From contig OZ024936.1 of the NCBI GenBank assembly GCA_964017235.1, positions 51,015,028-51,079,027 on the forward strand: 64,000 nt of DNA, in the 5' to 3' direction. The notes under the pieces were generated by a model. It worked only from the letters and a program-made list of their open reading frames with translations. It was not told the DNA's origin and made no database searches. Position numbers and translations under genes: made by a program. Positions 1 through 64,000 of the stretch are shown piece by piece; positions within the stretch are counted from its first letter, which is position 1, and each line of letters starts with the position of its first letter. Origin of the DNA: Sabellastarte sp. h YS-2021. Taxonomy: Eukaryota > Annelida > Polychaeta > Sabellida > Sabellidae.

Positions 1-464
1 GAATCTTCTGGTGTGGTTTGATTTGACCTTGGGCCCCTCCTTCAAGGTCAAATGAGGACAGTCAAACTTAAAAGTGCTTATAACTCGCTTATTATTGGTC
101 CTAGAGGTTTGGAATGGTAAAGCAACATATAGGAAATCATCTGCTGGGAATCTTCTGGTGTGGTCGGATTTGACCTTGGGGCCCCACGGTCAAGGTCAAA
201 TGAGGACAGCCAAACTAAAAAGTGCTTATAACTCTCTTATTATTGGTCCTAGCTGTTTGGGATGGTAAACCAACATATAGGAAATCATACACTGGGAATC
301 TTCTGGTGTGGTCGGATTTGACCATGGGCCCCCCTTCAAGGTCAAATGAGGATAGCCAAACTTAAAAGTGCTTATAACTCGCTTGTTATTGGTACTAGAG
401 GTTTTGGTGCATTGTCTTTACGGTGGATACAATTTGCATCGGTTCTCCGATGCGCTAGGTCTAG
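1..464 (+). mobile_element. Helitron-like element, 3' part with satellite B (cut by window start)
   Basis: Three ~147-bp tandem units are marked by AAAGTGCTTATAACTCGCTT at about 71, 219 and 365. Each also holds GGTCCTAGAGGTTTG and TCAAGGTCAAATGAGGA. The array is followed by a unique tail, CGGTGGATACAATTTGCATC, whose hairpin GCATCGG-TTCT-CCGATGC lies at 436-453. Seven bases later comes CTAG (461-464), then T. A short hairpin just before CTRR with insertion before T is the standard 3' terminus of Helitrons (established). The same tail ends the element at 58150-58926 and, inverted, the one at 38804. The 5' end is outside the window. No Rep/helicase coding is seen, so this copy is non-autonomous. 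Short ORFs inside are repeat artefacts. Confidence 0.72.
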
Positions 465-1888
465 TTTCATTTCTATTTGAGTGTTTTGGATTGAATTGAA
501 CTGTGACCATCATTTGTGTATATGAGTTGTTGAGTTGTATTAAAAATATGGTGTATTAGAAACTGCACGAGTGTGTGTTTTTCAATATAAATATGTATTA
601 GTGTTGGCTTTTGTGCAGTTCTCTTTTTAGTTATTTGTAAGATCAAGAATGAGTTTATGGAAGTCACAGGTTGTTTCATTGCATGCTTCTATGAAGAGAT
701 CAGACTGCTGCTAGTGTATATATTAAAAATAATGCAGTTGCTTGTATTATCACCCATAATTGTAAAGTCACAAATTACGTGTTTTTGTTGTTCACAAATA
801 ATATGTAACTGTGATATTGTGTTATGTATAACTCAAATCAGGTAAAATCATAATGTCTCAAATGCCATTTTGCTTGTTACAGATCATTTAAACTATAAAA
901 ATAATGGTGTAGTTAACACTACTCTGCTAAAACAAGCACGATTGGCTGAAACATAGAAACAGTTTTGATTAATCCTCTGAAATTGTGTCAAAATATAAAA
1001 AGTTAATGAAAATATCATCCATACGGTAAAAAATAACAAAAAGCAAATTTACTGAAAGTTTGGCATCTAATCACAGGCTGTCATCTCTGTGTTGATTTGT
1101 ATCTCACAAGTGATAATGCTGTGGACCTGTTCCAATATGACGCTCGCTGTTGAATGTGATGTAAAATCCCAACTTTGAACTTCAGATGTGTGGCATAAAA
1201 TTGTGATGGTGTATTACACATGTGATCAAATTATCCTATTATTCTAAGTCAAATAATAACCATTGGTGAATTTCACCTTTCTAACGGTATACACTTAAGT
1301 AGCTCTGTATTTTGTCAACCAATACTGTCATTTATTATATAACTTAAATGAGAGTTGAATTAGTGATATGAAAAACATAATAATTATATTGTTTTTATTC
1401 TAGAGCAGAATGTGTACAATATTCAGTTCAACTCAGTTATTGGTCTACATGGTTTATAATTAAGCAAAGAAATGCTTGCAATTTTTTGTATGTTATAAGA
1501 AGTGTGTAGCATTTTTATAAGTGACATATATTACGAAATTGAACGTTAACATGCATTGTATGTGCTAGTGCATTAGTTTGTTGTGGTTTATACATATTGT
1601 ATATTCCTATTATATGGCCGAGCCAGTAATAAATTTTAAAAACAAGTAAATCAGGCATACATTTTAAACCAGGGCTCATATTCACTGTCCTTCTTGTTCT
1701 TGGAATTGTCTTTGAACACAGACATCGCTGAGAAAAATTATCCAAAAGTTTTAAAAATCTAAAGATCATGGTGAAAAATTGGCATTTTATTATATCAACA
1801 ATGTACCAGTAATTCATTTGATAAAAGGGGAATTGTCATGTTTTTCTCTCTGTGTGTCCACACATTGCAAACACAAGATGTCCATATA
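465..1888. other. AT-rich intergenic stretch, nothing recognised
   Basis: No repeat family seen elsewhere in the window and no convincing exon were found. The ORFs here are 100 residues or shorter, lack recognisable motifs and have no supporting splice structure. Confidence 0.5.
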
Positions 1889-2645
1889 CAGTAGAACCGC
1901 GATTATCCGAACCACATGGGAGACATACAATCCGGTCGGATAATCGAGGGGTTCGGATAGATGAAGGAAACCAAAATTCACCCGTCTATGGGTTACCGAG
2001 TGGGTGATAATTGAAGAATTGTCGTTTTTATGCAATAAACATAGACGTTGGTAGTCATTAATAAAATAATTTATTATATTCGTGTCATATAGTAAAAGTG
2101 ACCCTTCATTTGTCGTTTATTTGCTCCATATCCATGGATATTATTATTTTTATTTAAAATATTCTGCGGACTTCAGCTGGTTGTGTTCCGTTGGTACTTG
2201 CATTGTTGACGTTTTAATTTTAGATTAACATCGTTCCACATTTTGTCAATTGAAAAACTCCGGGAGATTATGTATTGTAAAACCCCAAGCGAACACGCCT
2301 TCAGTGATACGTGTGTTTGATTGGTAATGCATTGATGATATCTTTTCTTTTCTACAAGTTGTCAGTGTGTGAACCTTCTCCTTGTTTTTTTGTATTTTAA
2401 TTAGGAAACTGCATAATGCATTTACTATCACTAAATGTCATTCCAGTTCTGTATATACATATAAATATATATTTAATAAAATAAAACCAATTCACTTATA
2501 GCTTAAAACATTTATCAAACAGCTGCTATCAAATAAAATGTTGGGAACATTCAGTGACTTATTTTATATTATTTGCCACATATTTCTCTGAGGTGACATA
2601 AGTGTTAAACATTTTCAGCTTCTCGTAGATCAAGGTATTACTGTA
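1889..2645. mobile_element. pogo/Tigger-like DNA transposon remnant
   Basis: The left end reads CAGTAGAACCGCGATTATCC. The right end, reverse-complemented, begins CAGTAATACCTTGATCTACG. This CAGTARWACC-type terminus is typical of pogo/Tigger-type mariner relatives, and TA lies next to both ends. An internal inverted pair GATTATCCGAAC / GTTCGGATA occurs at 1900-1960. No transposase ORF remains. Pairing of the two ends into one element is inferred. Confidence 0.4.
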
Positions 2646-2925
2646 TCCATGTGTTGATTTATCCAGTTTGGTCTGCCTCAGAACCTCACCTGCTAACTTT
2701 GATGGTCAAGGTCTGCTTGAACAATTCTGAACCCTCACCTAAGGGGTTATAATTATATTGCTTCTCAAGGATTGGTCAAACACAAACTGACAGAAAAAGG
2801 AGAATACAGGTCATAACAGACTCGAGCTATGCATACTCAATATGAACAAAATTTTAGATCGGAGAACCATGTAGTAGTTTGCAAACAAAAGTAAATAGCA
2901 TTAACAGTAAAAAATAGCATCAGAG

Positions 2926-3412
2926 ATGCCCGTACACCACAGCCTGGGGAAAATAGGTTTCAACATCATGAGATACATTAGGAGTGAAACAGTACAAACA
3001 GTGAAACAGTAGCGAAAATAACATCTAAGAGAAAGAAAATGTATGTAAAGATAAAGTGTTTTAAACAAGAAAATTCAATAGCAGGATCACAGCATTAATC
3101 AGTAAACTAAGATTATGAAGCTCTAAAACTTAGCACAATTAGCACAAGTATGTAAAAGTGCACATAATAATCAGTTGCAGCATTCTGATCAGGATACTTT
3201 CAGAGCAGTTTCAGTTATATAAAGCTCCAAATTATGTTTAAGTAGAGAAAATAACATCTAAGAGAAAGAAAATGTATGTAAAGTATAAAAACAAGACAAT
3301 TCAACAGCAAGATGACAGCATTAATCAGTAAACTAAAAATTATGAAGCTGTAAAATATATTAATTGGAGCATAGCTGTCAATGGAAAAAGCACAATTATG
3401 TAAAAGTGCACA
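2926..3412 (+). repeat. Head module of composite satellite-A element, copy 1
   Basis: It begins GAGATGCCCGTACACCACAG and continues with TTTCAACATCATGAGATACA and GTGAAACAGTACAAA. It then holds two partial copies of a block with ACTTTCAGAGCAG, GAGAAAATAACATC and GCATTAATCAGTAAACTAA. The same module occurs at 59635-60000 and inverted at 48510-48990, each time next to a satellite-A array. The element resumes after the SINE with GTCTCAAATATGGCAGGTAA at about 3793. Confidence 0.65.
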
Positions 3413-3740
3413 TTATTATTATTATTATGTATTTATACTCAGCGCAATATCTCCATATACTACAGGACTCAAAGCGCTATTTAACCAATCCGACTGTACA
3501 GGTACAGCCCCAACTCACAAGTAACTAACATTCCCCTAACTGGAAGATAGAGGCTCAAGGATGACCATTTATCAACGTCCTTGAGGTTCTTTAACCTGCC
3601 ACTGGGGAAAGGACCCAATGACAGAGGACCGCCATTTTAAGTGGTCATCCGACCACTATGTATCTGCCTGTACCTGGGTTTGAACCCACGTCCTCTGAGT
3701 TCCTAGACAAGCGTGTTACCCGCTAGGCCACAGTGGCAGA
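3413..3740 (-). mobile_element. tRNA-derived SINE, family S1
   Basis: On the minus strand the element starts CCACTGTGGCCTAGCGGGTA (box A region) and has GGGTTTGAACCC / GGGTTCAAACCC as a box B-like motif. It ends in an ATT-rich simple repeat. The conserved body includes AGGCAGATACATAGTGG, TCATTGGGTCC and a GGATTGGTTAAATAGCGCTT tail. Full or partial relatives occur at 9064-9340, 40712-40905 and 60875-61195. It is inserted within the satellite-A composite element. It is not a functional tRNA gene. Confidence 0.75.
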
Positions 3741-3825
3741 TTATAATCACTTGCAGCAATCCACATATCTTAAAGTTTGTCATAAGAGAAAGATGTCTCA
3801 AATATGGCAGGTAAACATACTTTGG

Positions 3826-4062
3826 CAGAGATTTTCCGAGATATAGCCCAGATAAGAATTTAAAGGTCAAGGTCACTCCAGCAAGATCAAAGGGTCAAAT
3901 CAAGGTCACACCATGACGTTGCACACCTACACCCCTAACCAATGTCCCTACCAGGTATCAACTTCCTATACCTTACGGTTTCCGAGATATAGCCCGGACA
4001 AGATTTTATAGGTCAAGGTCACTATGGCAAGGTCAAAGGTCAAATCAAGGTCACACCATGAC
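3826..4062 (+). repeat. Satellite A array (146-bp), first block
   Basis: About 1.6 units of the satellite holding CCGAGATATAGCCCGGACAA, TAGGTCAAGGTCACTA, CAAGGTCAAAGGTCAAATC and CACACCATGACGTTGCACAC. The period is 146 bp, measured in the large array at 47040-48510. Each unit carries five AGGTCA half-sites. Confidence 0.8.
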
Positions 4063-4790
4063 CATCTGCCAGTCATGATTGCTTTAAAAAATCCCTGACT
4101 TCTACCTGACTGACTTCATTTTCCCTGACCATCGCGGCGAAATGATGACAATCACTGTTGCATAGATCAAAGTTTTAAAAACCTTTTTGATCAACACAGT
4201 ATTAATAACTCCATGATACAATCATGAAAACAACAATTATATTGAACAAATGAGCATTGCTGTATGCAATACAATTAATACAATTTATTTACAGAGCCCA
4301 TTCAGATTGAATGCACTGAATAAAAGTACGTTGTAATTTGAAAAATTTGTGATTGCACAAACTTGTGACATGTAGTAAAATATGTTACTTCAGCATGGTC
4401 AGTTAAACAAATTAATGTCCTGTCTGTAATATACAGACATTAGTGGTGAGAAAAGTTTGACATAGTCTATGCTTAATTGAAGGGCCTTAAAATTACATAA
4501 TAATGTGCACATCATGCATTGTTCAAATTTTATAGGCCTATTAATGTAGGATCTATTAGATCGACATTTCATTTCAATTTTTGTTGTATTGCTATACACA
4601 TACATTTCCAATGTGTGCATACGTTTCCAATTTGTGGCATCATGGCTTCACTAACCTTACGCGTGCCACTCAAGAAATTCAATTTTCCCTGACTTTCTAA
4701 GGATTTTCCCAAATTTCCCTGACTTTTTTCAAAATTCCCTGACCCAGAACAAAATTTCCTGACTTTTCACTGATCGCTAGCAAATCTGTG
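4063..4790. other. AT-rich spacer splitting the satellite-A array
   Basis: Unique AT-rich sequence separates two satellite-A blocks. TCCCTGACTT-type short repeats occur near 4085-4120 and 4680-4760, in the same orientation at each margin, so this may be an inserted element. No termini could be fixed and no coding content was seen. Confidence 0.4.
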
Positions 4791-5165
4791 ACATTGCACA
4801 CCTACACCCCCATCCAATGTCCCTACCACGTATCAACTTCCTACACCTTACAGTTTCCGAGATATAGCCCGGACAAGATGTTATAGGTCAAGGCCACTAC
4901 AGCAAGCTCAAAGGTCAAATCAAAGTCACACCATAACGTTGCACACCTACAACCCCAAACTAATGTCCCTACCACGTCCTACACCTTATGGTTGCCGAGA
5001 TATAGCCCAGACAAGATTTTCAAACTCGAGGTCACCGTGGCAAGGTCAAATCAAGGTTACACCATGATGTTGCACACCTTCACCCCCTAACCAATGTCCC
5101 TACCAAGTATCAACTTCCTCCACCTTACGGTTTCTGAGATACAGCCCGGACAAACTTTTTCCCTC
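4790..5165 (+). repeat. Satellite A array, second block
   Basis: About 2.5 units follow, with the same TTACGGTTTCCGAGATAT core and AGGTCA-rich segments, some units internally deleted. Confidence 0.8.
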
Positions 5166-5250
5166 CGCCCGCATGCTCTTATGCCTTGCCCATCTGGACA
5201 CCATGGGTGAAAACAATACTCCGACAGCCTTAAGGGCTGTGGGGTAAAAA
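5160..5250 (+). repeat. Tail module of composite satellite-A element, copy 1
   Basis: The segment contains CATCTGGACACCATGGGTGA, AAACAATACTCCGACAGCC and TTAAGGGCTGTGGGGTAAAA. The inverted copy at 46955-47040 has the same order, and a diverged one is at 56225-56300. Around TTAA the sequence can fold (CCGACAGCC / GGGCTGTGGGG). Confidence 0.65.
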
Positions 5251-5690
5251 CAAAAAATTTAGTTTCATCAGGGTTGCGTTTCAATTTACTAAGAGCCATC
5301 CATTGTTCTACTTCCTGTAGGCAGGCATTCAGCTTGGTGAGAGCAACAAGTTGGGTGTTGTCCGAGTAGAATTGAAATTTTATATCCGGATGAAGGCTGA
5401 TGATTTTGCTTAGTGGAGTTGTATAAAGTGAAAATAAAAATGGACCCAGCACAGATCCTTTGGGAACTTCATAGATGAGTTTACTTAGTTCAGATAGTGT
5501 AGAACCTATCTTAATGGCCTGATGATTGTTCAGTTAGGAGACAAACCAGATCAGGACAGTTCCACTAAGACCAAACCAGTATTTGAGATAGCCAAGGAGA
5601 GTATCATGATCAATAATGTCGAAAGCTTCCGACAAGTCAAGCAACAAAGGCCCTGCAGTAAATACCAGACAATTAATATTACCCCTGGAG
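5245..5690 (-). pseudogene. Degenerate LINE reverse transcriptase fragment
   Basis: The minus-strand translation runs through RT motif A-like LDLSEAFDIIDHDTLL, motif B-like PKGSVLGPFLFSLYTTPLS and the catalytic box as FYSDN where FYADD is expected. A TAA stop interrupts the same frame between motifs A and B (near 5540). The second catalytic aspartate is replaced by Asn, so the fragment cannot be active. The style (LYTTPLS, DDTQL) is that of CR1/L2/Rex-type LINEs. The 3' side is truncated against the satellite-A tail module at about 5245. Confidence 0.8.
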
Positions 5691-6227
5691 ATAGGTAATA
5701 TCGGTGTAAATTAAAAATACTCACAAGAAATGTCTGTAGATAATGGGGGATATGAATAACAGAATAAATGATGTAGAAATACAATAGGGACATTTCACAA
5801 ACAAAAATCTGCATAATCTTTGTAATCCAGATTCAGATTTGTATTCTTTTGAATCCGTTGATCTACCTCTGAAGGTAAATCAATGGATTCATAATCCAGA
5901 TAAGGATTCAAGTAATATCACAAGCGAATCTGCTAATCTGAAGAATCTGGATTCGATGGATTATGGTTGTGAAATACATCTACTTACAGGGAATGTGGGT
6001 GATAATGGGGCATCAAACACATGTGATGATTGTAAGATAATATTATAGTAGGCAAAACAGAAGTAAAAATTATTTTGTATTGGAAAGTTCTAATGAGACA
6101 GAATGAGGCATAAAAAGGAGTCAACAGACTAGCATGTTACAATAAATTTGATATTTATTTCCAGAGATTGTTGAAACACAATACCCGCCACAGCCTCGCA
6201 CTAAAAAGCCATGTCCTTGTATATAAA
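5691..6227. other. Unassigned stretch with repeated GAATC/GATTC words
   Basis: A plus-strand 69-codon frame at 5839-6048 is rich in Ser, Asn and Asp. The DNA shows recurrent GAATCTG and GGATTC words. Nothing here matches a family I recognise, and no splice context supports an exon. Confidence 0.3.
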
Positions 6228-6404
6228 TCAAGAGTGGAACCTCTATTCCGCGACCCTCTTAGGAAAGTAACAATTAGGTCAGATAATAGAAATGTCTGAT
6301 AATTGAAGGGCTAAGTTAAACACTTAGTGTAGTGAGAGTGATTTGGAGCTCTGTTAATTGAAAATTTGAATAATATAGGGTCAGATAATTGAGGTTCTAC
6401 TGTA
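6228..6404. mobile_element. pogo-like MITE
   Basis: Ends read GAGTGGAACCTCTATTCCG on the left and AATTGAGGTTCTACTGTA on the right. Reverse-complemented, the right end is TACAGTAGAACCTCAATT. The interior is about 130 bp with GATAAT/ATTATC words and no coding. It is related to the elements at 1889 and 13245. Confidence 0.55.
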
Positions 6405-6659
6405 TTTATTTTGTCTTTGTTATAAAGAAATGTACAGTGCACACTGTCTCAAGTACATGTAGTGACGTGATAATATCAATGTTATGACCTCTTCTCAATG
6501 TACTAGAGATAACTCTACCACTTTATTCCAAATTGCTAAATTAAGAAATATACCGTAAGAAAATCTACAATTTATGGCTATTGTGTAACATTACACAACA
6601 AGAAGAAATAACCTGTTGTATAACATAATACTTAATCCCCATACTATTCCAGCATTATA

Positions 6660-6884
6660 GAGTAAGAAATCTAAAATTCGCCAGGAATCTAAAATTCGCC
6701 ACCTGTAAAACCTTAGTTAATTTTATGAAGAAAATGATGTTTTTGTCTAAAAATTGGTATTTTTCAGTTCAAAAAGCCATAATTTACTATACATTCAACA
6801 AATTTCACCACAATTCATTTATTTTATTAGTATTTTCACATGTGGCGAATTTCAGATATGTGGCGAATTTTAGATTTCTTACTC
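6660..6884 (-). mobile_element. 225-bp TA-flanked MITE (family G), copy 1
   Basis: The element runs from GAGTAAGAAATC to GATTTCTTACTC and has TA directly outside both ends. Each terminus contains the word CTAAAATTCGCCA twice in tandem, so the inverted repeat is duplicated (about 45 bp). The interior holds TTAATTTTATGAAGAAAATG. Orientation is opposite to copies 2, 3, 6 and 7. Confidence 0.85.
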
Positions 6885-6985
6885 TATGACCCTCAACATT
6901 ACCTAGATTTCAGAGTTAAGATCACTTTTTATCAAATTGATCAACTGAATGTCAACACTGTTCATTTTTTAAATTTTGGGTATTA

Positions 6986-7210
6986 GAGTAAGAAATCTAA
7001 AATTCGCCACATATCTGAAATTCGCCACGTGTGAAAATACTAATAAAATAAATGAATTGTGGTGAGATTTGTTGACTGTATGGTAAATTAAGACTTTTTG
7101 AACTGAAAAATACCAAGTTTTAGACAAAAACATCATTTTCTTCATAAAATTAACTAAGGTTTTAGAGGTGGTGAATTTTAGATTCGTGGCGAATTTTAGA
7201 TTTCTTACTC
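6986..7210 (+). mobile_element. 225-bp TA-flanked MITE (family G), copy 2
   Basis: Same termini and TA flanks as copy 1, in inverted orientation and only about 100 bp away. It begins with the CCACATATCTGAAATTCGCC form of the end. Confidence 0.85.
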
Positions 7211-8210
7211 TACAATATGGATCTAGTCAGTTACATCATGGGCACCGAAAGGACAAAAAAAAAGTTTGAAACTAAGTTTGTATACTTAGAATTCCAGTAT
7301 TTATTCATATCAAAAGACCATTGTACAACAACATAAATTCTACATCAGAAACTTTACTATCGATCAATGTCACACATTTTGACAAAGTTGTCAGCTTACC
7401 TAACTTAATTAACACATAATAAAAATTCGAAATAACTGAGATCTTGAAAGCTTTTACAATTTATCACAACCTTTTTTCCATAAATGTATAAATTAATTAA
7501 TACAATAACAACAATATCCTTTGTTTACATGACTGTGTTAAGTAAAAATATGCGCAAAAAAATAATAATATAATTGACACCTATTAAGTCAAACTTCCTA
7601 GAATCAGAACAATACATCTACTGAACAAATAAGTCCAGATAATTGTGTAAATTTCAAAAGACCTGATACTGTAAAAGTAGAAATTTTTGCTAAAAGAAAA
7701 TTTCACTGATTCTTCATTTTTAAGAAATTCACTAGAATTAATTTTCGCTAATGGCTTGTTTCTACTTGAGATACTACTACAGATTTAAAATTTCACTTGG
7801 ATTTATTTTTCACTGTCCAAGCCCATTAGCTAAAACAGCTAAAATTAATGTGCAGTGAAAATTTCAACTGATACAGTATTTTCACATATTTAAAAGGGAA
7901 TTCTAATTAACACAGTTTTCCGTGCACATTCTTTAGCACATTCATATCAGTATATGAGCGATAAAATAGAACCCATACGCTTATGCAGGGTTTTACGGAG
8001 GAATTTTTTGTGTCTTAGCCAATCAGATTCGTGGACAAAGCCGTGTCATGTTAGAATAAGATATTAACAGTTTTCCGTTAAGGGGTTCAACTGTACAATA
8101 ACAACAATAAGCTGTATATGATACCATTACAAACTACAATGTGCTGCATACAAATAACAATAAAAAGAATGTGCATTTGAAAAAAAAAATTATGTATACA
8201 CAATCATTAT
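7211..8210. other. AT-rich intergenic stretch with a duplicated segment
   Basis: No gene was seen. The segment 7926-8060 (CATATCAGTATATGAGCGAT ... GCCGTGTCATGTTAGAATAA) is repeated as 8511-8632 with about 85-90% similarity judged by eye. It therefore includes an extra end of the element described at 8339-8629. Confidence 0.5.
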
Positions 8211-8338
8211 AGAAATAGATAACGAGATTTTACAACAATAAGCGACATTAGAATCACGAAGGCGGAGCCGGAGTGATTCTAATGCGCTCATTGTTGTAAA
8301 ATCTCCTATAACCCCGAGCTCGGAGTTGTCTATTTCTA
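8211..8338. repeat. Foldback hairpin beside TTCTAACATGACA element
   Basis: Left arm words AGAAATAGATAACGAG, ATTTTACAACAATAAGC and ATTAGAATCAC are mirrored on the right by GTGATTCTAAT, GCTCATTGTTGTAAAATC and GTTGTCTATTTCT. The arms are about 47-60 bp around a GC-rich loop (GGCGGAGCC). The hairpin abuts the left end of the next element. Confidence 0.7.
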
Positions 8339-8629
8339 TTCTAACATGACATTTTAGGAGATCTTATAAAAATTAGTTTTGAAGCTATTTTGTACAAAAA
8401 TATACGAATATTCTATAAAGATTTTTTTATCAAAGAGTGCAGTTTAATTATTGAAAGAGCTACAAAATAAGATAACCCTTTTCTTTGTTAAACATCTTTA
8501 AACTTTAGCACATTCATATCAGTATATGAACGATAAAATAGAACCCATAAGGTTATGCAGGGTTTTACGAAGGAATTTTTCGTGTCTTAGCCAATCAGAA
8601 TTCGCGGAGAAGGCCGTGTCATGTTAGAA
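8339..8629. mobile_element. MITE with TTCTAACATGACA termini, copy 1
   Basis: The left end is TTCTAACATGACA and the right end is TGTCATGTTAGAA, a perfect 13-bp inverted repeat. GCCAATCAGA and GGCCG sit just inside the right end. Copy 2 at 55178-55575 shares both. There is no coding content. Confidence 0.6.
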
Positions 8630-9063
8630 TAAGATATTAAGCAAAAGGGTTAAACACACATCTATCACAGACTGAAGCATGACTAGTAGACTTGTGCTAT
8701 TTACAAAAACTGAAATTACTACGCTCAATCCCATCATTGTAAAGAAACAAAAAATACTTGATAAACACACCTGAAGCTCATTGAGTCGAATTGTAATGAA
8801 TTAAAAAGTTCCTTGAAATAGAAATATATATTGTCTTCCATATACAGAATCAGGCAACACTTCTCTTTAGTCGATTTTTATTGGGCTACCATGGCAGAAT
8901 TTGAAATGATTTGAAATGATTTGTTTTGAAATGATATTCCTTGGGATAAGATTTGACCAGATATCACCAGACATCTGGTTTACAACTGGATACAAATGTC
9001 CTGTATACTTGTAATGACTTTCTGACAGAAAATGGCACCACATAAGCTGTCCTATGTTTACCT
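8630..9063. other. AT-rich intergenic stretch, nothing recognised
   Basis: No repeat or exon recognised apart from a short GAAATGATTTG duplication near 8900-8930. Confidence 0.5.
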
Positions 9064-9340
9064 TACCACTGTGAACTGGTAACACACTCGCCTTGGAACA
9101 AAATGGACCACAGTTCAATCCTAGGTACAGTCACATACAGGCAGATACATAGTGGCTCGGATGACCACTTAAAATGACTGTCCTATCATTGGGTCCTATC
9201 ACCAGTGACCTCCAAAAGAACCTCAGGGACATTGATAAATACTAATCTCTGAGACTCTGTCCTTTATTTAGGGGAATGTCATCAGTCAACAGAGAGCCTA
9301 TGCTGTATCTGTGTAGTTGGGGTGGGTCAAATAGCATTTT
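9064..9340 (+). mobile_element. tRNA-derived SINE, family S1 (diverged copy)
   Basis: It starts CCACTGTGAACTGGTAACAC, has CAGTTCAATCCTAGGTACAG as the box B region, then AGGCAGATACATAGTGGCTC and CATTGGGTCCTATC. It lines up along its length with 60875-61195 and is older by divergence. Confidence 0.65.
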
Positions 9341-9955
9341 CTTATACAATAAAAATACTTCAGTATCTGTTCTCCAAAGAAGTGTGTAACCTTAACAGCA
9401 GTCAAATAGAAGAAAATTGTACCAAAAGTCCCAATCAAGATGACAGGACAATGAAACTGAATTATACAACCATTTACTGTAATTTTCTGGATACTTTATC
9501 AGTTTGTTTTTGACAGTTTTCATTCTTTGTCTAAAGATAACATTTTTCATTCACAAAAAGTTGTAATAATGAGAGTTTAATTTCAAGTATGAGTGTTTTG
9601 ATTGATAAATTTGCAAATATTTTTGTTTTCATTATAAATTTACAAATGTGATGGTTTTCATTAATAAATTTGTAGCTATGATAACAAAGGATGACAGGTC
9701 TCTGATACATTACATGCCTTTATTCCATCATTAAATACAAAACACTTTATTGAAAAGTATTCCCTAAGTTGTGTTTTTAATAGGTTTTTATGAGTACTGT
9801 TTTAGATGTGCATAATTCCATGCTGTATAATTATTGTAAATTTATAAGTAAATGTTTGCTTTTAGAGTTTGAATTATTTGTTAAGTTGATTATTAAGAGA
9901 CCAGAAATACAACATTTCTATTAAAACCAGAATCCTAGATACACTTTCTATTGAC

Positions 9956-10211
9956 CAGGGGCGGTATTCACTAACATTCCTATGTTAGTCTTAGTCCTAA
10001 TTTTAGTAGTTTATCATTTTCACCATATGCCTAATTTTATTTCTAATACAGTAAGCACAATTTTAGCTCTTAAATCTTCATGTAGAATCAATATACTTTT
10101 AAATTAGTAACTGAATTTGATAATTGATTTAGAGTATCATTAGAAATTGATGATTGATAATTGTGTATAAGATAGGACTAAGACTAGGAATGCCAGTGAA
10201 TACCGCCCCTG
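9956..10211. mobile_element. MITE with CAGGGGCGGTATTCACT termini
   Basis: The left end is CAGGGGCGGTATTCACTAAC. The right end is GCCAGTGAATACCGCCCCTG, its near-perfect inverted complement. The pairing extends inward (TTAGTCTTAGTCCTA / AGGACTAAGACTAGGA). I cannot see a clear target-site duplication, so superfamily is open. There is no ORF. Confidence 0.75.
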
Positions 10212-10215
10212 GGTA

Positions 10216-10560
10216 ACAGAAACAAGGCTAAAATTTGTTTCAGTCTACATACATGAGCTGCAAAGCAATCAGAAACATGAGTAGTGCACAATAAATGAAA
10301 GTCTGGAGACAACAAGGCTGAAAGGGGTTTCGGTCTGCTAGTGAGAGCTGCAAAGAGATCAGAGGCATGAGTAGCACACTGAAACAGTCACCCATCCAAG
10401 TAATAATGTGGCCCACTGCAATCTAACTTCACTGCTCATCCATCTATGCCAATTCTTATGAACGTCCAGTGACAAAAACAGGACAAAAAAAAAAAAAAAA
10501 AAAAACCAGTGATCTCTAGAAGCACGTGCCAAAGAGAGAACATGGTAAGAAATCATACTT
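10216..10560 (-). mobile_element. 5S rRNA-derived SINE-like repeat
   Basis: The minus strand carries a 5S-like core (10372-10432). Downstream of it come two copies of a segment with GCTTTGCAGCTCATG-type words, at about 10225-10290 and 10315-10380. A related segment with TGCAAAGCAATCCGAAACA lies at 22140-22235 in the RITA1-like intron. A poly-A run of about 22 bases is at 10484-10505. Assignment as a SINE is inference from a pol III-type head plus a dispersed tail. Confidence 0.5.
10372..10432 (-). pseudogene. 5S rRNA-like segment (internal promoter region)
   Basis: Read on the minus strand it has GAAGTTA, then GGGCC, then TACTTGGATGGGTGAC and TGCTA, in the order and near-spacing of the 3' half of eukaryotic 5S rRNA. 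There the family has GAAGTTAAGC, GGGCC, AGTACTTGGATGGGTGACC and GGGTGCTGTA. The rest of the 5S gene is absent, so it is not a functional 5S gene. Confidence 0.65.
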
Positions 10561-11127
10561 ACACTTTAAAGGGAATTTCTATCTAACACAGTTCATCTTA
10601 CAGATCAAGGTACAACTTTTTGAGTTCATTTACTGACACATGACACTGAATTTGTCACTGATTTTCACCTCATTATTTTTGCCAAGTGTAACAAATTGCA
10701 AATTATCGGAGAAGATATATAATATACATTGTAGTTGACCCAGTTATATGTTTTGCTAAGACATAGTTAATGCAATTAATTAAGTGGCCATAAAATAGAG
10801 AGAAACTGATGTATTATATAAATAGACTTGAATATAAAAGCAGTAACAGGTACACAGTGTCTCTGAAAAATTTAGATGTTAAGAATTTACTGCTAGGTGT
10901 CTTAAAAATACAAGTATGTTAATTGCAGTAAGAAAACTGTAAGGAATGGCTGACAAATAGAGGATAGATAAAGTCTAATCTGGAAGTACTTATGGCAAAA
11001 ATTAATCTTAAAAAAATAAACCAAACAATTCAAAGCCACTTAACAGCAATCATGAACAAATTTATCAATTGAACAATTGTCACAACAACTTAATAGGCAT
11101 GCTAATAACTAGGACTACTAGACTGTA
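10561..11127. other. AT-rich intergenic stretch, nothing recognised
   Basis: No repeat, exon or RNA gene recognised. Confidence 0.5.
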
Positions 11128-11352
11128 GAGTAAGAAATCTAAAATTCGCCACATATCTGAAATTCGCCACATGTGAAAATACTAATAAAATAAATGAATT
11201 GTGGTGAGATTTGTTGACTGTATAGTAAATTAAGGCTTTTTGAACTGAAAAATGCCAATTTTTAGATAAAAACCTCATTTTCTTCATAAAATTAACTAAG
11301 GTTTTAGAGGTGGCGAATTTTAGATTCCTGGCAAATTTTAGATTTCTTACTC
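11128..11352 (+). mobile_element. 225-bp TA-flanked MITE (family G), copy 3
   Basis: Exactly the length of copies 1, 2 and 4. It starts GAGTAAGAAATC, ends GATTTCTTACTC, and has TA on both sides. An 88-codon minus-strand ORF across it is a repeat artefact. Confidence 0.85.
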
Positions 11353-13244
11353 TAGTTTCATTAAACATAAGTGATAACTAACTACAATCTGATTTACGAT
11401 GATTACGCCATATTTTTTTTAGCATTTTTAATCTAAATATAATATTTCAAATTTAAAAAATTTATCAAAATTTCTACTGAAAAGCTACTAGAATTATTGT
11501 TATGTCACTGATACTGATTAGCACTGCAATATAACTGAATTAACAATTTTACAAAACTGTGTATGGGTTATTAATTGAAGAAGTGCAAATTATAAACTTG
11601 TTACTGTCTTTATAAAATTTCAGTGGATACTTGTGACATTAGGTTAATATCTGGATCTGATGTAATAAGAGCAATGAATTCAAAGTTAACATACACGTAC
11701 CACTTGTAATAATTATTGCAGATTTAAAAATTTAATGTTATATTTTATATATATTTATTATCTGACAGATATAAATGGCTGACCACTTCAAATCCTGTTT
11801 TGAATCTGATATTTGTAATTCCTGTTCTTTAATTTTTCCATCATATTTCTTTTAACAGTTTAGTGCTAAATTTCAGTCATTTATTATAATATTAATTGCA
11901 AATAGTGTAATGTTCACATAAAATTACAAAAATCCATTCCCCAATTTAACCATTAAGTCATTGTCTGTTGGGTAAAGTTTATTGTTTACACAAAAACAGA
12001 CAAGCCTCACTTCAACATATAAAATAGTATGAGCAAATTTGGACTGGGAAGGATTTTTGGTTATTTTATCCAATATTTCTAATTGGAACAATGTCTATTT
12101 AAATGCATATTAGATTTTGTTGTGGTCAAAGGAGAAAAACTTTTTACTATGTGTTTTTACAGTTACAACTTACGATTTGTAATGATAATACACTAGGTTG
12201 TCTTTGCAAATATCTATTCTGCTGCGACATAATCAGAGGCTTTTATAGCATTTAATCTTTGTACTAGCCAGTGCATGAAGTTTATCAGAAACATTTTCAG
12301 GTCCACACTCCACAGGGCCTGCAGCTCCAAAACGTGACAGGTCCATAGTAAAAGTTACTAGTCTATACTTTAATGTACTAGGTTAACTCAGTATTGAGTT
12401 TCAAAGCTGACCAAGTGGCAAGTGCAAAAGACTGAATGGTTTAATGTTCTTTTCTATAATGGCTATAATGTAAAAAGTAAAATTCTTACTAATTTTGATG
12501 ATTAAAAAAATATATGTGTAAACAGATTTCTTAAGTTACAGGGCATCTGAACCTGCAACACGAGAAAGATACAGGTCCACACAAACAGTTACCAGTCACA
12601 AATAGGGAGGGGGAGGGGGGGGGGGGGCAGGTGTTAATTTCGTTGTACACTGATGCCAGCCTATTGAAAGGTGCATGCAACATAACATCACTGTTCAAAA
12701 ACTGTAAAAAAATTTGATGACAAAACAGCAAAAGGAATATGAAAATAGGCCACAATATGTGAAATTCACACGTGAGGAAATTCTTTACATATTTATGACA
12801 ACAGGCTTCTGATGTAATTGTGATACTAAATTGGCACAATTTTTTATTATTTTATCATACCTTTAAAGGGTGCCCCCCCCCCTACCCCTTGGCAAGCTTC
12901 ACATGTTGTGGTGAATTTCACATTCACATTTCACTTATTTTGGTTGCATGAACAAACAAAGGTCATAAAGTAGATTTATTATTGAAAAATAGTTTGCAAA
13001 ATCTCATGCCTTTCTTCTGCTTACAACAAAAATTTTGTAACCCAGTTCTTTTTGTTCCTTTTCACAGATACATTGCGTCCTCATGTAGAATATCTTACAT
13101 CGGACAGTTATTGCAGCTGAATTTTTATCAGTGTGTCTTATGTTCTACCACACAAAATCTATCAATATTGAAATTGTATGACAATAATATGTTCATAATT
13201 AGTATGGCTTCAGATTGGAGAGTATTGATTTCTTATATAAGTAC
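11353..13244. other. AT-rich intergenic stretch with homopolymer tracts
   Basis: No gene was seen. A G-rich run lies at about 12605-12631 and a C run at about 12874-12883. Words similar to the family-G MITE interior (GTGAAATTCACACGTGAGGA near 12759; GTGGTGAATTTCACATTC near 12909) suggest a very diverged relative. Confidence 0.4.
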
Positions 13245-13421
13245 ACAGAAGAACCTTTATTATCTAACTTTGCATGGAGAGTAAAATTTTGTTCAGATAA
13301 TAGAAAGCTCATAGAATACAAAAGGATTTTGATATAAAAGTACAGGGAAATACTAATGTTTAACAGTGGAAACTAGGCATTTGAATAATGTAAGGTTGGA
13401 TAATACAGATTCTACTGTATA
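13245..13421. mobile_element. pogo-like MITE, degraded
   Basis: The left end reads CAGAAGAACCTTTATTATC and the right end AATACAGATTCTACTGTA. It has the same layout and about the same length (177 bp) as the element at 6228-6404. Confidence 0.5.
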
Positions 13422-16060
13422 TATGTCTATTTAATTTGTGACATTTTTAAAAAAGATGCAAAACTGTTATAGTAAAAGAAATGAATACATTATAGCCAAA
13501 TACTGATGTTCAACTGGTTTTATGAAACATTGCCGAGTGTCATTTTTTTTTAATAGTGGAGTTTCAATGTCAGGTAAAATCAACAAAGATTATAATAAGC
13601 CTCAATAAGTCTCAACTTTAAATACCAGAGTTTTATAAAAATCAAGAAAAATAAAGAATTATTGTAGAAAGTGTTTCATATTAATAAAGGATCAAAATGT
13701 AAAGAAATATACTTCACAATGTTTGCAATATATTTACTGCTGCTTTTAATTTTATAAAATGAAATTTTTATTTGGCTATTCAGAATGCCCATTTGCATAC
13801 ATTGGACAGAAATATAAATGTAATGTATAAAAATAAAATAATATGTGTTATTTCAAAGTTGCAAGCAATATTTACAGCACTCCGAAAAGTAAGACTGACT
13901 CATCAATATATTGTATATAATTCTTGAAATTTGTCAACCAAAGACTACGACTTATGTCATATACAGTAATATCCCTTTTATTCAATGTAAGTTCCTTTAT
14001 CCAAATATTCAATTTTATGTTCTCACTCTGTCAAATTTGTATTTCCCTATTGTGTTATACTAAACTATCTTTTCCATTTTGTGATTCTTTTATGATCCAA
14101 CCAAAATTGTACTCTCCAGATATACAGGTTCTGCTGCATTTTAAACAGCTACATAAAAAACAGAATATTGTCGAATCAAAAGAACCATTTTTTTTTGCAA
14201 ACAAAACTATCCTTTTTCATCTCAATATGAGATATACATATGATTTGCCTCCTTAGTCTCACTATATACAAATTTCCAATTGTACTTTTTTAGTTGGGCA
14301 CAATTACATTAATATATATTTATAGTAACACAGCCTTACAAAAGCTATTTCAAGAGCAGATACATATAGAGGATACAAGTATATACATTTAGAACCTTCA
14401 TTATTCAACCTTCTATTTACTAGTGAAGGGATCATATATCGATATTTCAATATTGATCGATATGTCTTTCTAAATTTCAATATCGATACTAAAATTGTGA
14501 CTTTCAATATCATTTCCAGCACCCACCCAGCAAGAATTTTCAAAATAAGGTTGTAGTTTAACAGTTCCCTCGAGTTTGATCATCAATATTTATGTATTAA
14601 AAGACTTACTGTGAGATTTTTTACGAAATTTAATTGCTTTTATAGGCAGCTTGTATAAAATTCATGGCCATTTTAGTATATTTTGTATATTAGCACACCA
14701 ATTTTTGATAACTGAATGAGATCAGTCGGTGCAAAATAATGCAATTTATGGTGTAAAACGGTATTTATCAATTGATATGCAGAGCCAAATTAGAGTTTGA
14801 TCCAACTATTGAAATCGCATTTCAATCCCCACACTACTATTCACAAAATTATATTTTCACCCTCCCCAATTTGCATTTCCTTATTTTGTTACACTATAAA
14901 ACTACCTCTTCCATTTGATGAACATTATAATTGATTTTTAAAAAGTAATTTCCAGTCTTCCAAATTTGTCTTTGCCTATTGTTTCACAACAAACTCCTGT
15001 AGTCTTGTATTTTAAAAAATAAGTTCCCATGAAATAAGTTCCCATGACATAAGTTCCCATGAACTTTTACCCATTTCAATGCCATCGCGCCAGCACAGAA
15101 ATGGTTATGTTATCAGCTGAAAAATTTCATATTTAACATACTTTTTGTAAGTTATCAATATGTGTACATTATAATTCTTAAATAATCATTTAACAACCAT
15201 AGAATACAAGAATAATTTTATCCGTGGTTTAGTTTAAATTTTGAGGAACTCATTTCACGGGGGAATAATTTTCGGGTGACACCAGTTGTAAAGAATACTG
15301 GAGTATAAAAATTACTCCTTGTTCAAGTCCAAATTAACCAGGCTATCATTAGCTATCAGCTACGATGCGTAAATGTCAGGAAATGCTGTCTATTTGCAGG
15401 TGTAAATTGGACATTAGCCAGAACTCGGACCAACTCCTGTATAGACTGGATGATCTACTTATTCACAGTCTACTGTATTACAAAACACCATAATTTTAAA
15501 ATAAATATAAGGTCATGTTTCTGAAGATATGCAAGACATCCCATATAACAATCATGGTTAAGAAGAAAAACATGATTTTAATGACAACTTATCAACTCTA
15601 TGTTAAGTACTTTGATCAATGATAAGTATCAGCCAATACAGAAATACATAATAATAACTGATTTAAAATTATTCAACAATAGCATAAAGATAATGATAAC
15701 ATGAATTTCAAGCTGTGATAATGGCTAGCCTTGCTTGGTAGGACACCAATAACAGGTAACAACAATATACAAGTACACAGTGATCTCTCACATGTTGAAT
15801 CTCTGGGGAATAGGAACTATTACAACAAATCAACTTAAACCAGACTTATCTCCAGTTAAAACTGTAAATTTCCCTGGAAAAAAAATTATTAAAAACCTTA
15901 TCATTCAGATTCTGAAACAAGCTCTACTTAAAAAGTTTCCAATATTTTTGTATGTATGCAAATGCTTCATCTGATCATCTGGTCATACAAAACCAACAAC
16001 TGGCTGTAGCTTTTTTTTACAAATTAACTACATGCAGTTTAACTATTGCCAAGTTAAGGT
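13422..16060. other. AT-rich intergenic stretch
   Basis: No gene was seen. AAATAAGTTCCCATG words occur three times near 15021-15062. The following 200 bp resemble sequence near 42925-43020 and, inverted, near 45270-45580, which indicates an unnamed dispersed repeat. Possible pogo-like debris lies near 13966-14130 (ACAGTAATATCCC ... GGTTCTGCTG). Confidence 0.4.
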
Positions 16061-16061
16061 A

Positions 16062-16286
16062 GAGTAAGGAATCTAAAATTCGCCAGGAATGTAAAATTCG
16101 CCACCTCTAAAAACCTTTATTAATTTTATGAAGAAAATGATGTTTTGTCTTAAACTTGGTATTTTTTGGTTCAAAAAGCCTTAATTTACTGTACAGTCAA
16201 CAAATCGCTCCTCAATTCGTTCAATGTATTGTTGATTCCACATGTGGCGAATTTCAGATATGTGGCGAATTTTAGATTCCTTACTC
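16062..16286 (-). mobile_element. 225-bp TA-flanked MITE (family G), copy 4
   Basis: The termini are GAGTAAGGAATC and GATTCCTTACTC with TA outside each. Both ends carry the same A-to-G change, so inverted-repeat identity was kept. Confidence 0.85.
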
Positions 16287-16399
16287 TATAGTCTTATTAC
16301 AATAAAATAGAAATATTTCAAGCTGTGCATAGATGGTACGAACCATATTTTTATGTCTTTGTTATTTTTATATATATTGGCTAGTTTATACGATATAGG

Positions 16400-16823
16400 T
16401 AGAGCTGAAACGATTAGCAAAATTTGGTAGCGGAGTAATCGCTTGCATTAACCGTCGACTAACCGATTAATTGTTTCTGACGTTTAGCATGTATGAGAAA
16501 TACCGAAAACATATGTGTTCCTGATGTAAACAAACAAAATGGCGGATCGTGAGATGCTGAAAAGCAAAGAATTCACCTGATTATTCGGTAAACTGTCCAA
16601 TAATGTAATATTTTGATATTTAAAAAATAAAATGCATATAAAATGCTTTAATTATATACGTTTTAAGGTCTTAACCCGAGATACTCATAGTTCCAATGAT
16701 TGTGTATAATCCGCTATGTGGTTATATACACAAGAAAACAATTAACCAATTTCATAATATTGGCGTCGACTAGTGCTTTAATAACCTACTAATCGATTAG
16801 TACGAATAATCGTTTCAGCTCCA
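16400..16823. mobile_element. hAT MITE with 8-bp target duplication
   Basis: GATATAGG at 16392-16399 is repeated at 16824-16831. Between them the element starts TAGAGCTGAAACGATTA and ends TAATCGTTTCAGCTCCA. Subterminal inverted words GTCGACTAACCGATTA / TAATCGATTAGT also occur. An 8-bp duplication and a TAGAGCTG-type end are hallmarks of hAT elements. There is no transposase ORF in 424 bp. Confidence 0.88.
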
Positions 16824-16831
16824 GATATAGG

Positions 16832-17707
16832 GCTCAAGTTTGTCATATTACGGGGCCTAGTTCTAGTTTCCAAAAAGCTGTGAGTTGACCTTGGAGCAAT
16901 CAAAATATCAATGATTAATATCGGACATCTATACAACATATAACACTATATGCAACATCTCTAACCAGATATTATGAAGTATTAATATACCTTCTTTGCA
17001 CCACAGACACTTTGCTACTATTTATGCAAAGGTAAACATTCATTAATCACTCATGATTTCTTTTCTGACACACTCACAAACTTCATAAAATAGAGAAGGT
17101 TTTCAACAAAATTTCTTTCATTGATTACAACCTGTAGAATACATAACTTTTTGATACATACAAAATAGACAACGGTGTTTGAGCTATACAGATTAGTGTT
17201 GTGACAGTGTTTGTAGAAGTTTGATCATATCTCTCTTCATAACTGTTCCAAAAATGAAGCTTAGTTGAAACGTTTGAAACTCAAACTTCGCATCTATAAA
17301 TGTTTAGAAATCACAAATACGGCAACAAAGACACAAATGTCACCCAACTATAAAGCATATATGAAAATATGGTAAAATTTAACCAAATATCCATGGATAA
17401 TATGTTTTTAGATATGTTGAACATAATTTAAGATTTTATGGATGGTTTCCATACTTTTATACAGTTTTAAAAATGTTAGATGATTAAATTAGATCAAAGT
17501 TCATTATTTTCTAGAGATATCAAACATTGAACCACAAAATTTAAATTCAAAATGATTTCACAACACTAAAATAATATCAATTTGCATTAAAATAGCAACA
17601 TAGGACCTCTTCCCTACCAGGCGATCTACTTATCACAGATTTAATCCAAACACAAACAGAAAACAAGCAGAAACTAAAGCACTTTTTCATTCAATTCTTT
17701 ACTCCTT
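16832..17707 (-). other. Region downstream of RITA1-like gene, probable 3' UTR and flank
   Basis: AT-rich sequence follows the stop codon on the minus strand. I did not find an unambiguous canonical polyadenylation signal, so the transcript end is not placed. Confidence 0.35.
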
Positions 17708-19176
17708 TTATTTCCATACTGGTTTCTTATTTTCATTCATTTTCTGGCTTTTTTTCCTTGCATTTACGGCTCTATAATCCGTTGCATCAAAAGCATGTGG
17801 TTTGGGTTCCCTTTCCTTATTCCATGGGGCTTTGAACCCGGGTGCACTGTGAGCATAACCAGTCTTACCTCCACCGGAAAATAGTGTCTCATCTACATAG
17901 GCTTGCTGGAAATTATGCAGTTCTTTTGTCTGCTTCTTTTTTGTACTTGCGCTTACAGGACGTGATTTCGCAGAGCCTTGGCGGGACACATTTTTGGCGG
18001 GAACAGTTTTACGATCTAAATGCGGCTCCATGCTAGTTATAGCAACATAAGGTAATGGTTTCTTTCCTACTTTATCTGGCTCACCCCAAGGTGCATCAAA
18101 ACTAGGTTCCTGTTGCTTACTACCAAATAATGTTTCATCCACAAAACTAGGATTGTGATTGGTGCGATATCGTCCAATAGCTGAGTTTGGCCTTTTGGGG
18201 CCAGTATCTTGTTTGACTCCTTCAACCGATAAACCCATAGAGTCTGGTTGGTGGATGTTTTTAGCACTGGTTGCTTTTGTTCCAGAACCCTTTGACTGAA
18301 AATTACTGTTCTTTCTTGACTGCACATTATTGGCTGAATGAGGTCTAGTGTATGTACTAGATTTGAAATCATTCTTTCTGGTTAGTGATTTCTGATTGGT
18401 TGATGCTGTAGCAGCAACAATCTCTGGGGACTGGATAGGAGATATGACATCGCTGTCACTGTCAGAAAACCTTGGAATGGGTGAGCTTACCAAAAGACCT
18501 TTATAATAGCTTTCATCGATCACACTAACATCAACAGGAGCTCCATTTTCATTGGGTCCTTCTTCACCCAAATCAGAAACCACTTCAATACCAGATTTCT
18601 GTCTATCTTTTTCTACCAAGTCTTTGTTGCCGTGTATTTTCCAGTTTTTTGTTGTAAAATCAGACAGTAAGTATTTCTTTGAAGTCCCATAAGCACCTAA
18701 ATGTGAAGACTTCTTGCTTTGATCTTTCAGAAATATATTACTTGGCCCATAAGCTAATTCTTCATACTTCCTAGAGTCCCATTTCCTCCCAGCTGGAGTA
18801 AAGTTACTGGTCTTTGTAAATGTTTTTGACAGTGTCACTCCTCGAGGGTAGTGCTTGGCCGATTCACTAGATGTCCTTGCTGCAGTTAAGTCGGCGTCCG
18901 CTCGTTTCCAGGTATTACCACACAAATCCTCTTTATGACCCTGTCTATCTTTAGCCCTTGTGAGCATCTCTTTCACAAACTCTCGCTTTAACTCGTTCTT
19001 GGACTCGTGGTGAGTCATGTAAGACTGGTATTTGCGGCTTACATCTGAGTCATATAAAGACTGGGATTTCTGTGGTTTTGAATAGGTTTGAGTGACATTT
19101 TTATTGCCCACTAAATTATAATTTCTTGTTGGTTCATCCTCGTCCATACCATCTATAGCAGCATTTTCTTTGTAGC
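17708..19176 (-). CDS. RITA1: RITA1-like gene, last coding exon
   Basis: The acceptor CCTTTTCAAG precedes 19176 and the exon enters in phase 1 (completing CAT|GGC, His-Gly). It encodes residues 375-863 and ends with the TAA at 17708-17710. It carries both VDETLF/FxAPW modules, an acidic serine-rich patch (FSDSDSD, about 611-617), several basic Ser-rich stretches and the terminal KKPVWK. No coiled coil or membrane segment is evident, which fits a largely disordered microtubule-associated protein. Confidence 0.9.
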
Positions 19177-22100
19177 CTTGAAAAGGAAAATCAGTGATTG
19201 TTTAATGACAAACTAGAAAAAGCTTTTTGTGGACAAAATCAAAGCTTTCCAATAAATTTAAAAGACAAAAAGTGTTAAAAGGAAAAAGGAAAAAAAGAAA
19301 ACTGTATGCTGTAGATAATTTACCTCATACAGGTATAATCATTACAGAAGCAGGTTTGTAAAGCTATAGTTACATACTACACTGTGGAACAGATCTTGCA
19401 AAATGACAAAATATAAAAATTACATTGCAGTAAAAAGCTGTTAATTAAATCTTTAGAATTTGTAAATCATTTCTAATCAGCTACATATTCTAAACAATAA
19501 TGTATAGTGATCAGAATCGCCTCCAGTTTTCATGGTTGATTCATTTTCTCCTTTTTTAACTGATGATCAAGCCAAATTGGTTAGTTTACTTTATTGTTGG
19601 TCATTAAACCATATAACAGCTTCTGGGTTTAACTGATATCAATCCAGGGTTGAGAAAAACCTGGGTTTTATGAGTATTGCCCAGCCCAGTGGGAAAACCC
19701 GGGTTTTCCCGGGTTTTACTGGGCAATACCGGGTAATACTGGACTTAACGGGTTATTACACAAAAAGACAGATTTAACTACTTTATAAAGAGCACTAGTG
19801 TTATTAAATGGTCTGTGATTATTAGAAATGATAATATTGTCACAGATTAAAAACTTGTTCTTACTGGGCAATATTTTAAGAGGTGATAATACTGTCAGAA
19901 AAAAAATTTGTCCTAACTGGGTAATAATGACCATTACTGGGCAATACTGGATTTAATGGGTTTATTAAACCAAAAGACAGATTTTAACTACTCTATAGAA
20001 AGCACTAGTGTTATTAAATTATCTGATAATATTGTCACGTCTTAAAAACTTGTTCTTACTGGGTAATACTTTAAGAAGTTATAATACTGTAACATATAAA
20101 AATTTGTCCTAACTGGGTAATAATGGCCATTACTGGGCAATACTGGGTAATCTCTTTGGCTATTTTTATAGATAGATAGATAGATAAATTTTTATTACAC
20201 TGACATTGTACTGACATTGTGTTATACAATATTGTATTTTTATACACCCTGCAAAGTATGAATTGGTTTCACTTAAATTAGTGGACAGAGTTAAAACTGT
20301 ATACATTAGTATATACATGTATAAACAATCAAACATGTTTGCTACTGGTGTCACTTTCAAGTAAAATACAAAAAAGAGGGGTTTATACTTGTCCCTTTCA
20401 TAATTGTAATTAAACTATTTACCCCACTATTCTAGGGCTATCATCAGGTAGTATAAACTCTAGCTTGACAGCTTAACTCTGGCTTGTCAGTAATAAGGTT
20501 TTGAGACACTGCATTAACAGTATGGCTTCACTGGCAGTGAGTGGATAGAAATAAGTAGAAGCTATTCTAATCCTCAAATGACCCCAATGCCTAAGTTGTT
20601 ATGTACAATTGTATTTATGTACTCATTCAGTGCTGATATATTTCATTCCATTTAAATATTGTATTCATGTACTGTATTTATATGTTATATACTTATAATA
20701 AAACCTTGCACATGTTTAGAGTATTATGAAGCTTAAATAAAGTTCATCATTGGTTTTTCCCCAGATTTGGGTTAAAAAATAGTATTGCCCAGTATTGCCC
20801 ACTTTTGGAGTATTGCCCAACCCGGAATTTCCCGGGTTTTCCCGGGCGGGTAATACCCGGGCGGGTTTTTCATCTCAACCCTGTATCAATCTGCTCTATA
20901 TTAATACGGCTTTAAACATAAACAATCCAAAAAATTGTGAAAAATCTAGCACTTTATTAATTTTAACTTATACAATATTGGCCAATCCTAACCACTACAC
21001 ACCCCCCCCACCCCCACCCCCTCCCCCCCCCCATCCAAATTTACCTACATGGTGTTATGTAGTAATACATGTAAACCATAATCATCTTACCATGCATTAA
21101 GACATCAGTATTGAGGGAGGAGTCAGTTCGTCCAGTTTCCATAACAACACCAAGGCCAGGGTTAGCAACTTCTCTGTTTTCTTTCCAGGCTTCAAATGAT
21201 GACCTTGACTGTGACCCCTGACCTTTATTTTTATCCTGTTCGGACCCAGGTTGTCCAGTGTTACCCACAAAGGTTTCTAATGATACTTCAGATTCCTCTC
21301 TGTGTCCATTAGTTCCTGATAAATCTTCTCTGTCTTGTTCTACTGAGTGTGGGGTTAATTGGATTTCATCTAATTCCTTTTCAATCCGAGTTGCATCTGT
21401 AATATGTGACCTCCAGGTCTCACCAGACATTAAGTTCTCTGGATGTAGGTTATGTGACTCTGTACCTTCTCCCATTGTGGTGACATCTTGGTTTGATGAC
21501 AAGAAGCCCTTGTTCTTAGTCTGCCATACATCAAAAGTGGTTCTTCCTTTCTCATTTAGGGGTGTTGGTATTTTCTGTTCTGACGATCTCTTATGCTGGT
21601 CAGTTTTATTGTGTGATAAAGTCACATCACTGTCAAAAGTACGTCCAGTGGAGAGTACATCTGTTTCTATATCATCTTCAGAATTATCTAGAAAAGAAAA
21701 AAAAAACCTGGTGAAAAATTCAGAATTTTATAATGATAATAGAAACATTTATATTGCGCAAAGTTGATGAATGTGTGTGAATCCGAAAAGAGAGAGTTCT
21801 TAAACCCAGCAAAGTCGTAACCCAGCAAGCACCCACTGGCGGAGGATGAGTATTGTGGTGGGTAAGCTAGTCTAGACAGGTAAGTCTTAAGTTGGCTTCT
21901 AAAAATTGAAATGGTCCGTTGGGATCTGACATTAAGTGGGAGCCTGTTCCATTCCACTGGCGCAGCAGTGGCAAAACCATGTCTGCATATGGCCTTTCTG
22001 GAACGGACTGAAAAAAATGATATGTTTCTACGTGTCAAGACTACTAGACTACTATTACTTCTACAAGTATAATGATGTGGAGTCAGACCACAGTGGACTG

Positions 22101-25100
22101 GAAATGTGTAACTGATCCAATACTTTCCAATAAATAACATAGGAAAACAGGCCAAAATTTGTTTTGAGCTACACATGCATGCTGCAAAGCAATCCGAAAC
22201 ACAAGCGGAGACAAAGTAATTTCTAGAAGCATGAGCCTCAAAGAGAGCTAGCACTTAACCTAAAAAGATATTTGTTATGTGATATTTGTTTCAAATTGTT
22301 AGGGAACACCACTAAATTAAAAACCACATAGATAGGAATGAATGTTAAACAATAACTTGTATACTACAGAGTATGGCAAGGTCTATATCCACCAATATTC
22401 ATATTTATAGAATATGAATTTTCCTAGAATAGAGGCACTGACAAAAAATATGACAATAAGAAAAAGTTTTAAGAATACTGAAAATTTCTGCAAAAAGTGC
22501 ACTTACAATACAGTTTTTCTAAAAATAATTTTAAATTGCTCAATAATTAAAATACTAAATTAAATGCTACCAATTCTAATGCGTAAGTATTACCTTAAAG
22601 TTTAAAAGTCTCACATTTCACATTAATTTACAACTACTTCTTCTTTAAAGTTTTTGTTATTCTAAGAAGTATTCTTAGAAAATGGATGCTTTCTTAGAAA
22701 ATTCTAAGAATAGAATAATTCTAAGAATAACAAGATTAATGAATATGGGCAATGGTTAATAGTGTAAATGCCACATGTACTGATCTTAATTTCAACAAGA
22801 TGCACTTGGAAAGAGCAGAACGCTCGACTGGATGTGATATACAAATCCCTTTGACAAATATGCCCGCAAAGAAATATTGAATGAAGTGGCATAACAAAGA
22901 CCTACTACACATTGGTTACATCACAGGAGTCCAATTCATGAGGAATAAACCTGTCATGAATTTGTTGTTTTTTTACATATGTGACGAAGAGAAGCAGATT
23001 TCACTGTATATGCCAAATTGAAAATAAGAAAACTCTCTCCTGACTTTAAATTTCAGTCAAATTCAAAAACTTTAGAGGAATCTATCTGTACCCCATGGAA
23101 ATTGTTAGAGAATTCCAGTAAGAATATGAATTACAGACAGCACTACATTCAAGATTATTCATAATAAAATTAAATTTATTAAAATTTACACACTATATTT
23201 TGATGAAGTATGAGCCATATTTTCAAAATTATAATCAATTTTATATTTTTCCCAAAAACATTTTACATTTCTTAAATCAACATTGACTCAGTTTAGTTGC
23301 ACACTGTCACAATAAACATGTGAAATTTTCAACAAGAAGCAAATTTCACTAAAACCCCAGAATAGGCTAGTAATTTATTCTAAAATTATTATGTAAATTA
23401 CAAAATTTATATGATTCAAAAATAAGATTTGGATTTTTCACAATGAAGTACAGAAAGAAGGCTGAAGAGACTGTAAAAAATTACTCAAAGTTAGAGAATT
23501 TACCATGTGTCAAAGCAACAAAGTTGAAGATGAAATACATTTCATTATATGTTGTGATGGTCATTATATCTGTCACTTAGTATTCTGAACATGTATTCAA
23601 ACAGTATTATTCAAGATTTCTCCGTGCTTCATCCTAAAGAAAACTTTTTAAGGTTAATAACATTGAAAAATTCTCATTTAAAAATTTGTGTTCAAAATTT
23701 GGGAACATAGGAAACACTTACTTTTTTACTCTTCTATTTGCAAATAACATAGTCCTTATAATTTCATATGTTACATTAATTTAAATTTATTTGTAAGTTT
23801 TTTTAAACTGGCTGTTATATTATGTACAATATTTTTTGTAAATTGTTTTGTATAGAGTAAGAAATCTAAAATTCGCCACCTCTAAAACCTTAGTTAATTT
23901 TATGAAGAAAATGATGTTTTTGTCTAAAAATTGGTATTTTTCACTTCAAAAAGCCTTAATTTACTATACATTCAACAAATCTCATCTTAATTCATTTATT
24001 TTATTAGTATTTTCACATGTGGCGAATTTCAGATATGTGGCGAATTTTAGATTTCTTACGCTTACACAATATTATCCATCAGTACCTTCATCAGCTTTTT
24101 CCTGTCTCATCCAATCATCCACGGAGCCTTTAGCTTTCATAGCAGATGAACGAGCTACATCCTCTTCATTGTCTAATGTATAAGACTGTGTTATGGAATC
24201 TTGTAAGTCTCTATGGTATGAACCATTAGGAACTGATCTGTTTAGAGCAGGGTTTAGTCTTTTGTCAGGAAATGTTCGATCTGACTCCAACTCATCATCA
24301 GTATCATCAGACAAGACAGCTGATTGGCCAGCAGAGGCTTGAGTATTCTTATGGCGAAATATGTTCCAATCTGGAACACACAAATACCATTAAAACTAGA
24401 GTATTGCTTTGCAAGAGAAAAAGAAATTGTTTTTGCACAGTAAAAACAAAGCGTTCCAATGAGACTATTAATGATTTTGTAGAGATGACCATCTTCTTGT
24501 GTTTAAGACATCTTTTTCCATTTATCCCAAAGTACAAGGTTTCGTCTACTACTAGATGAATGTGCATATGTTTTTTTTATTTTTCTTTGTTTTGTTTTTA
24601 TGTTTTACGCAGAAATTCAATATGGCCGCCAAAAGTGGCCGGAAAACAATGTTTGGGGAAAGTCACCAGTAGACTCTGCAGATATCTTGGGGGTGAAAAG
24701 TTTCATCGAAATCACTCTAGCTCACTCCGTTCCTGAGATAGACACGTTTTTTTGGTTTACGCAGAAATTCAAGATGGCCGCCAAAAGTGGTGGGAAACAA
24801 TTTTTGCCAACACTTGCCAGTAGAGTCTGCAGATACCCTGCGAGTCAAAAATTTCGTCAAAATCGCTCTAGCTCACTCTGTTTCCGAGATAAACGTGTTT
24901 TACGCAGATATTCAAGATGGCTGCCAAAAGTGACGGGAAATCAATTTGGGGGAAAACTTGTCAGCAAACTCTGCAGATACCCTTTGGGTCAAAAATTTCA
25001 GTAAAATTGCTCTAGCTCACACCGTTTTTGAGACAGACGCGTTTTTGCGTTTTACACAGAAGTACAAGAGGGCCGCAAAAAGTGGCGGGAAAACTATTTT

Positions 25101-28065
25101 TGCCAAAACTTGCCAGTAAACTCTTGGATACCAAAAATTTCGCTAAAATCACTCTACCTCGCTCCGTTTCTGAGATAAATGTGTTTTTACATTTTACACA
25201 GAAAATCAAGTGGCGGGAAAACAATTTTTACCAAAACTTGACAGTAGACTGTGCAGATACCCTGTGGGTCAAAAATTTTGTCAAAATCGCTCTAGCTCGC
25301 ACTGTTTCTGAGATAAATGTGTTTTGGGGTTTTACGCAGAAATTCAAGATGGCGAGCAAAATTGGCAAGAAAACAACTTTGGTGAAAAACTTGCCAGTAG
25401 ACTCTGCAGATTCCCTGCGGGTCAAACATTTTGTTGAAATTGCTGTAGCTCACTCTGTTTCCAAGATAAACGTGTATTGCCGTTTTACGCAGAAATTCAA
25501 GATGGCCGCCAAAAGTGGCAGGAAAACAATTTTTGCGAAAAGTCGCCAGTAGACTCTGCATATATCCTGCGGGTCAAAAATTTCATCGAAATCGCTCTAG
25601 CTTGCTCAGTTTCCAAGATAAGTGCTTTATTGTGTTTTAGCGTTAACAAAAATTGTGCTGTTTAGTTAATTGTTCATAAGTCGGCCATTTTGTATTGGAT
25701 CACTTCCAAACGTTAATGATTTCCAGACATCTATATAACGAACCTGCTTCCCAAACTTCATGTGAATAGGTGAAACGCTTTTTAAGTTTTCATGCGGAGA
25801 AGTACACCCTTTTGAAACACATGTTTTGGTCATGTGACTTCTCTGATTGGTTGAAATGTCATGACAACATATTCAGAAATTTTTCCTTGGGCTACTGCAT
25901 ACATGTGCCAAATTTGAAGAGAATCTGCCCAGTGGTTGCCGAGCTATAGGCAATAGAAAATGCGGGAGCCAGCAGACCCACTCTCTCTCCCCTTTCCCCT
26001 AAATACAAACAAGCGTCCCTTCTGGGACGCTTACTTAGATATAGGTTTGACAAAATGTGTTCCAATATGAATCAGAAGGAATCATGTATCATGATACATA
26101 TTAAAACAGAGAAATTTTACATACTAGAGCAGAAAAATATGTCGGAATATCAAAGAGATACAATTCAAATACAGTGACAAAATGCTCTCAGATATGAAAT
26201 AGAAGAATTTTCAAGAATCTTATGATGCATTTGTTCCAAAATTAACAGAAGAAATTCACACTGTATGATGAAACAGAAACAATACAAATACTCTAAAAAA
26301 TGTGCGCCTATATGAACTTTTCCACTAAAATTTGGATTAATTCAAACTTGCTTACAAGTCTTCACTTCGGCGTATTTTTTGAGACAATGAATGAGTGCAT
26401 TTTATAACAGTCTCGATTTTACACTTTCACTTCCTTCCAGATGGATATGTTCTCAGAGAATCATCGTACACTAAGGAAGGACCTTGCATTAGGTCTAGAA
26501 TTAACTATGCATCTACTTTGTTTTTTAAATGTTAGATAATTTACATTTGGATCAGCCAACATAAATTACCATTATTTGCTGTGTCCTCCTCTGCTTTCCA
26601 GTCTGAATGAATGACAGGAACTTTACCACCAGCAGTGTGAGTGTCCTGAAACAAGTCTTCAAATGAATCTACTTTCCCATTCTGTTTATTTCCTGACTCA
26701 AGCTGAAACAAATGAAATATAAAAACATGCAATGTTTTATACATTGTTTTTCACTGTTGTGAACTTTTGACTGTGTCAACCGCCTCCTTAAATGAAGAAA
26801 ATCAAATCGTATTTATTTATCTTCTTTCAACCAGAGTTTGTTAGTGTTAATTTATTTACAAACATATGTATGTTTGTGAATTGCATGTCACTATAATAAA
26901 TAAATAAATTTAAAAAAACATATTAATAAATATTCAGCCAGTGTCTCTGTGGCAACGCCCACTGCTATATCCATAGATTGTTGAATTTTGCAATACTACG
27001 GTAACAACTCAAGAATCTGCTTAAATGTAGAGATTAAGCACTATAAAAGTCCAGAATAGAACTGAATAGAATCCATTTGTATGGAAACTATAGCAATTTC
27101 ATTCCCTAACATTATGCACTCAAAACCTTTTAAGAAGACTTTAGTTTTTAAGTGGAATGAATCATTAGGTCCCTGGAGAGGTTTTTTTTTTTTTTTTTTT
27201 TTTTGGTTGTTGTTGTCGAAATTCACCTTGAACTATCGATCTGCAGTTAAAATTAATATTTCTCTGGACCAATGAGATTACAAAATTAGTGTTTAACTGT
27301 ATGTACACTGGATTTGGTCAAAGTCAAAGTTGCAAAGTGTCAGCCATTAGTTCTTCTTATGGCAACTGCTAGTTATAACGACTTATAAAAAAATAATATA
27401 ATCTGTGGAAACACCCATTGACCACTTTCTGTAAGTTAACTTTTACTTATCCTTGGACTTTGCACTAATAGAGTAAGAAATCTAAAATTCGCCACATATC
27501 TGAAATTTGCCACATGTTGAAATACTAATAAAACAAATTAATTGAGGTGAGATTTGTTGAATGTACAGTAAATTAAGGCTTTTTGTATTGAAAAATACCA
27601 ATTTTAAGACAAAACATCATTTTCTTCATAAAATTAACTAAGGTTTTAGAGGTGGCAAATTTTAGATTCCTGGCGAATTTAAGATTTCTTACTATAATTG
27701 CTGGAACTTAGAAACTACTTTTACTTATGGCAATATTCAACTTGTGGCAGTTCTACTTATACCAACACTTACTGTATTTGTGTTCAGTCCCTGTCCCTTA
27801 CAATCTATGTTTGAAATGAACTAGTTTTCAGTTGAAGCAACAGCTATATTACTATCACTTGAAAGCAGCGTAAAAAATGCAGTCAGAAAAAAAGATTGGA
27901 AGCTTTTAAAAATATTCCTGCTGAGTGCTGACACTTTTATATTTCTCACCTCATATTCAGGGTAGCCGTCATTTGACTGGTACATGTTGGACTGAAACTT
28001 TCTGTATGATTCACCATCTGCTAACAATGAGGAAGTCACTGAATGAATATCCACCATAATCCAAT
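17708..28065 (-). CDS. RITA1: RITA1-like protein (RBPJ-interacting and tubulin-associated), multi-exon gene
   Basis: Five exons join on the minus strand: 28065-27950, 26702-26570, 24370-24086, 21687-21091 and 19176-17708. All have GT..AG borders, and the junction phases match at every step (0, 1, 1, 1). From the ATG in the first listed exon the product is about 863 residues. Diagnostic features are in the C-terminal part: SFVDETLFGS (about 718-727) with FDAPW (734-738), AYVDETLF (800-807) with FKAPW (822-826), and a final KKPVWK. In vertebrate RITA1 the same VDETLFGS...FDPPW module and a C-terminal KPPWK occur. That protein binds tubulin and exports RBPJ from the nucleus, damping Notch output. 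A weaker third box (VIDESYYKG) is at 593-601. Human RITA1 is ~270 residues, so the N-terminal ~590 residues are an extension or lineage-specific. The first listed exon begins in phase 1 after an acceptor, so at least one further upstream exon exists and was not located. Confidence 0.85.
19645..20883. mobile_element. Non-autonomous hAT element with 8-bp target duplication
   Basis: TATCAATC at 19637-19644 is repeated at 20884-20891. The element starts CAGGGTTGAGAAAAACC and ends GGTTTTTCATCTCAACCCTG. It is 1239 bp, sits in the last intron of the RITA1-like gene, and has no transposase ORF. The interior holds a ~200-bp tandem duplication (19750-20155) and many TACTGGGCAATACTGGG-type words, plus a short GATA run at 20169-20184. 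Confidence 0.9.
21001..21033. repeat. C-rich homopurine/homopyrimidine tract
   Basis: An almost pure C run with scattered A and T lies 58 bp inside the intron following RITA1-like exon 21687-21091. Confidence 0.8.
21091..21687 (-). CDS. RITA1: RITA1-like gene, internal exon (597 bp)
   Basis: The acceptor TTTTCTAG follows a pyrimidine tract, and the donor is CATG|GTAAGATG. It is phase 1 at both ends. It encodes residues 176-375 in the model. It is acidic and Ser/Thr-rich, with two copies of a short aromatic motif, TTFDVWQT and SSFEAWKE. No known globular domain is recognised. Confidence 0.82.
21845..22080 (-). pseudogene. 3' end of a LINE reverse transcriptase ORF
   Basis: The minus frame reads RRNISFFSVRSRKAI, then GFATAAPVEWNRLPLNVRSQ, then ISIFRSQLKTYLSRLAYPP. 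This matches the typical end of CR1/L2-type RT ORFs (F-x-A-A-P-x-x-W-N-x-L-P, then F+x-LKTxLF). The rest of the ORF is missing. It lies in an intron of the RITA1-like gene, in the same orientation as the gene. Confidence 0.75.
22260..23854. other. RITA1-like intron, AT-rich, nothing recognised
   Basis: Intronic sequence with no repeat family seen elsewhere in the window. An imperfect set of TTCTTAGAA/TTCTAAGAA words lies at 22660-22730. Confidence 0.45.
23855..24061 (-). mobile_element. 225-bp TA-flanked MITE (family G), copy 5, shortened
   Basis: TA|GAGTAAGAAATC starts the element and GATTTCTTACGC|TTA ends it. It is 207 bp, with part of one duplicated terminus missing. It ends 25 bp from the donor of RITA1-like exon 24370-24086. 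Confidence 0.82.
24086..24370 (-). CDS. RITA1: RITA1-like gene, internal exon (285 bp)
   Basis: The acceptor is TGTTCCAG|ATTGG and the donor GAAG|GTACTG, phase 1 on both sides. It encodes residues 81-176. Features include acidic DDTDDELESD and a GSVDDWMRQE motif resembling the FDVW and FEAW motifs of the next exon. Confidence 0.82.
24598..25650 (+). repeat. Satellite C array (~150-bp)
   Basis: About seven units contain TTCAAGATGGCCGCCAAAAG, TTGCCAGTAGACTCTGCAGA, GGGTCAAAAATTTCGTC and CTCACTCTGTTTCCGAGATA. Spacing of the first word is 151, 143 and about 151 bp. The array lies within a RITA1-like intron. The ORFs on both strands are repeat artefacts. A second block of the family is at 39600-40440. 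Confidence 0.85.
25651..26036 (+). mobile_element. 3' flank and terminal hairpin of the satellite-C element
   Basis: About 330 bp of unique sequence after the array ends in a perfect hairpin, GCGTCCC-TTCT-GGGACGC (about 26006-26023), then TTACTTAGATATAGG. Its 7-4-7 geometry equals that of the B/D Helitron-like ends, but the usual CTRR is not present (CTTA instead). A similar end (AAGCCCGTCAGGGGCGCTTA) follows a satellite-A fragment at about 56373-56391. Confidence 0.5.
26037..26569. other. RITA1-like intron, AT-rich, nothing recognised
   Basis: Intron sequence between the satellite-C element and the donor at 26569. Confidence 0.45.
26570..26702 (-). CDS. RITA1: RITA1-like gene, internal exon (133 bp)
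   Basis: The acceptor is TTTGTTTCAG|CTTGAG (phase 0) and the donor AATAATG|GTAATT (phase 1). It joins GAATATGAG|CTTGAG upstream and AAT G|AT TGG downstream. It encodes residues 37-81, with SFEDLF and HSDWKAEED. Confidence 0.8.
27182..27204. repeat. Poly-T tract
   Basis: About 23 consecutive T residues in a RITA1-like intron. Confidence 0.9.
27471..27694 (+). mobile_element. 225-bp TA-flanked MITE (family G), copy 6
   Basis: TA|GAGTAAGAAATC starts it and GATTTCTTACTA|TA ends it, with 224 bp between. It lies in a RITA1-like intron, 256 bp from the exon 27950-28065 donor. Confidence 0.85.
27950..28065 (-). CDS. RITA1: RITA1-like gene, most upstream exon located
   Basis: The acceptor TTTTGTACAG|ATTGG and donor TATGAG|GTGAGAAA define 116 bp, entering in phase 1 and leaving in phase 0. 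An in-frame ATG starts at 28058 (ATG GTG GAT), used here as the provisional start. Because the frame is open up to the acceptor, the true start may be in an upstream exon not found. It encodes VDIHSVTSSLLADGESYRKF and ends YPEYE. Confidence 0.7.
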
Positions 28066-29590
28066 CTGTACAAAACAATCAAAACTTCACCCTGAGACCT
28101 TGAAATCAACAAATTTTATGCAATAAAAAACAAAGAACAGGTCTTTAATGATCAGTTGCTTTTCAAACTGTCACTTATGCTTAATAGCTTCTGTAAAATT
28201 TTCCTTGTACATTAAACTGCAGACATTTTGTGATTTGACATGTGTCTTTATTATGAATGTGGCATTTTACTCACAATTTACTACCTATAAAATGTTTCAT
28301 TATAAATGCTTTAATGAAAATAAATAACATTTGTACTCCATATAATTGTCATGTGTCCTATTCTACAATTCAATTAAAATGGCAGGCTATAACTTATTAA
28401 TATTTGAAATTGCAAAGCATTGTATAATATACAAATACATGTAATAACAAGATTTGTGGGATTTAACAAGTACTATAGTGACATTCTACACAATAATCGC
28501 AGCAAAGTTAGCAATATTGTGAAATAGGACAATGCAGATTAATTTCAACTATTACAGAGTCAGCAGAAGAATGTCAGTTTTGTTTGGATTACAACTGACC
28601 AAAGTGTACAGGTCAAGACGTAGGATGCATTATATCAACACTTGTTTTTACACATTGTCAATACTTTTAATCTCCAATAACTTAGCTTACAATTCCACTT
28701 TAGCAGGATTACTGATACAGACACTCCTAACATTTATTATCAAGCAGATATAATAAATTCTAATTGCATTATACTTACACATTGTTTAACTGCCACAAAA
28801 TAAAGCCCAATATAAATGTCAAAATAATTAACATACTGCATGATCGACTTCTTAACATTAGAACTTTACATCAATGTTATTCATAAATATGTTATCAATA
28901 TTTAGCTATGGGGCAAGATTAATCAAAATAAAACACAACAGAACCTTAGCTTTTAAAGCATTTTATAGAATTTCAGTTTTGTCCAAAATATAAATGACTA
29001 ACTTTGGCAATGCTTTTGGGGTTATTTGTTTCAGTTTCAGGACTCAATAAGAGTTATTAATAGTTCCTAGACTATGCTTAAAAGGCAATTATACATAAAG
29101 TAACACAAATTAATGTCTTCTATATCTTTTTAAAATTTGACACACAAGAAACTTAAATTCATTGTATACCTTAGTATTGCTATTGAAAAATGAGTCGTAC
29201 TTCATAAATTATTTTTTATCATGGTTATACTTCTTTTCTTTCACTAATAATTGTATCTCATATTCCACTGATATTCTAATTAACAAAGTGATTATTTACA
29301 CAATGGCTAAATACACAAACAAATTTTTTGGCTTTTAAACTTGGGTACACAACAGATATCAACAGAGAAACTAGGGGTGCGCATGCATGGTTCTCAGTTG
29401 TGAAAAGTTAAATCTAGTTATGGCGAAATTATGGGTGATATGTTTGACAGATATATATCCTCCATAAGCGATGCATCGATCAATGGTGGCATCACCTTCA
29501 ATGCGTCGAGTGTAACCACATAGAATCACTCCAAGCTAAACCCCTATTTTCTCCCAACTAGATGCATGTATACAGATGTTTTGACCATCA
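28066..29590. other. AT-rich stretch upstream of located RITA1-like exons
   Basis: Probably intron 1. No repeat family shared with the rest of the window and no clear exon were seen. Confidence 0.4.
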
Positions 29591-29595
29591 TTCCC

Positions 29596-29800
29596 TCATA
29601 TTTTATTTTAAAATATTGCTAGGAAATCCCTGTGACCTCACATTTTCTAATTTGCATTTTTTATATTAAAATATTGCTAGGAAAATCCCACGGAAATCTG
29701 TGACCTCACATTTTCTAATTTGCATGTTTTATTTTAAGATACTGCTAGAAAATTCCAAACGATTCAAAGACCTCACATTTTCTAACTTACATATTTTAAT
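29596..29800. repeat. Three-copy tandem repeat, ~68-bp
   Basis: GACCTCACATTTTCTAATTT recurs at 29634, 29702 and 29769 (spacings 68 and 67). AAAATATTGCTAGGAAA lies between the copies. Confidence 0.85.
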
Positions 29801-30350
29801 TAACAATGATACTCTTCAAGTAACATTTTATCATTTTGTTGGGTGATGGTATGTGATGTGTACTGTGACTTAGCTAGTATATATAAGTGTAGGTGCATGC
29901 AAAACAAGGCAGCAAGGGAAAAGAAGGAATAAAAATATTTGGTGAATTTTGAAACCACATTTATTATTGATTTTACATTATTGCTTAGTGCATGTATAAT
30001 AAACATACAACTAAATCGTCGAAAAATGACTAGGTCGAGAAACCACAGTATGTATGTTTAGTTGTGCCTATGTAATTAATTTTTTTTATTTTTAATGTCT
30101 GTCAATTAAATCAAATGATTAATCAATCCTAGGTGGGTGATAATCGAGTCTCTACAAACGGCCATGCAAGTAGAAGCTCTATTTATTTGCTATAAGAGTT
30201 ATAAAATTAAAAACTAGCAAAATTTTACCACTGGCAAATGTACCACTAATAAATTAACTGAGTTGTCGAAATTCATTGATTTTTAATGCGAAGCAGTGAC
30301 TTTAGACAAAAACTTCAAACCACGATCGATGCCGCGACAGGAGGCAATTC

Positions 30351-30466
30351 CTATATTTTAAATGATCAAAAACGTGAATACCGTATATCAAAACCGGTAC
30401 ATGGGCTATATAGCCAATATACGGGTTTTCGATATATTCACTTTTTCGATCATTTAAAACATAAGC
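30351..30466. repeat. Long imperfect palindrome with CpG-rich flank
   Basis: It is centred on the perfect 12-mer GGCTATATAGCC (30404-30415). Left-arm words TTTTAAATGATC, AAAAACGTGAATA and ATATCAAAACCGG are mirrored by CCCGTTTTCGATAT-like, TATTCACTTTTTCGATC and ATTTAAAAC on the right. Arms are about 50 bp with single-base indels. A third copy of ATATCGAAAACCCGT lies outside at about 30627. The 30.28-30.70 kb region is richer in CpG than its surroundings, which could mark a promoter for the minus-strand RITA1-like gene (inference). Confidence 0.65.
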
Positions 30467-30779
30467 TCTCGGCCTCGTTTTGGGATGACAGTTTTACAAT
30501 ATATTTTCGAATGAATATGCAGTCACATTGAACCAGCGACTTTGAAGATATAATTTTGTTGTTATATGTCTGATAATTTTGCTTGCGTTGGTTGTGATAT
30601 TCAGCGTTGTCCGTTTACGTTGTCATATCGAAAACCCGTCCATCGCGGATACAGCAGTTGGGTATCACGACAGAAATAAGACAAGTTTTTCAAACACGTA
30701 TGATATCTACAGTACACCATTCTCAAAATTACTTAAAATTTCTTTCCTTTTCTGAATCTTTCTCTAATGTTTACAATTT

Positions 30780-31655
30780 ATGACAGAGAGACACATGTTA
30801 TTGCGTACCTAAAAAAATTGTCACAGAACATGTTTGGACTCCATTTGTAAACAATGTTGGGAGGTATGCTCAATAACGAATTTCCAATATAAATCCGAAA
30901 AAAGCCCGAGCCCTTGTTTTTCTTAGGTGTGGTCCTAATATTGACCAAACACAAAAATAACTCGTTGTAACTGTATGAAAAAGAAAGATTGATTTGTATA
31001 TTATGCGGTATGACATGTATAGAAGATAGATAATTTTTTCCTAAGTCAGCAACACCACCATCACTCTATATATGGCCTCTAGCGTATGTTCTAATAACAA
31101 ATACAAAACAGATATAATGGTTACTGATAGGGCTGTTCCATTATCAAGGACCCTCCAGGAGTAACCTCAGATCTATTATCCTGGAAGATACCCCACTGAA
31201 TCCAGATACACACCTGCTATGCTCTGCCAGTCTGCTAGTAGGAGCGAAAATGTCAAATAATTTGAAAAATGGTCACATTGGCCCTGTGTTTACCCTGGGC
31301 TTACAGTGGGTGCCCATCGATATCACCCTGCCTCATGCTGCCTTGTCATTGTCACAGGGGTCTTAGTGTAAAGGTCACCCTAGATTCTCTTATGATTGCC
31401 ACCCTGTGGCTATAGTTCACCCATTACAAGTAAAAGCCAAGTGTCTGGATGTAAACATTGGGAAACATGTTTTGATAAGCTCCACTGGGGAAATTAGGTT
31501 TTGTCAAAGTGGTATGAATTCTTTGTACTGTGTGAGATAAACTATTGCTGGAGCCAATTAGTATGTTGTTAAGAGGGGACTTTTTCATTTTTAACACCAG
31601 CTTAAGCATAAAGCCCTTGGGAGATATGCTTGGCCCTTAGAAGGGCTTTTGTTGT
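30780..31655. other. Intergenic stretch, nothing recognised
   Basis: Somewhat higher GC from about 31130. No recognisable exon or repeat family. Confidence 0.4.
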
Positions 31656-32468
31656 TCAAATCCTTCTCAGGACAATTGGAGGAGGAGGTACAAGTTGAAG
31701 CTTAGAGGATGTTGTTGAGGTGGTAGTTATGTATCTGTTGTAGGTCTCTGGTGGTGTGGACAATTTGACTGATATGATTATTGTGACTGGCTGGCATTCT
31801 TCTATCATGGATCTCATATAGTCTGTACCTCCAACCATACAGATAGACTGACAAAGACGTCTGGTTGTGGATATCTGACCCAACTGACAGGATATGCCCA
31901 ATATAGATAAAGAACCACTTTCCCCATTGCTTGCTGTTTTTGTTTTGTTGCTGTTGCTATTTGCTTTGGTTGATGCAAGTGATGACTGATATTATATTGG
32001 ATACTAATGATACTGAGTCTGTTCTGTTGCTCTTCTGGATTGTTGATAGGACAGCCTGCTGATCGTGTTCAAAGTGCTGTTGTGATGATTCCATGTTCAC
32101 TGGTGGTCCAATGTCATACAAGATGGGTGGGTGGCACTGCTGCAGCTTATGTTGCAGCTTCTGTGACACAAGTGCCTCTAAAATAAGCAAATATTTGCCT
32201 TGAATTCTGTAAGGTATGGCTTCAGCTTTCCCACATGAGGTCAGTCCATATTTTCTGCCTGTGTCTGTCTATATGTAATGAAGACACCCATCATACTAGA
32301 CTTAGATTTCTCGGCCAAGGGTGTGGTTGTGGAATGCATGAAGTGGGTCATTATCGTCTCCATCTTTTCCAATGTGCCACAATAGGTGTAGGCATCATCA
32401 AAACTTCTAGAAGCTTGGTGTATATTTAATGAAGGTGAATGGACTGCTGAGCTGGCCTCCAGTCTCAA
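31656..32468 (-). pseudogene. Unrecognised frame-broken coding-like region
   Basis: Three minus-strand open stretches (32468-32241, 32190-31957, 31901-31656) follow each other in different frames. They have a Ser/Thr/Gln-rich composition and better than average GC. One frame near 31770-31690 reads NNHISQIVHTTRDLQQIH, vaguely like the SGNH-type ORFs of some retroelements, but this is too weak to name. No splice sites join the frames cleanly, so a decayed mobile-element ORF is the likeliest reading. Confidence 0.25.
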
Positions 32469-32484
32469 AACACTGGTGTCTATG

Positions 32485-32722
32485 TCTGTCTGTTTATTTA
32501 GTGTTTTACATCATACGTAGTACCTTATCGGTTATAATGTGATTGGTAGTTGGAAGGGCAGAGGAAACCAGTTCCTACAGTTGGTCAAGGTTTTGTACTC
32601 TAAACTACCGACTAATGGCAAGCAACTATCAGCTTTCCTACTATTGATCAGTTTGAGATTCAAACTCTGATCTCAGAGGTGGGAGGCGAGTGTGTTACCA
32701 TTGTACCACGGTGGCCCCCTGT
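32485..32722 (-). mobile_element. tRNA-derived SINE, family S2
   Basis: On the minus strand it starts GGGGGCCACCGTGGTACAAT, with GTAACACACTCGCCTCCCAC, box B-like GTTTGAATCTC and AGTCGGTAGTTTAGAGTAC. The same body occurs at 50070-50315. It ends in a TAAATAAACA-type tail. Confidence 0.7.
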
Positions 32723-34500
32723 TCATCTGAAGCTTCACTATCAGGGGTCAGTGTTGATATCTTGGAGAGATGACTATAGCTAGCCACTGATAGTGGTTTC
32801 TTCCCCTTGAAGCCTGATCTCCAGACACTCGGGTGGTATGGGGCCTCATAAAATTGAAAATGTCTTTTACTCAATTCTGTTACTTGATTAGTTTTGGGCT
32901 GGCCTGGCCCAACTTACCAATGGCGTGTCCTCTGTGTGGCAAACCATTGCTTCACCTTATCAGGAAGCTGATCATGCAGGATTCATCTTCCAGGCAATAT
33001 TTCCCTTTCATCTCTTTAATCAGACAGCATCTTGTTGAACAGCATGTCTTGGTTCCTACTCCATTCCAGTTAGGCAGATGACTGCATTAAATCCTGTGTA
33101 CGCTCCTTGTGTCTTTGCTCTTCTCCTAAGTTCTTGAGATGTGCTGCCTCCTCATCCACTGAAAATCCAAGTCAAATCTTGTGTCTTTCTCTGTAGCTAC
33201 TGCAGCCATTCTGTTCTCTTTCTTTCACATATTGCTGGCTTAGGCTGGCATTTTTAAATAGAATTTTACAGATATTTCCAAAGATATTTCTTAAAAAAAA
33301 CAAAGCCCTATGTACAAAATTACAGGAGTTCATTATACCACACACATTCTTGAATAAGGGGGCCAGTCTCTGAAAAAAACAAAGACTTGTGCCACCCATT
33401 TAGCCTCAACTGTAATGAGGGATGCATTTATGTAGATTGTATGCACAAAGGTATGGATAAATATTCCCAACATATTTACATACTATTATTTATATGGTGG
33501 GGGTTTCCCCCCTTGCATGCATGCTACCACAGCTATCATGATGGGTTTCTAACTGTGGATTTCTGTTATTGTAGCACAGAAATACAGGTACACAGTCACA
33601 CTTTGAAGCTTTTTATTTATATATTTGTTGTTAGTTTACTTTGGGAACATCAGAGTATCAAGTGTATAAATGAATGAAATAGGTGCAATACTTTCCAGAA
33701 GTATTTGTATGAATATTGTCTCGTTTTAGTGTTAGGGTTATAAAATCCCATGGTCTTATTAAAATAATTAACTGGTTTTGAACATAGTGTGGAAATTGGT
33801 TAAAGTCCCTAAGAGGGCTGTTCCATATTGGCGATCCTTTTGTATAACTTGTCCCCAGTTGGAAAAATTTAAATTAGTCATTATCCATGGATAAAGAGGG
33901 GTCGACTTTACATTAGCTTTCCAAGTGATATTTTAAATGGTTCTACAAACCTTTCAATTGGTTCCCAAATCCTCCCGAATTGCTTACAAACTTTATGAAG
34001 GTCTACACCATTGTCAAGACTAACTTAGGATGGAAAAGATTGCTTCACAAAGTTTACAAAGATAGCTTTAGAATTGCATTCCCAAATGTAAGTTCTGATA
34101 ATGATTGTAGAGGATCACGGAAATTTTTTTACAAATTTAAACAGTATGAATTTATCAGAGACACACATGTGATTCATCCCAGCTGTTCCAAAAGTTTAAC
34201 CAGCAGTTCCAGGCTGGTCTTGAATGCTCTCAAATGTTGTGATCATAGTTTATGGTCCCCCATCCAATGACAAGTTTGACTTGCCAAATCTTCCCAAATG
34301 AACAATTTTCAGGATCTGAAATTTATCGGAGGGAGATCAGAATAGTGGAACAACTCTGTTAGACTGTAACGATTATCAACAAAATACAAGGTTAAGTTTG
34401 CTTGATGGAAAAGATGCTTTTTGTGGTTCATGGAAAAAAATATCTCCTGGAAAGAATGCCTACTACATATTTTGTATCCCGAAAAATGCCTCCGAAGAAG
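32723..34500. other. Unassigned stretch with short ORFs on both strands
   Basis: Open frames of 82-96 residues (for example 32833-33081, 33387-33677 and 33980-34270 on plus) have no motif I recognise. One includes MACPLCGKPLLHLI, with a CxxC pair but no further zinc-finger pattern. GAGGGCTGTTCCAT-like words occur at about 31133 and 33806 in the same orientation. Confidence 0.3.
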
Positions 34501-35850
34501 TAAAAACAAGTAATTTAGTTAAGACTTACAAAGTATACAAGGTAAAACTAGGGTCACTTTTGTCTTTTCTGTAATTGTAAATAGCATGATTTTGCAATAG
34601 CCCTCACTGTCTTTAATTGAAAGAACATGTTGCAGTTACCCTTAAAATATACTCAGGACAAGTTTTATATTGTGTGTTGTGATAAGTAGTGATAAAAGGG
34701 GATGATTTAGTGGTTAAGAGTGTTTTATTAATTAATATCCAGATTATGCCATATGAATGAAGTTTATTGCTGATGCACGCAAACAGTGATCTTGTTTCAA
34801 GAGCAGCTACCCTTTCAAATACATACTCATGACAATTTCTAAACTGAATGATGTTGATGTTATTAGATGTTATTTCTACACATTTACCATATTTATTATT
34901 CCAAAGATGGGGTTTTATTTGCCTTATTCCACATATATGTGTGTAAAAATTAAACTTGATTTGTAAATATTCTTTCTTAGGATGATTTTTTCTGAGTATA
35001 AAACATACAGAATATACAGCAGGTACTCTCTTGAGGACATAGTGTTTCCAGGAGGTATCCTTTCTGGGACATTTTTCCAGTAGGCATTTTCCTTGATTTG
35101 TATATTCCTCACCAACTAGATCTTGAAAATTGATAATACACCTTCAGGCCCCAATTGCAATGAAATATACTGAAATAAATTCATTTATCAAAACAACTTT
35201 AAAAGTGTGACAGTTATTGCTTAATCTTTAATGGTATCATTGGAAGAAGGTTCTAAGAAAACTTGTAAAAGGGGTTTCAAACTGATTATCTTGGATAAAG
35301 TAGTAAAAATGTGAAAGAAATTATTGAAAGAAATTACAACTGTAATCACGCAAATATTGAACACCTCAATTACCCTTTTTATTAATTTGCACATATAAGA
35401 TACTGACAAGCACATTCTCTTGGAAGTATAAAAGACCATTTAACTACATGAAAATGAAAAGTCCCACAGAGTTTGTAAGGGTTATGTTTTACACACATAA
35501 GTATTCTGGCTAAAACTTCAGTTGTGTTTAATATTGAACTATTGTATGGATATAAGTGTGCATTTGTTTTTTATTGGTTTAAAAGTGCCCAGGAATTCTC
35601 GAGTTCTTAGTTATTTTTTTAATACTAGGCTGACAAAGACTTCCCATTATGAGTGAGAAAAGTCCTTTTCTCAGGGCTGGCTGTTTCTCTAAATGTCATA
35701 CAGTACCCATTTATTACATAAAAGACAAAAGGACTTGGAGAAAGTCTACGGCATTGATGATGTCTCCTCAAAAATTGAAAATGGGATGAAGCAAAAGTGG
35801 TCCTGTTTATACCTATATATAACAACCCAATTGACAGATGTATCAGAGTT
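34501..35850. other. AT-rich stretch, nothing recognised
   Basis: No gene or repeat family recognised up to the start of the minisatellite. Confidence 0.45.
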
Positions 35851-38395
35851 CCTCCTCTCCTCCATCATCCCCCACTGGGAACATATGTGGGTGAGTGTCC
35901 CCCACTGCGTACATGACACAGATCCTCCTCTCCTCTCCCATCCCCCACTGGGGACATGTGTCACTGAGCGTCCCCCACTGCGTACATGGCTGAGATCTTC
36001 CTCTCTTCCACCATCCCCCACTGGGAACATGTGTCAGTGAGTGTCCCCCACCGCATACATGGCAGAGATCCTCCTCTCCTCCACCATCCTCCACTGGGGA
36101 CATGTGTCACTGAGCATCTCCCACTGCGTACATGGCTGAGCTCCTCCTCTCCTCCACCATTCCCCACTGGGGACATGTGTCACTGAGCGTCCCCCACTGC
36201 GTACATAGCTGAGATCCTCCTCTCCTCCACCATCCCCCACTGGGAACATATGTGAGTGAGTGTCCCCCACTGCATACATGGCAGAGATCCTCCTCTCCTC
36301 TCCCACCCCCCACTGGAGACGTGTGTCACTGAGCGTCCCCCACTGCGTACATGCCAGAGCTCCTCCTCTCCTCCATCATCCCCCACTGGGAACATATGTG
36401 GGTGAGTGTCCCCCACTGCGTACATGACACAGATCCTTGTCTCCTCTCCCATCCCCCACTGGGGACATGTGTCACTGAGCGTCCCCCACTGCGTACATGG
36501 CTGAGATCCTCCTCTCCTCCACCATCTCCCACTGAGGACATGTGTCACTGAGCGTCCCCCACTGTGTACATGGCTGAGATCCTCCTCTCCTCCACCATCC
36601 CCCACTGGGAACATATGTCAGTGAGTGTCCCCCACTGCGTACATGGCAGAGATCCTCCTCTCCTCTCCCATCCCCCACTGGAGACGTGTGTCACTGAACG
36701 TCCCCCACTGCGTACATGCCAGAGCTCCTCCTCTCCTCCACCATCTCCCACTGGGGATATGTGTCACTGAGCGTCCCCCACTGCATACATGGCTGAGATC
36801 CTCCTCTCCTCCACCATTCCCCACTGGGGACATGTGTCACTGAGCGTCCCCCACTGCGTACATGCCAGAGAACCCCCTCCCCTCTCCCATCCCCCACTGG
36901 AGACATGTGTCACTGAGTGTCCCCCACTGCATACATGCCAGAGCTCCTCCTCTCCTCCACCATCCCCCACTGGGGACATATGTGAATGAGTGTCCCCCAC
37001 TGCGTACATGACACAGATCCTCCTCCCCTCTCCCATTCCACACTGGGGACATGTGTCACTGAGTGTTTCCCCACTGTGTACATGGCATAGATTCTCCTCT
37101 CCTCCCTCAACTTCCACTGGGGACATGTGTCAATGAGTGTCTCCCACTATGTATATAGCTGAGATCTTCCAATCCTCCCCCATCTCCCACTTCGGGCATG
37201 TCTGACCGAGTGTCCCCCTCTGTATACATGGCTTGGATCCTCCTCTTCTCCCCAATCCCCTACTAGGGACATGTGTCACTGAGTGGCCCCCACTGTGTAC
37301 ATGGCTGAGATCCTCCTCTCCTCCTCCATCCTCCACTGGGGACATGTGTCAATGACTGTCCCCAACTGCATACATTGCGAAGATCCTCCTCTCCTCCTCC
37401 ATCCCCCACTGGGGAGATGTGTCACTGAGTGTTTCCCTACTGTGTACATGGCACAGATTCTCCTCTACTCCCTCAACTTCCACTGGGGACATGTCTGACT
37501 GAATGTCTCCCACTATGTATATAGCTGAGATCTTCCTATCCTCCCCCATCTCCCACTTGGGACATGTCTGACTGAGTGTCCCCCTCTGCATACATGGCTT
37601 AGACCCTCCTCTTCTCCCCAATCCCCTACTAGGGACATGTGTCACTGAGTGGCCCCCACTGCGTACATGGCACAGAACCTCCTCTCATCCCCGTTTCCCA
37701 CTAGAGACATGGCTGAGATCCTACTCTCCTCCCTCTCCCCAACCAGGGACATGTCACACTGAGCTTCCCCTACTTCATACATGCTAGAGATCCTCTTCTC
37801 CTCTGGCATCCCCCACTGAGGACAGGTGTCAGTGAGTGTTCCCCCATTGCATACATGGCAGAAATCCTCCCACCCTTCCCCATCCCCCACTAGGGACATG
37901 TGTCACTCAGCATCCCCCACTGCGTACATGGCACAAATCCTCCTCTCCTCATCCACCCCCACTGGGAACATGTGTTAGTGTCTGTCCTACAGTGGATACA
38001 TGCCACAGATTCTCTTCTCCTCTCCATCCCCGACTGGGACATGTGTCAGTGAATGTCCCCCTCTGAGTACATCGCTGAGATCCTCCTCTATTCCACCCTT
38101 CCCACTAGGGATATGTGTCCCTTAGCATCCTTCAGTGTGTACATGGCACAGATCCTCCTCTCCTCTCCCCCCACTGGAGACATGTGTCACTGAGCATCTG
38201 CCACTGCATATATGGTTGAGATCCTCCTCTCCTCCCTCCATCCCCACTAAGGACTTGAATCAGTGAGCATCTCCCACTGCGTACATGGCTGACATCCTCC
38301 TGTCCTCCACCATTCCCACTGGGGACATGTATCAGTGAGCATCCCTCACTGCATACATAGTTGATAGAGATTTTTCTCCCAGTTCCCATTTTAGG
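35851..38395. repeat. 73-bp minisatellite array
   Basis: About 35 units contain CCCCCACTGCGTACATGGC, GAGATCCTCCTCTCCTCCAC and GGGGACATGTGTCACTGAGC. Repeat landmarks step by exactly 73 bp from 36034 to about 37126 and become degenerate after about 37140. 73 is not a multiple of three and the unit lacks stops on the minus strand over long stretches, so overlapping minus and plus ORFs up to 144 codons appear. They repeat the same peptide in shifted frames and are artefacts. Inverted copies lie at 41931-42165 and at 42300-42347. Confidence 0.95.
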
Positions 38396-38399
38396 TATA

Positions 38400-38803
38400 A
38401 CCTAACTGGAAAATACCAGTTAGCTAACCAGAATATTCCAGTTAACTTACTTGAATATACCAGTGAACTAACTTGAATGAATGAGTTAATAACTGGAATA
38501 TACAAGTTAGCTACCTGGTATAGTCCAGTTAGCTAAATTGTTTATTCCAGTTTGCTAGCTAGAATATTCAAGTTAGCTTACTCATATATTTAAGTTAACT
38601 AACACATATATTCAAGCTAGTAAACTCATAAATTCAAGTTAGTTAATTGTTATATTAGAGTTATTAACTTGTATATTCCAGTTACTAACTCGAATATTTT
38701 GGTTACTAACTTGTATATTCTAGCTACTAACTCAGGTATTCCAGTTAGCTAAATAGTATATCAGCATATTCCAGTCTGTTAACCGGTATAGTAAAGTTTG
38801 TAA
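38400..38803. repeat. CCAGTTAGCTAACT-type degenerate tandem repeat, left part
   Basis: Short units of about 20-25 bp combine CCAGTTAGCTAAC, GGTATATTCAAGTTAG and related words. The array stops exactly at the Helitron-like 3' end at 38804 and resumes at about 40446, so the Helitron-like element interrupts it. Confidence 0.8.
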
Positions 38804-38834
38804 CTAGACCAAGGACGCATCTGTGGCCAGATGC

Positions 38835-39600
38835 CAAATGTATCCACCGACAAAGGCAAAAGTAGCTATTACTCAGCTATGCCACGAGCTAGAGGTCTGA
38901 AATTTTAATATGTTATAGCTGACCCAAAAGTAGGTGAATAACATATTTGCACCAAATTCTCTAAATGCAATAATTTTCAAGTTACAAGTGATTTTACTCA
39001 TGATGGAAGTTAGTGAAAAGTCCAAAAGTAGCTATTACTCACTTAGCTTTTGACATAGACACCCAAGTTACTCACCATGTTGTTGCTATGGAAAAAGTAG
39101 GTGAATAACATATTTTAACAAAATGCTCTAAATGCAATACTTTTCAAGTTATAAATGATTTAGTGTTGAGTAAGAACTTCAAAGTAGCTATTACTCAGCT
39201 ATGCAATGAGCCACAGGTCTGGAAATTTACTATGTTATAGCTGCCTCAAAATAGGTGAATAACATATTGAAACTAAATAATCTAAATGCAACAGTTTTCA
39301 AGTTATAAGTGATTTACCCAACAGTGATAACCTTTAGATATAATAATACTTTAGAGATAATTAGCATTTACTCATTTTGAGTAGGTGAATAATTAGCTAT
39401 GGGTCTGAAACTTCACCAAGCGAAAGCTCTCCCAAAAGTAGGTGAATGAGTTATTTGAGAGAAATTGGCTATCTGCAATACTTTTAGAGATAATTCACAT
39501 TTACTCATTTTGAGTAGGTGAGTAATTACCTACGGGTCTGGAACTTCTCCATGTGAAAGCTCTCCCAAACGTAGGTGAATTCATATTGCAACCGAATACT
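38835..39600 (-). repeat. Satellite D block (155-bp family), inverted
   Basis: Contains AGTAGCTATTACTCAGCTAT, AATATGTTATAGCTGACCC and AAAAGTAGGTGAATAACATA, the reverse complement of the array at 61750-64000. Later units diverge. Confidence 0.85.
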
Positions 39601-40440
39601 CCTGTACTACCCTGTAGGTAAAAAATTCACTCGAAAAGTCTCTATTTCTTACAGTTTTCGAGATATTTGCACTTTTTGTATTTTGTAAAAAAACGGTCAA
39701 AGAAACACCCACAGCGGCCATCTTGTTTTTGTCCAGATATCCAGAAAAATTCCCAAGGAAGCTTTGACCATGATGAACATATCCTACAAATTTGGAAAGT
39801 GTACATTGCATGCCCTTAGATATACTGGGGCAGCAAAAGTCCCTAAAAATTTTAATGAAACAGCCGTGGCAGCCATCCTGTTTTTGGAAACGAGGCCAAA
39901 AAAACTCGGAGGCAAGCTTTTGTACCATTGAACCTATCCTGGAAATTTGAGGCCTCTACTGCTAATACTTTTGGCTGCAGAGGGGTAACGAGAAATCATC
40001 TACACACTGCGGCGGCGGCGGCGTACCCCCGCGAAAACCATAGTATCCACCGGATACAAACTACTGATACAACAAGACCACTGTTGCGGTATGTATCTCC
40101 CGCTGAGCATTACAGGGGAAGAAATACCTTTTCCGAGATATTCAGACTTTTTCATTTTCCACTAAAATGCAAGATGGCCGCCAAAAGTGGTGAAAATTGA
40201 AATGTTTTCCCCTTGCGTAGGATACCCTTGTACTACCCTGTGGGTCAAAAATTTGCTCGAAATTGCTCTATCTCTTACGGTTTGTGAGATATTGGTGATT
40301 TTTTACATTTTCACTAAAAGTAGCAATAAAATTGCCATTACTCACTTGTACATTGAACAACAGTTGTGAAACTTAAGTATGTTACAGTTCACAAAAAGTA
40401 GATGAACAGCATATTTGAGAGAAATTTTTTAGCTGCAATA
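39600..40440. repeat. Satellite C-type units and GC-rich insert
   Basis: Recurrent AAGATGGCCGCCAAAAGTGG, CTACCCTGTGGGTCAAAAAT and CTTACGGTTTGTGAGATATT match the array at 24598-25650. The patch at 39990-40120 holds a GGC run and GTATCCACCGGATAC. Confidence 0.7.
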
Positions 40441-40445
40441 CTTTT

Positions 40446-40705
40446 TGTATATTCCAGTTACTAACTGATCCAATCCAGTAAGCCAAATGGTACATTCATC
40501 TTAGTAACTTGTATATTTTCAGTTAGCTTACTGGTATACTCAAGTTAATAACTCATTGATTCCAGTTAGCATACTGGTATATTCAACTTAGTAGCTTGTA
40601 TATTCAAGTTAGCTAACTCATGTATTCCAGTTAGCATACTGGTATCTTCAATTAAGGTATTAACTTGTATATTCAAGTTAGTAACTGGTATATTCCATAT
40701 GGCTA
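40446..40705. repeat. CCAGTTAGCTAACT-type degenerate tandem repeat, right part
   Basis: Continuation of the array at 38400-38803 with GGTATATTCAAGTTAG and CCAGTTAGCATACTGG units. Confidence 0.8.
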
Positions 40706-40711
40706 TCTGCT

Positions 40712-40905
40712 ACTATGGCCTAGTGGATAACACACTCACCTAGGGACACATAGGATTTCTGTTCAAACACAGGCTCAGGCAGATATATAGTGGATCAGAT
40801 GACCACCTAAATTGGCAGTTTTCTGTCATTGTCTCCTATCCCTAGTGGCAGGCTAAAGAACCTCAAGGACATTGATAAATGGTCATCCCTGAGCTTCTGT
40901 CTTTT
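40712..40905 (+). mobile_element. tRNA-derived SINE, family S1 (5' part)
   Basis: It starts ACTATGGCCTAGTGGATAAC and has AGGCAGATATATAGTGG and ATTGTCTCCTATCCCTAGTG. It is truncated in its 3' third, where satellite A follows. Confidence 0.65.
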
Positions 40906-40919
40906 CAACCTACTAATTA

Positions 40920-41870
40920 AGATATGGCCTGGAAAAGATTTCAAGGGTCACGGTCACTACGGCAAGGTCAGATGTGAAATCAAAATTTACATTATGACCT
41001 TACACACCTACACCCTCTAACCAATTTCCCAACCAAGTATCAACTTCTTATGCTGTACAGTTTCTGAGATATAACCCAGACAACATTTTAACAGTCAAGG
41101 TCACTACCAAAAGGTCAAAAGTCAACTCAAGGTCACATCATGACATTGCACACCTACACTCCCTAATTAATGTGCACACCCAAGTATCAACTTCCTACAC
41201 CTCACGGTTTCAGATATATAGTCCAAACAATTTTTTTTCAATCTTACAGCAAGGTCAAAGGTCAAATCATGGTCACACTATGATGCTGCGCACCTATACC
41301 CTCAACCAATGTTCCTACTAGGTATCAACTTTCTACACCCTATGGATTCTGAAATATAGCCCACACAAGATTTTAAAGATCAAGGTCACTACAGCAAAGT
41401 CAAAGGTCAACTCAAGTTCACACCATGATGTTGCACACCTACACCCCTAATTAAGGACCCTACCAAGAAGCAACTTTCTATGTCTTACAGTTTATGAGAT
41501 ATAGCCCGGAAAAGATTTTCAAACTAAAGGTTACTATGGCAAGGTCAAAGGTTAAATCGAGGTCACACTATGATGTTGCACACCTACACTTACACTTTTT
41601 ACCTTGCTGTAATGATCTGGACCTTTAAAATCTTGTCCAACTATATCTAAGAAACTGTAAGGTGTATGAAGTTAATACTTGGTTGCGACATTGGTTGGGG
41701 GTGTAGGTGTGGAAGGTCATGGTGTGACCTTGATTTGTCCTTTGACCTTGCTGTAGTAACCTCGACCTATAACATCTTGTCTTGGCTACGTCTCAGGAAC
41801 CACAACTTGTAGGAATTTGGTTAGAAGGTGTAGGTGTGCAACCTTGATTGACCTTTGACCTTCTCATAGG
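40920..41870. repeat. Satellite A block with internal head-to-head inversion
   Basis: From 40920 to about 41595 the units read CAAGGTCAAAGGTCAAATC. From about 41600 to 41870 they read GGTGTGACCTTGATTTG, the opposite strand. The copies are old, with many substitutions. Confidence 0.8.
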
Positions 41871-41930
41871 GAATTTGTCCTTATGGGCATCTCTAAGGCT
41901 ATTTTTAGGATACTGTGCAGAAATGAAAAA

Positions 41931-42165
41931 CCTTGGGAGGAGGAGGATTCCAGTAATGTATGCAGTGAAGGATGCTTAATATTACATATCCTTAGTGGGT
42001 GATGTTAGAGTAGAGGAGGATCTCTGCCATGTATGCAGTGGGGGACGTTCAGTGACACATGTCCCCAGTGGGGGGTGGTGGAGGAGAGGAGGATCTCAGC
42101 TATGTAGGCAGTGGGGGACGCTCAGTGACACATGTCCCCAGTGGGGGATGGGAGAGGAGAGGGGC
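41931..42165. repeat. 73-bp minisatellite, inverted remnant
   Basis: About three units in the opposite orientation to 35851-38395, with GCAGTGGGGGACGCTCAGTG and ACACATGTCCCCAGTGGGGG. It ends GGAGAGGGGCCC near 42162. Confidence 0.9.
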
Positions 42166-42319
42166 CCAAATCCGTTACTATCTTTTCTGAATGCATATTA
42201 GTTTGTGTTCCATAATGTTACACTCGTATTGTGTGATAAATAAAAGCTAACATTTCAGTGATCTATTTTTTCTCTTCAAATAATGATTTCTCTTTGAGGC
42301 ATCTCCCATTACGGACATA

Positions 42320-42347
42320 ACGTAGTGGGGGACGTCCCCCACTACGT
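42320..42347. repeat. Perfect 28-bp palindrome of minisatellite half-units
   Basis: The left half is ACGTAGTGGGGGAC and the right half GTCCCCCACTACGT. It is a head-to-head junction of two minisatellite starts with GACGTC at the centre, 90 bp upstream of the CCDC43 start codon. Confidence 0.95.
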
Positions 42348-42436
42348 ACATACCATCCACCATTGCGCGCACTCACTTCAGCGCCGAGGATGCCCCTCTG
42401 TGGCTATTCAGGTTATCGGACTTACAACGTACCAAG
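42348..42436 (+). promoter_or_regulatory. CCDC43 core promoter / 5' UTR
   Basis: A CpG-bearing segment (GCGCGC, GCGCCG) directly precedes the start codon. The start codon lies within CAAGATGGCGGCGAC, a match to the YY1 element AANATGGCGGC. That element often overlaps the start of housekeeping genes (established). No TATA box was seen. The exact transcription start is inferred only. Confidence 0.5.
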
Positions 42437-42613
42437 ATGGCGGCGACCATGGATGTGACAAGTTTTGACAGTTGGCTATCAAAAAAACTGTTGAAGATGA
42501 ATAAAGACACTGATTTAGAAATTTTTGTGCAATACATTACAAGCATATTAGAAACGGAAACCGATCCACAGGAGCAAAATGAATCCTTAATGGATTTTCT
42601 TGGACAAATAGCT
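42437..42613 (+). CDS. CCDC43: CCDC43 exon 1
   Basis: ATG in the CAAGATGGCGGC context, 59 codons, ending ATAGCT|GTCAGT (phase 0). GTCAGT is a slightly unusual but acceptable donor. Joining to GAGGAC gives QIA-EDNL, which fits the family alignment. Confidence 0.88.
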
Positions 42614-45600
42614 GTCAGTATTTTAAAAATATTGTAACATCGCCCAGCAGCCTATCCGGTGTCGTGGGAAGTTTGTACTGTACTGCTTCCCTGCATAAGT
42701 TGGCCGCGGGTCGTTAGTTGGCCACCATCATCATATTTTGAAATTTCTATAATTCTAAAGGCCTGTATCATTCTTGAATGGTTTATTATAATAAGATTTA
42801 TTATAACTACAGTACCACTTTTAAAACCTGTGCAACCACACATTTGTCTGTTTGATACATTTAAATGAGTGGTGGCCAACTTACGACCCGCGGCCAACTT
42901 ATGCAGGGAAGCAGTATCTTCGGGAAATAAGTTCCTACAAAATGAAATTGACCCATGGATAAAAATTATTCCTATGTTTTATTGTTCTAAGATGATTGTT
43001 TAAGAATTATGTCGTGACATAAAATATAGTATGAGAAGATACAAGATCACATAATAGATCAGACGTGGGTACCTCAGCTTTACTTTACTTGTGTGTAGAG
43101 CCGTGGAACGACCCCACATAAAACTGGAGATTTGCATAAAGCACAAATATCATATAAATGTGTACACATAACTCTTCCCAGAACTATTTTGTTACATTTT
43201 CTTCAACAATCAGTCAACATGCAAACATGTTTGACAAAAAATAAATGACATTTCCTGAATGTTCAGGTTTTTTAGACTATTTCTCCAAAAATTTGAAAAT
43301 GTTCTTTTATTATGAAAGCTGTGTAAAATAGCATATATTTTGTACACATATTGTATTTGTTGTGTCACTGGCGTAATATCAACTGTTTATAATTATATTA
43401 ACACTGTGGCTTCAGAACAGTCACTGACGGATCGGAAAACAATCCCTTTCAGAACTGCCAATGGAAATGGTTCACAAATTATTTGCTTTAAGACCCGTTT
43501 TAAACAAAAATGTCTTTACTCTTCATATATTTTATAAGTATACGTTCATTCAAAATAAATAAATAAGTTTAATGCAAGGTTCAAAAATCCCAATTTCGTG
43601 AAATAATATATGAATTTTGAAAGAAAATGAAATAAGCAAATGAAACCCAATAAAATATGGTTGTCATTGGCAATGCTCAGGATTTTCGGTAAAAATATGT
43701 ATATTTCACACTGGGGCCTCAGAACGTTGATATATTGTAATTGTCATATTTTTATGAATCTATTTTCGACAGCATGCTTTAATTCAACTGCCACACATCA
43801 AATAGTTATAATATGAACGTGACAGTTCTGAAATTAAAAGAATTGTGACCCGTCCTTGTCGGTTCCGAAGACACTCTGTTATATTAAACCATTTTCATAC
43901 AAAAAAAATTTTATGCAACTCCCCAGTTCTATGTGGGGTCGTGCCACAGCTCTACACGTAAGTAAAGTAATAGATATTTATTTTACATATTTTGATTTCA
44001 TATATATATATATGTGACAGAACCCGTCACTACTACTGGCTTGGCTAGTAGGGATTTCCCTTGTAGCTGACCTGGTAGATTGTGGGCCTCGAGTGAGGTG
44101 GTGTGGGTTCGAGTCCCCTGGATAACCTGGTCCTGTGACATTTGGCACTATATAAGGGACTGGCTAGTGTGGTTGAATTAACCACACAGTGGATAGCCAG
44201 TGGTGCTGGTTAATGTAAACCAGTAGGAACCCTGGGCCAGGTTTCATGTGTGGAGCGGAGAATGTGACAGAACCCCAAAAGTGATAAAAAACACTACTAC
44301 TGGCTTAGCTAATAGGGATTTCCCTTATAGCTCACCTGGTAGAGTGTGGGCCTTGTGTGTGAGAGGTTGTGGGTTCGAATTCCCTGGAGACCTGATCCTG
44401 TGACATTTGGCACCCAATAAGAGACTGGCTATTGTGGTTGGATTAACCACCCAGTGGATAGCCAGTGGTGCTTGTTAATATGAACCAGTCGGAACCCTGG
44501 GACAGGTTTCATGTGTGGAGGGGAGAATGTGACAAAACCCAAATGTGATAAAATCACTATTACTTGCTTGGCTAGTAGGGATTTCCCGTATAGCTCACCT
44601 GGTAGAGTGACATATAGTATATAGTATCTGATATATAGTATCTTGTATATAGTATTGTATGTCAGTTGTACTAATAATCATGCTACTTAATAAAAAATAT
44701 CAATAAAGTATGTGATAAAACAAGTTTACATTAAGTTCTGCACAGCTATAAAATACTTCAGGCATTATTTATGCTGAATTATGAAGAAAATATCCATTAA
44801 AATGCTAAAAAATATTTGCTGCATTCATTTAATTTTGAATGTCAAAGGTTATATGTCACAGGGTTACTGACCCAATTTTCATGCTATCTGTTGGTTATTT
44901 CTGAACTCTATGCAATAAACTTTCCAATGGTGTTTTAATTGTAAAAATTGGTTATGCATTGAGAGATTTACAAGCAATTAAAGATTACCAAAATTTTACA
45001 TTGGATGGATAAAAATTTATTGGCAAACAAACTATTGCATGAACCCAAAATAAGGACTAAAAGAGTTTGACAAGTGATATCCAAGTACCTAATTCAACTA
45101 CAGAAATGAAAAAATGTATCATTTTAAAGAAAAATAACAGTTTTTATTTGAAGAAATTTTGTTTTATATTGGCTCAGATATTGTCAAATATGCTGCAAAA
45201 GTAGGTCAAAACATCTGAAAAAAACACGGTCGAAACGCCCGGTGGGTCGAAACATCTTGATACCTTTCAGCTGATAACATTATCATTTCTGTGCATGTGC
45301 AATAGCATAGAAATGGATGATAAGAACAAATTTTATGGGACACAGTGTTCCCCCATGAAATAAGGTTGTCAAAATTGAAACTAAACCACTGACTGAGTTA
45401 AATTACTCTTGTTTTTAAAGATTGAATTATAATGTACAAATGTCAATAACTTACAACAATATACTGAATATTTTGCCTGAATATTGGTGTTTTCGGCTTA
45501 TAATAGAACCATTTCTGTGCATGTGCAACAGTGTAGAAACAGGTAAAAGGAACAAATTACATGGGATCTTAATTTAACAGGACACTGGAGTTGTAATATA

Positions 45601-48600
45601 TTAATTTTATATTAATGTCCTTATTTAATATACAGTGGTGCATGGAGTTAGGTGATGACAGCCAAATATTAATAAATATTCTGCCTTCTGGTTTGTGCAG
45701 AGGCAGATTCCGGATTTTCTGAAGGGGAGGTGTTTATTGTCAGGGATAGGGGAGGGAGTATGTCATTTTCGACAATTCATGTCCAAACATTTTGTAAAGA
45801 AGTGATTGCCATTATTGAGAAAATTTAAAATGTAGTATGTCCAAACATTTTGTAAAGAAGTGATTGCCATTATTGAGAAAATTTAAAATGTAGTATTTTT
45901 TTATATTATTTAGAGGTTGGTATATAAATATTCCCTTCTTAGCAGCAGTTACATAAAAATGTAAAGTCATTGACGCGTCCTTTTTACAAAAGTGAAGATT
46001 TCCAGAAAATTGGAGATTTATAGTTTCTGTGAAAAGGATATGTCCTTTTTGCAAAAGTGAGATTTGTAGTTACTGTGAAAAGGATGCGTCCTGTTTACAA
46101 AAGTGAAGTTTTACCGTGTCTATCAAAATGACACATTCTTTTCAGACACGTCCTTTTTACAAAATTGAAGATTTGCAGTTTTTCTGAAAAGGACGCGTCC
46201 TTTTTACAAAAGTGAAGATTTGCAGTGTTTGTGAAAAGGACGCGTCCTTTTTACAAAAGTGAAGATTTGCAGTTTTTGTGAAAAGGACGCGTCCTTTTTA
46301 GAAAAGTGAAGATTTGCAGTTTCTGTGAAAAGGACGCGTCCTTTTTAGAAAAGTGAAGATTTGCAGTTTCTGTGAAAAGGACCCGTCCTTTTTAGAAAAG
46401 TGAAGATTTGCAGTTTCTGTGAAAAGGACGCGTCCTTGTTAGAAAAGTGAAGATTTGCAGTTTCTGAAAAGGATGCGTCCTTTTTAGAAAAGTGAAGATT
46501 TGCAGTTTCTGTGAAAAGGACGCGTCCTTTTTACAAAATTGAAGATTTCCAGAAAATTGGAGATTTATAGTTTCTGTGAAAAGGATATGTCCTTTTTGCA
46601 AAAGTGAGATTTGTAGTTACTGTGAAAAGGATGCGTCCTTTTTACAAAAGTGAAGTTTTACCATGTCTATCAAAATGACACATTCTTTTCAGAAAAGTTA
46701 AGATTTGCAGTTTCTGTGAAAAGGACGCATCCTTTTTAGAAAAGCAAAGATTTGCAGTTTTTGTGAAAAGGACGCATCCTTTCTAGAAAGGTTGTTTTTC
46801 TATATTGGACAATTTCTTGGCTTTCAAATGCTGATATTTACATTTTTGGTCATGAAAAGTCCAGTTTTCAAACATGTTTTTCATTGTTTTGCAGCAAAAG
46901 TGCCAAAACCTGCTTATTTTAGGCCTAAAAAGGAAAGCGTCACTTTTCCTTTTTACCCCACACCCCTTAAGGGCTGTCGGGGTATTGTTTTCACCCATGG
47001 TGTCCGGATGGGCGGGCGGGTGGGCGGGCTGCGGGAAATAGTTTGTCCGGGCTGTATCTCAGAAACCGTAAGGTGTAGGAAGTTGATACTTGGTAGGGAC
47101 ATTGGTTAGGGGGTGTAGGTGTGCAACGTCATGGTCTGACCTTGATTTGACCTTTGACCTTTCCGTAGTGACCTTGAGTTTGAAAATCTTGTCCGGGCTA
47201 TATCTCGGAAATTGTAAGGTGTAGGAAGTTGATACTTGGTAGGGACATTGGTTAGGGGGTGTAGTTGTGCATCGTCATAGTCTGACCTTGATTTGACCTT
47301 TGACCTTGCCATAGTGACCTTGACCTATAAAATCTTGTCCGGGCTATATCTCGGAAACCGTAAGGTGTAGGAAGTTTATACGTGGTGGGGATATTGGTTA
47401 AGAGGTGTAGGTGTGCAACGTCATGGTCTGACCTTGATTTGACCTTTGACCTTGCTGTAGTGACCTTGACCTATAAAATGTTGTCCGGGCTATATCTCGG
47501 AAAGTGTAAGGTGTGGGAAGTTAATATTTGGTAGGGACATTGGTTAGGGGGTGTAGGTGTGCAACGTCATGGTGTGACCTTGATTTGACCTTTGACCTTG
47601 CCGTAGTGACCTTGACCTATAAAATCTTGTCCGGGCTATATCTCAGAAACCGTAAGGTGTAGGAAGTTGATATTTGGTAGGGACATTGGTTAGGGGATGT
47701 AGGTGTGCAACGTCATGGTGTGACCTTGATTTGACCTTTGACCTTGCTGTAGTGACCTTGACCTATAAAATGTTGTCCGGGCTATATCTCGGAAAGTGTA
47801 AGGTGTGGGAAGTTGATATTTGGTAGAGACATTGGTTAGGGGATGTAGGTGTGCAACGTCATGGTGTGACCTTGATTTGACCTTTGACCTTGCCGTAGTG
47901 ACCTTGACCTATAAAATCTTGTCCGGGCTATATCTCGGAAACTGTAAGGTGTAGGAAGTTGATATTTGGTAGGGACATTTGTTAGGAGGTGTAGGTGTGC
48001 AACGTCATGGTCTGACCTTGATTTGACCTTTGTCCTTGCCATAGTGACCTTGACCTATAAAATCTTGTCCGGGCTATATCTCGGAAACCATAAGGTGTAG
48101 GAAGTTGATATTTGGTAAGGACATTGGTTAGGCTGTGTAGGTGTGCAACGTCATAGTCTGACCAGGATTTGACCTTTGACCTTGCCGTTGTGACCTTGAC
48201 CTATAAAATCTTGTCCGGGCTATATCTCGGAAACTGCAAGGTGTAGGAAGTTGATATTTGGTAGAGACATTGGTTAGGGGGTGTAGGTGTGCAGCATCAT
48301 GGTGTGACCTTGATTTGACCTTTGACCTTGCCATAGTGACCTTGACCTATAAAATCTTGTCAGGGCTATATCTCGGAAACCGTAAGGTGTAGGAAGTTGA
48401 TACTTGGTAGGGACGTTGTTTAGGGGCTATAGGTGTGTATTATCATGGTCTGACCTTAATTTGACCTTTTACCTTGTCGTAGTGACCTTGACCTTTAAAA
48501 TCTTCATGGACCTTTGGGTCTGTCTTTTGATGCAGATTAAGCAAAAGTCATATTAGAATTTATTAAGAATTTTACTTTCATAACTTCCCATTGTAAGAGA

Positions 48601-51002
48601 TAGAATTTCATCAAGTGAGCCACAGATTTTGCTCCAACACCACAATAAGCATTCATTAAATGTATTACCACTTCTGTATGCATGGTAGTATTCAAACCAT
48701 CTAAACCACAATTCGGCCATGCAGATGTAGGTAAAGAGTGTTGAATTTTAGTTTACTGATTAATGCTGTCATCTTGTTATTGAATTATCTTGTTTTAACA
48801 CTTCATCTTTATACGCATTATCTTTCTTTCAAACATTATTTCTCCATTTAAACATTGTTTGGATCTTTATATAACTGACAGCGCTCTGAAAGTATCCTGA
48901 AGTTTGTACTGGTACAGTACTTCTATATCTCATGGTGTTGAAAATATTTCCCTAGGCTGTGGGGTACGGGCATCTCTGATGCTATTTTTAAATCTTACTT
49001 CAGTTACTTGTTCTTTGAAAAATCTTCTTTGGGCCCAGTGGCCCATGTGACTGGTACATATTTTTGGTTCAAGTAATGTTTAGTAAATTTGAGTGTTTGT
49101 ACTTCACTGAACATGACATCATCCTCTCACCAGTTTACCTTCTTAACTAATGTAAATTTAAGGTATCATATTTCTGGGTGAGGAGTGATAGATCTATGTA
49201 CGTATGGCAGTCTTGTGGAAAGGTACAATTGCAATGACCTTGCCTGGGAATCCCAAAACTCCAATCTTTTCCAATGTTGAGCACTAACCCACCTAGAATG
49301 CATGATATTTTGGACTAAATTGCATTTATGTATACTGTTTATTTTACAGTTTCTGTTGTCATTTACATTTACAGGAGGACAACCTGGAAAATCACTGCGC
49401 AGAGATTATTTCAAAGTATGCAGACACAGCGAAGACAGAAGCTGTTGAAGATGCAGGTTAATGTTTTCATATTAATTAAACTCTGTGCACATTATTTAGA
49501 TTTAACCTGTTTTAAGTCATCCAAGAGCTGACATTGATACCTTTACTATTGGAAAATATAAGAACTGACGTATGCAGTGATGAAGGTTTAAGTTTTAAAA
49601 TACTGTTAATAAAATACTCTAGTATTGTGAAATATAAAAGTTGGGATAAAAAGTTGCTCTTCTTAAAAATGATTCAAGTTCAGTCGATTCAACTATGTAC
49701 AAATATATAAAAAATATTTATTTATTTAAAAAGGAAAGAAAAAAAATTTTAAAACACAAAATAGATAAATAATAGATATATTTTGTGGTCTAGGTGTTAG
49801 CAAACTTGAGGCTCAGCTTGTCTCGGCATTAGAGAAACAGAGTTCCCAGGTTGTGAAGACTAAAGCAAAACCCATAACAAAGGAAGAGATTGAACGCAGA
49901 AGAGCCAAAGAGGCTATATTGCAACAATTTGCCCAGGTGTCTTCAGGGGAGGAGTATCCTTCTTGTGCATTTGTTGGGATGACCATACATATTGAAACTG
50001 AAGAGTTGGTCATTCACTAAATACAACTTACAATGTTAAATTATAGACCTAGCTTTCACATATTCACAGGGGGCAACGGTGGCAAAGGGGTAACACACTC
50101 GCCTCCCAACTCTGAGGTCGATGGTTCAAACCAGGGACTTTATATGGGAAAGTTGGTAGTTGCCTACTGATGGTCGGTAGTTTACAGTACAGAACCTTGA
50201 CCAACTGTATGTACCGGTTTCCTCTGCCCACAAAACTACCCGTCGTGATATGACCTGTACAGTGTTGAAAGCGACGTAAAACCCCTAATAAATAAAATAA
50301 ATAAATAAATTCACATGTTCGCTTGCCAAAGTGCAATGATGTAACACCTGGTCAGCACAGACCACAAAATGGGGAATTTAATTATTTGGTGAATAAAAAT
50401 AAAGACTACATTGATTCCCAATTTCTTATATATTATTCTTGAAGGATTCACTTTGCAGTTAGACCATTTTATAAAATTTATAAAATATAGAATTACAGTT
50501 TGTGCCTTTTGTTAGTGAATTATGTTGATTTATTTTCCACAGTGATTATAACAAAACTTGAAGAAAGTGATGTAGTTGACAGGCATAATTTATTTAAATT
50601 TAACCTTGACCTATCAATCCACAGAGATGATGAGGAGGCAGGAGAAGGGAATGCCGAAGGTAATGATGTCACATTTTATATAAATGTTCTGCACTTAAAT
50701 GTAATTCCTCTTTGGGGTATTTCCGTGCATTATTTCAATATTTCTTACTTTACATTGAACCTAAACCTCAACTAATATTCCTCTTTTCTTGAAACTTTCT
50801 CTATTTTTTTAAAGGTCTTGTGTCAAACATGAATTCAAAGCTGGTGATCCAACGACAGGTTGCAGAGAGAGAAAAAAGTAAACAAGAACACGAGCTTAAA
50901 AAACAGAAAGATAGAGAGGACAGGGAAAAAGAGAAACAGAAAGTACAGGATAGGAAGGAAGCCGAGAAAAAACGGACTCAGAAAGGAGAGCGCAGAAGAT
51001 AG
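42437..51002 (+). CDS. CCDC43: CCDC43, coiled-coil domain-containing protein 43 (5 exons)
   Basis: Exons 42437-42613, 49375-49456, 49794-49953, 50625-50659 and 50815-51002 join in phase (0, 1, 2, 1). They give 213 residues plus TAG; human CCDC43 has 224. The N-terminal helical region (about 1-85) has FDSWLSKKL, FLGQIAEDNL and HCAEIISKYAD, aligning with the FGSWLDGRL, FLEEDSL and ICKEIVERW of vertebrate CCDC43. An acidic linker (SGEEDDEEAGEGN, about 138-150) leads to a highly charged coiled coil that ends EKKRTQKGERRR, nearly the same as the vertebrate KKRTQKGERKR. The cellular role of this conserved protein is poorly defined. Intron 1 (6.76 kb) is full of repeats; the other introns are 155-671 bp. 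Confidence 0.93.
42681..42916. mobile_element. MITE with ~48-bp inverted repeats
   Basis: The left end is TACTGCTTCCCTGCATAAGT plus TGGCCGCGGGTCGT. The right end is the inverse (ACGACCCGCGGCCAAC ... GCAGGGAAGCAGTA). It is 236 bp, 67 bp downstream of CCDC43 exon 1. No clear target duplication. Confidence 0.85.
43079..43971. mobile_element. DNA element with ~60-bp inverted repeats (hAT-like ends)
   Basis: Left terminus TTTACTTTACTT, then TGTAGAGCCGTGGAACGACC and CCACATAAAACTGG. The right terminus holds the inverse, CCAGTTCTATGTGGGGTCGT, then GCCACAGCTCTACAC and AAGTAAAGTAA. The inner TAGAGC boundary resembles hAT, but the flanking symmetry hides any 8-bp duplication. The 893-bp interior has only a 65-codon ORF. 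It lies in CCDC43 intron 1. Confidence 0.7.
44026..44610 (+). mobile_element. tRNA-derived SINE (family S3) in tandem, about 2.2 copies
   Basis: Units start at about 44030, 44292 and 44554 (about 262 bp). Each has a box A-like TAGCTCACCTGGTAGAGTG. The first two have a box B-like GGGTTCGAGTCCC / GGGTTCGAATTCC, followed by GATAGCCAGTGGTGCT and CAGGTTTCATGTGTGGAG. The third copy ends just after box A. Tandem rather than dispersed arrangement is unusual for a SINE. Not functional tRNA genes: no acceptor stem was seen to pair. Confidence 0.8.
44611..45779. other. CCDC43 intron 1, AT-rich part
   Basis: Short ATATAGTATCT repeats occur at 44615-44660. Two segments with CATTTCTGTGCATGTGCAA (about 45284 and 45510) show an internal duplication of the dispersed repeat also seen near 15050-15260 and 42925-43020. 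Confidence 0.45.
45780..45895. repeat. Perfect 58-bp tandem duplication
   Basis: TGTCCAAACATTTTGTAAAG starts at 45780 and again at 45838, with the whole 58-bp unit repeated without visible change. This indicates a recent event. Confidence 0.95.
45968..46790. repeat. 47-bp minisatellite with GGACGCGTCC palindrome
   Basis: AAAAGGACGCGTCCTTTTT recurs at 46-47-bp steps from 46191 to 46517, separated by GTGAAGATTTGCAGTTTCTG. A larger ~180-bp block (45968-46135) is repeated at 46515-46690, 547 bp away. Each unit carries a self-complementary 18-20 bp stem. Minus-strand ORFs are artefacts. It lies in CCDC43 intron 1. Confidence 0.9.
46955..47040 (-). repeat. Tail module of composite satellite-A element, copy 2
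   Basis: The plus strand reads CCCCACACCCCTTAAGGGCT, GTATTGTTTTCACCCATGGT and GTCCGGATGGGCGGGCGGG. It is the inverse of 5160-5250 with a GGGC expansion. Confidence 0.75.
47040..48510 (-). repeat. Satellite A array, main (146-bp)
   Basis: About ten units in high mutual similarity, with AGGGACATTGG landmarks at 47095, 47241 and 47387 (146 bp steps). Read on minus, each unit has AGGTCA half-sites arranged as DR0, DR1 and DR5 plus CCGAGATATAGCCCGGACAA. It lies in CCDC43 intron 1. The 68-codon ORFs are artefacts. Confidence 0.95.
48510..48990 (-). repeat. Head module of composite satellite-A element, copy 2
   Basis: Inverse of 2926-3412: TTTACTGATTAATGCTGTCA, GCTCTGAAAGTATCCTGA, CTCATGGTGTTGAAAATA and GGGGTACGGGCATCTCTGAT. 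Confidence 0.75.
48991..49374 (+). other. CCDC43 intron 1, 3' end
   Basis: Unique sequence leading to the acceptor TTACATTTACAG|GAGGAC. No repeat recognised. Confidence 0.6.
49375..49456 (+). CDS. CCDC43: CCDC43 exon 2
   Basis: 82 bp between ATTTACAG| and |GTTAATG, phase 0 to 1. It encodes EDNLENHCAEIISKYADT and on, the conserved end of the N-terminal helical domain. Confidence 0.9.
49794..49953 (+). CDS. CCDC43: CCDC43 exon 3
   Basis: 160 bp between GTGGTCTAG| and GAGGA|GTATCC, phase 1 to 2. It encodes ALEKQSSQVVKTKAKP and EEIERRRAKEAILQQFA, matching vertebrate LIEKQAQIVVKP and EEEKQRKAALLAQYA. Confidence 0.9.
50070..50315 (+). mobile_element. tRNA-derived SINE, family S2
   Basis: It starts GGGGGCAACGGTGGCAAAGG and has GTAACACACTCGCCTCCCAA and box B-like GATGGTTCAAACC. 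The body is GTCGGTAGTTTACAGTAC and the tail is AAATAAATAAATAAAT. It lies in CCDC43 intron 3, with S2 also at 32485-32722. Confidence 0.8.
50625..50659 (+). CDS. CCDC43: CCDC43 exon 4 (35-bp microexon)
   Basis: CAATCCACAG|AGATGATG starts it and GCCGAAG|GTAATG ends it, phase 2 to 1. It encodes the acidic DDEEAGEGNAE linker. The open frame continues upstream into intron, but only the acceptor at 50624 restores phase with exon 3. Confidence 0.85.
50815..51002 (+). CDS. CCDC43: CCDC43 exon 5, terminal
   Basis: The acceptor is CTATTTTTTTAAAG|GTCTTG. It encodes the charged coiled-coil tail with VAEREKSKQEHELKKQKDRE, ending KKRTQKGERRR and TAG. Confidence 0.93.
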
Positions 51003-51053
51003 AGTATATAATGGGATCGATTAAATGTGAAAAGAACTAAACTAAAACTCTGT

Positions 51054-51499
51054 TATACCCCTTTCACACAATAGGCGGTATTCTGCACGGTTATAGGCAT
51101 TGGACGAAATGCCTCTGTCCTTCAGCTAACATCCGAGGTGAGTATGGCACCCTGTGACACATTGGCGAAACCTCCCATTACCTTGCGCTTCCCATGGTTG
51201 TTTTCAAAAGTTTAAAATTTCCGACTCTGATTTTGCACCGTAAGTATGCGTAGATGATTCCGCGCATGAATTTCTTATTACGATACCCGAAGGTGTGGAC
51301 CACAGGATACATAAGGTTGTGATTTGGTGGTCTTTCGGTGTAATACAGCGACATAAGGTGAGTTGAGATATTGGAAATTTTGCCACTATTCCACAAGCTC
51401 GCATACGAATCTTGGACACCATATGCCTATAACCACAAATTACACCACTTCTAGTGTGAGCAGCTCGGACAGAATGGGACCTGTAGTGTGAAAGGGGCA
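51054..51499. mobile_element. MITE with TATACCCCTTTCACAC termini, copy 1
   Basis: It starts TATACCCCTTTCACACAA and ends GTGTGAAAGGGGCA, 446 bp. It begins 51 bp after the CCDC43 stop, so it probably lies in the 3' UTR or just beyond. It interrupts a run of ACTAAACTAAAACTCT words that resumes after 51530. Copy 2 is at 54386-54890. ORFs across it are not conserved between copies. Confidence 0.8.
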
Positions 51500-51529
51500 T
51501 TGTTTTTAAAAAAGATGTAGAAAAAAGGG

Positions 51530-51730
51530 GAGAATTGATTTTTTTGTGAAAACAAGTAAATTAAAACTCTAGGTCAAATGAAAAGATAAAGAACAGGGTT
51601 GAATTGAACATATGTGAAAAAACTAAACTAAAACTCTAGATCAAATCTGTTAATTGTGAAAAAGAGATAGAAAACAGAGTGGAATTGATCATATGTGAAA
51701 AAAAGTAAACTAAAACTGGGTTAAATCTTT
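51530..51730. repeat. Irregular tandem repeat downstream of CCDC43
   Basis: GAATTGATCATATGTGAAAA and ACTAAACTAAAACTCTAG recur three times (51530-51730). One more copy is on the other side of the MITE (51015-51050). Confidence 0.75.
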
Positions 51731-52512
51731 TATTTATAAAAAAATATACCTGTATGAAAATTTGGGTAATGAGGCTCATTCATGAATATAACTTGACTTA
51801 AAATCTGGGTGGAATCAGTCATGTGAAATGGACATAAACTGAAATTCTGGGCACTTGATGATTTGAGTAGTATGAAGATTCCGGAGGATAAATATACCAT
51901 AGTCATTTGTGTAAATAATTTAACTATAAGTATGGGTGAATTTACGGTGAAAAGAGTCATATGTGTCAAAATCATCAGTCAAAATATGAGCAAATAGTAA
52001 CTCATTTGAAGTAATTTCAGACAAGAACTTTTCAGTAAATAGCGATAAATGGAGTAGAACTCACAAACATATTTTTAAACAAATCTGACAGTCCAGGAAT
52101 TACAAGAAAATAACTTGCACCTAAAATGTTAGTTATTTATGAAAGTGAAAGTTGTGACTACTTGTTCAATTTATTTGGTACAATATCAAGGATATCAGCA
52201 AAGAAATTCCTTGAATGTATACAGTATTATGTAAAAATATTGATGTTAACAATAGGAATAATCAAGGATATTTGATTCTTCATCTTTGACAAAAGTACAC
52301 AGTCTTCAGTATAGTTTTACAAATTTTTCTGTGCTCAGAGAGTCATTGGGGAGAAAATGATATTTGGTGTGTGGTGCTATGTTGAATTATATTTTTAAAA
52401 GCATTATTTTACTTAATCAAAGCCGCTGTTAATTAATTGTATTATTAACAGAAGCTTTGGTATTAAACATGTTACAAATTATCTATTGACCGTAAAAATG
52501 CAGATTTTGCAC
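51731..52512. other. AT-rich intergenic stretch, nothing recognised
   Basis: No exon or repeat recognised. Confidence 0.5.
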
Positions 52513-52520
52513 ATACTAGT

Positions 52521-53176
52521 TAGTGCTGTCACTTGCTGGTGCAAATTAACATCGAATATCGCCCACGTTGGCCGACCGAGTACCGACATATGTCGACTTC
52601 ATAAACTCACCTCAAAACGAAACTATTTAATTAATATGTAAAATAATATATTTTTCTCACCTGAATACATCATTTTAGGGTCATATTTGTCTTTTTATTT
52701 CGGTTGTTTATGCATTGTCAAACGTAGGAACACTTTGAAAACCGTCAGTATATTAAAACAATTATCTAATTCCGACTTTATAAAGTGCTGCGTAATGCAA
52801 TTATAATATCATATACGCCTCAAATAAATAGAAGTACAGTGTTTTTAAAGATTATTTGAAAGCTTTACGTCACTTAAATTGACTTACCAAGTGTGAAAAA
52901 AAAATAAAGATTCAATTCCGAAAATTACATTCGAGCAATGGTTTAATGCTTTCCTGATAGGTCATGTGACTGGATTTGTACGGACTGTGATGTCAAAGGT
53001 CCGAAAATATATTTTAAAATGCTGAATAATCCTTCACTTTTAAAAGATATTCTATCTTTATTATATAAATATGCTAATATATTTGCAATCGGATTTGAAA
53101 AAATGCATCCGATTATCGCTCATAATGAACCTAGCAAATGATAGTATCGGAAGTAGCGAGTGTCGCGACAGCACTA
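52521..53176. mobile_element. hAT MITE with 8-bp target duplication
   Basis: ATACTAGT at 52513-52520 is repeated at 53177-53184. The element starts TAGTGCTGTCAC and ends GCGACAGCACTA. It is 656 bp with no transposase ORF. Confidence 0.88.
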
Positions 53177-53184
53177 ATACTAGT

Positions 53185-53650
53185 ACATCCATCAGAATTC
53201 GAAGGATTCAGATTAGTTATGCACATTGCATACTTTTCCACATTTGTTTAAACAAGTCAAATTTTTATATTTTCCCTTACAGTTGTTCTTTCAGTTTCCT
53301 TCACCATGTTTTTCTAATTATACTTTTTATCTCTGCCAAGGAGGTGTTATATTCATGACCATGTATTGAAAAAAATGCGAAAATAGGTCTTGCTTCAACT
53401 TAGATCTCATTAAATATTTAGACTGCTCCAGATCACCATCTGAATACAAAAATATACTTTCCATTTTCTTATTATTACGTGCCTTGGCAGGGGTTTGCAC
53501 TCTGTGAGTGCTCTTGTTTGTGCTGTACTGGGGGTGTGTTATTTGAGTTATTTAATGTCAGTTTATTGGGCTTCCATATTTTATTGTTATGCAGTTATGT
53601 TGTAAAGTTGAATCCCTTCAGTGGAAATCCCTATTAGGCAGAGGTAATAC
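53185..53650. other. Intergenic stretch, nothing recognised
   Basis: No repeat family or exon recognised. Confidence 0.5.
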
Positions 53651-54122
53651 CTGGGGCCAATTTCACAAAAGGACTTAAGCCCAGACCTAGACTTAAATTT
53701 AAGACTTTGCTCTTAAATTTTGTCAACAGATTAGTAAGTCTGTGATCTTAGACTTAGCGGATTTCACAAAGCAGCTAAGGTCATATAATTGCTAAATCAG
53801 GGGACCTAACTTTAAGTCTGGTAAATAGTGGGCTTAAATTTTGTAAAGAGGACTTAAATATGACCTCCATAAACATTTCTCCACTTAAAAATTTGAAATG
53901 GCTTTAAATAAATAATTATACAGAACACCTCACTAAAGTAGTCTTTGTTAATAGATATAAAATGTTACATGACACAGAAAACCACTGCGGTTATTTGGTA
54001 AGCTTGCCTTTGTGAAATCCATTAAAGTCCCAGACCTAGGTAAGACCAAAGTGTTAGATTTAAGTCCCTGACTTAGCCATAAACTTGGCTAAGACTCAGA
54101 CCCGTTGTGCAACTAGAACCAG
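53651..54122. mobile_element. Probable MITE, CTGGGGCCAATTTCACAAAA end
   Basis: The left end is CTGGGGCCAATTTCACAAAA. The right end, inverted, is CTGGTTCTAGTTGCACAACG. Internal inverted words include GATTTCACAAAGCAGC / GCTTGCCTTTGTGAAATC. Many TTTAAGTC/GACTTAAA words occur. Boundaries are approximate. Confidence 0.5.
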
Positions 54123-54266
54123 TTCTGTAAAGGGATTGTCTAGTTGATATTTAATCTTGTTTTCTGGAATTCCTGGCAAACCATTACTAGCTTTTGTTCC
54201 ATCACAATTTGACTTAACAGTATGTAAACAATATTATATGATCTAAATAAAATTTTGTGAGTTATA

Positions 54267-54989
54267 GAAGTAAGAAATATAAAATTCACCACAGTATGTG
54301 AAATTCACCAGTGAAGAAACCCCGCTTCAATTTCCTTGATTTTGTCAGAAGTGTTTTACATATTCGTGATTTTGTATGGGTACATTATACCCCTTTCAGA
54401 CAACACAGTATAACCTGCGATTATAAGTGTTAGACAAAATGCCAGTCCTTCAACTACCTTCAGACGTCCATATGCGAACTTTTGACACAATGGCCCGCCG
54501 TCTCATTCCTTGTCAGCCCTACCACTGCCCCTTTATACGTGCGTCTCTGTCCCTGTGTGTCTATTTCAGTCACCTTCCACAGATAAATTTTTCATACGGT
54601 AACTGAAGGCGTTGTCTGCGGTTTATATAAGGTTGTGACTCATTGTGTTTCGGTAGTGTGTGTATTGAAGGCGAGTTGAGGTTAATGGAGGTTGTCTCTC
54701 GGTGACCAGCATTTATAGTACTATCGTCCTACTATTATTGACGTTTATCAACCATGTCCAATCAGTGGATGTATGACTCATACTTCACACCACAAATCTC
54801 GGAAGATATGAGGCGTTCTAGGAGGCGGTTCCGCCATCGAGTAAAACCTCCAACCATGGGGTGTCCCACCTGTAGTGTGAAAAGGGTATAAGGCCTTTGA
54901 TATCGTTTATCTTATTTTGTTTTACTAACAAAGAAAGCCCATCAGTGGCAAATTTTACACACTGTGGCAAATTTCAAATTTTTTTACTC
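54267..54989. mobile_element. Family-G MITE, copy 8, interrupted by another MITE
   Basis: TA|GAAGTAAGAAATATAAAATTC starts it and AAATTTTTTTACTC|TA ends it. Duplicated AAATTCACCA words are at the left and GGCAAATTT words at the right. Removing the 505-bp nested element leaves about 218 bp, the expected length. It is more diverged than the other copies. Confidence 0.65.
54386..54890. mobile_element. MITE with TATACCCCTTTCA termini, copy 2 (nested)
   Basis: It starts TATACCCCTTTCAGACAA and ends GTGTGAAAAGGGTATA, 505 bp. It shares interior words with 51054-51499 (GACAAAATGCC / GACGAAATGCC, AAGGTTGTGA, GGCGAGTTGAGGT). It sits inside a family-G MITE. Confidence 0.75.
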
Positions 54990-55177
54990 TATATCTTCCA
55001 TGTTTACTGTAAAAGTATTATCTTTTTCTGTCAAACGTAGAAGAACTGAAGGTATTAATTCTGTTTGTTTGATCCATCAAATATATGCATTTTTTTTGTT
55101 CAATGTTCATTATATATTCTTGTACATGTATATTAATTCATACCATAGCAATTTTGTTATATTGTGGGTGTGAAATA

Positions 55178-55575
55178 TTCTAACATGACACGGCTGTGTC
55201 CGCGATTCTGATTGGTCGAGAGCTATGGTAAAACCTCGATATACGTGGTGACTGTTCCATTGTCATCCCACCGCAAGTAACAATGGTAATCGTAACATGC
55301 TTCCAGTTTTTGACAGTTAAGGAACAGAACTTATTATTATTCATAAAAGCACTTTTAATTGAATATAATTCTGATAATGAAAAGAAAATATATAGAACCT
55401 AAAAAATGTGAAAAAAAACCTCTTTATTTTCGGCGTATTTAGTGAGAAAATGCTACTGCCACAATGTACAATTGGTAGAACAGCCTGATTTGTTTCGAAC
55501 GTTTGTGAAATGGGCATGATTTTTTGCAAAATATAAGGAAATTACAAGTATTTTAATTGCTTTGTCATGTTAGAA
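55178..55575. mobile_element. MITE with TTCTAACATGACA termini, copy 2
   Basis: TTCTAACATGACACGGC at the left and TGTCATGTTAGAA at the right, 398 bp. A GATTCTGATTGG word near the left end matches the inner edge of copy 1 at 8590-8605. Confidence 0.6.
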
Positions 55576-55578
55576 TAG

Positions 55579-55735
55579 GATTAACGCCCTCCAAACCATG
55601 GTATATGCAGAATTTTACCATGGTTTGAGGCAATAAACCCCTCAGGCTTTGCCTTCGGGATTTATAATCTCAAACCATGGTAAAATTCTGCATATACCAT
55701 GGTTTGTCAGGCGTTATTCCTATAACAATCACTAT
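55579..55735. repeat. Nested foldback hairpin, ~60-bp arms
   Basis: The left arm has TTAACGCC, CAAACCATGGTATATGCAGA and ATTTTACCATGGTTTGAG. The right arm mirrors it with CTCAAACCATGGTAAAAT, TCTGCATATACCATGGTTTG and GGCGTTATTCCT. Each arm is itself a smaller palindrome (CAAACCATGGTA / TACCATGGTTTG). It abuts the MITE at 55178-55575, as the hairpin at 8211 abuts copy 1. Confidence 0.88.
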
Positions 55736-56224
55736 TTTTTACCTAGGAATTTTAGATTTTTGAAGATGTAACATTGAAATTATAGCTATTTACAAGTAAC
55801 CTTTCTATTATAATTGGTATCACTAGTGAAATAAAAGAAATATGAGGAATCTTTAAATTTGAATTTGTGAGAGACATAAAAATGATTGACAGTGTTACTG
55901 TACAAGTGAAGTGGTTGTGTTTCAGCCCATTTTGTTTACATTGTCCATTTTATAATAGAGTGAATCACCATTAAATATGTACAGTTAGCATTAATTTTTT
56001 TGTAAGATTTTCGATTAATACAAAATATTCAACCTGAAGAGTTCAATCTGTGCTTTTGTAAACAGACATATTCAGCATATAAAAGAGTTACACATTATGT
56101 TTTATGTCAGCTCAACAACTCACTGAATCAGATATATTGTCGTGTTGAAATTACTGTTGGCATCAATTTGATTTATCTGATTAAACTACGGACATAGAGA
56201 AGTGCTGCTTATTTTGCTTGAGAA
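55736..56224. other. AT-rich intergenic stretch, nothing recognised
   Basis: No repeat or exon recognised. Confidence 0.5.
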
Positions 56225-56400
56225 CATCAATTTTCATTACCCCCCAGCCTTTAAATGCTGTAGAAATGGTGTTTTCTGGTTGGGCAGGCAGTCCAGCGGG
56301 TGGTTGGTTGGAAAAATATCTTGTCAGGGCAGTATCTCAGAAACCATGAGGTATAAGAACTTTGTAATTAAGAAGCCCGTCAGGGGCGCTTATTTGTTTT
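56225..56400 (+). mobile_element. Short satellite-A type element (tail, partial unit, terminal hairpin)
   Basis: TACCCCCCAGCCTTTAAATG and GGTGTTTTCTGGTTGGGC resemble the tail module at 46955. A partial satellite A unit follows (AGTATCTCAGAAACCATGAG). The element ends with AAGCCCGTCAGGGGCGCTTA, a near-palindrome like the end at 26006-26023. Confidence 0.5.
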
Positions 56401-56869
56401 CATGTACGTTCGACTGATCACCGCCGCCGGCGGATTATGGTCTCCCATGAATAACTTCTTGGGCTTTCAAATTTTTCTTTCCTTCTTATCTTTCTTTAAA
56501 ACTATAGGGGCGGGAAAAATTTTTGGGATACTTTCAGGAGATCTTAAGCTTTACTTAAGGTAACCTTAAGCATTTTTCAAAAACACCCCGTCATCGCGTT
56601 TCGGAAAAAAACACACACACCTGTGCTATAAAATTTATCACGTACATTGTAGACCAAATTTCGCAGGTCGGAAAGGATTTTCTCATCAATCGGACCATAG
56701 ACGCGTGAATGGGAGGCGTTTGATTTTCGTAAATTTTTTTAAAATGGGTACTTTGTATCTTAAAAACAGTCAGGATTTTGGCGTTTTGTTGGAATAACTT
56801 ATTCAGCTACTTTTTGATAATCTTTCACATGCCCTGTATCTGCAATCTGAAGGTCACCTTAATGTCAAA
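56401..56869. other. Unassigned stretch upstream of satellite F
   Basis: A GCCGCCGGCGG palindrome lies near 56421 and TTAAGCTTTACTTAAGGTAA near 56544. It may be the head of the element carrying satellite F. Confidence 0.35.
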
Positions 56870-57960
56870 AAGGGGGTTTTAACCCTCCAGTTCACTTAGT
56901 TTTCCACTTTTTTCAACCATACATGGCATATATATTAAGATTTACCAAAGGATTATCTTGAATTTATGGTGACCTTAAACTGTTAATATTATTGGAGCCA
57001 TGGCCCCCCTAAAGTCATAAATTTGGAATAAAACTGTCTGGCTGCTTTATGTTTACATTTTTTTTTTCAAATCTAACATATATTGATGTTGAGGTAGACC
57101 AAAAGACGACTCTTACTACCGAATAACTTAAATATTAATAATGTTATGGCCATCTTAAATTTAAAATATAGGGGTTTTCAGCCCTAAGTTCAGTTAATGT
57201 TTAAATTTTTAAAATAAAACCTGCCAGAAGGGACATTCTGATTTTATGGTCCCCTTACAGTCCCAATATGAATGAAGTTATGGTCTCCTTACAGTGAAAA
57301 AATGAAGTTTTCAGCCTACAGCTATCTTATTGGTCAACTGACCTCAGCTAAACTTTGTACACTTATAAATAATGACAAAAAGGACATTCTTATTTTGTGG
57401 TCACCTTAAAGTCCAGTATTAATGAACTTCACCTTGCAGTGAAATTATGGAGTTTTTCATCTCCAGCTATCATATTGTTCAGCTCACCTCAGTTATATTT
57501 TGCACACTTATTAAAGATGACAATAGGGACATTCTTATTTTCTTTCCACCTTGGAGTTCCAATATAGGTACAGTCATGGCCATCTTGAAGTAAAAATGAG
57601 GGTTTTCAGCTGCCAACTGACTTACTGTTCAATAATATCAGTTTAACTTAACACATTGATTAAGCTTAAGGAAGATTTTTATGACCTTTTTACTTAAAAT
57701 TCTTGTATTTAATAGACTTTGGCCATCTTAACATTATAAATATATAGTTCTTGCTCCCACCCCATTTATTTTAAGACTTCTTTAAACCACACCTGCCACA
57801 TGTATACTTAAAACAAAATTTCTGTTATCTGGCAAAGCTAAGCTCCTACAGTTTATGAAGTTATGGCATCTTAAAAAAATGAGGTATTTAGCATGCACTG
57901 ATGTGGTTATTAATATATTGCAGCTGATCAATGTTTATATAATATAAATTCCCAATTTTA
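56870..57960. repeat. Satellite F, degenerate (~148-bp)
   Basis: GGGACATTCTTATTTT recurs at 57231, 57382 and 57527 (151 and 145 bp). TATGGCCATCTTAAA, GAGGGTTTTCAGC and ACACTTATTAAAGATGAC lie at matching offsets. Older units extend to both sides. The family is not seen elsewhere in the window. Confidence 0.75.
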
Positions 57961-58149
57961 GGCACCTTTAAAAAAATCCCACATTCTTCTGATTCCATTC
58001 TTGTTGAATTGTGTGGATATGCCTTTTCCTTTTTGGGGGAGAAAAAGGGTTTATTTAATTCAGCCTTTGTTTTGCAGCAGGAGTTTTTGATCTAGCTACT
58101 TTTTCACATAGACTATTTAAATTGGTCCAATGTATAGACTTGACTTCTT

Positions 58150-58926
58150 TCAGAAAGAAATTATTTATTGGTCCTAGAGGTTTGGGATGGTAAACCAACC
58201 TATAGGAAATCATGGGCTGGGAATCTTTTGGTGTGGTCAGATTTGACCCCTCCTTCAAGGTCAAACGAGCATAGCCAAACTTAAAAGTGCTTATAACTCG
58301 CTTATTATTGGTCCTAGAGGTTTGGTATGGTAAACCACCCTATAGGAAATCATGGGCTGAGAATCTTTTGGTGTGGTCAGATTTGACCTTGTACCCCTCC
58401 TTCAAGGTTAAGCGAGGAGAGCCAAACTTAAAGTGCTTATAACTCGCTTATTATTGGTCCTAGAGGTTTGGGATGGTAAACCAACCTGTAGGAAATCATG
58501 GGCTGAGAATATTTTAGTGGTCGGATTTGACCTTGGGCGCCTCCTTGAAGGTCAAACAAGGATATCCAACCTAAAAGTGCTTAAAACTTGCTTATTATTT
58601 GTCCTAGAGGTTTGCAAAGTGACACCAACCTATAGGAAATCATAGGCTAGGAATTTTTGATGTGCTCAGATTTGACCTTGGGGCCTCTCCTTCAAGGTCA
58701 AACGAGGATACCCAAACTTAGAAGTGCTGATAACTTGCTTATTATTGGTCCTAGAGGTTTGCAATATGAAACCAACTTATAGGAGGTCATGGGCTGGGAA
58801 TCTTCTGATGTTTTCAGATTTGACCTTGGGCCCCTCCTTCAAGGTCAAACAATGGTTCACTGGCTTTAGTGAGTTGTCTTTTCGGTGGATACAAATTTGC
58901 ATTGGTTCTTCGATGCGTAGGTCTGG
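58150..58926 (+). mobile_element. Helitron-like element with satellite B and intact 3' end
   Basis: Five ~146-bp units contain GGTCCTAGAGGTTTGGGATG, TAGGAAATCATGGGCTG and TCCTTCAAGGTCAAACGAG. The tail is CGGTGGATACAAATTTGC with hairpin GCATTGG-TTCT-TCGATGC (58899-58916), then CTGG (58923-58926) and T. The tail matches 421-464. The 5' boundary is not resolved and could reach into the satellite F region. Confidence 0.75.
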
Positions 58927-59034
58927 TTAATTCTGTCATCTTTCTGTTGAATTGTCTTGTCATGATACTTGAGTGTTATTTCTCATATACCTGTGCATAA
59001 CTTACACTGTTATGAAAGGCACTTGATCTTTGTA

Positions 59035-59257
59035 GAGTAAGAAATCTGAAATTCACCACATATCTGAAATTCGCCACATGTTGAAATACTAATAAAATAA
59101 ATGAACTGAGGGGAGATTTGTTGAATGTCTAGTAAATTTGGTATTTTGAACTGAAAAATACCAATTTTAAGGCAAAATATCATTTTCTTCATAAAATTAA
59201 CTAAGGTTTTAGAGGTGGCAAATTTTAGATTCCTGGCGAATTTTAGATGTCTTACTC
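59035..59257 (+). mobile_element. 225-bp TA-flanked MITE (family G), copy 7
   Basis: TA|GAGTAAGAAATC starts it and GATGTCTTACTC|TA ends it, 223 bp, same orientation as copies 2, 3 and 6. Confidence 0.85.
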
Positions 59258-59526
59258 TACTGTTTCATCTATTCTAGATCTCATGGTGTCCAACACTATT
59301 TCCCCAGGCTGTGAGTCATGGGATCTCTGATGCTATTTTTAAATTTTTAAACATGTTTTTATTTTATGTCTTTAAAAACATTTTTAGACGATATTGTAAC
59401 TTACAATATATATGTTGATATGTTGACATGTTAAGGTAATGGTGAAAAGTAACCGTTGTTATGTCATCTATATCTCCCTCATTTTCATGTGTTTTTTTTT
59501 TGAGTAAAATATACAGCACTTTTGAG

Positions 59527-59640
59527 AGGCCTCAGTGGTCTTGTGGTTACCAAGTTTGGCAGAGAATCCCTGGGTTCTCATCTTGGCTTTGGGTTCAAAT
59601 TCAGCGACTAACACATGGGTAAGTATTATTGGAGATGCCC
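59527..59640 (+). mobile_element. tRNA-like SINE head, family S4
   Basis: GAGGCCTCAGTGGTCTTGTG and GGTTACCA resemble a box A region, and GGGTTCAAATTCAGCGAC a box B region. It abuts the head module of a satellite-A composite element. Confidence 0.5.
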
Positions 59641-60000
59641 ATACCCCACAGATTGGGGAAATAGTTTTCAACACCATGAGATATAGAAGAAGTGAAACAG
59701 TACAAAGATTGGGATACTTTCAGAGCAGTGTCAGTTATATAAAGGTCCAAATAATGTTTATGTAGAGAAAATAATGTCAAAGAGAAAGAAAATGTATGTA
59801 AAGATAAAGTATTAAAACAAGATAATTCATTGACAAGATGATGGCATTAATCAGTAAACTAAAAATTACGAAGCTGTAAAATTTATAAATTGGAGTACAT
59901 ATATAGCTGTCAATGGAAATAGCACAATTATGTAAAAGTACATATGATATTCAGTTGTGGAAATCCATATATCTTTGTCATTGAGAAACATGTCTCAAAT
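59635..60000 (+). repeat. Head module of composite satellite-A element, copy 3
   Basis: GAGATGCCCATACCCCACAG, TTTTCAACACCATGAGATAT, GATACTTTCAGAGCAG and GCATTAATCAGTAAACTAAA occur in the order seen at 2926. This copy lacks the SINE insertion present in copy 1. Confidence 0.8.
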
Positions 60001-60684
60001 ATGGCAGGTGAACACACTTTGCAGAGCCAAAGTTAAAGGTCACACCATGATGATGCACACCTACACCCCCTAACCAATGTCCCTACCAAGTGTCAATCTT
60101 ATACACCTTGCAAAATCGAAGAAATAGCCCAGACAAGATTTTAAAACTCATGGTCACTACGGCAAGGTCAAGTCAAGGTCACACCATGATGTTGTCACAC
60201 CTACAACCCCAAACCAGTGTCCCTACTAAGTATTAACTTCCTATACCTTACGGTTTCTGAGATATAACTCGGATAAGATTTTATAGGTTAAGGTCACTAC
60301 AGCAAGGTTAAAGGTCAAATCAAGGTCACACCATGACGTTGCACACCTACACCTACCAACCAATGTTCCTACCAAGTATTAACTTCCTATGCCTTACATT
60401 TGCCGAGATACAGCCCGGACATAATATTATAGGTCAAAGTCACTACAGTAAGGTCAAAGGTCGAATCAAGGTCACACTGTTGCATACCTACAACCCCCAA
60501 CCAATGTTGCTACCAAGTATCAACTTCTACAGCTTACATTTGCCGAGATATAGCCCAGACAAGATTTTGTAGGTCAAGGTCACTACGGCAAGGTCAAAAC
60601 AAGGTCACACCATAATGTTGCACACCTAGAGCCCCCAACCAATGTCCCTACCAAGTATCGACTTCATACACATTATGATTTTTA
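60000..60684 (+). repeat. Satellite A array of composite element copy 3
   Basis: About 4.5 units with GCACACCTACACCCCCTAAC, TTACGGTTTCTGAGATAT and AAGGTCAAAGGTC words. No tail module follows; the satellite-D element head begins directly. Confidence 0.85.
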
Positions 60685-61363
60685 TGTCAGCTGACTTGTC
60701 AGTCAGCTGACATTATGGCATCACTATGCAACATCCGCGTCCGTGTGAACAACTTCTTCTTGACTACAAGACCCAGAGACATGCTGTTTTTTTTTAAAGA
60801 TACCTTAACTATTGAGGTTGATAAATCATAAAATTCATGAAGATCTGTCTGTTCTTCTGTTCCCCAGAGCCATTACACTGTGGCCTAGCGGGTAACACAC
60901 TTGTCTAGGAACTCAGAGGACGTGGGTTCAATCCCAGGTACAGGCAGATACATAGTGGCTCGGATGACCACTTAAAATGGCGGTCCTCTGTCATTGGGTC
61001 CTATCCCCAGTGGCAGGTTAAAGAACCTCAAGGACGTTGATAAATGGTCATCCTTGAGCCTCTATCTTCCAGTTAGGGGAATGTCAGTTACTTGTGAGTT
61101 GGGGCTGTACCTGTACAGTTGGATTGGTTAAATAGCGCTTTGAGTCCTGTAGTATATGGAGATATTGCGCTGAGTATAAATACACAATACAAAAATACAT
61201 TACCATTGAGGTACCACCACCCAAAGTGTGAAAATTTCAACACTTGATCACAATTTTCTCATTCACTATTGAAGGGAGTTTTCTCTTATCTTGCGTATAT
61301 GTACTAGGCCACTAGTAGATTCACTTGTGTGAGTATCAGGCCTGGATCTTTACTATTTTTTTA
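60685..61363 (+). repeat. Head module of satellite-D element, first copy (SINE-interrupted)
   Basis: It starts with the palindrome TGTCAGCTGAC-TTGTCA-GTCAGCTGACA (60685-60712), then GTCCGTGTGAACAACTTCTT and AGACATGCTG. The S1 SINE occupies 60875-61195. The module then continues with GTGTGAAAATTTCAACACTT and TATGTACTAGGCCACTAGTA. Confidence 0.8.
60875..61195 (+). mobile_element. tRNA-derived SINE, family S1 (best-preserved copy)
   Basis: It starts ACACTGTGGCCTAGCGGGTA, with box B-like GTGGGTTCAATCCCAGG and a body AGGCAGATACATAGTGGCTC. The end is TTGCGCTGAGTATAAATACA. Comparison with the uninterrupted second head copy at 61364 fixes the insertion. Confidence 0.85.
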
Positions 61364-61749
61364 TGTCAGCTGACTTGTCAGTCAGCTGACATTATGTCGT
61401 CACTCTGCGGCGTGGGCGTACGCGTCCGCGTGAACAACTTCTCCTCCAAAACTACAAGGCCTAGAGACATGCTGTTTTTTTTAAAAGATACCTTATCTAT
61501 CGAGGATGAAAATTGTTCAAGGCATGCAAATCTGTCTGTTCGTCTGTTTGCTAGAGACATTACAAGGGGGGTACCCCCACCAAAAGTGTGAAAATTTCAA
61601 CACTTAATCACAATTTTCTCAGTGACTATTGCAGGGATTTCTCTCATATCTTGCATATATGTACTAGGCCAGAGGTAGATTCTCTTGTGTGAGTATGAGA
61701 CCTGGATCTGTCTTACTTTTTTTTTAATAAATTTTTTTAATAATTTTTA
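61364..61749 (+). repeat. Head module of satellite-D element, second copy
   Basis: The same 28-nt palindrome at 61364-61391, then GTCCGCGTGAACAACTTCTC and AGACATGCTG. GTGTGAAAATTTCAACACTT and TATGTACTAGGCCAGAGGTA follow. It is 679 bp from the first copy and leads straight into satellite D. The overlapping 60-88 residue ORFs lack known motifs. Confidence 0.8.
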
Positions 61750-64000
61750 ATGCATTAAAATTCATGAAATCATGCACAAAATCATTTATAACTTGAAAAG
61801 TGTTGCATTTAGAGCATTTTGTTAAAATATGTTATTCACCTACTTTTTTCATAGCTACAATATGGTGAGTAAGTTGGGTGCCTGTCTCAATAGCTAAGTG
61901 AGTAATAGCTACTTTTGGGCTTTTCAGTAACTTCCATCATGAGTAAAATCACTTGTAACTTAAAAACTTGCATTTAGAGAATTTCGTATAAATATGTTAT
62001 TCAGCTACTTTTGGGTCAGCTATAACATAGTAAAATTTTAGACCTGTAGCTCATGGCATAGCTGAGTAATAGCTACTTTTAGGTTACCACTGTTGAGTAA
62101 ATCGCTTATAACTTCAAAACTATTGCATTTAGAGAATTTCGTATAAATATGTTATTCAGCTACTTTTGGGTCAGCTATAACATAGTAAAATTTCAGACCT
62201 GTAGCTCATGGCATAGCTGAGTAATAGCTACTTTTAGGTTATCACTGTTGAGTAAATCGCTTATAACTTGGAAACTATTGCATTTACAGTATTTTGTTTC
62301 ATATGTTATTCACTTATTTTGGGGTCAGCTATAACATAGTGAAGTTTCAGATCTGTGGCTCATTGCATAGCTGAGTAATAGCTACTTTGAAGTTCTCACT
62401 ATTGAGTAAATCACTTGTAACTTAAAACCTATTGCATTTAGAGAAGTTAGTATAAATATGTTATTCAGCTACTTTTGGGTCAGCTATAACATAGTAAAAT
62501 TTCAGACCTGTAGCTCATTGCATAGCTGAGTAATAGCTACTTTTAGGTCATCACTATTGAGTAAATCAGTTGTAACTTGAAAACTATTGCATTTACAGTA
62601 TTTTGCTTAAATATGTTGTTCACCTACTTTTGGGTCAGTTATAACATAGTAAAATTTCAGACCTGTAGCTCATTGCATAGCTGAGTAATAACTACTTTGA
62701 GGTTCTCACTATGGAGTATATCAGTTGTAATTGCAAAACTATTGCATTTAGAGAATTTCGTATAAATATGTTATTCAGCTACTTTTGGGCCAGCTATAAC
62801 ATAGTGAAATTTCAGATCTGTAGGTCATGGCATAGCTGAGTAATAGCTACTTTGAAGTTCTCACTATTGAGTGAATCAGTTGTAATTGGAAAACTATTGC
62901 ATTTACAGAATTTCGTATAAATATGTTATTCAGCTACTTTTGGGTCAGCTATAACATAGTAAAATTTCAGACCTGTAGCTCATGGCATAGCTGAGTAATA
63001 GCTACTTTTAGGTCATCACTATTGAGTAAATCAGTTGTAACTTCAAAACTATTGCATTTACAGTATTTTGCTTAAATATGTTGTTCACCTACTTTTGGGT
63101 CAGCTATAACATAGTAAAATTTCAGACCTGTAGCTCATTGCATAGCTGAGTAATAACTACTTTGAGGTTCTCACTATTGAGTAAATCAGTTGTAATTGCA
63201 AAACTATTGCATTTAGAGAATTTAATATAAATATGTTATTCAGCTACTTTTGGGTCAGCTATAACGTAGTAAAATTTCAGACCTGTAGCTCATGGCATAG
63301 CTGAGTAATAGCTACTTTTAGGTCATCACTTTTGAGTAAATCAGTTGTAGCTTGAAAACTATTGCATGTACAGTATTTTGCTTAAATATGTTGTTCACCT
63401 ACTTTTGGGTCAGCTATAACATAGTAAAATTTCAGACCTGTAGCTCATGGCATAGCTGAGTAATAGCTACTTTGAGGTTATCACTGTTGAGTAAATCGCT
63501 TATAACTTGGAAATTATTGCATTTAGAGTATTTTGTTTCAATATGTTATTCACCTATTTTGGGGTCAGCTATAACATAGTGAAGTTCCAGACCTGTGACT
63601 CATTGCATAGCTGAGTAATAGCTACTTTGAGTTCTCAATGTTGGGTAAATCACTTATAATTTGAAAACTTTGCATTTAGAGAAGTTAGTATAAATATGTT
63701 ATTCAGCTACTTTTGGGTCAGCTATAACATAGTAAAATTTCAGACCTGTAGCTCATGGCATAGCTGAGTAATAGCTACTTTTAGGTTATCACTGTTGAGT
63801 AAATCACTTATAACTTGGAAACTATTGTATTTAGAGTATTTTGTTGCAATATGTTATTCACCTATTTTGGGGTCAGCTATAACATAGTGAAGTTCCAGAC
63901 CTGTGACTCATTGCATAGCTGAGTAATAGCTACTTTGAGTTCTCAATGTTGAGTAAATCACTTATAATTTGAAAACTATTGCATTTAGAGAATTTAGTAT
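61750..64000 (+). repeat. Satellite D array (155-bp), truncated by window end
   Basis: At least 14 units contain TAGCTCATGGCATAGCTGAG, TAATAGCTACTTTTAGG and TATGTTATTCAGCTACTTTT. GACCTGTAG landmarks step by 155 (153-155) from 62041 to 63898. Two unit types largely alternate: one with GAGAATTTCGTATAAATATG, the other with CAGTATTTTGCTTAAATATG. This gives a ~310-bp dimeric order with two breaks. Confidence 0.95.

Follow-up and report, generated by a model that had tools for sequence, protein, structure and literature searches.

Among the closest described systems are the Cg_HINE elements of the oyster Crassostrea gigas, for which related ends with unrelated satellites, and also double arrays, have already been published (PMC7492417). 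Cg_HINEs have a 5' sub-terminal repeat, a complementary inverted repeat, and a microsatellite, central repeats of mostly 140-180 bp, and a ~60-bp 3' flank with a sub-terminal repeat and a palindrome, and they are found at T-rich or TT sites without duplication. In their group 2, related flanks enclose unrelated repeats, and two elements contain two arrays (PMC7492417). The elements described here share all these traits, the likeness being one of described build, and between different genomes. They differ from Cg_HINE (PMC7492417) in that two satellites, B and D, occur in two families with different ends, with one D-B-D hybrid, and in that the usual end of family 1 is CTAG. In the same oyster, eight Helitron-N families have a common 53-bp start and a common 42-bp end and are associated with satellites (PMC8268682); shared end boxes plus satellites are also seen here, although the likeness to our 44-bp end is by description only. 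The pearl elements, DTC84, and MgE of bivalves are similar by description as well, with short central ~160-bp arrays between fixed ends (PMC7492417).

Outside the bivalves, DINE-1 and HINE-Mo resemble the present elements, by description, in a sub-terminal repeat that is only a few nt away from the 5' end but at a greater distance from the 3' end, a 3' palindrome, central repeats, and a preference for TT (PMC4067079). Sub-terminal inverted repeats of HINEs are about 11-15 bp long; in mites, their distance is 2-4 nt at the 5' end and ~38-60 bp at the 3' end (PMC4067079). Proto-Helentron-Pi of Phytophthora infestans, which encodes a Rep/helicase without endonuclease, begins with TT, ends with CTAG, and is mostly inserted between A and T without duplication (PMC4067079). 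TT and CTAG prevail here as well, and A precedes 17 of 24 copies. Proto-Helentron-Pi is an autonomous element of ~14 kb, whereas the copies with both terminal modules found here are 0.87-3.5 kb long and have HINE-type sub-terminal repeats. Judged from their sequence, the elements in the window, which is the whole 64,000-nucleotide stretch of the Sabellastarte sp. h YS-2021 contig OZ024936.1, are most likely Helentron/HINE-type (DINE-1-like) elements, which transpose by the rolling-circle mode and are non-autonomous, and not canonical Helitrons (probability about 0.87).

Terminal modules of family 1

Three family 1 ends are present in the window. Element 1 is represented by the final part of a satellite B array with units of 147-148 bp (1-407, plus strand) and by its 3' module (421-464, plus strand), which consists of the sub-terminal repeat CGGTGGATACA, a hairpin (436-453), and CTAG (461-464) before TT. 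It extends upstream to a 5' module at L066:4937, and the full copy comprises 2556 bp with 14.3 satellite B units. Element 2 has 4.7 satellite B units (58165-58850, plus strand) and a 3' module (58883-58926, plus strand) with CGGTGGATACA at 58883, the hairpin at 58899-58916, and CTGG (58923-58926) before TT. Upstream of it no match to the 5' module was found, and it is probably 5'-truncated. Element 3, on the minus strand, ends in a diverged 3' module (38804-38849) with CGGTGGATACA at 38849, the hairpin at 38834-38817, and CTAG (38807-38804) before TT. The hairpins stop 10-13 nt before the end, leaving 6-9 nt between hairpin and CTRG. Thus, the original prediction had placed all three hairpins, CTRR ends, and strands correctly, and a T, in fact TT, follows each end. 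Its 7-4-7 hairpin is present at all three positions, but the stem of element 2 is imperfect, with five Watson-Crick and two wobble pairs. The claim of one and the same 3' terminus applies to elements 1 and 2, whereas the end of element 3 is that of a diverged relative: compared with the end of the B-carrying copies it is 74.5% identical over 47 columns, and compared with element 1 it is 77% identical over 61. The hairpins of elements 1 and 3 differ by a double change from G-C to T-A, which we count in favour of the HINE type, and a second copy of the element 3 module is present at L073:1406-1449.

A hairpin followed by CTRRT is by itself within chance. When the stem must be perfect, 7 bp or longer, contain 3 or more GC, and lie within 35 nt, it is found at 2 of the 431 CTRRT sites of the window, while 40 dinucleotide shuffles gave 0.725 such sites on average and 3 at most. 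What is above chance is the shared end sequence together with its further copies in the genome. The set of family 1 loci, which are the best matches to a query containing part of satellite B, comprises 39 loci (38 pulled plus element 1); for the 3' flanks, 43 rows from 40 loci were compared with element 1 counted twice. A full copy is built from a 5' module (TT, an 11-bp repeat, an inverted repeat, and a GCC-rich stretch), tandem repeats of ~150 bp, and a 3' module with the inverse sub-terminal repeat, a 7-bp hairpin, and mostly CTAG, usually before TT. The 5' module of the genome copies reads TTGTATCCACCG, followed by the inverted repeat and the GCC-rich stretch, and its 11-bp repeat is the inverse of CGGTGGATACA. 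The order after this repeat is ATCCGGTGGATAC, the GCC-rich stretch, and then the C and B arrays; L052, L054, and L058 have a deletion of the inverted repeat. The 5' module was matched, partially in some copies, in 27 of the 39 loci, and the 12 loci lacking a match within the 4-5 kb fetched are counted against the HINE type. In the 23 copies in which both 11-bp repeats could be compared, these differ by no mismatch in ten, by one in eleven, and by two and four in one copy each. The 5' repeat TGTATCCACCG lies 1 nt inside the end, compared to 2-4 nt in the mite HINE families (PMC4067079), which also counts against the HINE type, and CGGTGGATACA starts 44 and ends 33 nt before the 3' end. Both distances are thus near the published values without matching them exactly.

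The first two bases are TT in 23 of 24 copies and AT in one, and TC was found in none. The last four bases are CTAG in 37 of the 43 rows, CTAA and CTGG in one each, and others in four, so that CTRR is present in 39. In 44 rows, again with element 1 counted twice, the stem of the 3' palindrome is fully Watson-Crick in 25, contains wobble pairs only in 13, and has a mismatch in four, while the palindrome is out of the expected frame in the remaining two (L072 and L075).

Satellite cargoes and a second family

The usual order in family 1 is 5' end-C-B-3' end in this B-biased sample. Satellite B is found before the 3' module in all of the 39 loci, but this is not a census because the query itself held part of satellite B and favoured it. 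Elements 1 and 2 carry satellite B as had been predicted. For element 3, satellites D and C had been named, and both are present, but the full order is 5' end-C-Dp-D-3' end. Going upstream from its 3' module on the minus strand, the element has D units (38858-39333), units of Dp, a relative of D with 73% identity over 89 bp (39345-39580), C1 units whose homologues follow the 5' module in the B-carrying copies (39696-39984), and a degenerate 5' module (39979-40072) with TTTGTATCCGGTGGATACTATGG and then a GCC-rich stretch. The start near 40072 was placed by alignment with 14 genome copies, and the base before it is G, which is counted against the HINE type. Together, the 5' module and C1 are 70% identical over 374 columns to those of L047, and at L073 Dp-D and the element 3 end are found again with 96.4% identity over 530 bp.

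The element is flanked by an CCAGTTAGC array at 38402-38761 and 40447-40690. The original prediction took this array as independent support for the element's end; it lies on both sides and adjoins the 3' end, but it offers no support for placing the 5' end at 40446, the edge of the array, because 374 bp of other satellite pieces lie between the array and the 5' end. A start at 40446 was rejected given the homologous 5' module near 40072. The intervening D-like and C-array-like pieces (40073-40446, minus strand) lie outside the part assigned to element 3.

Family 2 has different ends. Its element begins at 61363, reaches 2.1 kb beyond the window, and starts with a 5' module (61363-61440, plus strand) containing a hairpin with a 13-bp stem, ATGTCAGCTGACT-tgtc-AGTCAGCTGACAT, and then a GC-rich stretch; a second copy of this module is located at 60684-60755. 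A satellite D array (61779-64000, plus strand) runs past the window to 64889 and, in coordinates extended with L065, satellite B (64897-65857), a D remnant (65856-65899), and the 3' module (66096-66138) follow. The final bases are CTTG and not CTRR. At the D-B junction (64890), TTGTATCC was considered as a family 1 5' tip, which is too weak as satellite D itself reads CTTGTAAC there. All four family 2 copies seen have the order D-B-D-3' end, and the three others match the two junctions of the window copy with 98.6-100% over 71 bp. The four copies differ in their 3' flanks but are almost identical where D meets B and where B meets D, which indicates a single origin of the hybrid and its later multiplication. 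At the level of sequence, satellites and ends therefore mix: family 1 mostly carries C-B, its diverged member C-Dp-D, and family 2, with its different ends, D-B-D. The predicted modular swap of satellites stands to this extent, but the phenomenon is not new (PMC7492417).

Insertion sites and class of the elements

The base before the 5' end is A in 17 and T in seven of 24 copies, and the dinucleotide after the 3' end is TT in 39, TC in one, and GT in one of 41 copies, T thus being first in 40; insertion into TT and into A|TT are indistinguishable where runs of T are shared. For two of the 24 copies, the joined flanks match an empty paralogue, the alignment running through the junction without a gap and without target-site duplication; for the remaining 22, no match was found in the small sequence set compared. 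One empty site, for the L055 copy, lies in the window (57670-57868, plus strand), where the joined flanks are 88.5% identical over 200 columns. The A|T insertion expected from the original prediction is seen in 17 of 24 copies only. Homology past CTRR was found in one group only among the 43 flanks: L052, L054, and L058 are alike for 77-155 bp past CTAG and again further on, which is counted against the HINE type. The 5' flank of L058 is different. From this pattern, some copies may belong to units of greater length, or the 3' end may at times have been passed by replication. Apart from this group and one locus seen twice, junction similarity was absent in the 43 3' and 24 5' flanks.

A scenario with no transposition at all, in which segmental duplication and unequal exchange would have spread the satellite arrays together with their spacers, is very unlikely: both flanks are common to L052 and L054, with the 3' flank shared by L058, and array lengths vary strongly between copies, but the other flanks are dissimilar at the junction, two empty sites exist, and the fixed ends have paired inverted repeats. 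A mobile-element 3' end terminating in CTRG, with T after it and differing satellites behind it, is supported as predicted. Its reading as the established Helitron signature was not supported. Canonical Helitrons (Helitron1) have a 5' TC and a 3' CTRR with a hairpin at a distance of about 11 nt, and are always inserted between A and T. The hairpin near CTRG in the three window ends, 10-13 nt from the end, the prevailing CTRR, and the frequent A before and T after the element would fit. However, TT in place of TC, T before the element in seven copies, and the CTTG of family 2 do not, nor do the paired sub-terminal inverted repeats or the inverted repeat with a GCC-rich stretch, which Helitron1 lacks (PMC4067079, PMC5148889), and we regard this assignment as very unlikely.

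A proto-Helentron-like family would be somewhat less improbable but is still unlikely. The dominating TT and CTAG and the A|T insertion in 17 copies agree with the published description of such termini (PMC4067079), but terminal nucleotides by themselves are weak, T precedes seven copies, the sub-terminal repeats and the GCC-rich stretch match HINEs, and oyster elements of the same build are classed under Helentrons. The Helentron/HINE type accounts for sub-terminal inverted repeats, a 3' palindrome, a 5' inverted repeat with a microsatellite, and TT or T-rich sites without duplication, all of which are found here.

Among 26 frames of at least 150 codons in the fetched loci, no Rep/helicase was recognised by eye in the first 60 residues of each. 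In the window, Pfam found only RITA and a piece of a reverse transcriptase in five ORFs, and Rfam and ARAGORN gave 0 matches and 0 genes, respectively. Scans of viral contigs with the hairpin, satellite B, and satellite D patterns yielded 0 matches each. The pattern CGGTGGATACAN{2,5}TGCAT gave 37 stretches, of which only L017 has a loose GC.T-N10-A.GC frame behind it, and no GGTCTRG end is present among its listed bases.

Proposed exchange of satellites between families

HINEs share their ends with an autonomous Helentron, whose Rep/helicase includes an endonuclease. For elements of the Helentron/HINE type, an autonomous Helentron-like Rep/helicase would act in trans on both ends. Because it would require the ends only, the centre would be free to change. 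Insertion into the satellite array of another element, or recombination with it, could generate new combinations, and those retaining two working ends would spread as units. It is doubtful, though conceivable, that family 1 represents an animal proto-Helentron lineage (TT...CTAG, mostly A|T, with Helentron sub-terminal repeats) that shares a satellite pool of B, C, and D with at least one HINE family of different ends, the arrays moving from family to family as elements insert into each other's arrays, and being multiplied as fixed hybrids such as D-B-D.

The locus, which had been regarded as a Helitron with satellite cargo, would thus contain two HINE-type families in one genome. The principle has been published before, for oysters, so that what is gained is not a new one but a clear worked example of it. 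The exchange of satellites becomes concrete, with one satellite in two families of different ends and a hybrid array of which both junctions are kept four times. The proposed route of satellite spread, in which arrays are carried and recombined by rolling-circle elements, would become countable in a large assembly.

The common 3' end of family 1

The three 3' ends of family 1 were found where the original prediction had placed them, at 421-464 and 58883-58926 on the plus strand for elements 1 and 2, which carry satellite B, and at 38849-38804 on the minus strand for the diverged element 3. The motif of hairpin and CTRR alone is at chance level (2 of the 431 CTRRT sites in the window, compared to a mean of 0.725 and a maximum of 3 in 40 shuffles), and the case for a shared 3' terminus lies in the common sequence. 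The last 44 bp are nearly alike in elements 1 and 2, and the identity between elements 1 and 3 is 77% over 61 bp. According to a rule given in PMC4067079, an identical 11-bp sub-terminal repeat defines a family and 80% identity over the last 60 bp a subfamily. By this rule, elements 1 and 3 have a family-level 3' repeat in common but not the subfamily.

A search of the assembly that contains the window (1.786 Gb in 647 contigs), with 58800-58926 as the query, gave at least 41 matches, 40 of the 3058 first-look candidates being scored. Two sets of 19 loci were taken from the 40 matches outside the window (two at C7:50163 kb were left out), and the sequence adjoining the window on either side (L065 and L066) was added. 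Because the query contained part of B, the sample is biased to this satellite. In the first 19 loci the common sequence stops at GGTCTAG or a near variant, and T follows. The next two bases are TT in 39, TC in one, and GT in one of 41 ends, which derive from element 1 and from the 38 pulled loci, of which two have a second end. The final four bases are CTAG in 37, CTAA in one, CTGG in one, and others in four of 43 rows, which count element 1 twice and include element 2.

Homology continuing past CTRR, which would speak against the predicted terminus, is absent at the junction in 43 3' flanks (one locus counted twice) except for L052, L054, and L058, and among 24 compared 5' flanks junction similarity is confined to the same group. 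L052 and L054 have both flanks in common and thus look like one duplicated insertion. L058, whose 5' flank differs, has only the 3' flank in common with them; the three are alike for 77-155 bp beyond CTAG, and the similarity picks up again further on. In this group the flanks argue against a clean 3' end, and it could be possible that replication read through the 3' end or that a larger repeat carries the elements.

The 5' end, insertion sites and kind of element

Comparing upstream sequences revealed a common 5' module, TTGTATCCACCGGATAGCATCCGGTGGATACTATGG followed by a GCC-rich stretch and GTGTGTAGAGAGATTTCACCG, which was matched, partly in some, in 27 of 39 loci. Element 1 is complete with 2556 bp and 14.3 B units; for element 2 a 5' module was looked for and none matched. 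The 24 copies reaching the 5' tip start with TT (23) or AT (1), and the 11 bp beginning at the second base form the inverse of CGGTGGATACA, with at most one mismatch in 21 of 23. A deletion has removed the 5' module's inverted repeat from L052, L054, and L058. The 5' end is preceded by A in 17 copies and by T in the other seven of 24, the L052/L054 pair providing two of the T cases, so that the predicted A|T insertion is not universal. The predicted empty sites were found for two of the 24 copies, whose joined flanks were compared with the window and the pulled loci. Those of L055 match window positions 57670-57868 (88.5% over 200 columns), and those of L067 match L053 (83% over 94) and window positions 5850-5976 (76% over 127), each time with a gapless junction. 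The other 22 gave no junction-spanning match in this small body of sequence.

The features of family 1 match those of non-autonomous Helentrons (HINEs) in the descriptions of PMC4067079 and PMC7492417. The canonical Helitron reading is very unlikely, as two of its features, a 5' TC and insertion always between A and T, were looked for and neither was found. Proto-Helentron-Pi is reported to have 5'-TT and 3'-CTAG as terminal nucleotides and A|T insertion (PMC4067079). These terminal nucleotides predominate in family 1, with A before 17 of 24 copies, and a proto-Helentron affinity may be taken as a lead.

Satellites of family 1 and other repeats

In this B-biased sample, all 39 loci have B 5' of the 3' module, and 30 of them contain satellite C1. 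Upstream of B there are 16 D units in L069, 20 units of Dp, a relative of D, with inverted C-array pieces in L084, and Dp, D, and C1 in L073. In L072 (3230-4085, minus orientation) seven B units and another 3' module come directly after a 3' module, which looks like an element lying inside the B array of another at A|TT. Element 3 comprises, on the minus strand, a 5' module near 40072, C1, a C-array piece, Dp, D, and the 3' module ending at 38804. Its 5' module and C1 are 70% identical to those of L047 over 374 columns, and its D and 3' end recur behind Dp units in L073 (96.4% over 530 bp), where the match stops at CTAG and Dp-like sequence comes next. Therefore, D directly precedes an element-3-type 3' end in two loci. 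Further upstream L073 contains Dp and D and no family-1 5' module.

A ~153-bp satellite array (24593-25639) matches the C-array pieces of element 3. After it, at 26011-26032, there is a hairpin with a perfect 9-bp stem, AAGCGTCCC-ttct-GGGACGCTT, which has a TTCT loop as in family 1 and might be the 3' terminus of a third family. The CCAGTTAGC array region has a satellite of 72-73 bp on either flank, in opposite orientations (35844-38358, 41994-42162; about 25, 9, and 2 units). Seven copies of a ~200-230-bp repeat with ATCTGAAATTCGCCACAT occur in both orientations (6658-6886, 6984-7213, 11126-11354, 16060-16289, 23860-24062, 27469-27696, 59033-59259), with 85-97% identity in the better orientation and weaker matches in the opposite one. 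About two ~265-bp units with GGTTCGAATCC at 44028-44609 recall a tRNA-derived SINE; ARAGORN found no tRNA, this unit included. The protein-domain matches of the window include a RITA domain, which points to an animal; from the style of the repeats a bivalve might be guessed.

Family 2 and the proposed exchange of satellites

The D array at the right window edge is part of another HINE-like family, family 2, with a 5' hairpin at 61363 (ATGTCAGCTGACT-tgtc-AGTCAGCTGACAT) and a 3' end 2.1 kb beyond the window (CAGTCAGCTGACA, a palindrome, and CTCCTCTTG, then TT). This 3' end gave no match to the family-1 3' ends at E up to 1, and between the 5' modules of both families there is a single match, 20 bp long, on the opposite strand and in GC-rich text. 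Together with the sequence following it, the family-2 5' module seems to be duplicated in tandem (60684-61362, 61363-61730), the first copy being broken by a repeat that recurs at 3423-3735 and 40712-40903. Three further family-2 copies, all of them extended, adjoin family-1 copies in L062, L068, and L072; the family-2 5' end of L062 lies outside the sequence covered. In each of the four copies, 20 to at least 28 D units are followed by 5 to 8 B units, and a D remnant then leads to the 3' end. The D-to-B and B-to-D junctions of the three are 98.6-100% identical to those in the window over 71 bp, and the 3' flanks differ among the four copies. A shorter family-2-like copy, L078, has D between both ends. 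Satellite B is thus carried by both families, whose ends differ, and D occurs in family 2 as well as in element 3.

What the sequences show is elements whose ends are paired and whose centres vary, two clean insertions, and hybrid junctions retained in four copies. A Rep/helicase may act in trans on the element ends, copying would proceed by rolling circle, and arrays might be exchanged by insertion or recombination within arrays. Related flanks with unrelated satellites, and also double arrays, are described for C. gigas in PMC7492417, eight families with common end boxes in PMC8268682, and the same arrays in different elements in PMC12628747. Given such precedents in print, families 1 and 2 represent a further case of a known phenomenon, in which the exchange is well resolved.
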